A stretch of DNA of 64,000 nucleotides from Pomacea canaliculata (Eukaryota > Mollusca > Gastropoda > Architaenioglossa > Ampullariidae): NCBI RefSeq assembly GCF_003073045.1, contig NC_037595.1:4204227-4268226 (forward strand), written 5' to 3'. Numbering within the stretch: position 1 is the first letter of the stretch; every line of letters starts with the position of its first letter. A program made the translations under genes and the position numbers. The notes under the pieces are model-generated. The model searched no databases. It worked only from the letters and a program-made list of their open reading frames with translations, and was not told where the DNA came from. Positions 1 to 64,000 of this stretch are shown piece after piece.

Positions 1-438
1 CAGCATGAGCAATGCTAGGGTCCAGAGCCTGACATCACTGTCCTCCCACACCAAGAGTTCCAGCAGCTGTGTGTTCTGGAAGAGGCGGCTTGGCATCATC
101 TTCTTCTGACAGCTCATCTAAAGGTATAAAGGCAGTTTTTAAGTCATATAATGCATATTGTTTGAGGTATCACGACATGCAAGGTAAGTGTGGATGGGTT
201 GTTGTCTCCCTTTATCTACAGTTTTTTGTTTTTTTTTCCTCAGAGAATATCTTTTGTTGAAAATTAAAATTTTCTTTTTGAAAATACGGGTAGTAAATGT
301 ATACAATAGACCTGCAAATTTTTTCTTTTGAAAATAAGCACTCTTGCATAACTGTAGTTATGTTCTACTTTGTTGTAGCTGTTAAAGATGCTTTACAGAA
401 GCATTGTTAACCAGGATCTGTTCATTGCTTTCTTGCAG

Positions 439-1645
439 GCAGCATTAATTGTGGCAGCAGACAGTCAAGAAAATCTGCCATTGGTGCCATCATCTCTGCA
501 GAGATTACAATCTTTTGAGCATGAAGTGAAAGAACTTGAAGATAGACTTGTATTTCCTCAAAAGAGTCTCGTAAGAAATTTTATTTCTGTTTATTCAGAA
601 TCGCTTTTTTAACTAAAAATTATTTAGTAGGAATAAACTGTTTACAATGTGCTCTTGAGACAAACAATTAAGTTGATTTTCAATTTCATAGTGACATTTT
701 GTTGCAGGTGTTTCAGCTAAGCCAAGAAGATCGACACATCATCTTCCAGGGAGATGTTTTTCACTGGTGCAGTGGCCAATGGGCTAAGGTGCGTTTCATC
801 AGTGTATTTTCTAGTATAGCCAGTCAGGCTACAGCTTATATTAGATCCACACTAGTTAACACATTTCTTCACGTTGTCTCTTTTTTACTAGTACCCAATA
901 TTTAAATTATAGTGTACACAAAGGAAAAAATTGTGCTTATCAGTTAGGTGTGTATCTTTTGTGTGTTTTGTGTGTAGTCTTTATTGTGTGACGCATGTCT
1001 GGCTGGATATCTGCTTCAGGTGCATATCGTCTTTGCTTGCAGGGGATGATGGTGCTGTTTTCAGACATTCTTATGTTGCTGAAGCCAGAAAAGGGCGGAC
1101 AGCTGCATGTTGTATCTGAACCCATTCTGCTTCGAAATATATGTAGCATAGAAACAAGCAGAAAACATTGTGAGTATTTTGTAAAATTTTTATCATGATT
1201 AATATAGTTTACTTAAAAATCAGACATTTTCCATTTTTATTTTTGGAGAAGAGATGAATTTCTTCACAAGAATTACATTATATTTTTTTTATATTTTGTT
1301 GTTTTCATTTTCCCATGGAAGAAATAAGCATTAACAATCAGTAATTAAATGTTTACAAATATATATGTAGATACACTAAGATTTGAGACCTACTACATGC
1401 TGATGTTAAAGTGATTAAAAAATAATAAAACTGATTTGGATTATTTAACAGCTACAGAGATTCTGTTACAACATTACACAAGTCCAAGCAACACCATTCC
1501 AGCTTCACAGAAAATCTTTCGAGCTCCAACACTAGAAGATAAGGTAGCATGGAAAAGTCTTCTGGAACAGAAAGCATTGAGAGCAAGAGGGGGTCGCATC
1601 GAGAATGTGGGAACTACAGAGACATTCAGATCTGGCATCATCTGA
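439..1645 (+). CDS. PH-domain protein, 3' exons (probable RhoGEF)
   Basis: Four exons with clean splice sites and compatible phases: 439-570, 708-788, 1043-1169 and 1452-1645, ending at TGA. Joined, they give a helical stretch rich in Glu and Leu, then a pleckstrin-homology core: a first strand with IIFQGDVFHW, a strand with MMVLFSDILMLLKPEK, the segment EPILLRNICSIE, and a C-terminal helix with the invariant Trp in DKVAWKSLLEQ. The run from the preceding helix into the PH domain resembles the DH-PH junction of Dbl-family Rho exchange factors, which activate Rho GTPases at membranes. The DH domain itself would lie upstream of the window. The first 125 bases look like a Ser-rich exon of the same gene ending at a GT near 125, but no single frame is open through it. 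The exact subfamily is not recognisable. Confidence 0.75.
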
Positions 1646-3536
1646 CCATCATCCTCTTGACCTCATGGTGTATCTTATTCTCCCAAGCTGCCAAAAATGG
1701 TTTGTGCACGTGGATTCTGCGATGTGTGCCTGAGGTGACAAGAAGTGAAATGTATTGGAACATAACTGGTGAAGTCACTACTGAATTGCTTTCAAGGATA
1801 GGTCCTGGGTGCACATCCTGACAAGACAACAATGCTCATTTTGGATTTTGTGCCTGTGACAGAATTCACCTGCTGTGAATCATATTGGAAGAATTAGCAC
1901 TGAGGCTACTTCATTTCAAGAGCTTCTTGGCAAAAACTTCTAAGGGCTGTGTGTAATTTATTTCATGTTAATTTCGACATTATTTATGAGGCATGGATCT
2001 TGAGATGGACAACTAGCATGACTAGTCAAAGACCTCGTAAGACTTTCAATGTCTATTCCAGCTCCTGCAAATGCTTAAGAACCTTCTGATTGGAAAGGAA
2101 AAGAGAAGTGTTACAGAACTGCATGGTGGCTGCTGTTAAGAATTGACATCTGCAAAGAAAAGTTTACTGCAACAAGTTAAAGGTCCCATTTAAAAATTTC
2201 AAACATCCTTAACAGCAGAACAAGACAAAGACCACTTCCACTGTGATTGACAGACTGACTTTAATTCCACAGCTGTGGTGCATGGAATGCAACATAGCGT
2301 CTTGTTTACATCCAGTGTGCAAGCTCTGGACATCACTAGGTAGTTTGACACCACTTCAGGAATCTTAGAGGTGCTAGAAAAGTGAGATCTAGCAAGTGTT
2401 GCAACATAAAGATAGTGTACTTCTGATATAAGGTGCAAATTATCACAAAGTATCTTTCTGCAGATTGTGGATAACCTGCTAGGTGATTAGGCGACTAAAA
2501 AGTGCCAAGTCACAAGGAATGACATGTTTTAATGAAAATTCATTTTTCCTGGTACCCGTGTTTATAATCTTTTCATGCACTTGTGTGATCTGCAGTGAGG
2601 CAACACACAGTTGGATGCTGCTGTAGCATAGGTTCAGTCATGTGCTTCATTCAAAAAGAGTAGTTCCAGTAGAACGTTTCACTACCTGGTCATGCTTTTG
2701 GATATTCATCCACCTCAGACGATGTTACAAGAAGTTCTTTGTATTTTCCAGATCATTACAATTTGAGATAAACTGTTTCAAAAGGAAAAGTTTTGATTTA
2801 GGAGCAGTGTTTATGATAATTTTTATGCTAAACAAAATTTCTTTTAAAGAATCCTTGAAATGTTAAGTAGAGATATGGCATCTTTTAAAATTCTAGTCAA
2901 AGCAGCATTGACATCCTGGTGGGGAGAAGTTAGCATCTGCACCATCAGGAAATATTGACAACTGGAAAGTATTTTTTTTTTATGGTAGGATTTACTGTCT
3001 TTCCACAAGTCATATTTTTATTCAGTGTTCTGGCTTTTTACTTATTTTTTTCTGAATTGCACAATTTGCAAACTTTAAGAAAATGAACTCTGCAGCTTAA
3101 CATCTTTTCTCCTTTCACAGTCTTCTTTTCCAATTCTTGTCCTTTTCAGTTTCTATCAGAGATTTATGGATTTTATTTCTGCTGCTTATTTATATTGCTC
3201 TCCTTAACATAAGCAATAATTGGATTTCTTGATGTATGTGCTATGTTTATACAAATCCCACTCCTTGCCAGCCTGTAGTGGCAGGCACCCTATGTCTCAC
3301 CATTTTATTTTTAGTTGAATATATAATGTATTCCTTACACCCTCTGCATCGTACAATATTTTTCACCAGTCTCTTGAATAATAGAGTGTAACTACACCTT
3401 GGCATGCAGACTCGCACACATACAAACTGAGGTTAAATCAGTGTGCAAACAATTTTTCATTCATGCATATGTATTTCACTACCTTGAAGTACATGAATAT
3501 AGTGTGCATTTCCTATACACCAGAACTTTTGTATGC
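1646..3536 (+). other. 3' UTR / intergenic, no gene seen
   Basis: AT-rich DNA after the stop codon of the PH-domain gene. It has several AATAAA-like strings but no ORF with recognisable similarity. It probably holds the 3' UTR of that gene and then intergenic sequence. Confidence 0.4.
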
Positions 3537-3697
3537 AGGAAACCCCAACTGGACTATTATCACGATAGCAGATGAAAATTAGGATACATGGACCCCCAAA
3601 AGCCAGCTATTGTACAACATGGTGCTGCAAAAAAGGGCCCCTGCATCAAAATTTACATGCACTATCGTGACGATAGTCCAATTGGGGCTTTCTGCAT
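3537..3697. mobile_element. Small MITE with ~40-bp terminal inverted repeats
   Basis: The two ends are imperfect inverted copies. The left end reads GCAGGAAACCCCAACTGGAC. The right end, reverse-complemented, reads GCAGAAAGCCCCAATTGGAC, and both continue into a TATCACGATAG-type palindrome. There are no coding sequences inside. Its length and structure fit a non-autonomous DNA transposon; the superfamily is not determined. Confidence 0.65.
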
Positions 3698-4472
3698 ATG
3701 AGGACTGATGAATAACAAAGCTTGCCCTGTCTGCAACAGACTATGACAAAAATGACTGTTAAGAGCTAAGTAGAATTTTGTTTTTATGAAAAGATTGCAA
3801 TAATTATACTACGTCACTGATGCCTATGATACAAGGATTGGCATACATACTTGATCTTAATTTTTATTTTTATACTCCACTATTTTTAATTGTGATGAAG
3901 CGAAGACAAGGTGTTACAAATTACATGTAAAGACTTTCATGCTGAAAAGTAATGGATTTTGGCAGAATCTGATGTCGTTTATCCACTTTGTTCACACCAA
4001 GATACTGTAGATCAACATTGTCAGCAGTCCTCAACATGCATCAGTTGTCCCACATCATTTTTAGTCTTCAGTCATCAAACAACTTTTCTCAATTAATTAT
4101 GCTTCTCTCCTTTCCTTCATACTGTTGTTAATTTTATGGTCTTCCTCTCTTAATTATCCAAGAGCACAATTCTTTAAGTTTATTTTTGACAATCTTCGTT
4201 ACTTGAAGTATTTAACTTTTCTTATTTCTTCACTGTAGTCTGGTCACCAGTTTGCAGGGCACAATATGATAAAAATTCATTTTTTGTTGACGATTGAACC
4301 AGCAAATAAAAAAGAAAACACCAAGTATATTGAGTGTTATCATCCAATGTGTGTGTATGCATTTGCATCTTTGTATCTGATGGATACTTTCTCTTCTTCC
4401 CATCCAGTTTTTTTGTGGAGTATTATTTCAGAAAAATATAATGGCCACAAATTCTGAAACCTATTATATATA

Positions 4473-4864
4473 CAAGTAAATATCGATGGTCTGCCACTCT
4501 TTAATTCCTCATGTAATCAGTTTTGGCCTGTTCTGGGGAGAATATATAGTCCTGTAGAAACTGACCCTTTTGTAATTGGCTTGTACTGTGGGGATAGAAA
4601 ACCCGAAGATATTAATATGTTTTTACAAGACTTTGTAAGGGATATGACAGAATTACAGCAGGGCCCAGTGGAACTAGAAGGTATCCCTCAGTGTGTACAG
4701 ATTATTTTGCCTTGTTTTATCTGTGATACACCTGCTCGTGCATTTGTAAAGCAAGTGAAAGGTCATTCCGGCTATTATGGCTGTGAAATGTGCGTACAAA
4801 AAGGATTTTGGGATGGAAAGATTGTTTATTCTGAACTTGGAGGAAAAAAAGCTCCCCACCCCTG
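4473..4864 (+). pseudogene. Tnp2-like DNA transposase fragment
   Basis: Reading from position 4473 gives about 130 residues containing VNIDGLPLFNSS, QFWPVLGRI, FVIGLYCGDRKP and a CEMC zinc-knuckle-like pair. This order (IDGLPLF, then FWP..G, then GxxKP, then GxYGCxxC) is typical of the Tnp2/transposase-21-like proteins of EnSpm/CACTA-type and related animal DNA transposons. A TGA lies just upstream (4455) and another follows the fragment, so only the middle of the catalytic region survives. It is a dead relic rather than a host gene. Confidence 0.75.
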
Positions 4865-4930
4865 AAGTTTATAGTCTGACATAATAACAATAACAAAGTC
4901 TGTCCAGCCAACTTTATATCTTAACCTCTT

Positions 4931-5386
4931 CATTGCAGTAAAAAGCTTGCGCCAACCTTTTTCCTTCACAATAGTTTACAAAGGGAAGTTATACTGGAGA
5001 GAGTATAGTTACACATTTTACAGGGATGAAGGGTTTGGTGTTAAAAGCAGAATGTTATCTTCAAAGGTAATGAAATGGTTTGCATAGAAATGTAGTCATT
5101 GCGTTTGGTTTAATGCATATGTGGTCCTTTGGCTGCCTTTAAATTCTTAAAATGTTTCGATCTAATATTTTATAATTTTGAAGTGACGTTTTTCTTGATA
5201 TGGTGTCAGGATGGCAAAAAGTGGGGGGAAATGGAGATGGCATGCTAAATGGGGAAAGGCACTTCCTTCATGTTGCTTCTAATTTTATGTACAGCCTGGG
5301 GGAAAAAAAAAAGTTATAAAACCTGACGGCTGTGTTTACTTTTCATGCTTGGGAGTACTGTCTGCTCAGGGTTAGCAAAGTTACTG
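4931..5386. repeat. Dispersed repeat, copy 1 (pairs with 6295-6733)
   Basis: A segment of about 450 bp starting with an AAAAAGCTTGCGCC motif and ending near a TATAAAACCTGACGGC motif. It recurs at 6295-6733 with small indels. Its last third also recurs at about 9001-9110, 22080-22230 and 25430-25580, just upstream of homeobox exons. It therefore looks like a piece of the 5' part of the ancestral homeobox unit that was duplicated with it. Confidence 0.7.
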
Positions 5387-6294
5387 TTTAGTATAATTGC
5401 TCATTGTATATGCATTAAAGTAAATAAAATTTAAAAAAATAGAAATTAGTCACATGATATACATAGGTCAGCCACCATTGTTAACAAAGTAAAAGATGTT
5501 AGTATATGGCGCTAGGACAACTACGTATGAGCAAGGGAAAAACCCAAACATTTCTTGCTTTACACAATAGCAGAGTAATCAGCATGCCCCAGCCATACTG
5601 TTTGTAGCCAATTCCCCCCCCCCTCTTTTTTTTTTAAAGAAAAGCAAAGAGTGCTGAAAGTGGGACAATGTTATTGTTTACATGTAGAAAACTCTGATTT
5701 ATATTGATTTTGATTCTCCCTCTCGCGGACACATACGTGCACACAAAATCACCGATATAAACATTTTTTTTATTTATTTATTAACTTTCATAATAAATCC
5801 CAAAGTTTACAATATAGTGATACTTGATTTCATGAAGGAAATAAATCTTGACCGAAAAAAAATGCTTGGGGCTAATTGAAACATCCTCAAAAAATTTGAA
5901 GAAAAATGCAATTTTTAAAAAGACACAGGAAAAGCAATTTTGTTACATTAAAAGTAAAAGCATTCATACATTTAAGTTTCCTCTACTTGAACACACAACT
6001 TGTTCACAAGTGGTGAAAATTTCACTCCTTTGTACAGAAGTGGGTAACTCGCATTTTTTAGGTCCTGCACAGGTCACCTTACCTGACAAAATATGTGGGT
6101 GTACATATATCCACCAATGCAAACTGAACAATCAAATAATAATATAAAAAAAATTTAAGTGTTAGTGGTGTAGGATGGAAGAGAAAAATATGAATGAACA
6201 TCAATAATCACACAATGATCTGTTCATGAACCCTGTTCAGCTGCCAAAAAATATTTAAGGAAGAGCATGGACAAACTACTTATTTTTTTGTTTG

Positions 6295-6733
6295 CATTGC
6301 TGTAAAAAGCTTGCGCCAACCTTTTTCCTTCACAATAGTTTACAAAGTGAAGTTATACTGGAGAGAGTATAGTTAAACATTTTACAGGGATGAAGGGTTT
6401 GGTGTTAAAAGCAGAATGTTTTCTTCAAAGGTAATGGTTTGCATAGAAATATAGTCACTGCGTTTGGTTTAATGCATATGTGGTCCTTTGGCTGCCTTTA
6501 AATTCATAAATGTTTCCGATCTAATATTTTATAATTTTGAAGTGACGTTATTCTTGATATGGTGTCAGGATGGCAAAACGTGGGATGAAAGTGAGATGGC
6601 ATGCTAAATGGGGAAAGGCACTTCCTTCATGTTGCTTCTAATTTTATGTACAGCCTGGGGGAAAAAAAACTATAAAACCTGACGGCTGTGTTTACTTTGC
6701 ATGCTTGGGAGTACTGTTTGCTCAGGAAAAGCA
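6295..6733. repeat. Dispersed repeat, copy 2, upstream of a homeobox exon
   Basis: Second copy of the 4931-5386 segment. It continues for another 100 bases into sequence shared with the 22.1- and 25.4-kb loci and then meets the homeobox exon at 6861. The order TATA-like repeat, GTGTGCG run, homeobox exon is the same at the 22-kb locus. Confidence 0.7.
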
Positions 6734-6860
6734 TTTAATGTTGCTTTTGCTTTCTTTGTGACAGTTTTACTTTGTTAGTCATATTTTGTACTCTGAATGT
6801 GGGACAATGTTATTGGTTACCTGAGAAAACTGTGTGCGCTTTAGTGTGCGTGTATGTGTC

Positions 6861-6977
6861 CGCGAAAAATTGCAGAAAGAGATGTTGATACTGAACTTCA
6901 ACAAATGTCAATATCCGACTTCAGACATCGTTCTGCTTCTAGCCCAAAGAACCAACCTACCAAAGCAGTGGATCAAG
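6861..6977 (+). pseudogene. Orphan homeobox exon (E3 class)
   Basis: The frame beginning at 6861 reads 39 residues that fit homeodomain positions 8-46. Helix 1 contains EMLILNF with Leu16 and Phe20. The turn contains YPTS with Tyr25 and Pro26. Helix 2 has Leu34 and Leu40. Helix 3 begins WIK with Ile45, and is followed by a GTAGGC donor identical to those of the other E3 exons. The closest paralog is the 20.4-kb copy, which shares the LP..WIK motif. The intron breaks off after about 30 bases into unrelated repeat DNA (7008 onward) and no matching E4 exon follows, so this copy cannot make a whole homeodomain in place. Upstream, the N-terminal arm is replaced by a GTGTG-rich tract. Confidence 0.8.
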
Positions 6978-7007
6978 GTAGGCACAGTAAACTGATCCGG
7001 TGTCTAG

Positions 7008-7128
7008 TCACGGCAAAAAGCAGTTGTAAATGTAAAAGTTTTGGAATTAAACTGCCCAAGTCGTATAAAAAAAATATACATGTTTTAAAGCGCAAAAAGG
7101 CTACCAACACACCAAAAAGAAAAGAGAA
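7008..7128. repeat. Short repeat shared with 18975-19056
   Basis: Begins with the CACGGCAAAAAGCAGTTG string and ends with CCAAAAAGAAAAGAGAAC. The same block occurs at 18975-19056, without about 40 internal bases, next to the tail of the dispersed SINE. It cuts into intron 3 of the orphan homeobox exon just upstream. Confidence 0.6.
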
Positions 7129-7235
7129 CTAGTAGGATATAAAAATTTTTAATTTGATAGTAAAGCCCTATCCTCTTTAACAAAGAAAATATTGCCGCCG
7201 ATGGGAGGGACCTAAATAAGGAAAACGGAATTATC

Positions 7236-7375
7236 TGTAAAATACTGACAACGTATAGTCTGAAGCTTCGGACAGGTAATCAAAAAGTGTAAAACAGTAA
7301 AATTTTCCCTACACCAGCTCACTGACTCACTCATTCTGCTTTAAAGAATGGTAACACTACTTGTATCATTTCAGG
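7236..7375 (+). promoter_or_regulatory. Conserved leader upstream of an E1 exon
   Basis: About 140 bases containing TGAAGCTTCGGACAGGTAAT, TTTTCCCTACACCAGC and a run of ACTGACTCACTCATTC, ending in TTTCAG directly before an ATG. Near-identical leaders precede the E1 exons at 18076, 18400 and 18707, and a fragment occurs at about 21050-21148. Such conservation outside coding sequence suggests a promoter, 5' UTR exon and intron end that travel with each E1 exon. The ACTGACTCA strings resemble AP-1 sites; that reading is inference. Confidence 0.45.
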
Positions 7376-7477
7376 ATGGAATTTTTCTGGAACGGAGCCT
7401 TTAGAATTGCCAGAGCAGGACTTCAGTGGATTTTAGACCTGGTAGAACCACATCAGCCACCGCAACAGCAACCATAA
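7376..7477 (+). CDS. E1-class first exon (MEFFW type), diverged
   Basis: ATG directly after TTTCAG, as in the other E1 exons. The first residues MEFFW match the MQFIW start of the 18-19-kb copies. A hydrophobic and basic amphipathic stretch and a Gln/Pro-rich tail follow, and a TAA ends the frame after 33 codons where the other copies have a GTGAGT donor. The following bases stay CAACAG-rich, like the Gln-rich N-terminus of the 20.4-kb homeobox exon. It is probably a decayed member. Function of the E1 peptide is unknown. Confidence 0.5.
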   Translation: MEFFWNGAFRIARAGLQWILDLVEPHQPPQQQP

Positions 7478-7629
7478 CAGCAACCATAACACAAACAACA
7501 ACCACAAGATAAAGAGCAACAGCAACCGCCATAGTGTTCGCCACAGAGCGGTGGCAGAATATTTAGCTACTGCGTCTCCCCCTCCACTTGACACTAGACA
7601 CATTAACTCTTTTTTTTAATTATTTGCCG

Positions 7630-7869
7630 CAAAACCCAGGGGCGAGTGATTCTTCAATGAAGAGGAGGAGGTTGCAAATGAAGAGATCATGAAACGAGGA
7701 TTTTTTTTTAAATGATCACCAGCCTGAGACTAATTCACTGTCCAAGAGGAGGAGGGAGAAAATGAAAATAATGAGCAATGAAAGGTTTTTCTTACTTATG
7801 GCAAGCCTGACAAATGTGCTGCCTCAAGAAATTTTTTATTTATACATAACTACTGCCACAGAACAGTGG
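7630..7869 (+). pseudogene. Two broken copies of the E2 helical domain
   Basis: The first copy starts NPGASDSS and runs through a Lys/Arg cluster. It meets TGA at the position where other copies have Arg in the RNEAFF motif, and its expected acceptor TTTGCAG reads TTTGCCG. The second copy, from about 7741, contains NERFFLLMASLTNVLPQE, a near match to the family motif NEAFFxLMASLTxxLPxE, but is then truncated. Two adjacent decayed E2 exons show that the domain has been copied repeatedly in this locus. Confidence 0.65.
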
Positions 7870-7927
7870 TAGACTTTGGAAATAGTTCATGCATAGACAC
7901 ATTAATTAAGTCTTTAATTGTTTGGAG

Positions 7928-9512
7928 CAAAACCCAGAAGAGCCACAGCCAGGGAGGAGTGATTCTTCCCCATCAAAGAGAGGGAATAAGAATATAAAAA
8001 AGGAGAAAAACAAAGCATTCTGCTCGTTAATGGCAAGTCTGACATCAACACTTCCAGTGGAGATTCTTCAAGATCTCCATCTGCAAGTACATAAAATATG
8101 CCACCAAACCGTGCTTCAATATCAAGGTGCCAAAAAAGCTTCATCTCCCCTTCCTGGAGACCCAACAAAGAAAAATTTGATGAAAAAGCCTCTTTAAGTG
8201 GCGTCTTATAACATCTTATTCATCGACACACATCCTGACGCATTGTCCGCCCCTGTCTGTTGCAGGAACCACCGGCATCGTGCGAAAGATACAGGTGTTT
8301 GTAAATGTAATCACGTGGGCAGTGGTGTATATCTTAATAGGGGCACAGCTCCATTTGTCTTCAAAGCGTTGGAGGGAGAGATATGTCCCTAAAATAGTCT
8401 GTATGTACTTATATTTTCATTAAATTTACCGCATGTAGCTTTTTATATCTTCTGTAGTTGTAAAAAAAGCATAGTGTGACTTTTTAAAAATGTATAAGAG
8501 GTCGTGTTAATGATAATCCAATTGCCTACAATTTATGTTTATAAGGTCTTGCTATGCTCCCCCTTCAAACGGGAAAGAAAAATGGACGAACGAATACAAG
8601 TGAACAGCAACAACAACAAAAACCCCAAAAAATAAAGGAAAGAAAAAAATCAAACAAAGAAAAATTTGATAAACAAGCCTCTTTAAGTGGCGTCTTATTA
8701 CATCTGATTCATCTACACATATCCTGACGCCTTGTCTGCCCGTGTGTCGCAGGACCCACGTCCAGCACTCGTGGAAGGCCGCAGAGGCTGCGCACCCGTC
8801 GAACACAATTCGGCACAGACCAGGTGCGCGCCCTTAAACAGGAATTTAAAAAAAAAATCCTTATCCCAAGCCGGCTGTCCTCAAGAGGCTGGCGAGGAGA
8901 ACAGGACTGCCAGCAACAAAAGTCGCGGTAGACAGTAAACCGGTCCAACGCCTAGTCCAGTAGTTCTCAAAGTATTTCCGACCGCGGACCACTTTACTTA
9001 TGGCTGTGTTTACTTTGCATGCTTGGGAGTGCTGTTTGCTCAGGAAAAGCATTTAATGTTGCTTTTGCTTTCTTTGTGACAGTTTTACTTTGTTAGTCTT
9101 ATTTTGTACTCTGAAAGAAGGACAATGTTATTGTTTACCTGAGAAAGCTCTGATTTATATTGATTTTGATTCTCATCCAAGAGATCAAACGGCTCCTCCC
9201 TAGGACCCATGTTCAGCTGGTTCGGAATAGAGCCAGCAGAAAATGTAAACCATGCGTAGACAGGTTAAGTCTTTTTTCAATCATTTGCAGGAAAAACCCG
9301 ACGAGAATGACTCTCCACGTAGGAGGAGGAGGCGAGACAGGTCCAATGTCTAGTCCACTAGTTGTTAACTAAACAGCCTTGACTTCAGAGACACGTATTA
9401 ACATTGTGGTTCTATCTTCCCGACGTGGTTCTACAATCGCCGGAGGAAAATGCGGAAAGAAGAGGCGCCAGCTTCTACCGCCGCCCGTTCTCGAAAAAAA
9501 AAAATCAGAATA
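7928..9512 (+). pseudogene. Homeobox gene copy with E2, E3 and E4, frameshifted
   Basis: The E2 exon (7928 to about 8162) encodes NPEEPQPGRSDSS, a Lys-rich stretch and the helical domain with AFCSLMASLTSTLPVEIL. E3 (8753-8927) starts after CGCAG and encodes the arm and helix 1 (RRTQFGTDQVRALKQEF). After a run of ten A, the next frame gives NPYPKPAVLKRLARRTG, a textbook turn and helix 2. Two extra A in this run break the frame. E4 (9423 on) encodes TWFYNRRRKMRK with Trp48, Asn51 and Arg53; its acceptor reads CCG instead of CAG. Intron 3 is enlarged by inserted repeat DNA. Its nearest relative is the 12-kb copy. It could be a pseudogene, or an intact gene carrying sequence errors. Confidence 0.75.
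8511..8725. repeat. Duplicated segment (pairs with 33070-33290)
   Basis: Contains ATCCAATTGCCTACAATTTA, a run of CAAACAAAG and CCTCTTTAAGTGGCGTCTTA. The same order occurs at 33070-33290 with a few indels. Parts also occur upstream of the E3 exons at 12.2, 27.9 and 30.7 kb, so this is the native 5' flank of E3 in several paralogs. Confidence 0.7.
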
Positions 9513-10174
9513 ACTCTCTTCGGTAGGGCCGCGAAACAGGATCGCTTTCTTATTCAGTATTTTTTCTTTTTTTTTTTCTTTTTTTTTGAACGTACGTAAA
9601 TTTGTATCATGACGAAAGGTTCGGGATCAATCACAGTGGGCAGCTTTTACAACCACTTGCCGTCTTGGACCTGTCCTGTGGCCGGTGACCCCTAACCCAC
9701 GATCTGAGCAGAAACGGTGTCTCTGTTTTTCGAAGCTGTTCCCCAGAGGATGGAATACAACTCTGGGGTCCTCGTTGAAGAAAAATGTGGTCACCATAGT
9801 AAGTTGCCAGCTGCAGAGCACCTTGACCTGAAAGTCATGCTTAGCTGTGGAAGTCGTAATTTACATATTTTACTACTTTACCTTCCAAATGTACATCTAG
9901 AAAAAACAACTCACGAATACCTTGCATGCTCTGTGAGTGTGTATGTGTGCGTGTGTGTGTGTGCGTGGGACATACACCAATAACGTCGTTATGACTCAGC
10001 ACAAAGGGGAGGCCAACTGCAAACTCTTATCTTGACTAGTAAAAGGAACCTTGGAGAACAAATTCCATCATCCGACATATGGATACGCAATGTAACATAC
10101 ATGTAACCGCCTTATTAAAATGCATCTTTAATATAAACACCGAGGGAGGTGTACTTTGAAAGATTCACCCGTAG

Positions 10175-10333
10175 GATCAGAGGAGGAGGAGGTATGAGTC
10201 TAGAGCTAGAAACAATGAGGCCTTCTTCCTCCTAATGGCAGGTCTAACTCATGTGCTTCCTGAAAATTATTTACAGGGAGATCTGCATCTTTTAGTACAT
10301 AGTGTTCGCCACAGAGCGGTGCAGAATATTTAG
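10175..10333 (+). pseudogene. E2 helical-domain exon with a one-base deletion
   Basis: Reads an Arg cluster, then RNNEAFFLLMAGLTHVLPEN and DLHLLVHSVRHRAV, matching the E2 domain through its two predicted helices. The frame then ends at TAG. The homologous stretch at 7540-7570 has one more G (GGTGGCAG rather than GGTGCAG), which would continue as VAEYLA. One missing base therefore separates this exon from an intact one. It lies 50 bases before the intact homeobox exon at 10384. Confidence 0.65.
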
Positions 10334-10383
10334 CTGCTGCATCTCCCCCTCCACGCGACCTTGTCTGCCCCTTTATCTTGCAG

Positions 10384-10965
10384 AACCACCTGGCAGAAGG
10401 CGTCGGTCACCATTGCCCCCCTGGAAGAAAACAATTCTTGTCACCTTTTATAACGTCGAGCCTTTCCCACGCCCGGAAACAGTGGAAGTATTACATAAAG
10501 GAACTGATTTGAGTCATCAAGATATCAAAGTAAGCACAGTAAACAGTTATAATACCTAGTCCACTATTAAACAGTCCTGACTTCAGAGTTTCTGTAATAT
10601 GATTTTTTTTACATGGTGGGGTTGTTAGCCCTACCACAACCTATTTTACCTCTAGGTGAGGTGTCCACCTTAGTCGCCTCTTACTGGCTGGATGGCAGGG
10701 ACCCTATTCTTACAATGCTTGCTATGCAAGCATACCCCAGGGTCCCACAGGGAGCCTGACCAGAGACACGTATTAACATTGTTGTTCTTCCTTCCAGCGC
10801 TGGTTCATCAATCGGCGCGCAGCGCAACGTCGCCGTGCAAGACACCTTCGTCAGCGGGCAGTTCACCAGCAAAATCGGCGCGCAGCACAGAGGCCTGCAA
10901 GACACCATCATCAGCGTCCGATTCAACAGCAAAATCGGCGCGCAGCGTTGGTTTATCGTCTATGA
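10384..10965 (+). CDS. Homeobox gene, intact homeodomain (E3 + E4)
   Basis: E3 (10384-10529) follows TTGCAG and enters with two bases of a codon. It reads PPGRRRRSPLPPW, helix 1 TILVTFYN, the turn FPRPE, helix 2 VEVLHKG and LSHQDIK, then a GTAAGC donor. E4 (10798-10965) follows TTCCAG and gives RWFINRRAAQRRR, then TGA after 55 codons. Joined, this is a gap-free 60-residue homeodomain with Leu16, Tyr20, Phe25, Pro26, Leu34, Leu40, Ile45, Trp48, Phe49, Asn51 and Arg53. Residue 50 is Ile, unlike the Gln or Lys of most classes. There is no TALE insertion and no POU, LIM or paired partner domain in view. The tail repeats an NRRAA motif. Probably a nuclear DNA-binding protein; target and class unknown. 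Confidence 0.85.
10596..10762. mobile_element. Insertion inside intron 3 (also at 24712 and 28018)
   Basis: A block containing GGTGGGGTTGTTAGCCCTAC, CTAGGTGAGGTGTCCACC and AAGCATACCCCAGGGTCCC sits between the two halves of the conserved intron 3. The same block is in intron 3 of the 24.5-kb homeobox gene, and its 3' half (28018-28105) is in the broken 28-kb copy. A shared insertion site shows that these paralogs arose by duplication after the insertion. The element class is not recognised; it may be SINE-like. Confidence 0.6.
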
Positions 10966-11059
10966 GACAGTGAAGTGTTACTCTGCTTAAAAATACTACT
11001 ACTTTAGCGCCTCCAGAACCACGTGAGTACTTTAACAGGCTCTGGAGTGAGTGAGTTTT

Positions 11060-11650
11060 GTGCATCAATCACCATCTTTTGTGTAAACGTATTCCCTTAC
11101 TTATTTTTCCATTTTTTTCTGTTTTACTTGTATTGTTTCTTGACCTAAAGACTATAAGTGTGAGTTGTCAATAAATGTTTCATCATCTTTTGTTTAGTAA
11201 GTGCTTTTCTTGAGAGATCTTACTCTTTTGTTTGTTTCTATGTTTTCAGCATTCGTAATTCTTGTCCAAGATTTACCGCTAAAATCTGAAAGTGTGTAGA
11301 GCTCGTGGTATGATCACATACAACTGGTGCAAGATGACAGTAGCAAACTTAGTGATAAACATGTTAGCGTCCTCGCAAGAAATTTCTCCAACTCTAGAAT
11401 CGCGCGAGGGACTTGGGGGTGGAGACTGGCAGGACAGCTTCACAATTGTGACGTTAAGGCCAGAACAACAGGCCCGATGCAAGTTAGATAAATAGAGGTG
11501 GGCAGTGGTCAGCGAAAGGGGACAATGAAGGGACGCCATTTTGTCCGTTTTGACGAATTGACAGTGAAACGATTTTTTTTGGTCAACATTTGTGACAAAT
11601 TCTTTGCAGTAAATAAATACATGTATTAAAATCATGTATATCCTTTGCTT
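11060..11650. repeat. Duplicated segment (pairs with 32790-33840)
   Basis: Starts ATCAATCACCATCTTTTGTG and includes CAAGATTTACCGCTAAAATC and AGGCCAGAACAACAGGCCCG. The same landmarks recur in order at 32790-33840, where about 400 bases of the 8511-type segment are inserted. The block also carries the tail of an E1 exon (CCAGAACCAC before GTGAGTAC near 11025), which recurs at about 32768. Confidence 0.75.
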
Positions 11651-11714
11651 CTATATAATAAACTTCATCTGGTTGTTTCATCATCTGGGTGGGGTTGGGG
11701 GAGAAGATGGCTTA

Positions 11715-11904
11715 AAAAAAAAAAAAAGAAAACAGGCATTTCTTCAGACTTCTTAGATCTATCACTGACGTTTTATCTGAGATTGTATTGGATCTCCACA
11801 TGGAGCTACATAATGTATCTTATAAGTTTCTAAAGAAATTGGATGCTTCTCATCTGAGAGAGCCAACCCCTCCCCAGGACACAGTTACAGCTGGTTCCCA
11901 GTAG
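11715..11904 (+). pseudogene. B-type helical-domain exon, degenerate
   Basis: In the frame ending at TAG 11902 it reads NRHFFRLLRSITDVL, DLHMELHNVSYKFLKKLDAS and a TAGSQ end. It is a close copy of the better-preserved ORF at 33854-34069. A run of A (LKKKK) at the start replaces the MWRRWIKKK opening and shifts the frame, so no start codon is joined to it. Confidence 0.6.
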
Positions 11905-11955
11905 AGCCAGCAGAAAAGGTCAACCATCATAAAGCCAGTAACTAATTGTTTGCAC

Positions 11956-13163
11956 CAAACCCAGAAGAGTCACAGCGAGGTAGGAGTGATTCTGCCCCAT
12001 CAAAGAGAGGGAAGAAGAATATAAAAAAGGAGAAAAACAAAGCATTCTTCTCGTTAATGGCAAGCCTGACATCAAAACTTCCAGTGGAGATTCTTCAATA
12101 TCTCTATCTGCAAGTACATAAAATATGCCACCACACCGTGCTTCAATATCAAGCTGCCGAAAAAGCTTCATCTCCCCTTCCTGGAGACTAATCAAAGAAA
12201 AATTAGATGAACAAGCCTCTTTAAGTGGCGTCTTATAACGTCTTATTCATCTACACATATCCTCGTGGAAGGTCGCAGACGGTGCGTAGGCCACAGAGGC
12301 AAATGGGGGACGACCAGCTACGACCTTGGAAGAATCCTTTACACAAAATCGCTATCCCGATATGGCTGCTCGCGCTGATATTGAAAGGAAGACAGGACTG
12401 CCAGCAGCCAGGGTCCGGGTAAGCACAGTAAATAGTAAACGCCTAGTCCAGTGATTCTCAAAGTATTTCGGACTGCGGACCACTTTACTTAAGTACAAAA
12501 TATGGCGGACCACCAAGGCCTAAAAATCACTCTGTATTATATGAATTTCAAAAATCAAAATGACAATCTCAGGTATGGCCGCGAAACAGGATCACAGCCC
12601 TGACTTCAGTGTTGCTGACCTCCTTCTGTGTCTGATGATATTTGTATGTAAATATATCTGAAATGGAAGGGTGCTGATTCCTTAGGATTGTGGAATTGGG
12701 AATATAAGTGTTAATCATATATCGACAACGACAACGACGACGACGGCTATTTTTATCTTATTATTATTATAGCACTACGACTCAAAGAGACACGTATTAA
12801 CATTGTGGTTCTTCCTTCCAGACCTGGTTTTCAAACCGCCGTCGTAAACTACGACAGAGGCCGCCTGCTCGACGAAAAAGAAAGAAAGCCGCAAAGTTCC
12901 GTCTACATTTGTCAGGTAGAGACGCGAAACAGGATCGCTTTCTTATTCAGTATATAAAACTATATATATATATTTTTTTTTTGAACGTACGTAAATTTGT
13001 ATTCAAAAGAAGAAAACAACAGAGACCAGAATCCAGTTTCCTTCGTCCAATTGTTTCCCGGTTAAAAACAACACTAAAGCACGTCTTACTTTTGTTTGAA
13101 CAGTTTCCATCCATTAAGCGGGCAGCTTTAACAGCCACTTGTCCTGTGACTGGTGACCCCTGA
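11956..13163 (+). pseudogene. Homeobox gene copy, frameshifted and missing an E3 acceptor
   Basis: E2 (about 11956-12190) is intact through NPEESQRGRSDS and AFFSLMASLTSKLPVEIL. E3 (about 12258-12418) reads RRPQRQMGDDQLRPWKNPLHK. One base run later, in another frame, it reads NRYPDMAARADIERKTGLPA and RVR, then a GTAAGC donor. The break falls in the same A-run as in the 8.8-kb copy. Compared with that copy, about 45 bases holding the E3 splice acceptor are deleted. E4 (12822 on) follows TTCCAG, reads TWFSNRRRKLRQRP, and stays open to 13163 through low-complexity sequence. Residue 50 is Ser. Intron 3 carries a GCGGACCAC-containing hAT-like fragment, also present in the 8.9-kb copy. Confidence 0.75.
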
Positions 13164-13681
13164 CCCAAGGTAATTTTTGTAATTTGTTCAAAGAAATTGT
13201 CACAAGAGTGTGTGAGGTGGACTTGACAGCAGCATGCCCTTACATTTATAGGGACACCTGTGCGTACCATGTGCAGGTATACAAATTTGAAAAATGGCTA
13301 TCGAGCGTGCGCTCTGACATTCAGAAAATAGAACCATAAAACATCCTTTCTTCCTAATCCAAAGACATGATGCTTGAGGAGAAGAAATCGATCATCGCTC
13401 ATTAGTTCGCCCAAGTAAGTCAAGGCTAATGACTCCAACATGACATTCACATCACCTGTCCGAAATAACGGTTTCATCAGACATGGTCCTTGATAAAAAA
13501 ACTTCTTTTAGATGTGTGAATGTGGGAGGGAGGTATACTTCAAAACATAAAGTATTTTCTTATTATCTGTCGAAATTGATAATTGATCCCCCTCAGCACA
13601 GAAAAAATTATTATTGTGCTGATTCCTTAGGATTGTGGAATTGGGAATATAAGTGTTAATCATATATCGACAACGAGAACG

Positions 13682-13711
13682 AGGTGGTTCTGCAAACGCC
13701 GGGCAAAGTGA
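13682..13711 (+). pseudogene. Decayed recognition-helix exon (E4)
   Basis: Reads RWFCKRRAK and then TGA. It aligns to the 23612 exon (TWFCNRRAKW), with the essential Asn51 changed to Lys and Trp56 changed to a stop. The leader (CATATATCGACAACGA) is shared with 12.7, 23.6 and 26.9 kb. It has no E3 partner. Confidence 0.7.
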
Positions 13712-14652
13712 TGGCGGAGGAGAAGAGCTACCTCCGCCGCCAGAAAAATCCTTACAGTAAGATTTAGAGGTAGGCCTGCGAAACAGGATCGCTTTCTTAT
13801 TCAGTAGATATATATATATATTATTTGAACGTACGTAAATTTGTATTCAAAAGACTAACAGAGTCGCCATTTTATATGAATGTTATAATTATGCAGCTAA
13901 TATTCTTTGGTTTCCATCCGGCCAAATCCCACCTATCCTTCGTTAATACAAAAGGAATGTACACACATAAAGAGCTGGCTCTTCAAACAGGTGTCACATG
14001 CAGAGAAACTAATGTTGTATCACGACAAAATAGCTTGCCCATCAAACATATGCCACTTGCAGAGAAACTACCATAGAGACCAGAATCCAGTTTCACAATC
14101 TATTGCTAATTCTAACACTTTTAGGCCTTAAATCTAGTTAGGTAATCAGTTTGATAGAAACACAGTGTACAACATACATTTATAAATTTTAAAAACCGAA
14201 GTTGTTTTAAACTGTTGAAGCCAAATTTCATTCCTCACAATGTTTCGTAAACGCTTGTGCAAGACATCTAAATATTAGTTTAGGAAACATTTGAAAAGAA
14301 GCACGTTTCTAAGGTTGCTTTTCATAACAGTTTTAAAAGTTAGAAACATGTTTTGCCACTAACCCCTAATAGGAGTGCCTGCTGGAGACTTTTCTATTCG
14401 GGAAAGAGCATAGGTGCCCCCGACAATCAACTGTAATCAGCTTGATATCTTATATCTTATATCAGCTGAAACTCTGTGGATCTACACATGGAGATACACC
14501 ATGTTTGCTATAATGCGGTAAAGAAATTCAAGGCTTCTCTTCCTGAAGAGCCAACGGCTCCCCAAGGCCCAAGTTCAACTGAATAGTACCAATGTACCCA
14601 CACACACATGTGCATACCTAGACACATTCAGTCTTTTTTAAATTATTTGCAG

Positions 14653-14881
14653 GAAAACCCAGGGGGGAGTGATAGTTCAGCAAAAAGGAGCAGGTTAAGA
14701 AACAAAAGGTCTCGCAATGAAGCATTCTTTGCAATGATGGCCAGCCTCACAGAAGTTTTGCCTGAGGAAACATTGAGAGACACGAGATTGCTCATTCACA
14801 ATTTTTGCCATCACATTGTAAGTGAGTACAACAGTGGATTGCAAGCCTCATCTGCAACTGCCCCTGTTGCTTGGTCAACAG
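14653..14881 (+). CDS. E2 helical-domain exon, intact
   Basis: The best-preserved E2 exon. It starts after TTATTTGCAG and ends one base into a codon (ACA G) before GTGGGT. It encodes 76 residues: ENPGGSDSS, a Lys/Arg-rich linker, RNEAFFAMMASLTEVLPEE, a second helix with RLLIHNFCHHIVSEYN, and an Ala/Ser tail. The phase-1 end matches the two-base start of most E3 homeobox exons, which supports a joined E2-E3-E4 product of about 180 residues. The frame is also open upstream to an in-frame ATG at 14608, so the exon might act as a first exon. The domain is not one I recognise; two amphipathic helices suggest a protein-protein contact module. Confidence 0.7.
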
Positions 14882-15545
14882 GTGGGTACCATGTTTGACT
14901 GGTTATATCTCCTAGACCTCTTGAGATAACAGAAAGTTCTTATGACATGGATTAGATTACTGTCTCTTTTATAAAAACACTAACAGTTTTGTTATATGAC
15001 ATATGGAATTGTGTGTATGCCTTTTTCAATACTTGTACGTTTTTCATTCAAAACATTGATTAAAATCCAAATTTTTCTTTGTAGGTACCGAGGCTGGAGG
15101 TCAGGATACCTTTTTAAGTCTTTTTATTAATATTTCGAAGATAAGCCCGGCGCCTGGCAGAAGTCTGCCAAAAAAAAAAAAAAAAAGGAGGGAGGGAGCT
15201 GGAAACACCAGCCTCCCCAAACCCCTTTTTTCAGGTGATAACCAGCATAATTAAAAAGCTTCTACAAAGGGAGCTCATGAAATTGGAGCTTGAAATACAC
15301 GCTGTATGATTAGAAGTGTTCAAAAACACTTCCAGTCAACAGAGGACAACAATAATTCCCAAAAGGGACTTCATGCAATTAGAACTGATCGAAAATACAC
15401 ACCCTGTGTGTAAATACTGTTGAGAAACACTTCCGTTCACAACAGCAGGACAATTATCAAGAGCAGTCATTACAGTCACCAGAGCAGGAGAATTCACGCC
15501 CGCCTCCTAGATACATTAATTAAGTCTTTTTTAAATTATTTGCAG

Positions 15546-15690
15546 ATAAACATAGATGAGCCATCTCCCGGGGGTAGTGATCCTCCCCTCCCCAAGGGGG
15601 GAAAAAGAATCAAAAGAAGGATGAAATCAAACACTTTTTTAAGTTGAAGAAATCTCTCATCAACTGTCTGCCTGTGGAGATAGGGATCTC
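15546..15690 (+). pseudogene. E2-class exon (NIDEPSPGGSD type), frameshifted
   Basis: Starts after TTTGCAG and reads NIDEPSPGGSDPPLPKGGKR, then KSNTF, followed by a TGA two codons later. One more T in the run of six would give SNTFFKLKKSLINCLPVEI, which fits the E2 motif. Three more copies (24057, 27400 and 30177) have the same six-T run, so the lesion either predates the duplications or recurs systematically. Confidence 0.65.
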
Positions 15691-15980
15691 TGTTTTCTGC
15701 TTTCTTTGTGACAGTTTTATGTGTAGAAAAGGAACAATCTTACTTGAAACTTGCATGAGAACTCACTTTTATTGTAATCTATACAGAATCGGGTATATGA
15801 AGTGAAGTTTTTAAAAAGTTTTTCAGGCACCTTGCCTAACAATGTTACACACACACACCCCACAACCCCCCCCAAAAATAAAAATAAATTTGTAAAAATT
15901 AGCGCGTATCGAAATTCCTTATCTATGCTTGTGTTTTGAACGAGTGAGTCAGTAACGGGGTGGGGGAGAAGGGGTGTATA

Positions 15981-16139
15981 CAGGGCCGTGCTTAGGGGCA
16001 GGCGGACGAGGCATCTGCCTAGGGCCCCGCGCTTTTGATTGATATGGTAACTAGGCATATGGAAAACCGTGTGATCGTGGCGTGAGGGCCCCGCACATGC
16101 GCTTTGCCTCGGGCCCCGCGGGGGCTAAGAACAGGCCTG
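15981..16139. mobile_element. hAT-like MITE, GC-rich
   Basis: Starts CAGGGCCGTGCTTAGGGGC and ends with the inverted form of CAGGCCTGTTCTTAGCCCC. It is very GC-rich compared with its surroundings. The flanks share GGTGTG but show no perfect 8-bp duplication. Confidence 0.6.
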
Positions 16140-16177
16140 GGTGTGATAAAGGACTAGCAATGGGAAAGGGTGTAAGG

Positions 16178-16349
16178 CCGCGGTTCTCAAACGGTTGGGC
16201 GCGAAGGTGGTCATTTTTTTAAAGTTTCTTATACCAGTATTAGTGAAATTAGCTTACATTGCTGGCTAAGGGGTGGTAAGCTTACATTGCTGGCTAAGGT
16301 ACCTTTGTTCGTCAGGAGGGCGTCACAAGTAAAAGGTTGAGAACCACTG
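16178..16349. mobile_element. hAT MITE with 8-bp target-site duplication
   Basis: Flanked on both sides by GTGTAAGG (16170-16177 and 16350-16357). The ends are inverted: CCGCGGTTCTCAAACGG on the left and CAGTGGTTCTCAACC from the right end reverse-complemented. An internal direct repeat of CTTACATTGCTGGCTAAGG is present. An 8-bp duplication is the hallmark of hAT elements. It lies inside, or at the edge of, LINE-derived sequence. Confidence 0.85.
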
Positions 16350-16357
16350 GTGTAAGG

Positions 16358-16480
16358 AGTCATGTTTACGGAAGAGGTGTGTTTTCAGTGCACGTGTACA
16401 GAATTCAATAGCGGGTAGGTGGCGGATATGGAAAGGGAAAGAGTTGCATTGTTTGACTGTACAATAGCTAAACATCCTGT
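16358..16480 (-). mobile_element. LINE reverse-transcriptase 3' end fragment
   Basis: The minus strand reads NSFPFHIRHLPAIEFCTRAL and then KTHLFR, the C-terminal WNSLP..LR....FK..LKTHLF signature of CR1/L2/RTE-type non-LTR retrotransposons. The rest of the element is missing or unrecognisable. Confidence 0.7.
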
Positions 16481-17186
16481 GGCCATATGTTGACAGGAAA
16501 AGTAAAAAGACGATCATCAGACGAGGAGAGGAGTTGTCTAGCTGGAACGACCGATTTCAATAATAATCATGCAAGACTTCACGTGACACAGCACCTTTAC
16601 TCGTGTTGTAAACTCATGTTATTTTCGGCATGGGGGGGGGGGAGGCACAAGTGTAGGTCATTACAAAATGACGGGTTGGAAACTGCATGACTGTTAGGTA
16701 ATAAGTGAAAACAGTAGTTTGGTGTGCATGGTAAAAAGGAATGGACCAATTCCGAATGAAAGAGCAAGTGGATCTGATGACTTATTATTGACATCAGCTT
16801 GACTAGTCAGGAAGTCTCCCAATCAGCGTGCAACGGTTCTGTAGATTCTGGAGGTCAAGAATTGGACTGTCATCAGACGTGTCATATGCCATCTTTGACC
16901 TGTCACACAAAACAAAGTGTCTATCCTTTTGTGTAAGCAAAGGGAGTTTTCCCACTCATCGTCCGGAGCAAGATGCAAACGCACCTGTGACTTTCCGAAG
17001 ACGACTGCAGTAGTCACAGGGTACAGAGCCCCTTGTCTCAGTGAAACATCACAGTTGTGACCTAACTCTAGTCAGCAATTCATACTCTACACAACAACAG
17101 ATATCAAGAAACCAAAAGCACCACAGCGTCTGTGCAAAGGTAAAAAGTTACGACTGTATAGTTTCCTACAGAGAGGCTGGCTCAGT

Positions 17187-17686
17187 TCACACCACATTGT
17201 ACGCAGGATACATGTCTTTTAACTCTCGACATTTTACTCGAGATATTTTACTGCTTGACATTCCGCGACCTATCCGGTGGTTGTGGAAAGGCGAGAAACA
17301 TGTATCAAGATCATATACGTGAGCAAGGACCTCCTTGGTCTGTCTGGGCACGGGGGCAGTGAATCCTTCGAAGGACGTCGTTGCCAAACGATAGACAACG
17401 GTATTTCTCACACCATGGGCTACTTTCACGTAGTCGCACAAAGACCTGGTGTATGAGCTGTCACTGGTGTACATAAAGACGTCGATGGAAGGGTAACGGA
17501 TGCTGGTGTCGTTGGTACCGACAATGCTAGGGACGCAGCCGTTGTAATTGCGGCCGCTGGCAGTTGGGACGGTGAAGTTTTCAGGACAGACTTTGGGAAT
17601 GCTGTAGGTGCTGCTGGAGAAGAATTTCCAGTGAACTTTAGTAAAAATGCGGAGGGAGTAGCCGTGTATATTAGTGTTTTACGCCG
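17187..17686 (-). CDS. Unknown open reading frame, possible exon
   Basis: The minus strand stays open for about 166 codons from 17686 down to 17187. That is unusual for this AT-rich repeat DNA. It contains SSSTYSIPKVCPENFTV, GCVPSIVGTNDTS, a Tyr/Ser-rich stretch and LATTSFEGFTAPVPR, with Cys residues and N-x-S/T sequons suggestive of an extracellular protein. No start codon lies near its upstream end, which runs into a SINE, so it may be an internal exon; GTATAT at about 17318 could be its donor. I do not recognise the family. It is the only coding-looking minus-strand sequence inside the homeobox array. Confidence 0.4.
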
Positions 17687-17846
17687 AGCCAGCAACTAAG
17701 ACTATATCACGGCAAGGCAGCCAGCCCTGTAAACAGATGTCACATGCAGAGAAAGAATAGCGTGCCCGAGACGAGAGCTGAACCCAGGACAGCCAACCCT
17801 CACTGTATTGGCGACAGTCGCTAACCATTGGACCAGCCCGAGTCAG
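17680..17846 (-). mobile_element. tRNA-derived SINE
   Basis: The minus strand begins near GGTCCAATGGTTAGCGACTG (A-box-like), has GGGTTCAGCTCTCG (B-box-like) and ends TTGCTGGCTCGGCGTAAAAC. A second copy lies at 57356-57525, and 3' tails lie at about 18937-18982 and 46338-46383. The tRNA-like head with a shared unrelated tail fits a Pol III SINE. Confidence 0.75.
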
Positions 17847-18075
17847 AGAAAAGAGAACTAGTAGGATATAAAATTTTTTAATTTGATAGTAAAGCCCTAT
17901 CCTCTTTAACAAAGAAAATATTGCCGCCGATGGGAGAGACCTAAATAAGGAAAACGGAATTATCTGAAGCTTCGGACAGGTAATCAAAAAGTGTAAAACA
18001 GTAGAATTTTCCCTACACCAGCTCACTGACTCATTCTGCTTTGAAGAATGACTACACTACTGGTATCTTTTCAGG

Positions 18076-18196
18076 ATGCAATTTATATGGAGGGCGGCTA
18101 TTCGTCTCTATCGCTACATTGCGGGCTGGGTCTGGGGCCAGGAGGAGCCCCAGCAGCCTCAGGCGCAAGCTCCACCAGATCCAATACCACAACCCG
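18076..18196 (+). CDS. E1-class first exon a
   Basis: ATG immediately after TTTCAGG, 40 codons plus one base, then a strong GTGAGTAC donor. It encodes MQFIWRAAIRLYRYIAGW, a hydrophobic and basic amphipathic helix, then a Gln/Pro-rich tail. Paralogs b and d keep the frame and the residue character with different bases, which supports this frame over the overlapping ATGACTACAC frame. The phase-1 end (CCC G) fits the two-base start of E3 exons such as 22415. The peptide has no recognised domain. Confidence 0.6.
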
Positions 18197-18257
18197 GTGA
18201 GTACTTTAACACGCTGCGGTCGTATTTTTGTTGCCAGTGTTATTTTAGATGTACGTG

Positions 18258-18706
18258 TCTGTAAAATACTGACAACGTATAGTCTGAAGCTTCGGACAGG
18301 TAATCAAAAAGTGTAAAACAGTAAAATTTTCCCTACACCAGCTCACTGACTCACTCATTCTGCTTTGAAGAATGACTACACTACTGGTATCTTTTCAGGA
18401 TGCAATGCATATGGAAAGCGATTGTGCGGCTCTTCCGCTTTGTGACAAGATGGGTGTGGGGCCAGCTGGAACACCAGCCACAAGCTCCACCAGCTCCACC
18501 CGGTGAGTACTTTAACACGCTGCGGTCGTATTTTTGTTGCCAGTGTTATTTTAGATGTACGTGTCTGTAAAATACTGACAACGTATAGTCTGAAGCTTCG
18601 GACAGGTAATCAAAAAGTGTAAAACAGTAAAATTTTCCCTACACCAGCTCACTGACTCACTCTACTTTGAAGAATGACTACACTACTGGTATCGTTTCAG
18701 AATACA
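18258..18706 (+). repeat. Tandem leader units in front of E1 exons
   Basis: The leader described at 7236-7375 occurs here twice in tandem (18258-18399 and 18565-18706), about 307 bases apart, each followed by an E1 exon. A third, internally deleted leader is at about 17850-18075. Each unit carries the ACTGACTCACTC run and ends in TTTCAG. Confidence 0.65.
18400..18502 (+). CDS. E1-class first exon b
   Basis: Same leader, start context and donor (CCCG then GTGAGTAC) as copy a, 324 bases away. It encodes 34 residues beginning MQCIWKAIVRLFRFVTRW, then Gln/Pro. Substitutions relative to copy a are mostly conservative (Arg/Lys, Tyr/Phe). Confidence 0.6.
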
Positions 18707-18874
18707 ATGCAATATATATATATGGCGAGTAGCTGTGCGCCTAGTAATGTGACCTCGTTGAACCCTGATGTAAGTGACGACATTTTTAAGAATGCGTGTA
18801 TATGTGTCATCACGGATCTGAATAAGAGATTAGAAACGATCGAGGCTCTGTGCGTTGTCACAAAGGTCAACTGA
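18707..18874 (+). CDS. E1-like ORF c with a different body
   Basis: Shares the leader and the MQYIYM start, but instead of the Gln/Pro tail and donor it reads on as SSCAPSNVTSLNPDVSDDIF and KNACICVITDLNKRLETIE to a TGA. The body is acidic and helical, so this copy may be a self-contained 55-residue ORF or a fusion with another exon. The ATGACTACAC start 33 bases upstream is in the same frame here. Function unknown. Confidence 0.4.
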   Translation: MQYIYMASSCAPSNVTSLNPDVSDDIFKNACICVITDLNKRLETIEALCVVTKVN

Positions 18875-19059
18875 TAAAAAGGTAAGACATTGTTTATGAT
18901 TATACATTATTACTAGTAGTAGTGGTTTGTTTGTTTATTTGTGTTTTATGCCGTGTTAGCAACTGTGGCCATATCACGGCAAAAAGCAGTTGTAAATGTA
19001 AAAGTTTTGGAATAAAACTGCCCAAGGCTACCAACACACCAAAAAGAAAAGAGAACTAC

Positions 19060-19265
19060 CCAGCAAACACACTAAGATTGGGCCGAGCTTGGTGCCTCCT
19101 TGGTCTGCCTTGATACCAATATTGGCTTTTCCTTGGTCTTTTCATTGGATCTTCATTGGAGGTGATAGTTTGGCCATGCTTGGGCCAAGATTGGGCCAGT
19201 CTTGGTGGAATCTTGGTACTAATGTACCGCCCATCTTATCCCAATCTTGGGCCATTCATGCATTG
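19060..19265. repeat. Quasi-periodic TTGGGCCAAG-type repeat
   Basis: Short variants of TTGGGCCAAGATTGGGCC and CTTGGTGGAATCTTGGT recur every 10-25 bases. The tract has partial dyad symmetry (CCAATCTTGG against CCAAGATTGG). It is not coding in any convincing frame. It may be the terminal repeat of a DNA transposon. Confidence 0.4.
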
Positions 19266-19687
19266 CCCAGAGAAACCCCACATTCAACCAATAATGCCCC
19301 AATGATGTATTTGGTGGTATATATTAACCCTACTTTGCTGCGGTGTTGTAGCTGAAGACAGCTTGGTTCGATACGTCTAAAACATTGTCATTTGTTTTGG
19401 TCTGTAAAACGTCCTTCAGTTGACAAGTCATTAGAACAAGACTAACAGTAGCTATATAGTAGGATACCAAAATTTTTAATTTGATAGTAAAGCCCCACTC
19501 ATTCTGGTTTGAAGAATGACTACACTATTTTTTTTCTCTATTATAGTTGCGTGCGTGTGCGTGTGTGGATTGGGGGTGGGGACTACATGTGTGCATCTAT
19601 TTTGCGCAATGAGCATTTTTTTTAAATGGATAACTGCGCGTTATAAATATTCATTATCATCATCATCACTACTGGTATCTTTTCAGC

Positions 19688-19808
19688 ATGCAATTTATAT
19701 GGAGAACAATTCGGACACTGTTTCGATATGCAGCCCGATGGGCATTGACACGGCTGGAGCTCCAGCCACCCCAGCCATCCCAGGAGCCACAGCCAAATCC
19801 TCCTCCCG
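19688..19808 (+). CDS. E1-class first exon d
   Basis: ATG after TTTCAGC, 40 codons plus one base, then GTGAGTAT. It begins MQFIWRTIRTLFRYAARW and continues with a Leu/Glu turn and a Gln/Pro-rich tail. It shares AARWALTRLELQ with the 23921 and 27264 copies. It is the last E1 exon before the homeobox exons at 20.4 and 22.4 kb. Confidence 0.6.
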
Positions 19809-20204
19809 GTGAGTATTTTAACAGGCTGGGTAGTATTTTTATTGTCAGTGTTAGTTTAGCTGTACGTGTCATTAACAAAGGTCATTGTAATTATCAGGGT
19901 CATTACTTTTAGATTAAGCATTCTCTCTCTCTCACACACACTGATGTACCTAAATGCCCATCGCTTACGAGTTGCTGTCAACTCTGCTAATGAAGCTAAA
20001 CTTTAAAAGACTCTAGACCTTTCTAGTTTGCGCCTTGAGGTCACTGTCATCAATCTTGCCTTTGCTCTGAGTGGAGTTTTCTAGAAGAGGAAATTAGGAA
20101 CCGTAGACTTGTTCACTCAATAATAGGAGTTGCTGTGTCATAAGTAGCAGCTCGCCGGTTCACGTCCGCGGTTAAAACGCAACGAAGACAGTTCTTGCTT
20201 TTAC

Positions 20205-20310
20205 CACCTGGGGAGACTGGTGGCGAAACCTTGAAGGAAGGATTCGACTTTTATTCCCACATAGAAGGAAATTACAGCTGATCTTCCAAGAATAGCAAAA
20301 GTTCAATTGG
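20205..20310 (+). repeat. Partial copy of the 21.7-kb helical ORF
   Basis: Contains GGAGACTGGTGGCGAAACC and TTACAGCTGATCTTCCAAGA, as in the ORF at 21721-21930. It then breaks into an 80-base segment (20315-20390) that is an inverted copy of sequence at about 39465-39535 and 42960-43045. It is a chimera of pieces rather than an exon. Confidence 0.6.
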
Positions 20311-20399
20311 AACGAACGAAAGAACGCGCAATTGTCCGACCCGCTGGTGAGTTGGAGAGAGCGAAAGACAAGAGGCACCGGCGTCGTCGTGACAATTAG

Positions 20400-20754
20400 C
20401 AACAGCAGCAACAACAGCAACAGCCACAACCACAAGAGCAACATCAACAGCAACCACAGCCTGCACCTCAACGCCACACCAAAACAAAGCTGAAAAGATG
20501 GAAAAAGATCATGCTGATTCAAAGTTTTAAGAAGTGCCACTACGCGACTTCCGACGTCCTGTTAGTACTTTCAAGACGAACAAAGCTACCTCAAAAATGG
20601 ATAAAGGTAGGCACAGTAAACAGGTCCGGTGTCTAGTCCACTAGTTGTTAACTAAACAGTCTTGACTTCAGAGACACGTATTAACATTGTGGTTCTTCCT
20701 TTCCAGCGCTGGTTCTGAACCAGAAGTTACTGGATGAGAAGGCAACAGCAATAA
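20400..20754 (+). pseudogene. Homeobox gene with Gln-rich arm and stop in helix 3
   Basis: E3 (20400-20606) is open for 69 codons: a Gln/Pro-rich N-terminus, RHTKTKLKRWKK, helix 1 IMLIQSF, the turn HYAT, helix 2 VLLVLSRRT, and LPQKWIK before a GTAGGC donor. All hydrophobic core positions (11, 16, 20, 25, 34, 40, 45) fit a homeodomain. E4 (20707-20754) starts RWF after TTCCAG, then TGA replaces residue 50, and the rest (TRSYWMRRQQQ) has lost Asn51. The gene as read cannot make a DNA-binding helix. E3 also starts in phase 0, unlike most E3 exons. The 6861 exon is its sister. Confidence 0.75.
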
Positions 20755-21154
20755 GCAGGTTGGGCATCACTGTTGTAAGCTATGAAAAGCAGAGTTAGCT
20801 CGATTTGTAAAGATACTACTAAGGACAGTGAATTAATTAAATTGATAAAACGTGTGTGTGGGAGATATTGTACACAGGGATGGATGGGAGTGCACTAATA
20901 TGTACATTACCCCCCGTGATAAAGAAATAGTAAAGAATACAGAATACCTGTGAAAGAGAGTGAAAGAGAACAAGAGAGTTTTTAAAAAGTTTTTCAGGCA
21001 CCTTGCCTAACAATGTTACACAAACACACCCCACACACACCCTACAAAATAAAAGTGTAAAAACAGTAAAATTTTCCCTACACCAGCTCACTGACTCACT
21101 CATTCTGCTTTAAAGAATTATAACACTACTTGTATCATTTCAGGATGGAATATT

Positions 21155-21470
21155 GCCCGAGATGAAATCTAAAACCACGACACCCATTTATCTTTATTCA
21201 TGATTGTAACGGACAAGTGTACAATAGAGGGGGGAAGGTTGACAACCGTGGTTGACCTGTTTTTGGTGGGAAGTGTGGGCCACGAAATTAAGTGAACTCC
21301 ACGTGCATGTCAGGCAGTGCTCACACCTGGTCTAGTGTGAACTGGGGAGGGAATTCAAGCTCGACCGTAAGCAGCCAGTGGGCGGCTGATCATAACTTGG
21401 TGGATTTGTGGTTTTTCTTCACCGACTCGCTGCTGCTGCGATCTCTGTGGACGTAATGCTGTGGATGTAT
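21155..21470. repeat. Duplicated segment (pairs with 34165-34450)
   Basis: Contains GAGATGAAATCTAAAACCAC, CATTTATCTTTATTCATGAT and GACTCGCTGCTGCTGCGATC. The same order recurs at 34165-34450. No coding function is visible. Confidence 0.7.
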
Positions 21471-21720
21471 TACGGGAGATGTACTAGTGTGTACTAGTGT
21501 GTACAAAATCAGCAAAAGAGGAGAAAGGGGAGTACATTGAAGTTTTTTGGTGGCCAAATGATAGCACACGTGATAATTTGGTTGAATTGACTATTAGTAG
21601 TGATGGAATTGACTGATGCTCAAATCAACAAGCCATCAGAAAATTTCATCTGGTTGTTTCCAATGTACCCCCTCACACATATGCATGACTAATAAAGTCT
21701 TCTTTTATTATTTGCAGAGA

Positions 21721-21930
21721 ATGAAAACTGGCCAAGAGCAGCCCCCAAATGTAGTGGAGACTGGTGGCGAAACCTTGAAGGAAGGATCCGACTTTTATTC
21801 CCACATAAAGGAAATTACAGCTGATCTTCCAAGAATAGCAAAAGTTCAACTTAAAGATAGGATATACCATCTGGCAAGCAAGGCAGTCGTAACTAATTTA
21901 AAAGCAAAGAAGCAAGGTCTCCAAATGTAG
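21721..21930 (+). CDS. C-type helical ORF, stand-alone
   Basis: Follows TTTGCAGAGA and starts with ATG. It encodes 69 residues to TAG: MKTGQEQPPNVVETGG, then IKEITADLPRIAKVQLKDRI and YHLASKAVVTNLKAKKQG. Its position relative to the acceptor and the LP motif followed by a second helix suggest a distant form of the E2 domain. Unlike E2 it ends in a stop with no donor, so it may make a small protein without a homeodomain. Function unknown. Confidence 0.45.
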   Translation: MKTGQEQPPNVVETGGETLKEGSDFYSHIKEITADLPRIAKVQLKDRIYHLASKAVVTNLKAKKQGLQM

Positions 21931-22069
21931 AGAAACCAACTACAAGCAACACCCCTTAAAACAGGCCGGGCTCTTTAAAATCTTGATCTAAACATTTTTA
22001 TAAAATTTATTTATAAACTTTATAATTATAATAAACACCAAAGTTTATAATATTGTGTTACTTTATTTC

Positions 22070-22294
22070 ATGGAGAAAATAAGCCAAAGAGGCAAAGGTA
22101 CTTTCTTCATGTTGCTTCTAATTTTATGTACAGCCTGGGGACAAAAAACTATAAAACCTGACGGCTGTGTTTACTTTTGCATGCTTGGGAGTACTGTTTG
22201 CTCAGGAAAAGCATTTAATGTTGCTTTTGCTTTCTTTGTGAAAACTGTGTGCGCTTTTGTGTGCGTGTACGTGTCCGCGAGAGGTGAAAAGTGA
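22070..22294 (+). CDS. Possible small secreted-like ORF
   Basis: An ATG opens 74 codons: MEKISQRGKGTFF, a hydrophobic MLLLILCTAWG segment, then a Cys-containing stretch with IKPDGCVYFCML and a Val/Phe/Cys-rich end. It resembles a signal peptide plus a short Cys-rich body. However, the same bases contain TATAAAA, and frame-disrupted copies at 5.3 and 6.6 kb are equally well conserved, so the region could be a promoter with a chance ORF. It lies just upstream of the 22.4-kb homeobox exon. Confidence 0.25.
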   Translation: MEKISQRGKGTFFMLLLILCTAWGQKTIKPDGCVYFCMLGSTVCSGKAFNVAFAFFVKTVCAFVCVYVSARGEK

Positions 22295-22414
22295 AAGAGT
22301 GCGGCAAGCGTGGTTTACATGTAGATGTTCACACACGCTCGCATACACATTTAACACTCTCTTCCTAAAACGTTACAAACATCCTAAAGCCTTGTCTGCA
22401 CCTTCCTATCGCAG

Positions 22415-22713
22415 AACCACCAGCCAGAAGAAGGAGAGCAAGAAGAATGAAACCGTGGCAAAAGAAGCTTTTGGAAAAGAGTTTCAATGCAACCAAATTT
22501 CCATCGATTTCAACATTAAAGAAGCTTTCCAGAAGGACAAGACTATCCACAAAACGGATCGAGGTAGGCACAGTAAACAGATCGAATGCCTAGTCCACTA
22601 GTTGTTAACTAACCAGCCCTGACTTCAGAGACACGTATTAACATTGTGGTTCTACCTTCCAGAGGTGGTTTGCGAACAAGCGGGCACAGGTACGGCGCCG
22701 ACAGAGGCAATAA
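22415..22713 (+). CDS. Homeobox gene, intact homeodomain (copy A)
   Basis: E3 (22415-22563) enters with two bases after CGCAG. In the homeodomain frame it reads PPARRRRARRMKPWQKK, helix 1 LLEKSFN, the turn KFPS, helix 2 LKKLSRRT and LSTKRIE, then GTAGGC. A 99-base intron follows. E4 (22663-22713) reads RWFANKRAQVRRRQRQ and TAA. All homeodomain core and DNA-contact positions are present (Leu16, Phe20, Leu34, Leu40, Ile45, Trp48, Asn51, Arg53). Residue 50 is Ala and residue 52 is Lys. The longer ORF through E3 is in a different frame and is a shadow. Together with the Arg-rich arm, the product should bind DNA in the nucleus. Confidence 0.88.
22564..22662 (+). other. Conserved intron 3
   Basis: This 99-nt intron is nearly identical in diverged paralogs. 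Counted by hand against the 30.9-kb copy it differs at 8 of 99 positions. Landmarks are GTAGGCACAGTAAACAG, GCCTAGTCCACTAGTTG, ACTTCAGAGACACGTATTAA and CATTGTGGTTCTACCTTCCAG shortened to its last bases. It separates homeodomain residues 46 and 47 in every gene of the array. Confidence 0.8.
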
Positions 22714-22839
22714 GGTCAGAGGAAATGTAATTCCAAGAGTTGTCGGTATTATAGATATGTTATTAAATTAAGGAAAGCAAGAAATAAGCATAAATAAGTA
22801 CAAGTACTGAGTTGATCACGAAATATTAATCTTGTAAGG

Positions 22840-23297
22840 CAGGGATGCCCAACCTACGGCCCGCGGGCCATATTCGGCCCGCGAAACTTCTGCCCACAGT
22901 GCAGGAAATCGGCATGTTAGTAATAAAAAACCGAAAAAAAAAACGAAAAAAGCGAAGAAGTATTTATCCCTACGTAAGGGCGTCTCTCAATCTTTTTTTC
23001 GATGGACGAACATTTCAATTCTGTGCTCCGACTTGGTGTCTCTTCATGCAGCCGGACATTCAGAAGTTGGTTTCGGGAAAACAACTTCAAATATCCCACT
23101 AATTACTACATAATTAATGGTAAGTACAACTTGGTTCTAATAAAAAATGGTATCTGCTCTATTTTTTTTTTTTTTTTTTTTTTGGTATTTTTGCGGTGAA
23201 GTGGCCCGCGACACGGCTGTCCGAAATGGATATGGCCCGCGACACGGCTGTCCGAAATGGATATGGCCCGCAGGCCGAAAAAGGTTGGGCATCACTG
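22840..23297. mobile_element. hAT element, non-autonomous, copy A
   Basis: Flanked by the perfect 8-bp duplication TTGTAAGG (22832-22839 and 23298-23305). The left end is CAGGGATGCCCAACCTACGG. The right end reverse-complemented is CAGTGATGCCCAACCTTTTT, and both continue into GGCCCGCGGGCC-like sequence. It is 458 bp with no full transposase, and contains a poly-T tract. Confidence 0.92.
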
Positions 23298-23611
23298 TTG
23301 TAAGGTATAAAAAGAAAATGTAACAATATTTAAAAATGCACAACAGCTTAAAAACATTGAGGTTTGATTCTACAATAGGAAAGCTTAACTCTGTATGACA
23401 TTACTTTTGTATGCCATTTAGAAGGTAGCTTGGTACACATTTTTTTTTCCTAGAGTTTAAATAGTTTTCGTATGCTTTCAGTTTTGTTGACCTCCTTCTG
23501 TGCATGATGATATTTGTATGTAAATATATCTGAAATGGAAGGGTGGTGATTCCTTAGGATTGTGGAATTGGGAACATATGTGTTAATCATATATCGACAA
23601 CGACAATGTCG

Positions 23612-23689
23612 ACGTGGTTCTGCAATCGAAGGGCCAAGTGGCGGCGGAAGAGAAGAGCTACCTATGCCGCCAGAAAAAACTCAAAATAA
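23612..23689 (+). CDS. Orphan recognition-helix exon (E4 type), copy A
   Basis: Reads TWFCNRRAKWRRKRRATYAA and ends at TAA after 25 codons, an intact helix 3 with Trp48, Phe49, Cys50, Asn51, Arg53 and Trp56 plus an Arg-rich tail. The usual TTCCAG acceptor is missing: the upstream sequence ends CGACAACGACAATGTCG. No E3 exon lies between the hAT element and this exon. It is probably a fragment, unless an unseen donor splices to it. Confidence 0.6.
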   Translation, partial: TWFCNRRAKWRRKRRATYAARKNSK

Positions 23690-23920
23690 GAATTAGAAGT
23701 TGGCCCGCGAAACAGGATCGCTTTCTTATTCAATATATATATATATTGAACGTACGTATATTTGTATTCAAAAGACGAAAAGAATCGCCATTTTATATGA
23801 ATGTTATAATTATGCAGCTAATATTCTTTGGTTTCTATCCTGCCAAATCCCACCTATCCTTCGTTATAAAAATATATAAATATTCATTATCATCATCATC
23901 ACTACTGGTATCTTTTCAGG

Positions 23921-24034
23921 ATGCAGTTCATATGGAGAGTGTTTCGTTACGCAGCCAAATGGGCATTGACATGGCTGGAGCTCCAGTCACCAGAGCAGGA
24001 GAATTCACGCCCACCTCCTAGACACATTAATTAA
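23921..24034 (+). CDS. E1-class exon e (no donor)
   Basis: ATG after TTTCAGG, as in the other E1 exons. It starts MQFIWRVFRYAAKWALTWLE. It runs on through QENSRPPPRHIN to TAA because the GTGAGT donor is replaced by TAGACACATTAA, the 3' end of the intron in front of E2. A deletion appears to have fused E1 directly to the end of intron 1. Confidence 0.5.
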   Translation: MQFIWRVFRYAAKWALTWLELQSPEQENSRPPPRHIN

Positions 24035-24056
24035 GTCTTTTTTAAATTATTTGCAG

Positions 24057-24200
24057 ATAAACATAGATGAGCCATCTCCCGGGGGTAGTGATCCTCCCCT
24101 CCCCAAGGGGGGAAAAAGAATCAAAAGAAGGATGAAATCAAACACTTTTTTAAGTTGAAGAAATCTCTCATCAACTGTCTGCCTGTGGAGATAGGGATCT
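24057..24200 (+). pseudogene. E2-class exon, NIDEPSPGGSD type, copy A
   Basis: Same sequence and same six-T frameshift as at 15546. It lies 22 bases after the E1 exon e frame ends, reached through TTATTTGCAG. Confidence 0.6.
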
Positions 24201-24472
24201 CTGTTTTCTGCTTTCTTTGTGACAGTTTTATTTTGGTAGTCTTCTTTTCTACTCTGCTTGTCTTCCATAAATCATTCGTGTGTTATATGGGTGTTCTTAT
24301 AATAGTAGGTTGAAATATGCACATGTATAATGTCTTCTTTTTTTTAAAAGTTTGAAGTACAAGCCAAGTGCACAATTTTTTCTTTAGGATCAGGTTAAGT
24401 TAATTTAATGTACCCCCACACACATATGCATGCCTAGACACATTAATTAAGTCTTTTTTTAATTATTTGCAG

Positions 24473-24998
24473 ACCGATACCAACGAGCCACATGAAGCCA
24501 GAAGGCGCCGTCGACTGCGGCCATGGCAGATACAACTGCTGGATGTTAGCTACAAGAAGTCGCAATACCCATCGCATGTCACAGTGGTGACATTAAGTCG
24601 CAGAACGCACGTCAAAGTGCAGAAGATTTACGTAAGCACAGTAAACAGTTATAATACCTAGTCCACTATTAAACAGTCCTGACTTCAGAGTTTCTGTAAT
24701 ATGATTTTTTTTACATGGTGGGGTTGTTAGCCCTACCACAACCTATTTTACCTCTAGGTGAGGTGTCCACCTTAGTCGCCTCTTACTGGCTGGATGGCAG
24801 GGACCCTATTCTTACAATGCTTGCTAGGCAAGCATACCCCAGGGTCCCACAGGGAGCCTGACCAGAGACACGTATTAACATTGTTGTTCTTCCTTCCAGA
24901 GATGGTATATCAATAGGCGCGCTCAGCAGCGTCGTGCGCAACATCGCCCTCAACGTCGCCGTCGCCCTCATCAGCGCCGTCGCCCACCTCGGCCTTGA
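24473..24998 (+). CDS. Homeobox gene, intact homeodomain, Tyr49 type
   Basis: E3 (24473-24631) starts in phase 0 after TTTGCAG and encodes TDTNEPHEARRRRRLRPWQ, helix 1 LLDVSYKK, the turn QYPS, helix 2 VVTLSRRT and VKVQKIY, then a GTAAGC donor. E4 (24900-24998) follows TTCCAG and reads RWYINRRAQQRRAQ, an Arg/Pro/His-rich tail and TGA. The joined homeodomain has the correct 60-residue spacing, with Trp48, Tyr49 in place of Phe, Ile50, Asn51 and Arg53. Intron 3 carries the same inserted element as the 10.5-kb gene, so the two are sisters. This E3 begins a whole codon, so it would need a phase-0 upstream exon or a start we do not see. Confidence 0.82.
24712..24862. mobile_element. Intron 3 insertion, second copy
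   Basis: Same block as 10596-10762 (GGTGGGGTTGTTAGCCCTAC to CCCCAGGGTCCC), at the same place in intron 3. Confidence 0.6.
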
Positions 24999-25091
24999 GG
25001 TAAGAGGAAATGCAATTTGAGGTGTCTCTACTACTCCAGTCTGTCTTTTCACTGTAATGGAAAGAAGGGGTGGGAGCCTTCGTAGCCCCAA

Positions 25092-25096
25092 TCATT

Positions 25097-25146
<50 letters not shown>

Positions 25147-25147
25147 G
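25092..25147. repeat. TTG microsatellite
   Basis: An uninterrupted TTG run about 300 bases after a homeobox stop codon. Unit B carries a shorter run at 28342-28386, the kind of length change expected between duplicated copies. Confidence 0.9.
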
Positions 25148-25419
25148 ACTGATGACAGCGTCCTTGTAGGAGACACGAAAGCTACAATGCCTGGACTGCT
25201 TGTGTGATGGATCGTATGCGGACGGCAATACACGTGCTTGTCTACAAGTCTTGCAGTCTGTTGTCTACAACAAGCTTTACAGTCTATTGTGTACAACAAG
25301 CCTTACTTATCCTAGTTTAGATGAGACGAGATACTATAACATAGAAGCTCTGTTTTCTTTCTCATCCTGTGAGCTCTGTCTTGCACGCATCTGACCACTG
25401 ATTTCCATTCACTCCATTC

Positions 25420-25644
25420 ATGGAGAAAATAAACCAAATTGGCAAAGGTACTTTCTTCATGTTGCTTCTAATTTTGTGTACAGCCTGGGGACAAAAAACT
25501 ATAAAACCTGACGGCTGTGTTTACTTTTGCATGCTTGGGAGTACTGTTTGCTCAGGAAAAGCATTTAATGCTGCTTTTGCTTTCTTTGTGAAAACTGTGT
25601 GCGCTTTTGTGTGCGTGTACGTGTCCGCGAGAGGTGAAAAGTGA
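25420..25644 (+). CDS. Possible small secreted-like ORF, copy B
   Basis: Second copy of the 22070 ORF, intact, with NQIG for SQRG near the start and one Val to Ala change near the middle. The same doubts apply: it may be a promoter segment with a chance reading frame. Confidence 0.25.
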   Translation: MEKINQIGKGTFFMLLLILCTAWGQKTIKPDGCVYFCMLGSTVCSGKAFNAAFAFFVKTVCAFVCVYVSARGEK

Positions 25645-25762
25645 AAGAGTGCGGCAAGCGTGGTTTACATGTAGATGTTCACACACGCTCGCATACACAT
25701 TTAACACTCTCTTCCTAAACGTTACAACATCCTAAAGCCTTGTCTGCACCTTCCTATCGCAG

Positions 25763-26061
25763 AACCACCAGCCAGAAGAAGGAGAGCAAGAAGAATGAAA
25801 CCGTGGCAAAAGAAGCTTTTGGAAAAGAGTTTCAATGCAACCAAATTTCCATCGATTTCAACATTAAAGAAGCTTTCCAGAAGGACAAGACTATCCACAA
25901 AACGGATCGAGGTAGGCACAGTAAACAGATCGAATGCCTAGTCCACTAGTTGTTAACTAACCAGCCCTGACTTCAGAGACACGTATTAACATTGTGGTTC
26001 TACCTTCCAGAGGTGGTTTGCGAACAAGCGGGCACAGGTACGGCGCCGACAGAGGCAATAA
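25763..26061 (+). CDS. Homeobox gene, intact homeodomain (copy B)
   Basis: E3 (25763-25911) and E4 (26011-26061) repeat the 22.4-kb gene with no visible coding change: PWQKK, LLEKSF, KFPS, LSTKRIE, then RWFANKRAQVRRRQRQ and TAA. Splice sites and the 99-base intron are also preserved. The identity shows a recent duplication; two copies of one homeodomain can share a role or differ in dosage. Confidence 0.88.
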
Positions 26062-26186
26062 GGTCAGAGGAAATGTAATTCCAAGAGTTGTCGGTATTAT
26101 AGATATGTTATAAATTAAGGAAAGCAAGAAATAAGCATAAATAAGTACAAGTACTGAGTTGATCACGAAATATTAATCTTGTAAGG

Positions 26187-26644
26187 CAGGGATGCCCAAC
26201 CTACGGCCCGCGGGCCATATTCGGCCCGCGAAACTTCTGCCCACAGTGCAGGAAATCGGCATGTTAGTAATAAAAAACCGAAAAAAAACGAAAAAAGCGA
26301 AGAAGTATTTATCCCTACGTAAGGGCGTCTCTCAATCTTTTTTTCGATGGACGAACATTTCAATTCTGTGCTCCGACTTGGTGTCTCTTCATGCAGCCGG
26401 ACATTCAGAAGTTGGTTTCGGGAAAACAACTTCAAATATCCCACTAATTACTACATAATTAATGGTAAGTACAACTTGGTTCTAATAAAAAATGGTATCT
26501 GCTCTATTTTTTTTTTTTTTTTTTTTTTTTTTTATTTTTGCGGTGAAGTGGCCCGCGACACGGCTGTCCGAAATGGATATGGCCCGCGACACGGCTGTCC
26601 GAAATGGATATGGCCCGCAGGCCGAAAAAGGTTGGGCATCACTG
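26187..26644. mobile_element. hAT element, copy B
   Basis: Same element and same TTGTAAGG target-site duplication as 22840-23297, carried along by the tandem duplication rather than inserted independently. Confidence 0.9.
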
Positions 26645-26955
26645 TTGTAAGGTATAAAAGAAAATTAACAATATTTAAAATGCACAACAGCTTAAAAACA
26701 TTGAGGTTTGATTCTACAATAGGAAAGCTTAACTCTGTATGACATTACTTTTGTATGCCATTTAGAAGGTAGCTTGGTACACATTTTTTTTTCCTAGAGT
26801 TTAAATAGTTTCGTATGCTTTCAGTTTTGTTGACCTCCTTCTGTGCATGATGATATTTGTATGTAAATATATCTGAAATGGAAGGGTGGTGATTCCTTAG
26901 GATTGTGGAATTGGGAACATATGTGTTAATCATATATCGACAACGACAAATGTCG

Positions 26956-27033
26956 ACGTGGTTCTGCAATCGAAGGGCCAAGTGGCGGCGGAAGAGAAGA
27001 GCTACCTATGCCGCCAGAAAAAACTCAAAATAA
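26956..27033 (+). CDS. Orphan recognition-helix exon, copy B
   Basis: Repeats 23612-23689 (TWFCNRRAKWRRKRR, TAA) inside unit B. Confidence 0.55.
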   Translation, partial: TWFCNRRAKWRRKRRATYAARKNSK

Positions 27034-27263
27034 GAATTAGAAGTTGGGCCCGCGAAACAGGATCGCTTTCTTATTCAATATATATATATTGAACGTACGT
27101 ATATTTGTATTCAAAAAGACGAAAAGAATCGCCATTTTATATGAATGTTATAATTATGCAGCTAATATTCTTTGGTTTCTATCCTGCCAATCCCACCTAT
27201 CCTTCGTTATAAAAATATATAAATATTCATTATCATCATCATCACTACTGGTATCTTTTCAGG

Positions 27264-27377
27264 ATGCAGTTCATATGGAGAGTGTTTCGTTACGCAGCCA
27301 AATGGGCATTGACATGGCTGGAGCTCCAGTCACCAGAGCAGGAGAATTCACGCCCACCTCCTAGACACATTAATTAA
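27264..27377 (+). CDS. E1-class exon f (no donor)
   Basis: Repeats 23921-24034 inside unit B, again without a donor. Confidence 0.45.
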   Translation: MQFIWRVFRYAAKWALTWLELQSPEQENSRPPPRHIN

Positions 27378-27399
27378 GTCTTTTTTAAATTATTTGCAG

Positions 27400-27545
27400 A
27401 TAAACATAGATGAGCCATCTCCCGGGGGTAGTGATCCTCCCTCCCCAAGGGGGGAAAAAAAAGAATCAAAAGAAGGATGAAATCAAACACTTTTTTAAGT
27501 TGAAGAAATCTCTCATCAAACTGTCTGCCTGTGGAGATAGGGATC
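27400..27545 (+). pseudogene. E2-class exon, NIDEPSPGGSD type, copy B
   Basis: As 24057, with further indels in the run of C and A after SDPP, so the frame is broken twice. Confidence 0.55.
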
Positions 27546-27930
27546 TCTGTTTTCTGCTTTCTTTGTGACAGTTTTATTTTGGTAGTCTTCTTTTCTACTC
27601 TGCTTGTCTTCCATAAAGCATTGGTGTGTTATATGGGTGTTCTTATAATAGTCGGTTGAAATATGCACATGTATAGTGTCTTTTTTTTAAAAAAGTTTGA
27701 AGTACAAGCCAAGTGCAAAATTTTTTCTTTAGGATCAGGTTAAGTTAATTTAATGTACCCCCACACACATATGCATGCCTAGACACATTAATTAAGTCTT
27801 TTTTTAATTATTTGCAGACCGATACCAACGAGCCACATGACCATTCAACCTGAGGGCGATGAGGTCGTAGGAAATGTAATTCCGGTCCAATGCAAACAAA
27901 GAAAAATTTTATAAACAAGCCTCTTTAAGT

Positions 27931-28174
27931 GGCAGAAGGCGCAGACGATTGCAGCCATGGCAAACAGACATGCTAGTACGAAGCTTCAACATGGCTGAGT
28001 ACCCTAGTCCTGCTACTTAGTCGCCTCTTACTGGCTGGATGGCAGGGACCCTATTCTTACAATGCTTGCTAGGCAAGCATACCCCAGGGTCCCACAGGGA
28101 GCCTGACCAGAGACAAGTATTAACATTGTTGTTCTTCCTTCCAGAGATGGTATATCAATAGGCGCGCTCAGTAG
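27931..28174 (+). pseudogene. Broken homeobox gene, truncated E3 and stop in E4
   Basis: E3 starts GRRRRRLQPWQTDMLVRSFN and reaches the turn EYPS, then stops at TAG 28018 where the coding sequence is joined directly to the 3' half of the intron-3 insertion element. Helix 2, the donor and half of the intron are deleted. E4 (28145-28174) reads RWYINRRAQ and then TAG where the unit-A gene has CAG. Both lesions kill the gene. The surviving E3 half is a different homeodomain from that at 24473, so unit B was not a plain copy of unit A here. Confidence 0.8.
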
Positions 28175-28341
28175 CGTCGTGCGCAACATCGCCCTCAACG
28201 TCGCCGTCGCCCTCATCAGCGCCGTCGCCCACCTCGGCCTTGAGGTAAGAGGAAATGCAATTTGAGGTGTCTCTACTACTCCAGTCTGTCTTTTCACTGT
28301 AATGGAAAGAAGGGGTGGGAGCCTTCGTAGCCCCAATCATT

Positions 28342-28385
<44 letters not shown>

Positions 28386-28653
28386 GACTGATGACAGCGT
28401 CCTTGTAGGAGACACGAAAGCTACAATGCCTGGACTGCTTGTGTGATGGATCGTATGCGGACGCAATACACGTGCTTGTCTACAAGTTCTTGGCAGTCTG
28501 TTGTCTACAACAAGCTTTACAGTCTATTGTGTACAACAAGCCTTACTTATCCTAGTTTAGATGAGACGAGATACTATAACATAGAAGCTCTGTTTTCTTT
28601 CTCATCCTGTGAGCTCTGTCTTGCACGCAATCTTGACCACTGATTTCCATTCA

Positions 28654-29370
28654 CTGCAAGTTTCCGTGACAGGATGGGATGTTGGGATGGAATGTGGGGT
28701 GGGGACTGGTGCCACTGCACCCAAGCACACCGTGACGTCACTACGTGTTTCATGGCTTCCGGAAGTAATAAACTGCACAGGTGCTTGATCCTTGCACCCC
28801 TTACCTGGAAATATTTATGAGCGAAGGTCAAGCAAAGGTGTGCTGAGCGCTGGCTTTTGTTCTATCGATTACCGATGGCGAGGTGGTCAATGTTTTATTA
28901 CTGACAATAAAGCCTAGACAACCAAGTAGACTTCGTAAACCTGGTTTGTCATACTAGTCAAGTATAGTAGTCTTCATAATGTAACAAGACCTTCAACAAA
29001 GCCAAACAATTCAGCAATAAAAGGCTAACAGAAGATTATTCCCTCGCAAATCACCTGCGGCCTGTTGAACTGACCTCCAGCGTCTGGTCACAGACTCACC
29101 TGATTCTGTACGACGACCAGAGGTTGTATATCACTGAACCCTAAGGTGCTCCCGTGCTCACTGGAGCGTCGACTCAGGTATAAAGAAGTGCTGAGCATTG
29201 CATCTTACATACCTCCAGGGTGGGTGGGGTAGAGTCAAGGGACGCAACCGGTCCCTCAAAAAAAGATATTAAGGCAAGAATGTGAACATCGTTCACTGTC
29301 AGTATAGAGTTGTCCCCTCCCCTCTCCAAAGCCGAACATCTTCCTACGCCACTGAACACGTGTTAAACAT

Positions 29371-29404
<34 letters not shown>

Positions 29405-29835
29405 ACATACACACCTGTTATTGCAGCAACACACACACACACACACACCTGTTATTGCAGCAGTTAGGAGGAAGTGTGAGGGACGAGACTCACTAGAGGG
29501 TCTGCCTTGTGGTCTACATCCCATTGGTACCATGAAACACACTTGTAATGTTTTACAGTTAAACGTATCCTTGTCGCTCTCAACATAATTCAGTCCTATC
29601 TTTCTGACATCATAGTGATTTCTAATCTCATAACAGAGTAGCCGAGATAACCGAACCAATCACAAGTGAGCGTACTGATCGCATGAGTAATCGTAATCTT
29701 GACTGATCACATGCCGGTAACCATAACCGTGTTGTCACATGCCAGTAACCATAACCATCACGTTTCATCAGCAATTAATCAGTAGACAGTAAAGTACATA
29801 GAGGTAGGCTTGGTCATTACTGAAGTTCACTCTCT
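28654..29835. other. Non-coding stretch with TC/AC microsatellites
   Basis: No exon is recognised. TC and AC runs lie at about 29371-29445, with a duplicated ACCTGTTATTGCAGCA string. An ORF at 29836-30066 has no recognisable features and is probably chance. Confidence 0.5.
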
Positions 29836-30106
29836 TTGACTCCCTTTGATTTCTGGAATTTCAGGAACCATTTGCATTACAGGTTACTGGATGTCCATCT
29901 GGAACATCATCTAGCTATGGTTTGGGAGGCACATCCAGAATATATCTTTTTCCTTTTGGACCTCCAACACCAAAAGATTTTTGTTGGGTTGTTTATAACA
30001 GGATTTTTGATTAATGTTTTAATTTTTCAGATCTCTTATCTTTTTCATTTTTGTAGTAAAAATTGACTCTTTTGAGCAAGTTAATGACAGATGATTTATT
30101 TTGTAT

Positions 30107-30690
30107 TTGAGAATTCACGCCCGCCTCCTAGACACATTAATTAAGTCTTTTTTAAATTATTTGCAGATAAACATAGATGAGCCATCTCCCGGGGGTAGTG
30201 ATCCTCCCCTCCCCAAGGGGGGAAAAAGAATCAAAAGAAGGATGAAATCAAACACTTTTTTAAGTTGAAGAAATCTCTCATCAACTGTCTGCCTGTGGAG
30301 ATAGGGATCTCTGTTTTCTGCTTTCTTTGTGACAGTTTTTATTTTGGTAGTCTTCTTTTCTACTCTGCTTGTCTTCCATAAATCATTGGTGTGTTATATG
30401 GGTGTTCTTATAATAGTAGGTTGAATATGCACATGTATAATGTCTTCTTTTTTTTAAAAGTTTGAAGTACAAGCCAAGTGCAAATTTTTTCTTTAGGATC
30501 AGGTTAAGTTAATTTAATGTACCCCCACACACATATGCATGCCTAGACACATTAATTAAGTCTTTTTTTAATTATTTGCAGACCGATACCAACGAGCCAC
30601 ATGACCTTTCAACCTGAGGGCGATGAGGTCGTAGGAAATGTAATTCCGGTCCAATGCAAACAAAGAAAAATATTTTATAAACAAGCCTCT
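30107..30690. repeat. Third partial copy of the duplication unit
   Basis: Matches 27344-27930: GAATTCACGCCC, the E2-class exon at 30177 with the six-T frameshift, GCATTGGTG-like spacer and ACCGATACCAACGAGCCACA. It is followed by a different E3 exon. Confidence 0.8.
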
Positions 30691-30757
30691 TTAAGTGGCA
30701 TCTTATAACATCTTATTCATCAACATAGACATCATGTAGCCTTGTCTGCGCCTGCAG

Positions 30758-31058
30758 GACCACAAGCAATAAGAAGAGTAAGAAGAAGAAAAAAATATTA
30801 AACTGGCAAAAAGTGTTACTCAAGGAGCAATTCCAGAGAACGCGGTTTCCTGGGCGAAAAGCCATGGAAAGACTTCGGCGACGGACACAACTATCCAAAA
30901 AAAGGATCGAGGTAGGCACAGTAAACAGGTCCAATGCCTAGTCCACTAGTTGTTAACTAAACAACCCTGACTTCAGAGACACATATTAATATTGTGGTTG
31001 TTCCTTCCAGCGATGGTTTTTCAACCGCCGGGTGCAATGGCGGCGCCGACAGGAATGA
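30758..31058 (+). CDS. Homeobox gene, near-intact (Phe50 type)
   Basis: E3 (30758-30911) follows CTGCAG. From KKKKILNWQK it reads helix 1 VLLKEQFQ, the turn RFPG, helix 2 AMERLRRRT and LSKKRIE, then GTAGGC. E4 (31011-31058) reads RWFFNRRVQWRRRQE and TGA. The homeodomain core is complete. Entering E3 with the usual phase, the frame is open until a run of seven A just before ILNW, where one missing A causes a stop; eight A would join the Arg-rich arm to helix 1. It is either an inactivated copy or a homopolymer read error. It is most like the 22.4-kb gene (shared KRIERWF). Confidence 0.75.
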
Positions 31059-31140
31059 CCATTCAACCTGAGGGCGATGAGGTCGGAGGAAATGTACACA
31101 GGCAGGGGGGAGTAGTCTTTCCCTCACCAAGGGAGGGGGG

Positions 31141-31347
31141 AGGAATTGGATAAAGAAAAAGAAAGAAAACATACATTTCTTCAGACTTCTTAGATCTATC
31201 ACTGAAGTTTTACCTGAGGAGATTTTATTGGATATCCACATGAAGCTACATAATGTATGCTACGAGTTTTTAAAGAAATTCAATGCTTCTCATCCGAGAG
31301 AGCCAACGGCCCCTCCCCAGAAAACAGGTACAGCTCGTTCCCAGTAG
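31141..31347 (+). CDS. B-type helical-domain exon
   Basis: Reads RNWIKKKKENIHFFRLLRSI, TEVLPEEILLDIHMKLHNVC, a Lys/Phe stretch and SHPREP. It is open to TAG at 31345, but ACA G followed by GTACAG at 31328 resembles the phase-1 donor of E2 exons. It would therefore either end at that stop or splice on to a homeobox exon. It lies 80 bases after the stop of the 31-kb homeobox gene, so its partner would be downstream. Confidence 0.55.
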   Translation, partial: RNWIKKKKENIHFFRLLRSITEVLPEEILLDIHMKLHNVCYEFLKKFNASHPREPTAPPQKTGTARSQ

Positions 31348-32355
31348 ATCTCATCACAGTAATATAACAAATTGCATAGAGAACTGCTGTTTAAAGTACC
31401 TAATTTTAGGACACAAGATTCGTCTAAATCTGGCTAAGGTTTCTCGAAAACCTGTATGTCTGAGGTCAGAGAGATATGCACTAGTTGTATGGAAGAAATG
31501 TTCGAGAATATTGTCAAATACATCTGCCGCTTGATATGATATATGTCAATGCAATCAATTACGAATAAACTGCACTCTAGCATTTTATATCGTAAAAGAA
31601 ATGAGCGGGCATGCAAGGATGGATGAGAGAGCGTGAATGACGAAATAACGAAAGTTTTCAGAATGCGTGTATCAATGATGTAAAAATGAAGTATAAGATT
31701 ACTGTACATTGCCCTGCGAGCCGCGTAGCCGGAAAAAGAGGGAAGATTGGACAAATTGCACATTGCCAAGTCTAAATATTGTGAATAAAAGTACATTTTC
31801 ACTGCGGCGTAAGTCGAAAGTGAGAGCGAACTCCTACTACATTTTCATATGCTAATATCTCTTACGACGATAGATTTAAAAAAGCTCAGTCTTTAGAGCT
31901 TGAATTAATAATAATCGTTTTTAAGGCCGTTTTTAACTAGAATTCGGAACATAGGTGGGAAGAGAAACCTGGATACAAAATATGTCACAGGTGCTACTCT
32001 TGTCGGAAACAAAGGGGCTTGTGGAGCGGAGCTGATTGCTTCACTTCAGTGCGGAGATACGATTTATTCCGTTTCAAAAGGACTTGTCACAACCATTAAA
32101 ATGATCCCTAAAATGATATTCTAAGCATAAGTAATAATTTTGTTAGTTTGTGTTTTTATTTGTTTAAACTAGAAAAGCTAAAGTAATATGAGGAGACAAC
32201 AGAAAAATGAAGTTATGGAGTTTCAGCGAGGTGATCAAACTGATTAAAATAGTCATCTCTCTAGTGTTACTCTGCTTAAAAATAAAAAAAGAGAGAATGA
32301 CTGAATGACTGAATCACTCACTGACTCACTCATTCTGGTCTGGCATCATTTCAGG
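31348..32355. other. AT-rich stretch without recognised genes
   Basis: No homeobox piece or transposon signature seen. Near 32300 the ACTGACTCACTCATTC leader of E1 exons reappears. Confidence 0.4.
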
Positions 32356-32466
32356 ATGCCAGGCACCGCGATAGCCTATAGCATGGCTGGGGCTATAGTG
32401 ACGGCGCTGGCACAGCGGCTCCTTGGCCAACGAAAACTAGGAACCGTAGACTTGTTCACTCAATAA
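32356..32466 (+). pseudogene. Possible diverged E1 exon
   Basis: ATG after TTTCAGG behind a partial E1 leader. It encodes MPGTAIAYSMAGAIVTALAQ and a short tail to TAA. It lacks the MQFIW start and the donor. A second leader fragment with TTTCAG lies at about 32670. Probably a relic. Confidence 0.3.
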
Positions 32467-33069
32467 TATGATTTGCTGTCTCGCCGGTTCACATCCGCGG
32501 TTCCCACGGTTAAAACGCAACGAAGACAGTTCTTGCTTTTACCACCTGTGGCCAGGAGGACAGCATTCGCACCTGCTGGCCTCGCAGAAAGTCAGAGAAG
32601 CAGGTCAGACGTCTTATGAGGAGACAACAGAAAAATGAGGTTATGGAGTTACACTACTGGCATCATTTCAGGTTCGGTTGGATTCGGACCGGAGCAACAG
32701 CTCTGGTTCAATCAGGCTTAATAAGTCCATTGGCCTAGCTTATCTGGCGAAGGCACGCGGAACCAGAACCACGTGAGTACTTAAACATGTGCATCAATCA
32801 CCATCTTTTGTGTAAACGTCTTCCCTGACTTATTTTGCATTTTTTCTGTTTTATTTGTATTGTTTCTTGACCTAAAGACTATAAGTGTGAGTTGTCAATA
32901 AATGGGCCGGGTAGAACAGGAGAGTTCGCTAATTAGCTTGCACGATCGTGCTTGAAAGCTTTTAATCGCTCACAAGTGGATGAACACATGAGAGGGGAAA
33001 ACCCGCATGCCGAAAGAAAAATGGTGCCCCTTCTTACCATGCATGACAAAAGTGCGCATGACTCTAGAC

Positions 33070-34450
33070 TTAATGATGATCCAATTGCCTACAATTTATG
33101 TTTATAAGGTCTTGTTATGCTCCCCCTTGAAACGGGAAAGAAAAATGGACAAACGAATACAAGTGAACAAAAAAATGAACCACAAAATAAAGGAAAGAAA
33201 AAATCAAACAAAGAAAGAAAATTTTTATACAACAAGCCTCTTTAAGTGGCGTCTTATTTCATCTGATTCATCTACACATATCCTGACATATCCTAAATGT
33301 TTCATCATCTTTTGCTTAGCAAGTGCTTTTCTTGAGAGATCTTACTCTTTTGTTTGTTTCTATGTTTTCAGCATTCGTAATTCTTGTCCAAGATTTACCG
33401 CTAAAATCTGACAGTATGTAGAGTTCGTGGTATGATCACATACAACTGGTGCAAGATGACAGTAGCAAATTAAACATGTTAGCGTCCTCTCAAGAAATTT
33501 CTCCAACTCTAGAAGCGCGCCAGGGACTTGGGGGTGGAGACTGGCAGGACAGCTTCACAATTGTGACGTTAAGGCCAGAACAACAGGCCCGAGGCAAGTT
33601 AGATAATTAGAGGTGGGCAGTGGTCAGCGAAAGGGGACAATGAAGGGACGACTTTTGTCCGTTTTTACGAATTGACAGTGTAACGATTTTTTTTTTTGTT
33701 TTTTTTTTGTTGATTGTATATGTATGTGATAAATTTTAATGATTTATTTGTAAACATTTGTGACAAATTCTTTGCAGTAAATAAATACATATATTATTAA
33801 AACCATGTGTATCCTTTGCTTCTATATAATAAACTTCATCTGGTTGTTTCATCATGGAGGGGATGTGGAGGAGATGGATAAAGAAAAAGACAGAAAATAG
33901 GCATTTCTTCAGACTTCTTAGATCTATCACTGACGTTTTACCTGAGATTGTATTGGATCTCCACATGGAGCTACATAATGTATGTTATGAGTTTCTAAAG
34001 AAATTCGATGCTTCTCATCCGAGAGAGCCAAGCACTGCCCAGGACACAGTTACAGCTGGTTCCCAGTAGAGCCAGCAGAAAAGGTCAACCATCATAAAGC
34101 CAGTAACTAAGGCTCTAAACGTCATAGAGGACCAAGTTTGTAAATAGTTTGAAACATGCAGAAAATGAAAACAGCGTGCCTGAGATGAAATCTAAAACCA
34201 CGACACCCATTTATCTTTATTCATGATTTGTAACGGACAAGTGCGCAATAGAGGGGGGGAAGGGGGGGAAGGGGGGGAAGGTTGACAACCGTGGTTGACC
34301 TGTTTTTGTGGGAAGTGTGGGCCACGGTGGGTATTTCAAGCCCGACCGTAAGCGGCCAGTGGGCGGCTGATCATAACTTGGTGGATTTGTGGTTTTCTTC
34401 ACCGACTCGCTGCTGCTGCGATCTCTGTGGACGTAATGCTGTGGATGTAC
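33070..34450. repeat. Second copies of the 8.5-, 11- and 21-kb segments
   Basis: This stretch is a mosaic: 33070-33290 repeats 8511-8725, 33300-33840 repeats 11170-11660, and 34165-34450 repeats 21155-21470. It marks the right edge of the homeobox array; beyond 34.5 kb no family piece is seen. Confidence 0.7.
33854..34069 (+). CDS. B-type helical-domain ORF, intact and stand-alone
   Basis: ATG to TAG, 71 residues: MEGMWRRWIKKKTENRHFF, RLLRSITDVLPEIVLDLHME, a second helix with HNVCYEFLKKF, and a TAGSQ end. It aligns to the E2 domain (NEAFF..MASLT..LP.E, then H..C) but has its own start and stop and no donor: the GT of the 31.3-kb copy reads TT here. It could encode a small protein with only the family's N-terminal domain. 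No homeobox follows. Function unknown. Confidence 0.5.
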   Translation: MEGMWRRWIKKKTENRHFFRLLRSITDVLPEIVLDLHMELHNVCYEFLKKFDASHPREPSTAQDTVTAGSQ

Positions 34451-35189
34451 ATCACTGCTCGTGTTTTTGGAAGTTCCACGTCCTCGCCGTGAGAGCTCTG
34501 TGGGTTTGAGCGACACGCCGTGCACCGGCCGTAGGCGAGCAACCGAACGGACCAGGACCAGAAAACTTTGTGTTGAGCAAGGGGGCTACGCTCTACTTTC
34601 TTTAGGCTTGGCGCACCAGCAACGTCCGTCATCCGGAAGGGAGTATCAGAGCAGCCCGAGTTTAAACCGCCGGTGGAGGGAGGCTTTCTCTCACCTTCTA
34701 AGCTCACCATACTCTCATCGGACCAACTACTTGGAAGACAAACGCATGAGCAGGACTGAGACTTTCTGCCAGCGACCTTTCGGTATTGTAAAACACTCTA
34801 TTATGATAAATCGAATTAAAGGCAGGAAAGTTGGTATTTCCTATAAACAGAGGATTGGGGGGGATTGCAGTGACATGATATAGATAACCGTATGGGTTTC
34901 GTCATGTTAGTATTATAATATTGTGGATATAACGTTGGAATTTCGTCAAGACTTACAGCACCGGAGACTGCTGAATACCTTACAGATAGCATTATTTGGT
35001 GAACCAGCTTTATCGTTGTCTTTATTGTTGAATTGGATTTTTGACATTACTTTAATTTGTGTGAACAGCTTTATTGTTGTCTCTATTAGTGCGTTGGATT
35101 ATTGATGTACTATACTGGAAATAATATTTGTTATAGGAGTGGTACACTGATTATTGATACATTGTTTTGTTATTGCTTGTACCCAATAA
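34451..35189. other. Unassigned sequence at the array edge
   Basis: A 140-codon + strand ORF (34461-34883) begins with a basic stretch, but no motif is convincing and no splice pattern of the homeobox family is present. I treat it as uncharacterised. Confidence 0.3.
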
Positions 35190-38100
35190 TTATTGGACAA
35201 TGACAAAAGGGAGAACAGTAATTTTGTAACAAGTTGTTCCCCTTACTTGGGCCGTTCTAGGACGTCCCATTCAAATTGTTTCCTTGCGTCAATGTTTTGT
35301 CCAGATAACCAATGTTTGTACCAATAATTATTGGTGCCTTCAAGGAGGGACGCCCACTTATATCTTTTGTGGAAAGAATGCGCATGTCTGCGGTGGACCG
35401 TGAATATTGTTGACCCGATGTGATCGCTTTAGGGTGAGCTGTTCCGAGGATAGAGCTCTCCATCGCCTTTCAAACAAAGGCTAGGTCAAGCTTGAGAAGA
35501 AAAGAGATAAGTATCAAAGACCTTTTTGAAAGAAGAGTGTGTTTTTTTGCGAATACGGGGGGGGGGTAACTACTGTGTAGTAACAGATGGCAGACCAAAT
35601 GGTTTTTTAATTAAGGTGACTACAAAATCTGTGCTATTCCATAAAACATAAAAAAAAATTTTTTACCTCAGGTGCCTTGGCCTTAATTGAAGATATGGAT
35701 AATAATGAAGTCACAGTTTTTAATTTCAGTTTGTTGTTAAGTCTCTTTTTCCATCAGAAAATAGGTGATGAACTGGTTGCAGGGGTGGCGGCGAGGTATA
35801 CAGTTGTTTGGTATACAGAGGTTGGACTCTTCTGTTGCTGCTTTTTTCGATGTTATCTGAAGCCTTGATGCACCCATTGTTCTTCTGTACAGCTTCTGAA
35901 GAAAATAAAATATGGGAAAATTGGGATTTGTAAATTAAAGAAGTTAATAGGTTAACAGATTCAAACAGATTAAAAAAGTCTCATAACCATATTATGTTTT
36001 AGGTACCCCACCAAATCCCGTCGACATTTACCGCGTGCTACCACACTAAATTGCTTATTAATTATCGACTTTTAGTTAGTTCGAGCCCCAAGCAGCATAA
36101 ACCCCAATGGAAGAAAACTCAAGACAACTTAGTGCATTAAAAGAATGTTATTAATTATTACCCAATGACAAAAGGAGAATACACAAGTAACTTTGTAATA
36201 GTGTTTCCCCTTACTTGGCCGTTCCCTAGGGTCTGCTGATAACATGCACGTTAATGTTAATGTTCCACGTTTTCTAGAATCTAAGTAATAATAATGCAAG
36301 ACCTGGAAAGCCTTCTTTGGTTTTCCAGTAATACAAAAGTCAGTTTTAAACATGTCTCTCTCTCACACTCAAAAGAGGAGAGAGAGAGAAATAGAGCTGA
36401 TGCACAATACTAGAAGATCAAGGCTCTGTTCAAGAAAGAGATAAGTATCAAAAGACCTTTGAAAGAAGAGTGCGTTTTTTTGCGAATATGGAGGCAACTA
36501 GTGTAGTACAGATGTGCAGACCAAAATGGTTTTTTAATTAAGGTGACTACAAAAATCTGTGCTATTCCAAAAACATAAAAAAAAAATTTTTTTTACCTCA
36601 GCGTGCCTGGCCTTAATTGAGATATGGGATATAATGAAGTCACAGTTTTTAATTTCAGTTTGTTGTAAGTCTCTTTTTTCCATCAGAAAATAGGTTGATG
36701 AACTGGTTTGCAGGGGTGGCGTGTGAGGTATACAGTTGTTTGGCTATACAGAGGGTTGACTCTTTCTGTTGCTGCTTTTTCGATGATGTTATCTGGAAGC
36801 CTTGATGCACCCATGTTCTTTGTACAGGGGCTTCTGAAGAAAATAAAATATGGGAAAATTTGGGATTTGTAAATTAAAGAAGGTTAATAGGTTTACAGAT
36901 TCAAACAATTAAAAAAGTCTCATACCATACATCTTGTTTAGGTACCCACACCAAATCTCGTCGACATTACCGCGTGCTACCACACTAAATGCTTATTAAT
37001 TATCGACTTTTAGTTAGTTCGAGCCCCAAGCAAGCATAACCCCAATGGAGAAAACTCAAGACAACTTAGTGCATTAAAAGAATGTTATTAATTATTACCC
37101 AATGACAAAAAGGAGAATACACAAGTAACTTTGTAAATAAGTTGTTTCCCTTACTTGGCCGGTTCCCTAGGTCTTGCTGATAGCATGCACCGTTAATGTT
37201 AATGTTCCAAGTTTTCTAGAAATCTAAAGTAATAATAATTGCAAAGACCTGAAAGCCATTCTTTGGTGTAATACAAAAGTCAGTCATGTCTCTCTCTCTC
37301 ACACTCAAAAGAGGAAGAGAGAGAGAGAAATAAGAGCTTTGCACAATACTAGAGATCAAGGCTCTGTTCAAGAAAGAGATAAGTATCAAAAGACCTTGTG
37401 AAAGAAGAGTGCGTTTTTTGCGAATACGGAGGGGCAACTAGTGTAGTACAGATGTGCAGACCAAATGTTTTTTAATTAAGGTGACTTACAAAAATCTGTG
37501 CTATTCCATAAAACATAAAAAAAAATTTTTTTACCTCAGGTGCCTGGCCTTAATTGAGAAGATGAGGATAATAACGATGTCTCTGTTTTTTCCATCAGAA
37601 AATAGGTGATGAACTGGTTGCAGGTGGGTGGGGCGAGGCTATACAGTTGTTTGTATACAGAGGTTGACTCTTTCTGTTGCTGCTTTTTCATTGATGTTAT
37701 CTGAAGCCTTGATGCACCCATTGTTCTTCTAGTACAGCTTCTGAAGAAAATAAAATATGGGAAAATTGGGATTTGTAAATTAAAGAAGGTTAATGGGTTT
37801 ACAGATTCAAACAGATTAAAAGAGTCTCATACCATACATCTTGTTTAGGATACCCCCACCAAATCCCGTCGACATTTACCGCGTGCTACCACACTAAATT
37901 TCTTATTAATTATCGACTTTTAGTTAGTTCGAGCCCCCAAGCAAGCATAACCCCAATGGAAGAAAACTCAAGACAAATTAGTGCATTAAAAGAATGTTAT
38001 TAATTATTACCCAATGACAAAAGGGAGAATACACAAGTAACTTTGTAATAAGTTGTTTCCCCTTATTTGGCCGGTTCCCTAGGTCTTGCTGATAGCATGC

Positions 38101-38740
38101 ACCGTTAATGTTAATGTTCCAAGTTTTCTAGAAATCTAAGTAATAATAATTGCAAGAACCTGAAAAGCCATTCTTTGGTGTATTACAAAAGTCAGTTCAT
38201 GTCTCTCTCTCTCTCACTCAAAAGAGGAGAGAGAGAGAAATAGAGCTTTGCACAATACTAGAACGATCAAGCTCTGGTTCAAGAAGAGATAAGTATCAAA
38301 AGACCTTTTTGAAAGAAGAGTGTTTTTTGCGAATACGGGTGGGGGGGGGGGGGGCACTAGTGTAGTACAGATGCAGACCAAATGGTTTTATATTAAGGTG
38401 ACTACCAAAAATCTTGCTATTCCATAAAACATAAAAAAATTTTTTACCTCAGGTGCCTGGCCTTAATTGAAGATGAGGATAATAACTATGTCTCTTTTTT
38501 CCATCAGAAAATATGAACTGGTGCAGGGGTGGGGGCGAGGTATACAGTTGTTTGGTATACAGAGGTTGACTCTTTCTTGTTGCTGCTTTTTTCGATGATG
38601 TTATATGAAGCCTTGATGCACCCATTGTTCTTCTGTACAGCTTCTGAAGAAAATTAAATTATGGGAAAATTGGGATTTGTAAATTAAAGAAGTTAATGGG
38701 TTTACAGATTAAAGAAGTCTCATACCACACATCTTGTTTC
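35190..38740. repeat. Tandem array, ~0.93-kb unit, about four copies
   Basis: Landmarks such as CAATGACAAAAGGAGAAT (36162, 37098, 38018), AAGCCTTGATGCACCCAT and GTTAGTTCGAGCCCC recur in order about 920-960 bases apart. A fifth, broken copy continues at 39250-39460 and 39975-40030. Copies differ mainly by single-base insertions and deletions. Each has a run of T and A and a TCTC/GAGA block. No convincing ORF is present. Confidence 0.9.
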
Positions 38741-39464
38741 AGTTCTATGGTGCTTCTGCTTCTTCCCATTGTCTTTCTGTTTTCAGGTGTCTTTAAGCAA
38801 GTTTTACACATGGAAGCACAATTGATTCTGACAAGAGTTCAAACAAATTTTGAACTGTGGAGTTAGCATGAAACAGTGTCAATTTATATTATACAAAAAT
38901 AAAGCACTTTATATCAGCACCTCTCCTTTTTGGTTAAATAAGTGTATAAAAAAATCATATCTGTAAACTTAATAATAACTAATATTATACTAATATTATG
39001 TATCATCACTTACTGCATATCAGATACTGCTGCTTTGAAAGCCCGTTGAAAGCAAACTTTTCTCTTCTTTGCCTTAACAGTTATAAAAACTTGTCGGTCA
39101 AGATTCGCCGCAAAAACTTTTCAGGCAATTACACACGGAAGAGCTTTTTGATCTGCAAATGCATAGAAAACAGTAAACACATCTGTCGCAAACCTGGGCG
39201 GGGTTCCGTAGATTTGGTAGGGGGTACGATTTCTGTCACCTGTTCAAAACACCGTCGATACCCCCACCAAATCTCGTCGACATTACCGCGTGGCTACCCA
39301 CACTTAAATTTCTTATTAATTATCAAACTTTTAGTTAGCTCGAGCCCTCAAGCACGCATAACCCCCGAATGGAAAGAAAACTCAAGGACAACTTAGTGTC
39401 ATTTAAAGAAGGTTATTTAATTATTACCAAATGACAAAAGGGAGAAATACACCAAGTGTCACAA

Positions 39465-39535
39465 ACGCCGCTAGAGTCTATAATTTTTCACTCTCAAACA
39501 CACCAGCGGGTTCGGACAATTGCGCGTTCTTTCTC
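39465..39535. repeat. Dispersed 80-bp repeat (also 20315-20390 and 42960-43045)
   Basis: The string ACACACCAGCGGG, then CGGACAATTGCGCGTTCTTT, occurs here and at 42960-43045 in the same orientation, and at 20315-20390 inverted. Probably a fragment of one transposable element family. Confidence 0.65.
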
Positions 39536-40427
39536 TCAGAAAAAAAAAATAATTCGCCTGTACGAGTCTGCCCGTGTTTACTAAACAAAAAACTCAGAAG
39601 AACAAATCCTAACTATATAAGAAAAATACAGTCACTAACAACGGCTTTTCCTCTGACTAACACAGTCAATCTTTTACTCACTCGCGAGGGGCACATTGTC
39701 TTGGCAAAGGCTCTCTACTAACTCACTCTGTCTTCTCCTTCTCTCCACTCTCCGGTTTTTCTTTCTTCTCTCCTTTTCAAGTGCACTGTCTCGGCAGTCA
39801 CTTCTCACTTCCAACAACTCAAAAACACAATCCCTCTCCCCCACAATTAAGCATTCCTTTTCTTCTCCTTCGCCGTTTCTCAACAACTCGCTTTTTTTTC
39901 GTCACCACACATTGACGTCATCTCCCCTTACGTCATTAGGAAAAGTCCTAGCACTCTGGCTGGATCTCTGACAAGACAAGTAACTTTGTAATAAGTTGTT
40001 CCCCTTACTTGGCCGGTTCCCTAGGTCGGGTCACGTTCCCAATTGTTTCCCCTTACGTCTAATGTGTCCAGATAAAAGAAGAAGAAGAAGAAGAAGAGAG
40101 TTTTGTAACGCGCAAAATCCGAATCCTTGAGAAACGCTCAATGCGCCGAAAAATTGTATCATAAAAGTACCACAACGTAAAATCCACATTAGCAGGCCAC
40201 AGAAAACCAAAAGGAAACTTCACACAGTGAAGTTGCACACAGTATCAAACGATCCGACGGCTAAATAACTAATAACAGATAACTAATGTGAGTCACTGTT
40301 CAATAACCTTAAATATAATCACACACACACAAATACACTACTTCGCGCAAAAACACGCCTCACCACTTATCTCGTTATCGCTTGAGCTCACCTTTGAGTC
40401 AACTTTACTCCAGAAACTTGCGTGCGA

Positions 40428-40830
40428 AAGACCCAGACGCTAATGTCACTCCCCAGAGTTTCTACCCCAAAACGCTGAGCTTGCATCTAGAATCTTTTCT
40501 GTCCAAAAATCCCTTCCATTGGCCAAGTCATGCCACCTGACATACCACAACCAATCACAACCAAAGACCCAGACGCTGACGTCACTCCCCAGAAGTTTTC
40601 TACCCCAAAACGCTGAGCTTGCATCTAGATCTTTCTGTCCAAAATCCCCTTCCATTGGCCAGTCATGCCACCTGACATACCACAACCAATCACAACCAAG
40701 ACTCAGACGCTGACGTCACTCCGAAGTTTCTACCCCAAAAACGCTGAGCTTGCATCTAGATCTTTCTGTCCAAATCCCCGTTCCATTGGCCAGTCATTGC
40801 CACCTGACATACCACAACCATCACGCCTTA
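40428..40830. promoter_or_regulatory. Triplicated 135-bp unit with CRE and CCAAT motifs
   Basis: Three direct copies at 40428, 40563 and 40698. Units 2 and 3 contain the palindromic CRE TGACGTCA (40577-40584 and 40711-40718); unit 1 has TAATGTCA. Each has CCATTGGCCA and an AACCAATCAC, two CCAAT-type elements in opposite orientation. The regular arrangement of CREB/ATF and NF-Y sites looks like a promoter or enhancer, but no gene start is recognised beside it, so the regulatory reading is inference. Confidence 0.5.
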
Positions 40831-43640
40831 CAGCCACCACGAGCCTAAGCTCCCATCCAGAGTTATGTACTTCCGGAAGAGCAGCGCGAAAATGAAATTT
40901 AACAGACGTTTGATATCAACAATATAATTTACCGAAGTGCATTGCTTGTGTGCACTATTAATTAAACCAATCTTGAACACAAACGTATTTTAGAACACAA
41001 AAGTATTTGCTTCGCTAGTCTGAAATTCTTTTGTATGAAATAATAAAAAAATATGAATCGCATTTAAACTTCTAGATCTAGAATCATGACGTGTTCGCTT
41101 ATATGCTTCACCTCGGTCTCTCGCTTTTATATAAAATCCGGTATTTTGTGGTGCATTTCAGGATGATGATTGAGGGGTGGTGTGAGCTTTCAATATCATA
41201 TGACTGTAATAGTGAAACCTAAAATATAAATGTATGAGCTGATACACTACAACACAACAATAACAAAATCAAGAGAAATTGGAACATCAATTTAGCTATT
41301 TTCTATTCTTGAATTTAATCTATAATACTGGTTTACAGCATACGACACATTGTAAATCATCTGTGTTGGCGTAGGGGTGTGTGAACTGAAAGCACTGATG
41401 TTGATCTAGGCCTATTCATATGCAACGAGTTTTTTAAATCAATAAGAAGAATATTTAATCCATTTAACCAACTTAATCAATTTAATCTACTCAATCATAT
41501 TTAAATCACTTCTGAAGTGATCTACTGAAAATTTAATGAATGGCGCGATTATTAATAACTAAATTTTTGTTTTAATGGGGATATCTTCCGCTATGTGAAA
41601 ATTGTCTAAGCCTTATAGTCGCGATCTAAAACATGTACAGGACAAAGAAGAGTAAGAGGTAAACAATAGATGCATTTTAATGCATTCTTCTTCAAAGTGC
41701 TTGAACAAATCTTGGGGTGTCAATGGATTGAAACTTTTGTCTGAATGGTTTATAGCATGAATAAGAGCGTTCGCCACTTGTCTTGATCTGTCGATATTCC
41801 TGCCGCGGAAGCGAAAAAAAAGCTAAACCGAAAGATTTGATACTCGCACAGTGGCATTCTACCAGCAGCAGCATGAACCACGCGTGCGCGTTTCTTTATT
41901 GTTGTTGCTCTTGCAGACTTTGCTGACATAGTCATTGAAGTCATTCGCTAAACCGTGGTAAGCTTAACTGGAAGTTTTAGCACCCGAGCGTCGTTCTAGC
42001 AGTCTAAGAAAAAAAGAAAAGATCGTCTGCCATCGGTCACCTATCTACTACGTGCATGGTAAAACAGATGTGCAAACCCACACTACAGCCCTACTCCCAC
42101 GCTTTCACGACAACATCTGTCAAAAATATTCCACGTCATAGGCAACACTATCTGCGACATCAGATTGTGAAAGGGAATTCACAACAAAATGGAATAGGCA
42201 AACCAAAAACAAAAGAAAATAAAGCCATAATATAAAATTGTCTGCATTACCTTCGTTAGACACTCCTTGGATACCGCCTTCTACTGCTGCAGTTTGAGGT
42301 CTGTCTTCTTTTGTACTCTTTGAAGAGCATCAATATGTTGGCCATTATGGTGCTCACGTGATGATGCCAATATTCTGGTGGTTAGAGCATTCACCTGTGG
42401 GTATAAAAGGTTGTTTATCACTTTTCCAAACCTATGAATTCCTTGATCTCTATTATTCTATAATTCAAACAAGAAACATCTGTTGTTTCAAGATTTGGAT
42501 TTCAAGATAGCTGTTAAGAACTGCTTGTTTGATAACCAAATATTCATCTGAAAAGGCAATTTCTTTTCCAAGTTATAAAATACATCATGAATAATGACAT
42601 GCACTGTTTTACCACACAATACTGTTCAAATTTTACATGAAAAAATCAGTCTGTTCACTGAGACCACAGAGCATTTAGATGTTGGGTGTTGTCATATGGC
42701 TGTATGTTCCAGTCTGTAACCACAATAAACCCAAAGCAAGGTCTATGTGAAAGACACTGACAATATCCCAAAGCTTTAAAAAAAAAAAAAAAGAACAATA
42801 CTTTTAAACTGTATCAATAGACTGAGCAAAACAATATTAACCAGGCTGATGCAACATCCAATCTCTGAATAGATATACAAGTATATAAAACAATGAACAA
42901 GCAGTATAAAATTACCCCGTTGAACCCAAAATGCAAACGCCATGCAGACTCCAGGTACACCTATATCACAACGCCGCTAGTGCCTCTCGTTTTACACTCT
43001 TTCCAGCACACCAGCGGGTCGGAGAATTGCGCGTTCTTTCGCTCCAATAAAGAATGATTCGCCTGTAGGAGTCTGCCCGTGTTCACTGAACAAAAACACA
43101 CACACACACACAAATAATAAATCCTAACTATGAAAAAAAATATACGTTCACTAACACAATAGTTTTTCCTTCGATTACCACATCTACGAAATACAATGAA
43201 CTCCTCACACACTATAAACTCAGCGTTGTAAGCGATGCAATATCGCGCGTACATACATACACACGCTATAATAAAGAAAGGAGAAAGACTGAAAAAACAT
43301 GCAAAAAAACTTCATACAGTCGTACCTAGTTATGTTAGTGTCGATCAGTGAAGAAAAAAAAACGAAATTGGTCAACAGCAAATATAAGTAACGGTCGGAA
43401 CACTCTCTCTGGCGTTACTCTGCTCGAACTCTAGAAGCGCGCCAGGGAAGCGGTTGCTTTCGAGCCTAGCGGACGAATCGACATACGTCAGCTTGGCAAT
43501 GACGTAGGGCGATCGTGACGACTGACTTGGTAACTTGTAACTTTTCTCGCATGCATCAGCTTTTTTCTAGCATGCAGATCCCAATGCGTGTGTTGCGATG
43601 ATGAGAAAGGACAGAGACAATCACACAGCCGCCGTCTTTC
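40831..43640. other. AT-rich stretch without recognised genes
   Basis: Only the dispersed repeat at 42960-43045 and simple A and CA runs were noted. No exon is supported. Confidence 0.4.
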
Positions 43641-45389
43641 TTTGCATCAGGTGAGGCCGCCTTGCATGTGTCCAATTAATATGGCGACCACATGGTCCTG
43701 CATTGGGGTCTACAGCGAGCTGTCCTCACTGGAACAGCGACTAGAGAGGGCGACACCGTCACTGCCCAGATCATGGGTCATGGGTCACCGGTCACAGGTC
43801 ATGTTCACGGCGGCAAGTGGAAGGTGAAGCTGCCCGCTGTGACAGAAGCCAGACCTTTCGTCAGCTCCAGCGAGGGACAGGTCACTCTCAACGACGTGCT
43901 CTTCGGTGACGTGTGGCTGTGCTCTGGGCAGAGCAACATGGAGTCTCAAATGATGCAGGTTAGTTTCTAAACATCACTTGATTGTTAAAGTTTCTCTGTA
44001 ATGAAGAGTCCATGAGGAGTAAAATACATCAAGAAACACACAGATTTTTGTTGATGTATCCAAGAGATTTCTTACTTTAAAGCTGCAGATAACTTGCAGA
44101 ATGCTACAGATGAGAAAATCTTGTAGTGTAAGTCATTTTTAATTCTCCCGGCGCTGTTACAATGTATATCAGGTGATGAAAACTCCAACGCTGAAATTCA
44201 GAAAGCCACTCAGTTCACGTCGATTCGCTTCTTCAAAGCTCTGTACCAGAAATCGAACACACCTCTGGACACCCTGCAGGTCACCCTGCCATGGAGTCTC
44301 CCAACCCCCCGTATGTAACACGCGACTTGGTGCAATAGTCACAAGCAGAGCAAAGATAGGGTTAACTATAATGACAATGACAATTCTTTATTAGCTAATA
44401 GACCACAAGAGTTGGAGGGAGGGAACTGTTGTGGGAGCAGGCCTAACCCTAGGATATCGACTGGTCTAACGGGATTTCTGTATTAAAAGGAGGTATAACT
44501 CGAACGCTACTGATCCACCTCTCGTTCATACCCCCATGGTCCTCTCAGACTTGTTTTAAAGAGCTAAATATTAATTAATTTCATTTTTTCTGTATGCCAC
44601 ATATTTTCTCTGCTGTCACGTCGAATAAGAAAGAATGATATGTAGATAGATATTTGTGCAAAGGTTACTATGTCACGTGAACTTCATGTAATGATTTATT
44701 ACATCTTTAAAGTTTTCATCAGTTGACTACGAGGAGGATAAATGTGGTAATGATTCACAGAAGTTGATGCAAAGTGTATAATAGTGCAAGTAACTGATAA
44801 CTTTTGGGGGATAGACAGTGCTGGCTGTTCGCGGAGTACCTGCAGCCTCACCTGAAGTATCTAATCGGCCTCGTTGAAGCAACTTGGGGAGGCCAGGGCT
44901 GATGTGCACAAGCGAACTTAAATTTCTTACTTAAGTTGGCCGACTTAACCGCAAACTTTACTCAGCTGAGTTCGCTGCTGGCGAGAATTCTCATCGGTGT
45001 GCACAAGCGGACTCAACTGCTTGCTTACTTAAGAAATGGGTCAAGACAGTGACCTCTCGTCCTTTTCGGAATTGCCCGGGAATTCTCTCGCGTCACTGGC
45101 TATTTATAGACAAACAGCCAATCAACAGTCGCTTTGTTCGTGTGTTACGCTTTTATGTTTGGTCTTGTTCAGTCTTTTCAACCACGATACTATCTTTTGA
45201 GATCGAGGTATTTGCCTGAAAAAATGGAAACAATTATCAAAAAAAAAAAAAAAACCTACGTAAAAGACTGTATAAAATTAAAACTACGATAGCAAGCTTG
45301 CTAAAATAAGAATGTTGTACAAAATATGATTAAAGAGACAGTTAATTAACTCCATTAGGGAGAGTAGCAATACTTATAAGTCCTTAATT

Positions 45390-46240
45390 TTATCAAAACT
45401 AGTACACCTTTGGTTACTACTACTGACCCTCCAGACTTTGTTATAAATGACATACAGAAATCTATCTTTAGGTTTGTATGGAATGGAAAAAAAATGATAA
45501 AATTAATAGAAAAATATCCAGGCTGGAGGCATGGCATACTGATGTTAAAACTTATATGAATGCGTTAAAATTATCATGGCTGCAGAAAATAAAGAAAAGT
45601 AACCACAACTGGAAAAAAAATATTCTGTCTACACATAAAATAATAGGTTATTGGACAAACTGGGCCTGCAGTTTACCACTATATTAATGCAAAAAAGCTT
45701 CTGGATGGATATACTAAAAGCATACAGGATTTTTGGAGAGAATATAGTGTGTGATAAACATGAAATTTTGTCAGAACCTATCTTTCGTAACGATAGAATA
45801 ACAATTGGGAATAAGCCAATTCTATATAGAAGATGGGTGGAGAAAGATGTATACTCAAACACTTGACAGAATGAAAGAGGAAACTTGCTATCATATCAAG
45901 CTGTTAAAAATAAATATGATGTTAACATTGACTTTGTCTCTTTTAATGGTTGCATAAAGGCCATAAAACATACATAAACTTAAATAGAAGGAATAAAACA
46001 GATTTATCTCCTTCTACATATGACACAAACAAAACTCTGAGAATAATTCGAATAATACAGAACGGAGCAAGACCATATTATGATAAAATATTATCTAACG
46101 CATGTATACCAAACTGTTGCTTTCACTGGGATAAAAGGATAAATAGAAATGTTGATTGGCATGTTTTATTTAAAGCAATGGCTAATATAAAAGATATTAA
46201 ATTAAAACGGCTTCAAAAAATGGTCAAATTTAAAAGCCAG
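45390..46240 (+). mobile_element. L1/Tx1-like LINE ORF2, C-terminal remnant
   Basis: In shifting frames the + strand reads DPPDFVINDIQKSIFRFVWN, NGKKNDKINRK, MNALKLSWLQKIKKS, EPIFRNDRITIGNKPILYRR and KDIKLKRLQKMVKF. This order (FRFVWNG.K.KI, ALK.SWL, I.NKP...R.W) is the region after the reverse-transcriptase domain of L1- and Tx1-type retrotransposons. Several stops and frameshifts show that it is inactive. Confidence 0.8.
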
Positions 46241-46337
46241 GGTGGTCGATGTCCTGTAATAAATCGCACAGGTACACGATATCGACTCGCCGAAAGCGAC
46301 ATCGAGCGTAGAGTTCAGCGTCGTCATACAGGTCACA

Positions 46338-46383
46338 TTGTTTGTGTTTTATGCCGTGCCAGCAACTAGGGCTACATCACGGA
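46338..46383 (-). mobile_element. SINE 3' tail fragment
   Basis: TTTTATGCCGTGCCAGCAAC, then ACATCACGG, matches the 3' part of the SINE at 17680-17846. Confidence 0.55.
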
Positions 46384-46769
46384 TCATACAGGTCAAAAGG
46401 ATTGTGTCTGTCACCAAACACACGTTCCCTCCTCAAATGTCTTCTTGTCATCATTCTAAAGCACAGTCATCTCGCTGCCATCTTCTGTCACTCTTCACGC
46501 GAAGAAATCAGAAATGTGCTAACTTAAGTCGCCCGACTCGGCTAAGTAAGGGTTTATACCAGGGGGAGGGCAGTCTTAAAGTTGAGTAAGAAATTTTGTA
46601 CTTAGCGGACTTGAGTTGTCTTGTGCACACCGAATTACTGTACTTAAAGTTGAGTCAGCCAACTTAAGCTTAAGTTCATGTTTAAGTTCGCTTGTGCACA
46701 CCAGCCCTGGTCTCCCCTGAAGCTGTTCACGCCTGTCCCGCTGTACACCATTCACAACCGGAACAGTAA

Positions 46770-49700
46770 GAGTTTGGTCCCTTTTTTTGTACCTTCTTCT
46801 CACTCTCAGTTTACAAACGATGTTTAAATTTATCGGTAGTACGAACATAGCATTTAAGTTTTGTATTATATCCATAATAATTTATACTTTATTATATATA
46901 TGTAAAATGACACCAGTAATGTCACCACTCCCATGCTTTTCTTGATCTTGTCCTGAGTGTCCTGGACGTAACTTTTTTAAACTCCATTTTGTGCTAACCG
47001 TCCTAGCTGCTTTACTACGAAACGCTCCCAGCAAGGTGTTGTAAGGACAGAACGAGCTCTCAGCGAGAACCAATGATCTGTGCATACTACAAAATTAAAT
47101 TTAACAGTAGAGAAACCCGTAAAACTTTTAGTTTCATAATTACAGCTTGCAAAGAGATGTGTATAGTGGGACTATTTTTCTTTGATATCACTACGCGAGT
47201 GGGTGTTTGATCGTCTGCTAAAGAGTAACTACAAGTCAAATTTAAATAAAAAAACATGAAAAAGCTAAACACATACAACTCATGCTTTATTTTTGGTTTT
47301 GATAAAAAAAATACCACGAAATTGTCTGCTAATCCATTCAGCAACACTAAAAATCCCAGCGTCTGCATACCTCGCTGGGAGTTCGATTCTTGAGGAGAGG
47401 TCCTATCTTGCTACACCCGCTAGTATTGCGACAAGGGAACTAATTCTTGTTCAGCTACTAATGTTCTGAGGAACATTAATTGTGCCAGTTTGTGTTTCCT
47501 TTGGAGATAACTGTTGTTCTGTTACAGTGTCAGACATAAAAAAAAATTACGGGAAAAAAGTATGTTCAAGTTAATTTAAAACTTTTACTTTATTTAACTA
47601 CTTTACTTTAGGATGGTCCGCGATGCAGTGATCTTGGTTGTTATGGACGCCATGATGTCTATAGGCATCTACTACGAAACGAGAAAAACAAAAACAAAAC
47701 AAAACACAAAACACATAGCCCTAAACCTAACCTAAACCATAAACTCATCACAAACCCTAACCCAAACTATAATCCTAATTTCAGCTTCTTTTTCAAGTTT
47801 ATTAAAAAGTGTCGGCATCGTTGGCCATCCTAAAATAAAACTGTACTTATAGAGTTTAACACGTGCGAGTTCAGGCACTCGCAATCAAGTATAGAAAAAG
47901 AATGATGATAACTATTATTTATTGTAACATAAAAACATTATATTGAAGTTTGCTTAGTGCATACAGCCGAGTAAATAACAGTATAAATGATAAAAATATT
48001 AAACTGTGGTGGTGTTTTATTAGCTAATATATATATTCTTTTATTTAAAGTAGAATAACTTCATACTGCTTCTTTAACTTGCACACTACAAATTGCTACT
48101 GACTTTATTTGTCTCGAAAGCATTTTAACATGTGTGTATGTATATATGTGCCAAAAGATTTATATTATGCATGCACACACACACACACTAAAGATATATA
48201 TATATCCTTCACCCCTCACTCATCCTTTAATTATATGCAAATTTCTCTCTCCCTTCTTTTCTCTTCTGTCTCTCTCTCACCCACACACATATCCATGTAT
48301 GCATGCACATAGAAACAATCAAGGCGGAAGACATAACATGTTTTGCAACAGAAATAAAATGAGTGTGATGGTTCAAGACACCATAAGCTCACTTAATTAG
48401 CATTGTGGGCTTGATTCAAAATGCATTTGGAAAATTATTTACCTCTGTTAAGGAAAAAGATCTGTAGTAACACAAGACAAAAAAAAAATACCATAAAAAC
48501 CATTTTAAGAGGGTAAAGTTCCTGTTCATTTAACAGTGCACTTATTCTGAAAAGAAAATGCATCTGCATTGATCCTTGCAGGAAACAGGAAAGTTAACTA
48601 ATGTGAGAGATAAAATAAATGGTTTTATACCCTAAATGCTGAATACTCAATCTAAAGAAACAGACCTCACATGACCAAGCACTGTACATAAATGACAATT
48701 CAATGCAAGAACCAGTTTCTAAGCTCTATACAAGGGTTTTAGTCAGCTAGCTGCAAAATAATAATACACCTTTGATAAGTAAAATAACACTGGCAGATTT
48801 TAGGTGCACAGAAACCACAGATGGCAAATCTTTGGAGTTGTCAGTAAGAGCAGTGAGCATTAATTTTTATTTAGTTTATTTCCCAGTCAATTTTAAACTC
48901 AAGTGTGTGAAAATTTGACATCTTTATGAAGTTTTATATTGGATATGTACTATCACTTTGTATTCTCTTTAAGTCTGAGTATCCAATATATTACACTACT
49001 CAAATAACTGTTTAGATTGCAGTCACAGTAAGAGAGAGAACTATAATATGTAAAGCACCTGTCAATTCAGGGCTGGCAACAACATTTGTCGAGAGATGAA
49101 TTCAGTAATAGCTAATAGATTTTGATATATTGAATGGAAACAGAGTTGTCTCCTCAATGTTCAAAGGTAGAAATCTTTTTTTCATACAACAGCATTAATT
49201 ATTCAGTAATTAAAGATGCAGTATAATAGATTGTGATAAATGTTAATTTTATAAGCCATTTCCAGAAGCAAGGGGAAAATAGAATGGCAATGAGACTGTC
49301 AGTGATTAAGTATTTCTTTACCATCTACAGATGAAAACAGGATCTTACGGTTGGGTTTTTTTTCCATGGTGTAATATAATTGAAATATATTTGTGAGAAA
49401 AGAAGTCATAATTTTTTTTTAATAGAAATCATACTTTCCTCTTCTGTAACTCACTTCTTGAAAATGGGCAGGAGCCATGCAATGGGAAAAAAAAATTTCT
49501 TTTGCCTGGCAACTCTTGAAGATCTTGGCAGCACCCACTTAACTTTTGATAAATGTCCATCAAGAAAGAGAGGCCTGGACCAGTTGACCCAAGGGTGCCA
49601 TTCAGAAGCTTAGAGTCAATTATTGTCACTTATCACATTGCTTGTCTCAGGATCAAATAGTCTCATTTCGGTCAAGGCAATGGGAGATTGGGCTGGAGAG

Positions 49701-49995
49701 GTGAAAGGGAATGGTTATCCTAGAGAGTGTGGCATGTTCCAAATGCTCAAGCCCAGGTGCATAACAGCCACAAACTGGAGCAGCATAGTGTCTGAGAAAC
49801 TTTCTCTTAGCATTCTTTTCTTGAAAATTTATTTATGCCCTTGTGGAATGTGTTAGTGTGTAACACACTATATGCATCCCTTTCTTTCAGAGGTGGTGTG
49901 AATCACATTTGTTGCTCATCATTTCTTTTATCTTTATTTACACTCTTTTTGTGAGTGATATTTTGTTATTGGTGTGACATACAAAGTATTTAGAC
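46770..49995. other. Intergenic, one MITE, no gene recognised
   Basis: Mostly AT-rich. A probable MITE at 47608-47832 has inverted ends (TTTAGGATGGTCC on the left, TTTTAGGATGGCC from the right). A degenerate CCTAAACCTAACC tract lies inside it at about 47715-47775. CA and TC runs lie near 48170-48290. Confidence 0.5.
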
Positions 49996-52782
49996 ATGGA
50001 AAACTGGCATCTTGATAAAGTGGATGTTAAACTTCAGCCTGGAATACCGGTAAGATTTTATTTGCCATGCCACTGACAGTTTTTTCATTATATAAGATAA
50101 TGCTAGCAAAAAAGTATGTGTTTGCACTGTGACAATCCCATTTTCATAGTGGCTGATGGACATGAAATGGCTTTGAAATGACACATCACTTTTGTTATTT
50201 CTCATGATTTTCACTTTTTCTAATGGTCATAAGGTATTATGATAAAAAGTGTATTCACCACAACAACAAAAAATGTTTTTTTCTCAACTAGAAATAGATG
50301 TGTCTTCTGCTGGAATCAACAGTCATAAAAAAACTAAACTGATGAGCAAATGCTTAATAAAAATGAACATATTTTATTGCCCTTTTGCTGTTTACAATCA
50401 ACTATGGTCAGTATCATAGTTATTTTTTTGTGAGTCTAAACTGTATTGGTCCAGCTATGTGGTGGATGGCATTATCTCAGTGGACATTTCATACTTTTCA
50501 GGATTCCATCAAAATGTCTCAGCTTCAAAATCTACTCCATGATGCCCTAATAGCCACAGAGAATGTCCAGCAGTGTGCTATTATCCGGCGCAAGGACAAC
50601 ATGGTTCGAGCTTCATCGGTCGGTTTCAATGTAAGTGCATTATGTGGTGCAAGATTTGATTGGCCTCTGGGTGGTCAATTTTTGCTAACTGGCTTATACA
50701 TGCTTAAGACAATTCTCCTTCCAAAAATTGCTCTGTGCTTGTTTAATTAAAAATAACGATGATAACTGAGATTAGGAATGTTTGTGTGTGTGTGTGTGTG
50801 TGTGTCCTATATGCTTACAGCCATATCAAGATCAGATACAGATGCTTCAGGATGCTTTCAAAAATCCACCACAGACACGAGAGGAAGGCCTGTACTTTGA
50901 TGATAAACAGTACAAATGTGTTCGCGCTGACAAAAATTCTATTTATGCAAAGTGTGTAAGTGTGATATTTTGTAAACATCTAAGAATATATTATATCATT
51001 TACCCTTTAGGAAAATTCTCAATAAATGAGAAAGTTTGATGAAGTAGCTGTGAATAAAAATAAAACCATCACGCGCATGTTCACTTAAGTGGGTGGATGA
51101 AATAACACACTCACAAACACATATATAACAGAATGAGGAAATAAGTACAATAGAGGAAAAGTTACTGAAAACAGAGTTCACATTAACATGTGTTCATCCC
51201 ACCAGCGCTTTGTGCATTCATTTACTGGGAGAGGCTGTATTCTGTTTCTGAAAATCAAACTTTTTCTTGCAAGAATTGGTATTTTGCTTATTAATATTGA
51301 TTTAATCATGGATGCAAATGACCTCATAAACTTTCTGAATGTTGCATGAAGAATCATTGCCATCAGGAAAATGGTTACGTGTATTTCAGACAATTTGACA
51401 GAAACACTTCATTAACGTGGTAAGCAATACTGTTGAGTTGATGTGTCATTGATGTCCCTAGTAGATAATGTGGCATATTCCTTATACAGGGCAAAAAAGG
51501 ACTGATTCTGGTGAAAACTTTGTCTCTTCTTCTGGTGGCAACATATACAGAAAACATGTTCCCAGGTGTATGTGTAGAAGCTGTGGAGAAGCTGGGTGAG
51601 ATTCTTCAACTTTGAAAAAACTAGTATTTTAGTATTGAATATTCTGAATAATATTTAACAATGGTGTCTCCATATGAGGCAATTTAAAAAAGGAATGTAC
51701 ATGTAGGGGGTTCCATAGCCTGCTAGCTTTAGGGGCAGTGAACTCTATAGTTGAATGTGAGAAGGGAATGTCATGTGAAGGGTGGAGTTCAGCTCTGTCG
51801 ATCCACACTTCCCCCAATCCCTCCTCCTTCCTTCATATACACAGTACCAATATATATTATTGGTGGGCATGGAGACTTTTAGAGTCAAAGAGATGCACTA
51901 AGCAACAGAGACTGTCCTCTCTCCAGGCCATTTTCAAAGTGTAGCTGTTTTAATATGCCTTAAGCTTTTGTTAAAATATTAAACAAAAGGATGACTATTG
52001 CTTACAGATTTTCAAGCAAGATTTATCTAACCATCACGAAAAAAAAAAGAAGTCTGTCCATAAAGAAATAAGAATGAAATTCCATTGTTTTGTAGGGCTT
52101 ATGCATGGGGATGATGGTTCAAGTCAATGAGATTTCAGATAAATAGGTTCGGCTTCGATGGCATTCTAGCATTTGCAGTGGATTCACATTTATTTTATTA
52201 AAAATCTTAAGTGCTTCATCACAAAAACAATGCAAGCAAATTTGGAGCAAGGATTCATCATTACCACACACTAAGTTACAATTCACTGGCTGTGGGAGAA
52301 TTTTAGAATGAAAAAAAATTCCAGTCCATTTTATTCACCCTATATTCCCAAGTCGGCTCCATGTGATCTGTCATTTCTTTCCAGACAGATCTCTGCCACT
52401 TATTATACTTAGAGCCAGTCATAACATCATAACTATTGAATAAAACTTATCATCTCCTTAGGAAAATGCAACTGGTAGCAAGGTAAAAAGATGAGCATAG
52501 ATTAATAATATGCAGATGATATAAAATGGCAATGTTACTCTAAAACAAGCAAAAGGAAAGCAGGTAATAAAGGGGACTTTGTGGTATCATTTACAAATAC
52601 CTAAGACTAGCATCAGTTTCTAAAACTCCCAAAACTTATCTTGCTCTCTATGTCATAGCTAAACCAAGAGTCCCAATAATTAGATGTCAGCTTTGTTACT
52701 GCATAACATCAGCAGACTCTTTTCTATTAATGATGCGTCTTATTATTTTACAGCTGACTACTTCAAAGAGAAAGGAAAGTGA
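49996..52782 (+). CDS. PFN4: Profilin-4
   Basis: Five coding exons with consistent phases: 49996-50049, 50502-50630, 50821-50955, 51490-51595 and 52754-52782 (TGA). Starting at the ATG 50514 the product is about 128 residues, the family length. It contains [71 protein letters not shown] and a Lys-rich end. The spacing of REGLYF and YKCVRAD matches vertebrate profilin-4, an atypical profilin with weak or no actin binding that is expressed in testis and needed in sperm formation. Exon 1 would add 22 in-frame residues ([18 protein letters not shown] plus DSIK), an unusual N-terminal extension. No frameshift or stop is seen, so it is likely functional. Confidence 0.92.
50779..50804. repeat. GT microsatellite in profilin intron
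   Basis: A pure GT run ends 16 bases before the splice acceptor of the third coding exon of profilin-4. Length variation here could affect splicing of that exon. Confidence 0.85.
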
Positions 52783-55700
52783 CGAAATGGAATTCATTTA
52801 AACAATGAAACTTAACCATCTCATGGATGAGTGACCAGACCAGTGGTAGGTTAGCACTACAATTAACTTTCACACTGAAAAGGTTTCACACCCTGAACCT
52901 TTTCACTTTTTAGAACCGTCTACTTCAGAATAAATACATTCTTATAACACTATATTCTGGTGCATATCCACTGCTGTTTTTCAGGAAGAAACTTATTAAG
53001 GTCTTTAATTATTATTTTTTCCTGTTTGGGTACAACTTTGTTTACTCATAACCCAGAAATTAATTGAATCGTGCTAATGACCACAGGCACACATAGCTAT
53101 TAAGTTTGAGTATGTGCTAGTGGCAGGAGTAAAAAAAGTGTATGCATAGTGCACACACATGAATGCGTGAGATGCAGGTGCATGAATTGTGTACAGAAAT
53201 GAATCTTATATGTAAAAGTCTATAGTACATTGAGTGAAGAAAGGGAATGAATTCAGTCTACAAAAGTCTATTAAATCAATGCGTTGTTGCCCCAACAAGA
53301 AGCCACATTATCATTAGTGAACATTTTGTTGCTGTTCTCTGCTGGGACGAAAAATATTTGTTCTTGTTGGCACCATCTTGGACCACTTTTTCCTTGTCAC
53401 GTCATGGCTGCTGTCTAGTGTTAACTCCACCATGTCATACCACATGGAGTATTTATGGTCAAGTCTACTACTGATAAAATGTGTGTATAAGAAGCTCTGA
53501 AGTTTCTGAACCTAGCATATGCTCATTCCAGAACAAAGACTGCTGATACCAGTTCTGTGCATTTCATCTCTTCTACTGTTTTGGGGTTTACGTGGTGTTT
53601 GGTGACTGTTAGTTGCTTTTTGCTGCATTTGCCTGCCAGTTCTCTGAACCTGAGCCCCCTTTTTTCGTCTTCATCGTCTGTCTCAAATGTCTTAACTATG
53701 CCATCTTGACCCCTGAATTTTCCTTTGCTGATTTTGAATCACCACTACCCTGCAGGTTTTCATCACTTTCTGCTGTAGGTATGGTCCATTTTCTTTGGGT
53801 CTTCGCCACCTCACCCACCCACTAGTTTACATTCTGGATCTACACGAGTCAAGAAGTGCAGAGTTGATTTTCTGATCTCTTACCTACAGTCCTGCCTCCT
53901 ACATCTATTTTCTTCACTGCCACTGTGTTGATGCAACCTCCGTGATAGTTATATGTGCGCCATCAATGAACAACTTCATGTTAGTTGTGCTAATATTCCT
54001 ACTGATACTACAGCCACAAATCACAGCTGCAAGTTGTGATGGCATTCACCTTAAAAACACAATAAACTCTTTGTTTTCAGACTATTATTATGTCTGTGTG
54101 TTTTCTTCTCTGTAATACAGGTTGCTCGAGTGCTCAGACTTTTCCAGCAGTCAGCATATATATCCTACAAAATTTTACTCTTACTACATTCTTATTTCTT
54201 ATTATATGATTTACCGCTTATTTTAAATCATCTTTGATAATATTATCTGCATGCCATTCATCACTAAATGATGAACATTTGAAGCAGGTCTTTTAGTAAT
54301 GGCTTTTAATGATTACATGGATCTGTTGATACAGTGAGAAAGGCTGTACTCTTCCAGACCTGCAAATGTGGCATGTACATAAAGTGATGTTTATTTTTCT
54401 TTGCATTATCTGCATTTTGTCTACAATTTTCCAGTGCCTTAACAAATGAAACACATCTCTCACCTTGAGCGAGTAAAGCTATACCTAATTATCACCCAAG
54501 TAACAAAAGGTTAAATTTCAAAAATTGCATGATGTAAAAATAAAAGCATTTTTAAGATTTATGATAAAAACAAACCATCAACTACTGCAAATGATTTTTC
54601 TTCACTTCTTATTTGTTGCATATGCACACCTGCAAGACAGAAAATGGATGAAGAAAATATTTATTAGCTAGTTTTATAATGTATAACTCTGCTAGGATAT
54701 AAAATGTTTTATTCAAACTTCTGGTTGTTGACTAGAAGGGCAAGCTTTTTTTTTTCGCCTTAAGGCAAGAGATGTGTTCTGTCAAGCCATATTAATGTTG
54801 AAGGACCTAATACGATTCAGGCTGAATAAATATTAATGCAAGGTACATGGGGTACAACAAAATGCTGACGAAAAGAAATCATAACCAAATTGAATACCCA
54901 CAATAATTTCTGTCAGCGATGATCAATTTTGGGTGTAAATACATATTAATGCTTTAGGACTGAATAGCTTATGCATACAGCTATTCAAGTATACAAAATA
55001 AAACAAAATTACTGACCTAAACATACAGAAGTGACATGAGAAATGCATATATCCTTGACGATGGTGTAGTTAATGTAGATTAGTAAAGATAACAACATGA
55101 GGTATAAGAACAGAGGTATCAACACAAAGAGATATGACAGCACAGCCTAATTCTGGGACAAGTTTTGACCGTATGGGCTTAGTAAATGATTGGACTACTA
55201 ATATTATCTACACCGTGAAACCAATGACTTTTAGCGTAACAAGTTGGCACATAATTACACTATTTTTGACATGATCTAATTTTTATTTTTTTTAAATTCC
55301 TATTTATAAAAATTCATTATCATTTTATGCACAGAAACTATGCATGAATACAAACTAATCCCTAAGCTTGGGTCTAGTTTTAACAATCATATTTAGACCA
55401 GCGTAAAAGCAAACCTTTCTGAAAAACTGAAGAGCTATGTTAACTGTATAATCTCACCTCCACATGGAGAAATGCTCTCTACAAATTCAATTATTACTTT
55501 TAGGGTGAGATCTGAACAGTATAATGTAACATGTACAAGGTTTTTGCTAAGGATTAAAAGTAAAAATCATGTACACAGAATTAAGTAAAGCACCAGTGGT
55601 TATAAAATGGAAAGGGGAGAGAGACTAAAGGTACAAGAAGGTTCATAGAATAGAAGAAGCCATCCTAATAATGTTTACAAAACCTATATAGCACCATACT

Positions 55701-57355
55701 CAACACAACAACAGTTGTTGCTGTTGTTGCAGTGTGTACATGAAATCCAGCAAGCTTCTTCAACCAAACTTTTTTTAAAGTCAAAAACAAAAAACAAAAC
55801 AATCAACAAAACAACAAAAACTAATAGGGTCTGTGCTATAAACATGTTTGTAGAATTGCTATTTCTTCTACTACTTCTAGAAGAGATTACACATATTGTG
55901 ACAATTAGGAATTTTCAAGTTGAAACTAAATTTCTTTTCTAAATTCTAAGTCTGAGTGCTAAAGTGTAATCTACCTTTTTAAATTGCCGAAGGGCATTTT
56001 ATTGCAAAATGAAAAAAAAAAAGACTTGCAATAACCCCAAAACAATGACACATCAAAGTATATGATCTGCAGCTTGATCAGTGTAAGAGATTAAGTACTG
56101 AGAACTTCAAAGGCTGACTAGTTTTTTTCTGAAAGAACAAAATGGCCATTGCTTTCCAATCAGCTTGAGTCAAAAATCAAAATTGTAGCACAACTTCTGA
56201 AGCTTTTTACAAAGCTGATCAAGCTGACTGGGGTTTCAAATTTCTCAAACTTTGCCAGCTGTGCTTAGGCACTGTTGGCTGTTCATTCAATCTAGCATGG
56301 GAGATGAGGATGAGGGTGGTTTCAACACACTTCTTCAGAACATATCAAAAGTCATAGGCACTTCTTCCTGGTGTCCCATCAGGGTGCTTTTTGCAAACTT
56401 TAAGCATGCCTGACAACATCAATCAACTGCAACTTCTGCAATATCAAGATCTACTAAACAAGTAAAAAGTGGAGAAATGATGTCAGCATAGCCTTGATCT
56501 TGAGCGTCATTAAAAATGACCTACAATTAAAACTCTATTAACAATTAAGTTCCCAAGAACTTGTGCGCCCTATAACACATATGGTGTCTGTAAAACCTTC
56601 TAGCCTGGGATTTTACAATATGAGTACAGCAGGATCCATACCTGCAGCCTGGAAATTAGTTACCACAATGACTGACAAACTATGCTGACCGGCAAAGTCT
56701 TTTATCATTTACATCCATTTTTCTTTTCGCAGATGGAATATTGTTAAACTACTTTTAATTTGTCACTTATTTTCCAGCCATATAAATAGGGAGGTAGCTG
56801 GGAAGTCTTTGTTTTACTATCTCCAACAAAAGTACTTTATGTAACACAAGCCATGATGCACTTGGTAAATGGTCAGTACAAATATATTAGAAGAGTTACA
56901 CATATAATGACAAAACATGATGGAAGCCTGGCACTGAAGTACTTAGCAATCCTCTCTTCATATTTCCATATAACAGGAAGATGAATGCAGATGCCAGTGT
57001 GAGGGGTAGGAAATGTAAAAACTTTGAATTTTTTTTCAGTACACCCACTGTGAAGACAACATGCATTTCTTGTGGCATTCATACAACTACAGCTACTGTA
57101 ATCCATTTTAATTTTTTAAAACTTAAGACGATGAAAAATGTGAAAGGCACAGTAAAGTAACAAAAATCTTCCCCAGATATCTTTACTCATCTTGCTTCTA
57201 TGCTATTATTCGATTATATTTAAAATATCATTTTGTTCTCAAATTTAAAGTTTTTGCACTCTAAATTTATAATGTACTTCTGGTTTCATTATAAACAAGT
57301 AAAAATCATAAAACGAAACTAGGGACCCTGGAAGCCCAGAGGTTGAGGGTGAGGA
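52783..57355. other. 3' flank of profilin-4, no gene recognised
   Basis: AT-rich DNA between convergent profilin-4 (+) and CLIC (-) genes. It probably includes both 3' UTRs. Short ORFs here lack motifs and splice structure. Confidence 0.45.
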
Positions 57356-57525
57356 CTGATGTTTTATGCTGAGCCAGCAACTAAGGCTATATTGTAGCCA
57401 GCCCTGTAAACAGATGACATATGCTGAGAAATGAACAACATGCCCAAGACGAGAGCTGAACCCAGGACAGCCAAACCACACTGTATTGGTGACAGGTGCT
57501 AACCACTGCGCCATCAGAGCTCCCA
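57356..57525 (-). mobile_element. tRNA-derived SINE, second copy
   Basis: The minus strand has ATGGCGCAGTGGTTAGCACC (good A box), GGGTTCAGCTCTCGTC (B-box-like) and the tail TTGCTGGCTCAGCATAAAAC. It is the most complete copy in the window. Confidence 0.8.
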
Positions 57526-58169
57526 CAAGAGGAACTGGGTAGGAAGGGAAAAACAAGAACAAGTTTTTTTCCTACACTATGTAACATGCAACAAATATCT
57601 TGACATGGCCACTTAATTCTGACCAAATTTATATATTAAGACAATGGTTAACAGCTAACTTCTCAGTATAACTGAATTTTCCTATTAGAAAACCTGAAAA
57701 GTTTAATTCAAATTAGGTTGTCCAACACTCCACTGGTCCCCAAACTGTATTTAATATATTAAACAAATAAGTCTGCTAACAGGTGCACATGAGACAGTGA
57801 AAGGGGAAAGAATATTTTAATCTGCACAAAATAACAAAATAAAATATCTAGATATGCTTCTTCAGTTATTCACATCACAGAGTTTCAATTAAAATTATTC
57901 TGAGCACGAAAATCTATCGGCAACTTTGGTCTGCAGATATAACTGCAATAGGGCTACAACTATCTCTCCGTAAGCAAGTTCTCATTCACAGTCATACCTT
58001 GTCAACATCAATGGGTGTTTTCAAAGTTCTCATCTGGTTAAAAAGTTTTTTTTAAGCATACAGCATTAAACAAATCTTGAGACGATAGATAAATGATTTT
58101 TTTTTCTCTTTAAAAAAAAAATAAAAACATCCAAATGAAATAAAAGTCCATTACAAAACCAGTACAAAT

Positions 58170-61100
58170 CTAGGCATGCTGGGCCTGTTCAATCTGGGGT
58201 GGCATTAGGTTATCCAAACTGTCGCCATCCTCATCAGACCCATTAAGAGCAGCAGCAACCTGTGGAGGGATATCATTGTGTATGTGAAGCGCTGCAGTGT
58301 TGGACGCGAACTCCATTTTCCCTTTCTTGGTGGGTTTGCAGCTTTCTTCTCATAGTGGAAAATTATGTCCTGGTCAGGGGCATGGTGGACTTGAAAGCTT
58401 CTGTTTGTAGGCATCAGCAGGTACTTCCACAAGCTGTATACTCCTTAGGGATCTCAAAGCCTCGATAAGCCTGTACAAGAAAAAAAGCAACCTGTAGTGA
58501 GCTATTCTATTAGTGTGTGCTAATTTTTTAAGAGGAAACTATTGTCCATAGAAAATCTGAAGAACATAAATTTTAAATCAAAGATCCTTAATTTTTTTTT
58601 TGTGTATTACACTCTTTTTAGTTTGTCGAAGACTTCATATTTTGTGAACATATCATATCAAATTTAGCAGTTTCACTTCCCTAAGTAGTAAATACTGGTT
58701 GAAAACTACTACCAATTCTAATAGAAAAACCAAAAAACTATTTTTCTTCTTCTGATTCATTCAGATACCAACCCTTTTAGTCCTGTCAAAATAATCATTT
58801 ACTCAGAATAGCACAAAAATATGACACCATATCAGCTAGCTTTAACACATTGATATACTGTAAAACACAGCAAAACAAAAAAGTGGTCTTTCTTATAGGC
58901 ACATTGGAGGTGGTAAAATCAGTCTTAAGCCTTCGCATACTGACCTCACCAGCAACCCGTATGTGCTGCAAACGAGGCAGCAAAAAGCAGTCTGCAAAGG
59001 ACAGGACATTGTCAACCAAAAACTTGGTATCTTCACTCTCCAAAAATTCGTTAATCTTCTTCAGCTCTGCCTTTAATCTTCTATCATCATGTCTGTCTGC
59101 CTTCTGTGAAAGGAAGGCATTGAAAGTCTGGAAAAAAAGAGTGATATTGTTACATTAATGCATTCAGAATTCACAGTCCAGTGAAATGAATAATACCAAC
59201 AGCAAATACTGAATTCATCATTTACATCCCACAATTATTGCACAAAATTATGACCTTTTTCCTCGACATCACTTTCTAAATCATTTTCACATTGTAGCCT
59301 CTGTATCCAATAGCCCAACTTATTTCTTCTGACATCACCAAGGACATCCAAGAGTATTTGGGATACTTACTATTCAATGCTTTTGCCAAGACACTTCTAA
59401 TCTACTCCTGGTTAGCGCTGCTGGAGGTGTATTAGTGCTTGTCTACTTTTTAAAAAAAATTTTAACAGGGTTTCTTTTCTCTACCATCTAGTGCAGGGGT
59501 GCCCAACCTACGGCCAGTGAAGGTGTCTCATGCAGGCCGCTCATTTTAACCAGACACAGCATAATTTCCTTTTTGACATCATGATTCCGGCAAAACCGCC
59601 ATGTTCTGGCCTGCAAGATTTTATATCATGTCCAGTGCAGCCCTCAGGCGAAAAAAGTTGGGCACCACCAATCTAGTGTATCTGACCATCAAATCTTTTG
59701 CTAACACTTACAAGTCCCTGCAGCACTTAAAATTGTTGTCATCATTAAACACTGTGAATTTCACAACTAATCATAGTAAATAATGCTCCAAGAACTCAGT
59801 ATATATCTATAATGGTGATATACTGACAGTCACAATAGCAATAACAGTGCGTAAGTAAAGGTGAATGTGTTCCCACCAAAAAATTAAAATCTATGTTAAA
59901 TGTTTAAAAACTTGCTTCAGCAATTTCTTCCTGGACTTCCCAATCTGCTCTATGTCAAAGCAATATACGATAGTGATACAGCAACTACTTCACAGAATAT
60001 GTGGAAGTAAGAAATCTTTCCAAGCATTATTCAGATAAATACTGCAAAAAAAACAACAAAAAAACCCCGCGGGCTATATTTCTAGTGGACAGAATATCCA
60101 AAAAGACTGCAGGAATTCCTGGTCCTATATTTAGAGCTAAAATGAAATTTTTAAAACTAACAGATTTTCAAAAGTAATCAGGAACATTTCTGAGTCAACA
60201 TACAAAGTCTGGTCTACAGCTGGCTGCCAGTGGCATGTTTTAATTACGAATAATAGTCGTTATTGCTCTATATCTTTTTTTTAGTATATTTTAACTTTAT
60301 AACTCATATTGCCATTACTATAATTTTAAACTACTCCTTGAAAGTAAAATGACAATACATTTGTCAAAGTTATATGCCATATATAGTGAATGTGTTAACA
60401 AGATGTTTTAGTTGGTTTCTTCTGACAGTGACCCTGAGCATTAAGCAAAGTGATAAAGCAGACACCCAGAGTTCTTCATGCACTTAACCTGTATGCTATT
60501 TTAACACATTCAAAGGAAATTTTCCAATATGCAGCAGTTCCTGTCTTAATGACCCACAGGCTGAAGGCAATAAGCTTTAAATATTTTGTTCTCAAGAAAA
60601 AATCTTACAGAAAGCTTTAAACTCCTTAAATGGCATAAAGCAGAAAGCTTTCCGTTGTACTTCCTGTACAAATGTTGGAGCATAAGGTTGTGCATATCAC
60701 TGAAATAGCAACTCTTTGGAACACTGACATCAACAGTAAAATTCCTTTTACTCTTGAGATATTTAAAAAAACATCTGTATCCTCCCCTCATTCTCACAAT
60801 CCTTTCCTTCATTACACATGTTTTCTGTGGTCTTACCGGGTACACATCTTGTACTGCTTCCATGGCCGCTAAATTTGGAGCATTTTTGCGCTTCAACTCC
60901 GGACAGCTTCTGTTGATGCTCTCAAAGAATGTCTCCAATGTCTCAAAACTCGTCATATTCATGTTTGAAATGTCTGCCCATTTTTTTCGGCCTGACAGCA
61001 CCATGATAACAGGAAACTTCTTGCTCCAGCCTGGTCAACGCCAAGTTCTTGGGAGGACAGTCTGCCTGCACTGTGTACACTTTGAAATCAATGTCATCCT

Positions 61101-63657
61101 GGTTTCCCCAAGCAGAACAGTGATCATAAACCACTGCTGGCAGATTGGGCATGAGCCTTTAGTTTCTTTATCAATTGCTGATGCCTGCCACAATCAAACA
61201 GAAGTAATATTAGCATTTTACTTTCAATAAAATGTTTAAAACCCAGCTCTTTCGCCCCTAAAGCAAATAAAGCGATTTTTTTTTAAAAAAATGCTTGCAA
61301 ATTTGTGTGTGTAATTTATAAATCTGCAAAAGTACTTACATTAGATAAATACCACAGCAATAATGGCTGTTTTACAAAAGGAGTTATCTGATCAATTTTT
61401 TTTGCTTAGTTTGTTTACACTGTCATTAAAAATTGGTGTCCAGACACTTAATTCCCAGACACTTCATCCCCAACGCTTCATCCTTAAAATGAAATTTTAA
61501 CTATAAAAATTATGAAGCCAGCGAAAAATTTAATTGAAATTCAAATAATTATTTCATATAAACATCACAATAAGTTTTACAATTAAAATACTTTAGCTAA
61601 TGTTGTAGAGGTCAATGACGTGAAGTTATAGCATGATTTGAATATTATTAATGTATTTCAATATTTATTTTAATTGTAAAACTTATTGTGATGTTTATAT
61701 GAAGATAATTATTGAATTTCAGTTAAATTTTTGCCGGCTTCATAAGTTTTTATAGTTAAAATTTCATTTTAAGGATGAAGCGTTGGGGATGAGTGTCTGG
61801 GGAATGAGTGTCTGGGGATTAAGTGACTGGGAACTTAAAAATTATGTAAACAAATAAGTGCATTAATCACTCTCTAAGCAGGAAAATCATATTTAAACAG
61901 TATTATACGGTAATTTTTCAGTCATATGCCCCACATTCGTAGTCAAATTGTCCATCTATGTCCATTTCATTCCATGTAATACATGTCGTCCATACACCAT
62001 AAAGTCAAATCGCGTCCCAGGGCACACAGATGGAACATAACCAATGACACAAGTAGCTATTGACGTCAATATACAAAAGAACGCACGGTGTTCAAACAAA
62101 ACAGTATGGATGCAAGCTCAGATGCCTATTTTAAACAAGAGATGCATTTATGTTTAGCACTATTTTACTCACAAAAAAAATTGACACCTGGAATTATACT
62201 GCAGAGAATGATCTTAACAACAGCCAATAAACATGATTTTTCACTTAAACAATCTTTTAAATTAAAGATTTTTGTCATCATTTTATTGAGAATTGTATTT
62301 TGACATTCTTTGCCTATTACTATATGCAGAGGTGCCGCTGTTCTGAAGCAATGAACATGCAACTAAGAATAACTTGCTGTCAAATAAATTCAGCACTAAT
62401 TGGCCAGAGTATATCAGATATTAATTCATCTTTTGAGACTTTTCGGTGTTAAGATGAAAAAGACATAGCTGGGATGATTTTACTCGGACTGTGGGGTGGA
62501 TATGGTGTTGGGCAAAATGACTAGCCCCTCCTACCGTGCAATGCGTGAGTACTTGAAAGTTGTCATTTGTTCCAGTCACTATGTCAGTACAAAGTGTTAG
62601 TAAGATTTTGCAACAACACCACTTAGAAAGATGAAACAGATGCTTGTTCACACATCTGTCTAGATAACATCATTTGTTAATGTTTCTTATTGAAATAAGT
62701 ATTCCAGCCTGGACCCAAATTCTCTAATAACATCCAAGATGTCCCAACCAGCACCTGTCAGTTTTAAATGTTTTTTGGGAAAAACGAAATTAACTACTTC
62801 CACTCTCGAGCTTGCCTATAACCTTTAAGGTCAGGTAGAAACTGCTGAGACAATTTGTAAAATCCTGTGCTTCTCCACGCTTTGCGTTAAAATGACACTG
62901 GGATTGACTAGCATACATAGCAATGATCTTTTCAATAGCAGCAGGTCAGCAATCTGAACTGGATGATAATATTCGGATTAATTATCAGACTTATTTTTAA
63001 ACCACTCTTATTCTTCACTGTCACTGTACACATGGCTAACGACCTGGCGTGTCAGATTTGCTTCCCATGTCCTTTACACTGCTCTTATCAAATCTACGTC
63101 CTAATGACCTTATCTAGTCGTGGACATGACTGCGTCTACACCAAAAATCACCTATTGAGAGTAAAAGGTTGGTGCGAACTTTCATGTGGTTTTGTCGACG
63201 TTTCCGCCACCAATTAGGTCGCACAAGATGCAGTTACAGGATATCAAGACGGCGATCGGATGAGTTGTTTTCGGATCTACAGTGGGTCGGACTACTGTAA
63301 CGGTCATAATGCATCCACTAAATGTGTCACATATTAGAGGCGGAAAAAACTGACTGTTCTAGATAAAACATCTCCAATACTCCAACATCTTATTCTTATG
63401 AAAAGCAGGCCCCACACCTGCTGTGTTTTTTTTTTTTTTAAACGCCCGGATAAACGAATGTTATGCGCAGGCTGGCAGCAAAGCACTCCCATCTTCAGAA
63501 GAAAGCCATTCAAATCAGAAAACCTACAGAGAAGAGAAAAGGAGGAATAATCAGAATGTACTACCTTGATGTACAGTTCAAATCTTTGCATATTGTCGCA
63601 TCGGCAGCTCCGTCTGCAGACACTTTTGACAGCACTCGCCGAGTCTCCGTCGGCCAC
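58170..63657 (-). CDS. CLIC: CLIC / EXC-4 chloride intracellular channel protein
   Basis: Four minus-strand exons: 63657-63565 (ATG to ELYIK), 61184-60837, 59127-58950 and 58470-58170. The protein starts MADGDSASAVKSVCRRSC. It continues with ASAIDKETKGSCPICQQWFM, whose CPIC pair is the glutaredoxin-like site of the GST fold, then SFETLETFFESI, ADCFLLPRLQHIRVAG (the CLIC signature of helix 6), DQDIIFHYEKK and an acidic end GSDEDGDSLDNLMPP. This follows invertebrate CLIC/EXC-4 proteins, which are soluble GST-like oxidoreductases that can associate with membranes and support tubule formation. Exon 3 is clean. Exon 2 has two compensating one-base shifts, and exon 4 has several near its start. As the gene is otherwise complete, these are more likely sequence errors. 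Confidence 0.88.
59494..59670. mobile_element. hAT MITE in CLIC intron 2
   Basis: Perfect 8-bp duplication ATCTAGTG on both sides (59486-59493 and 59671-59678). Ends are CAGGGGTGCCCAACCTACGG and, inverted, TGGTGGTGCCCAACTTTTTT. It belongs to the same terminal-repeat family as the 458-bp elements at 22.8 and 26.2 kb. Confidence 0.9.
61410..61855. mobile_element. Foldback MITE in CLIC intron 1
   Basis: Nearly the whole element is an inverted repeat with arms of about 190 bases around a spacer of about 60 bases. Shared blocks include TCCCCAACGCTTCATCC, AAATGAAATTTTAACTATAA and CATCACAATAAGTTTTAC. The ends carry repeated CCCAGACACTT boxes. The RNA would fold into a long hairpin within the pre-mRNA. 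Confidence 0.85.
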
Positions 63658-63689
63658 TTAAGAATCCACACAGAGATGACGCACAGACT

Positions 63690-63760
63690 CGCCCAAAGCT
63701 AGCTCTTACTGCGCATGCGTGCGAGAACGCGCTATCACGTGGTTTATGGTGGTTGCCATT
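63690..63760 (-). promoter_or_regulatory. Probable CLIC promoter
   Basis: Upstream of the CLIC start codon lie GCGCATGCGT (63711-63720), a close match to the NRF1 palindrome, and CACGTG (63736-63741), an E-box. There is no TATA box. The combination is typical of TATA-less housekeeping promoters. Position, about 55-85 bases upstream of the ATG, supports the role. Confidence 0.55.
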
Positions 63761-64000
63761 GTCTGCGAAACAGTAACTCAACGTGGAAAAATAATTGACA
63801 AAGCACTTTTGAAAACTAAATGTTGATAAAGAAACAACAAATATTTATAATTACATTGCGTCAATGAACTGTATTATTTAACAGCTTTATTCATGCATGG
63901 ATTCTTTTTTGCAACTGACAAATACGAGCGCACTTGATGCTCCTCAGACTGTTTAAAAAAAAAAAAAAAAGTGGGATTTGCATGTAGAATGAAAAGAAAA

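Follow-up and report, generated by a model that had tools for sequence, protein, structure and literature searches.

The described systems closest to the locus studied here are PRD-class homeobox arrays and clades and the Pax gene eyegone. Excerpts of PMC4904359 describe the mammalian ETCHbox and Obox genes as Crx-derived PRD-class arrays, tandem daughters of a conserved parent with asymmetric divergence, numerous pseudogenes and losses, and about 67 loci in one of the daughter sets. The snail array resembles them in these respects, but its parent appears to be a Pax gene, minus the paired domain, and not Crx; its introns are homogenised. Lophotrochozoan PRD clades I–VI, as outlined in part of PMC5322547, also have divergent, taxon-restricted PRD homeodomains, mostly without a companion domain; set against the array by description, however, they comprise few genes and their parent is obscured. 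In eyegone, according to a portion of PMC3082225, the PAI half of the paired domain is truncated and the RED half intact; one Tribolium isoform has a complete paired domain. The array shares with Pax-eyegone a PRD-class homeodomain and the intron and flanking DNA of a snail locus that carries the C-terminal paired-domain half, but no paired-box exon was found on C6 and the E3 are only 20–57% identical to the parent (20 units compared).

In the 64,000-nucleotide stretch of Pomacea canaliculata DNA analysed here (the window), short exons had been read in the splice-consistent frame as homeodomain residues 1–46 (E3) and 47–60 (E4), forming an array of ten or more units. The homeodomain is real. 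Four of six window stretches exceeded the PF00046 cut-off of 22.9 bits, namely 22415+22663 joined (41.5 bits), 24473+24900 joined (38.5 bits), 30758+31011 when read in the homeodomain frame (34.6 bits) and 10384+10798 joined (32.2 bits), while 20400 plus RWF (19.4 bits) and 6861 alone (21.5 bits) fell below it. A whole-genome PF00046 search placed at least two of the 149 matches listed in the window, the E3 at 22432 and 25780; with 150 of 271 candidates scored, this is a lower bound. The four passing products match the profile with equal residue and profile counts (56 or 57), and thus have no net insertion of the TALE type (three residues, helices 1/2), as had been predicted. The unit count did not hold: only four intact, spliceable E3/E4 pairs are present (10384/10798, 22415/22663, 24473/24900 and 25763/26011), the last a recent duplicate of the second with an E3 identical over the 132 nt compared. 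Three of the four were scored against Pfam, all three above the homeodomain cut-off. The E3 with an AG acceptor, a GT donor and an open frame are these four and 20400, whose partner E4 at 20707 reads RWF-stop.

The other five of the ten claimed E3 are broken. No AG precedes the given start of three of them (6861, 12258 and 27931); the homeodomain frame meets a stop shortly before 12258, and 27931 stops after 29 residues; at 8753 the frame breaks at an A-run within the homeodomain, and at 30758 between acceptor and homeodomain. Six of the twelve claimed E4 are also broken, with CG in place of AG ahead of 9423, 13682, 23612 and 26956 and early stops in 20707 (after 3 residues), 28145 (after 9) and 13682 (after 9). 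By this reading of splice signals and frames, the window's array is half relics: about half of its exons are dead and others are open (Table 1). The claim that longer out-of-frame ORFs hide the E3 was borne out, stop to stop, for five of the eight checked (6861, 8753, 20400, 22415 and 30758) and failed for three (10384, 24473 and 25763). Among 21 W48/N51/R53 strings (20 distinct), R53 is present in all and N51 in all except L071; these were left from 32 listed after ten were dropped as chance, plus the parent, and the search pattern required W48 and restricted position 51 to N, K, D or E. Acceptor-less orphan E4 lie outside this set; that at 13682, for example, has K51.

Table 1. Exons, introns and duplicated segments of the homeobox array in the window.
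Feature	Position	Strand	Basis
E3, homeodomain 1–46, intact	10384..10529	+	AG acceptor, GT donor, open; with E4 32.2 bits PF00046
268-bp intron at homeodomain 46/47, almost identical to 24632–24899	10530..10797	+	sequence comparison
E4, homeodomain 47–60 and Arg/Gln-rich tail	10798..10965	+	intact pair with 10384
E3, intact	22415..22563	+	PF00046 genome match; splice signals
E4, intact, RWFANKRAQVRRRQRQ-stop	22663..22713	+	joined pair 41.5 bits
Intact E3 starting in phase 0 from a different 5' acceptor	24473..24631	+	splice signals
268-bp intron, almost same sequence as 10530–10797	24632..24899	+	sequence comparison
E4, intact, RWYINRRAQQRR...	24900..24998	+	joined pair 38.5 bits
E3, intact, duplicate of 22415	25763..25911	+	sequence comparison, splice signals
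E4, intact, duplicate of 22663	26011..26061	+	splice signals
E3 relic, 5' end missing	6861..6977	+	frame/splice reading
E3 relic, A-run frame break in homeodomain	8753..8927	+	frame/splice reading
E3 relic, stop in homeodomain frame, acceptor absent here	12258..12418	+	frame/splice reading
E4 (TWFSNRRRKLR...), AG present, partner E3 a relic, end approximate	12822..12974	+	splice signals
Open E3 starting in phase 0, with Q-rich lead	20400..20606	+	splice signals
E4 relic, RWF-stop	20707..20718	+	frame reading
E3 fragment, 94% identical to E3 at C6:3.155 Mb (L070)	27931..28017	+	sequence comparison
E4 relic, stop after 9 residues	28145..28174	+	frame reading
E3, homeodomain open, out of frame with own acceptor (A-run)	30758..30911	+	frame reading
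E4, RWFFNRRVQWRRRQE-stop	31011..31058	+	frame reading
Orphan E4, without AG acceptor, end approximate	9423..9572	+	splice signals
Orphan E4 relic, without AG acceptor	13682..13711	+	splice signals
Orphan E4, preceded by truncated parent-type intron stretch (23477–23608)	23612..23689	+	parent-intron match
Orphan E4, duplicate of 23612	26956..27033	+	sequence comparison
E1, start exon MQFIWRAAIRLYRY..., ends phase 1 at GTGAGT	18076..18196	+	E1 comparison
Tandem E1 copy; 26/103 aligned exon sites and 1/216 flank sites differ	18400..18502	+	E1 comparison
E1 with donor	19688..19808	+	E1 comparison
E1 relic without donor	23921..24033	+	E1 comparison
E1 relic without donor (duplicate)	27264..27376	+	E1 comparison
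Segment, second copy at 25417–27840 (98.5%)	22067..24495	.	sequence comparison

The original prediction recognised no class for these homeodomains; they are of the PRD class, and the array has introns in common with a Pax-eyegone-like gene. An intron between homeodomain residues 46 and 47 marks this class; 38 E3 have a GT donor at that position, and the intron is also common to PRD-like genes of this genome. The parent locus at C11:10.29 Mb joins the C-terminal half of a paired domain (PAX positions 55–125 at 3.7e-29) to a canonical homeodomain (4.5e-24). From this partial paired domain we take it to be a putative eyegone; it has positions 55–125 only, with no PAI exon on C11. Of 11 PAX exon matches genome-wide at E ≤ 0.001, C11 carries one, the parent's RED half, and C6 none; the paired domain that a Pax gene proper carries in the same gene was not found for the C6 arrays. 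The array introns are homologous to the 352-bp intron that follows residue 46 in the parent: it matches 15 pieces inside the window and others at 30 further family loci, and the end of the parent's upstream intron matches family loci as well. No parent-intron match at 1e-3 was found in the fetched non-family homeobox loci, many of which span about 400 bp round the exon and cover introns partly. Since both introns around E3 are common to the family and the C11 gene, the family arose by DNA duplication of the homeodomain-coding end of that gene; the homeobox part of eyegone thus appears to be the source of the array genes. This is an asymmetric homeobox radiation in a mollusc whose parent gene is recognised via common introns, and its origin can therefore be traced without reliance on a 60-residue tree. 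In a 63-row tree (37 E3 rows after removal of short and identical ones and addition of seven), one change separates the family rows, with weak support (58/42, 66% of 200 bootstrap trees, 45 columns), and the parent, its branch of zero length, joins at an unresolved fork next to C11 members. DUX4, Pitx, Pax6, aristaless, paired and goosecoid headed the PDB rows obtained with three family products; for one of the three, a chain with two engrailed domains ranked seventh. An affinity to DUX was rejected because the high DUX4 rank is a sum over two homeodomains, whereas no double homeobox was seen in the family; for L014, the DUX4 domains singly gave 32.7 and 37.0 bits, below Pitx2/3 (46.9) and Pax6 (46.2).

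The window belongs to a set of several clusters that lie chiefly on two chromosomes. A donor motif was found at 67 places genome-wide versus 11 in the reversed control, 60 of them on C6 and C11 (47 and 13 by count, parent included), and an acceptor motif at 26 places versus none in the control, 23 of them on C6. The results support the original proposal of a lineage-specific homeobox expansion resembling those of Obox and Rhox and split after residue 46. The PF00046 cut-off was also exceeded by the parent and by all three family products scored from other loci. A search of a large protein collection for homologues, with a query that contained an additional G where E1 meets E3, returned 19 candidates, none at E ≤ 0.1, and in the open-licence literature, judged by titles and abstract openings, no paper on this homeobox expansion was found.

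Across 179 pairs, which share units and are not independent, mean intron p was 0.12 versus exon pS of 0.70 and pN of 0.41, and pS exceeded intron p in 175 of the 175 pairs with differing exons. Synonymous changes at same-residue codons numbered 1587 of 3073, and 759 of 1466 fourfold sites differed. Positive selection alone (dN over dS) was rejected as the cause, because synonymous sites exceed intron p too. The upstream comparison covers 40 of the 179 pairs, acceptors having been found automatically in some units only; Fisher tests treat sites as independent, and the 2/268 used for the 268-bp intron is cautious. A clade of three units with this intron was not rejected by the exon tree (AU p 0.20). 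Gibbon opsins offer a precedent: according to a portion of PMC3213168, their introns are homogenised while exons remain distinct.

We think it probable that the window holds part of a multi-cluster, lineage-specific PRD-class family from an eyegone-like gene, in which exchange homogenises non-coding DNA and selection keeps exons distinct. Duplication of the homeodomain-coding end would have left the paired box behind; further duplication and ectopic exchange between clusters would homogenise introns and flanks, and selection would purge exchanges that overwrite exons. Homogenised introns and flanks, together with selection on exons, would leave exons far more divergent than introns, synonymous sites included. 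One genome in which homeobox exons stay distinct amid homogenised DNA would make selection on a transcription-factor repertoire testable in sister snail genomes.

It is unlikely that the arrays are only pseudogenes of a once-working eyegone-derived expansion, held by segmental duplication. The broken or unspliceable half of the window's E3 and E4 and the common orphan E1, E2 and E4 would fit such debris, but 38 E3 stretches of at least 117 nt are open with a GT donor (25 sources examined), and L019 (C6:3.12 Mb) is a complete three-exon gene, intact and spliceable, with a predicted 99-residue product made of the MQFIWR exon at the N-terminus and a homeodomain. Moreover, omega was 0.26 (16 units) and 0.44 (13 units), and fixing omega at 1 cost 54.8 and 15.0 log units, respectively; these runs used 29 of the 38 units (duplicates, short or partial units and the frame-broken 30780 making up the nine left out) and one tree, though exchange is likely.

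Somewhat less likely still is that whole units duplicate, introns show the true young age, and the coding parts of E1, E3 and E4 mutate far faster, synonymous sites included. In 13 close pairs, 26 of 246 fourfold sites differ against a mean intron p of 0.011, and in L009/L012 the exon differs at 13 of 132 sites versus 1 of 480 in the nearest flanks, as accelerated exon mutation would predict; the wider flanks of this pair differ at 13 of 1257 sites (all downstream windows to about 840 bp past the exon), one 60-bp window holding four differences. Intron and exon distances also correlate (Spearman 0.69 over the 179 non-independent pairs), which fits co-inherited units with fast exons as well as conversion. 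However, E2 in the same arrays are not hyperdivergent (mean exon p 0.063 for 8 copies and 0.053 for 10, hand-chosen), omega is below 1, and we know of no precedent for exon-targeted mutation in homeobox genes. In addition, the E3 fragment at 27931 sits in a copy that matches the 24473 unit in its outer flanks, and appears, from its match to L070, to be one recent exon replacement, swapped between clusters and not mutated. Constraint on the intron itself as a regulatory or RNA element, with exons ageing normally, is very improbable: the first ~65 bp and last ~30–50 bp are kept most often, but the middle varies freely in many copies, identity spans the entire 268-bp intron and the E1 flanks, and a 3-kb stretch is common to the array and C11 at 91.6%.

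On the favoured reading of exchange with selection on exons, the small proteins are predicted to enter the nucleus and bind DNA via the homeodomain, with specificities probably altered at residues 47, 50 and 54. The Obox and Rhox genes of mammals act in the early embryo or germ line; by analogy, the snail proteins perhaps compete there with eyegone-type factors. A bolder and doubtful extension is that the arrays are a homeodomain-diversifying system, in which homogenised introns surround recognition exons that serve as interchangeable cassettes and move between clusters a megabase apart, while selection keeps these exons diverse or exon-targeted mutation raises their diversity; one snail would then have dozens of short homeodomain proteins differing at these three residues.

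A Pfam search of three E2 copies gave no row for two and, for the third, only rows far under the cut-off. E2 ends in phase 1; the copy read does not start in phase 1 and so would not join E1.

The assembly searched comprises 440,159,624 bases in 24 contigs, of which C6 accounts for 31,531,291 bases and carries the window at C6:4204227-4268226. Homeodomains had been predicted in short exons, and this was borne out: four of the six window stretches scored exceeded the PF00046 cut-off of 22.9 bits (41.5, 38.5, 34.6 and 32.2 bits), while two incomplete stretches fell below it (19.4 and 21.5 bits). One of the four, 30758/31011 (named by the starts of E3, the exon for homeodomain residues 1-46, and E4, for residues 47-60), has a homeodomain whose frame does not fit that set by its acceptor, and it therefore does not count as an intact gene piece. 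When each exon was audited, four intact pairs were left. By our reading of this audit, 5 of 10 E3 and 6 of 12 E4 exons are damaged or have no AG acceptor, and some sound exons are paired with a dead partner; the "ten or more units" of the original prediction are thus reached only when relics are counted. Two of the intact pairs lie in recently duplicated segments (98.5% identity), and their E3 are identical over the compared stretch.

Features of the window
Feature	Position	E3 start phase	Remark
Intact E3/E4 pair	10384/10798	1	
Intact E3/E4 pair	22415/22663	1	in first duplicate
Intact E3/E4 pair	24473/24900	0	
Intact E3/E4 pair	25763/26011	1	in second duplicate
Sound E3	20400	0	
Recent duplicates	22067-24495, 25417-27840		
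E2 exon (FFxLMASLT/FFRLLRSIT...)	8009, 12036, 14716, 31168, 33896		well kept between C6 and C11
Segment shared with C11	3675-6601		91.6% identity with C11:13.69 Mb across 2978 bp
Direct-repeat block	35497-38739		spacing ~0.93 kb, 87-89% identical; also matches C6:6.258 Mb

The start exon (E1) begins at an ATG after AG, reads MQxIWR... and ends in phase 1 at GTGAGT; E3 ends in phase 0 at residue 46. Ten E1-like matches were found genome-wide at E ≤ 10, nine of them on C6. At L019, a locus at C6:3.12 Mb, E1, E3 and E4 follow one another, bordered by AG/GT signals and separated by introns of 2286 and 97 bp, and the predicted product has 99 residues; no such complete set was verified among the window units. 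E2, a further exon of the same arrays, matched no Pfam family above cut-off.

Genome-wide, PF00046 detected at least 149 homeodomain stretches (150 of 271 candidates scored), and many of those listed end at residue 46 and are grouped on C6 and C11. Twenty regions around these groups were examined first and further regions were added later; the donor GTnnGCACAGTAAAC is common to most units in them. Counted as motif censuses and not as working genes, this donor occurs at 67 places (11 for the reversed control), 47 on C6 and 13 on C11, and the acceptor motif, with up to 2 mismatches, at 26 places (0 for the control), 23 of them on C6. Lone family-type motifs, acceptor and donor, were also seen at C6:19877110 and C6:19879449, with 11 Mb between them and the remaining clusters of C6. 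Given the segment matching C11, long flanks are common to arrays of the two chromosomes.

One locus, C11:10.29 Mb, which is among the 13 C11 donor places, combines the family donor with a canonical PRD homeodomain that we take to resemble that of fly eyegone. Paired-box exons and a matching E4, VWFSNRRAKWRR, lie nearby, and Pfam matches cover PAX positions 55-125 (3.7e-29) and the homeodomain (4.5e-24). A genome search for PAX exons found no exon for the PAI (N-terminal) half of the paired domain on C11. In PMC3082225, the fly eyegone paired domain is described as truncated in the PAI half with the C-terminal RED half intact, and a beetle isoform as having a complete paired domain; eyegone homologues are reported from molluscs in PMC5333810. 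The 352-bp intron of the C11:10.29 Mb gene matches parts of the window at 72-97% and parts of 30 further family loci; the end of the gene's upstream intron likewise matches family DNA. The 352-bp intron gave no match at 1e-3 in the fetched non-family homeobox loci, many of which cover only some 400 bp around the exon. Non-coding homology to this Pax-eyegone-like parent is the decisive link for the origin of the family. In a 63-row tree, all 37 family rows were set apart by one change. The parent's branch had zero length and joined an unresolved fork next to C11 members; all five window units included fell within a derived clade of 21 rows (support 100/99). The split of the family from other homeodomains received support of only 58/42; the tree is therefore in keeping with descent, not proof of it.

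The exons of the family are more divergent than its introns. Among 38 complete E3 exons, 179 pairs had alignable intron starts, with mean differing-site proportions (p) of 0.118 for introns and 0.699 and 0.413 for synonymous (pS) and non-synonymous (pN) exon sites. In the 175 pairs with differing exons, pS exceeded intron p in all 175 and pN in 174. Introns 10530-10797 and 24632-24899 match over their full length, GT to AG, whereas their E3 differ at 73 of 135 sites (Fisher 1e-39). Likewise, a comparison of two E1 copies separated by 324 bp shows differences at 26 of 103 aligned sites in the exon and at 1 of 216 in the flanks. In units of two loci elsewhere (L009 and L012), 13 of 132 exon sites differ, versus 1 of 480 in the nearest flanks and 13 of 1257 over all downstream windows summed. 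Codons for the same residue still differ in 1587 of 3073 cases. E2 showed no such excess (exon p 0.063 in 8 copies and 0.053 in 10, against 0.19 and 0.21 in the better flank).

In the favoured reading, ectopic exchange would homogenise introns while selection would hold the exons apart, for which the gibbon L/M opsins, as described in PMC3213168, are a direct precedent. Exchange is visible in a copy of the 24473 unit: its outer flanks are 98% identical to those of the original, and a composite stretch takes the place of E3. The E3 fragment in this stretch is 94% identical (87 nt) to the E3 at C6:3.155 Mb, some 1.1 Mb distant. Either of the two copies may be the changed one. Codon models using 29 of the 38 units gave omega values of 0.26 (16 units) and 0.44 (13 units), and fixing omega at 1 cost 54.8 and 15.0 log units, respectively. 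Exons that simply evolve fast would also produce the contrast with introns; intron and exon distances correlate (0.69), and the exon tree is compatible with a single clade for three units with the 268-bp intron (AU p 0.20), so this explanation remains a live rival. Point mutation under positive selection was rejected, since it expects synonymous sites at the intron level and pS lies far above intron p.

Of 32 matching strings, 20 distinct family E4 starts were kept (10 were dropped as chance, and the parent and one repeat were left out). With a search pattern that demanded W48 and limited residue 51, R53 is present in all 20 and N51 in all but one; residues 47, 50 and 54 vary widely. These three homeodomain residues contact DNA bases. 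Short homeodomain proteins that differ in specificity could act as competitors of eyegone-type factors or as replacements for them. If the Crx-derived genes portrayed in PMC4904359 are a guide, early embryo or gonad would be the first candidate sites of putative expression.

In titles, abstract starts and passages of the open-licence PMC literature, we found no description of the array or of any eyegone-derived homeobox expansion. Lineage-specific PRD-class arrays are an already known kind; apparently new is the combination of a Pax parent whose paired domain stayed behind, a mollusc host and homogenised introns. Elsewhere, three consecutive homeodomain-like stretches, apparently unrelated to the family, share some 500 bp at C11:17.173 Mb, and C12:15325885-15328287 holds an open frame of 1904 residues with four homeodomain matches.
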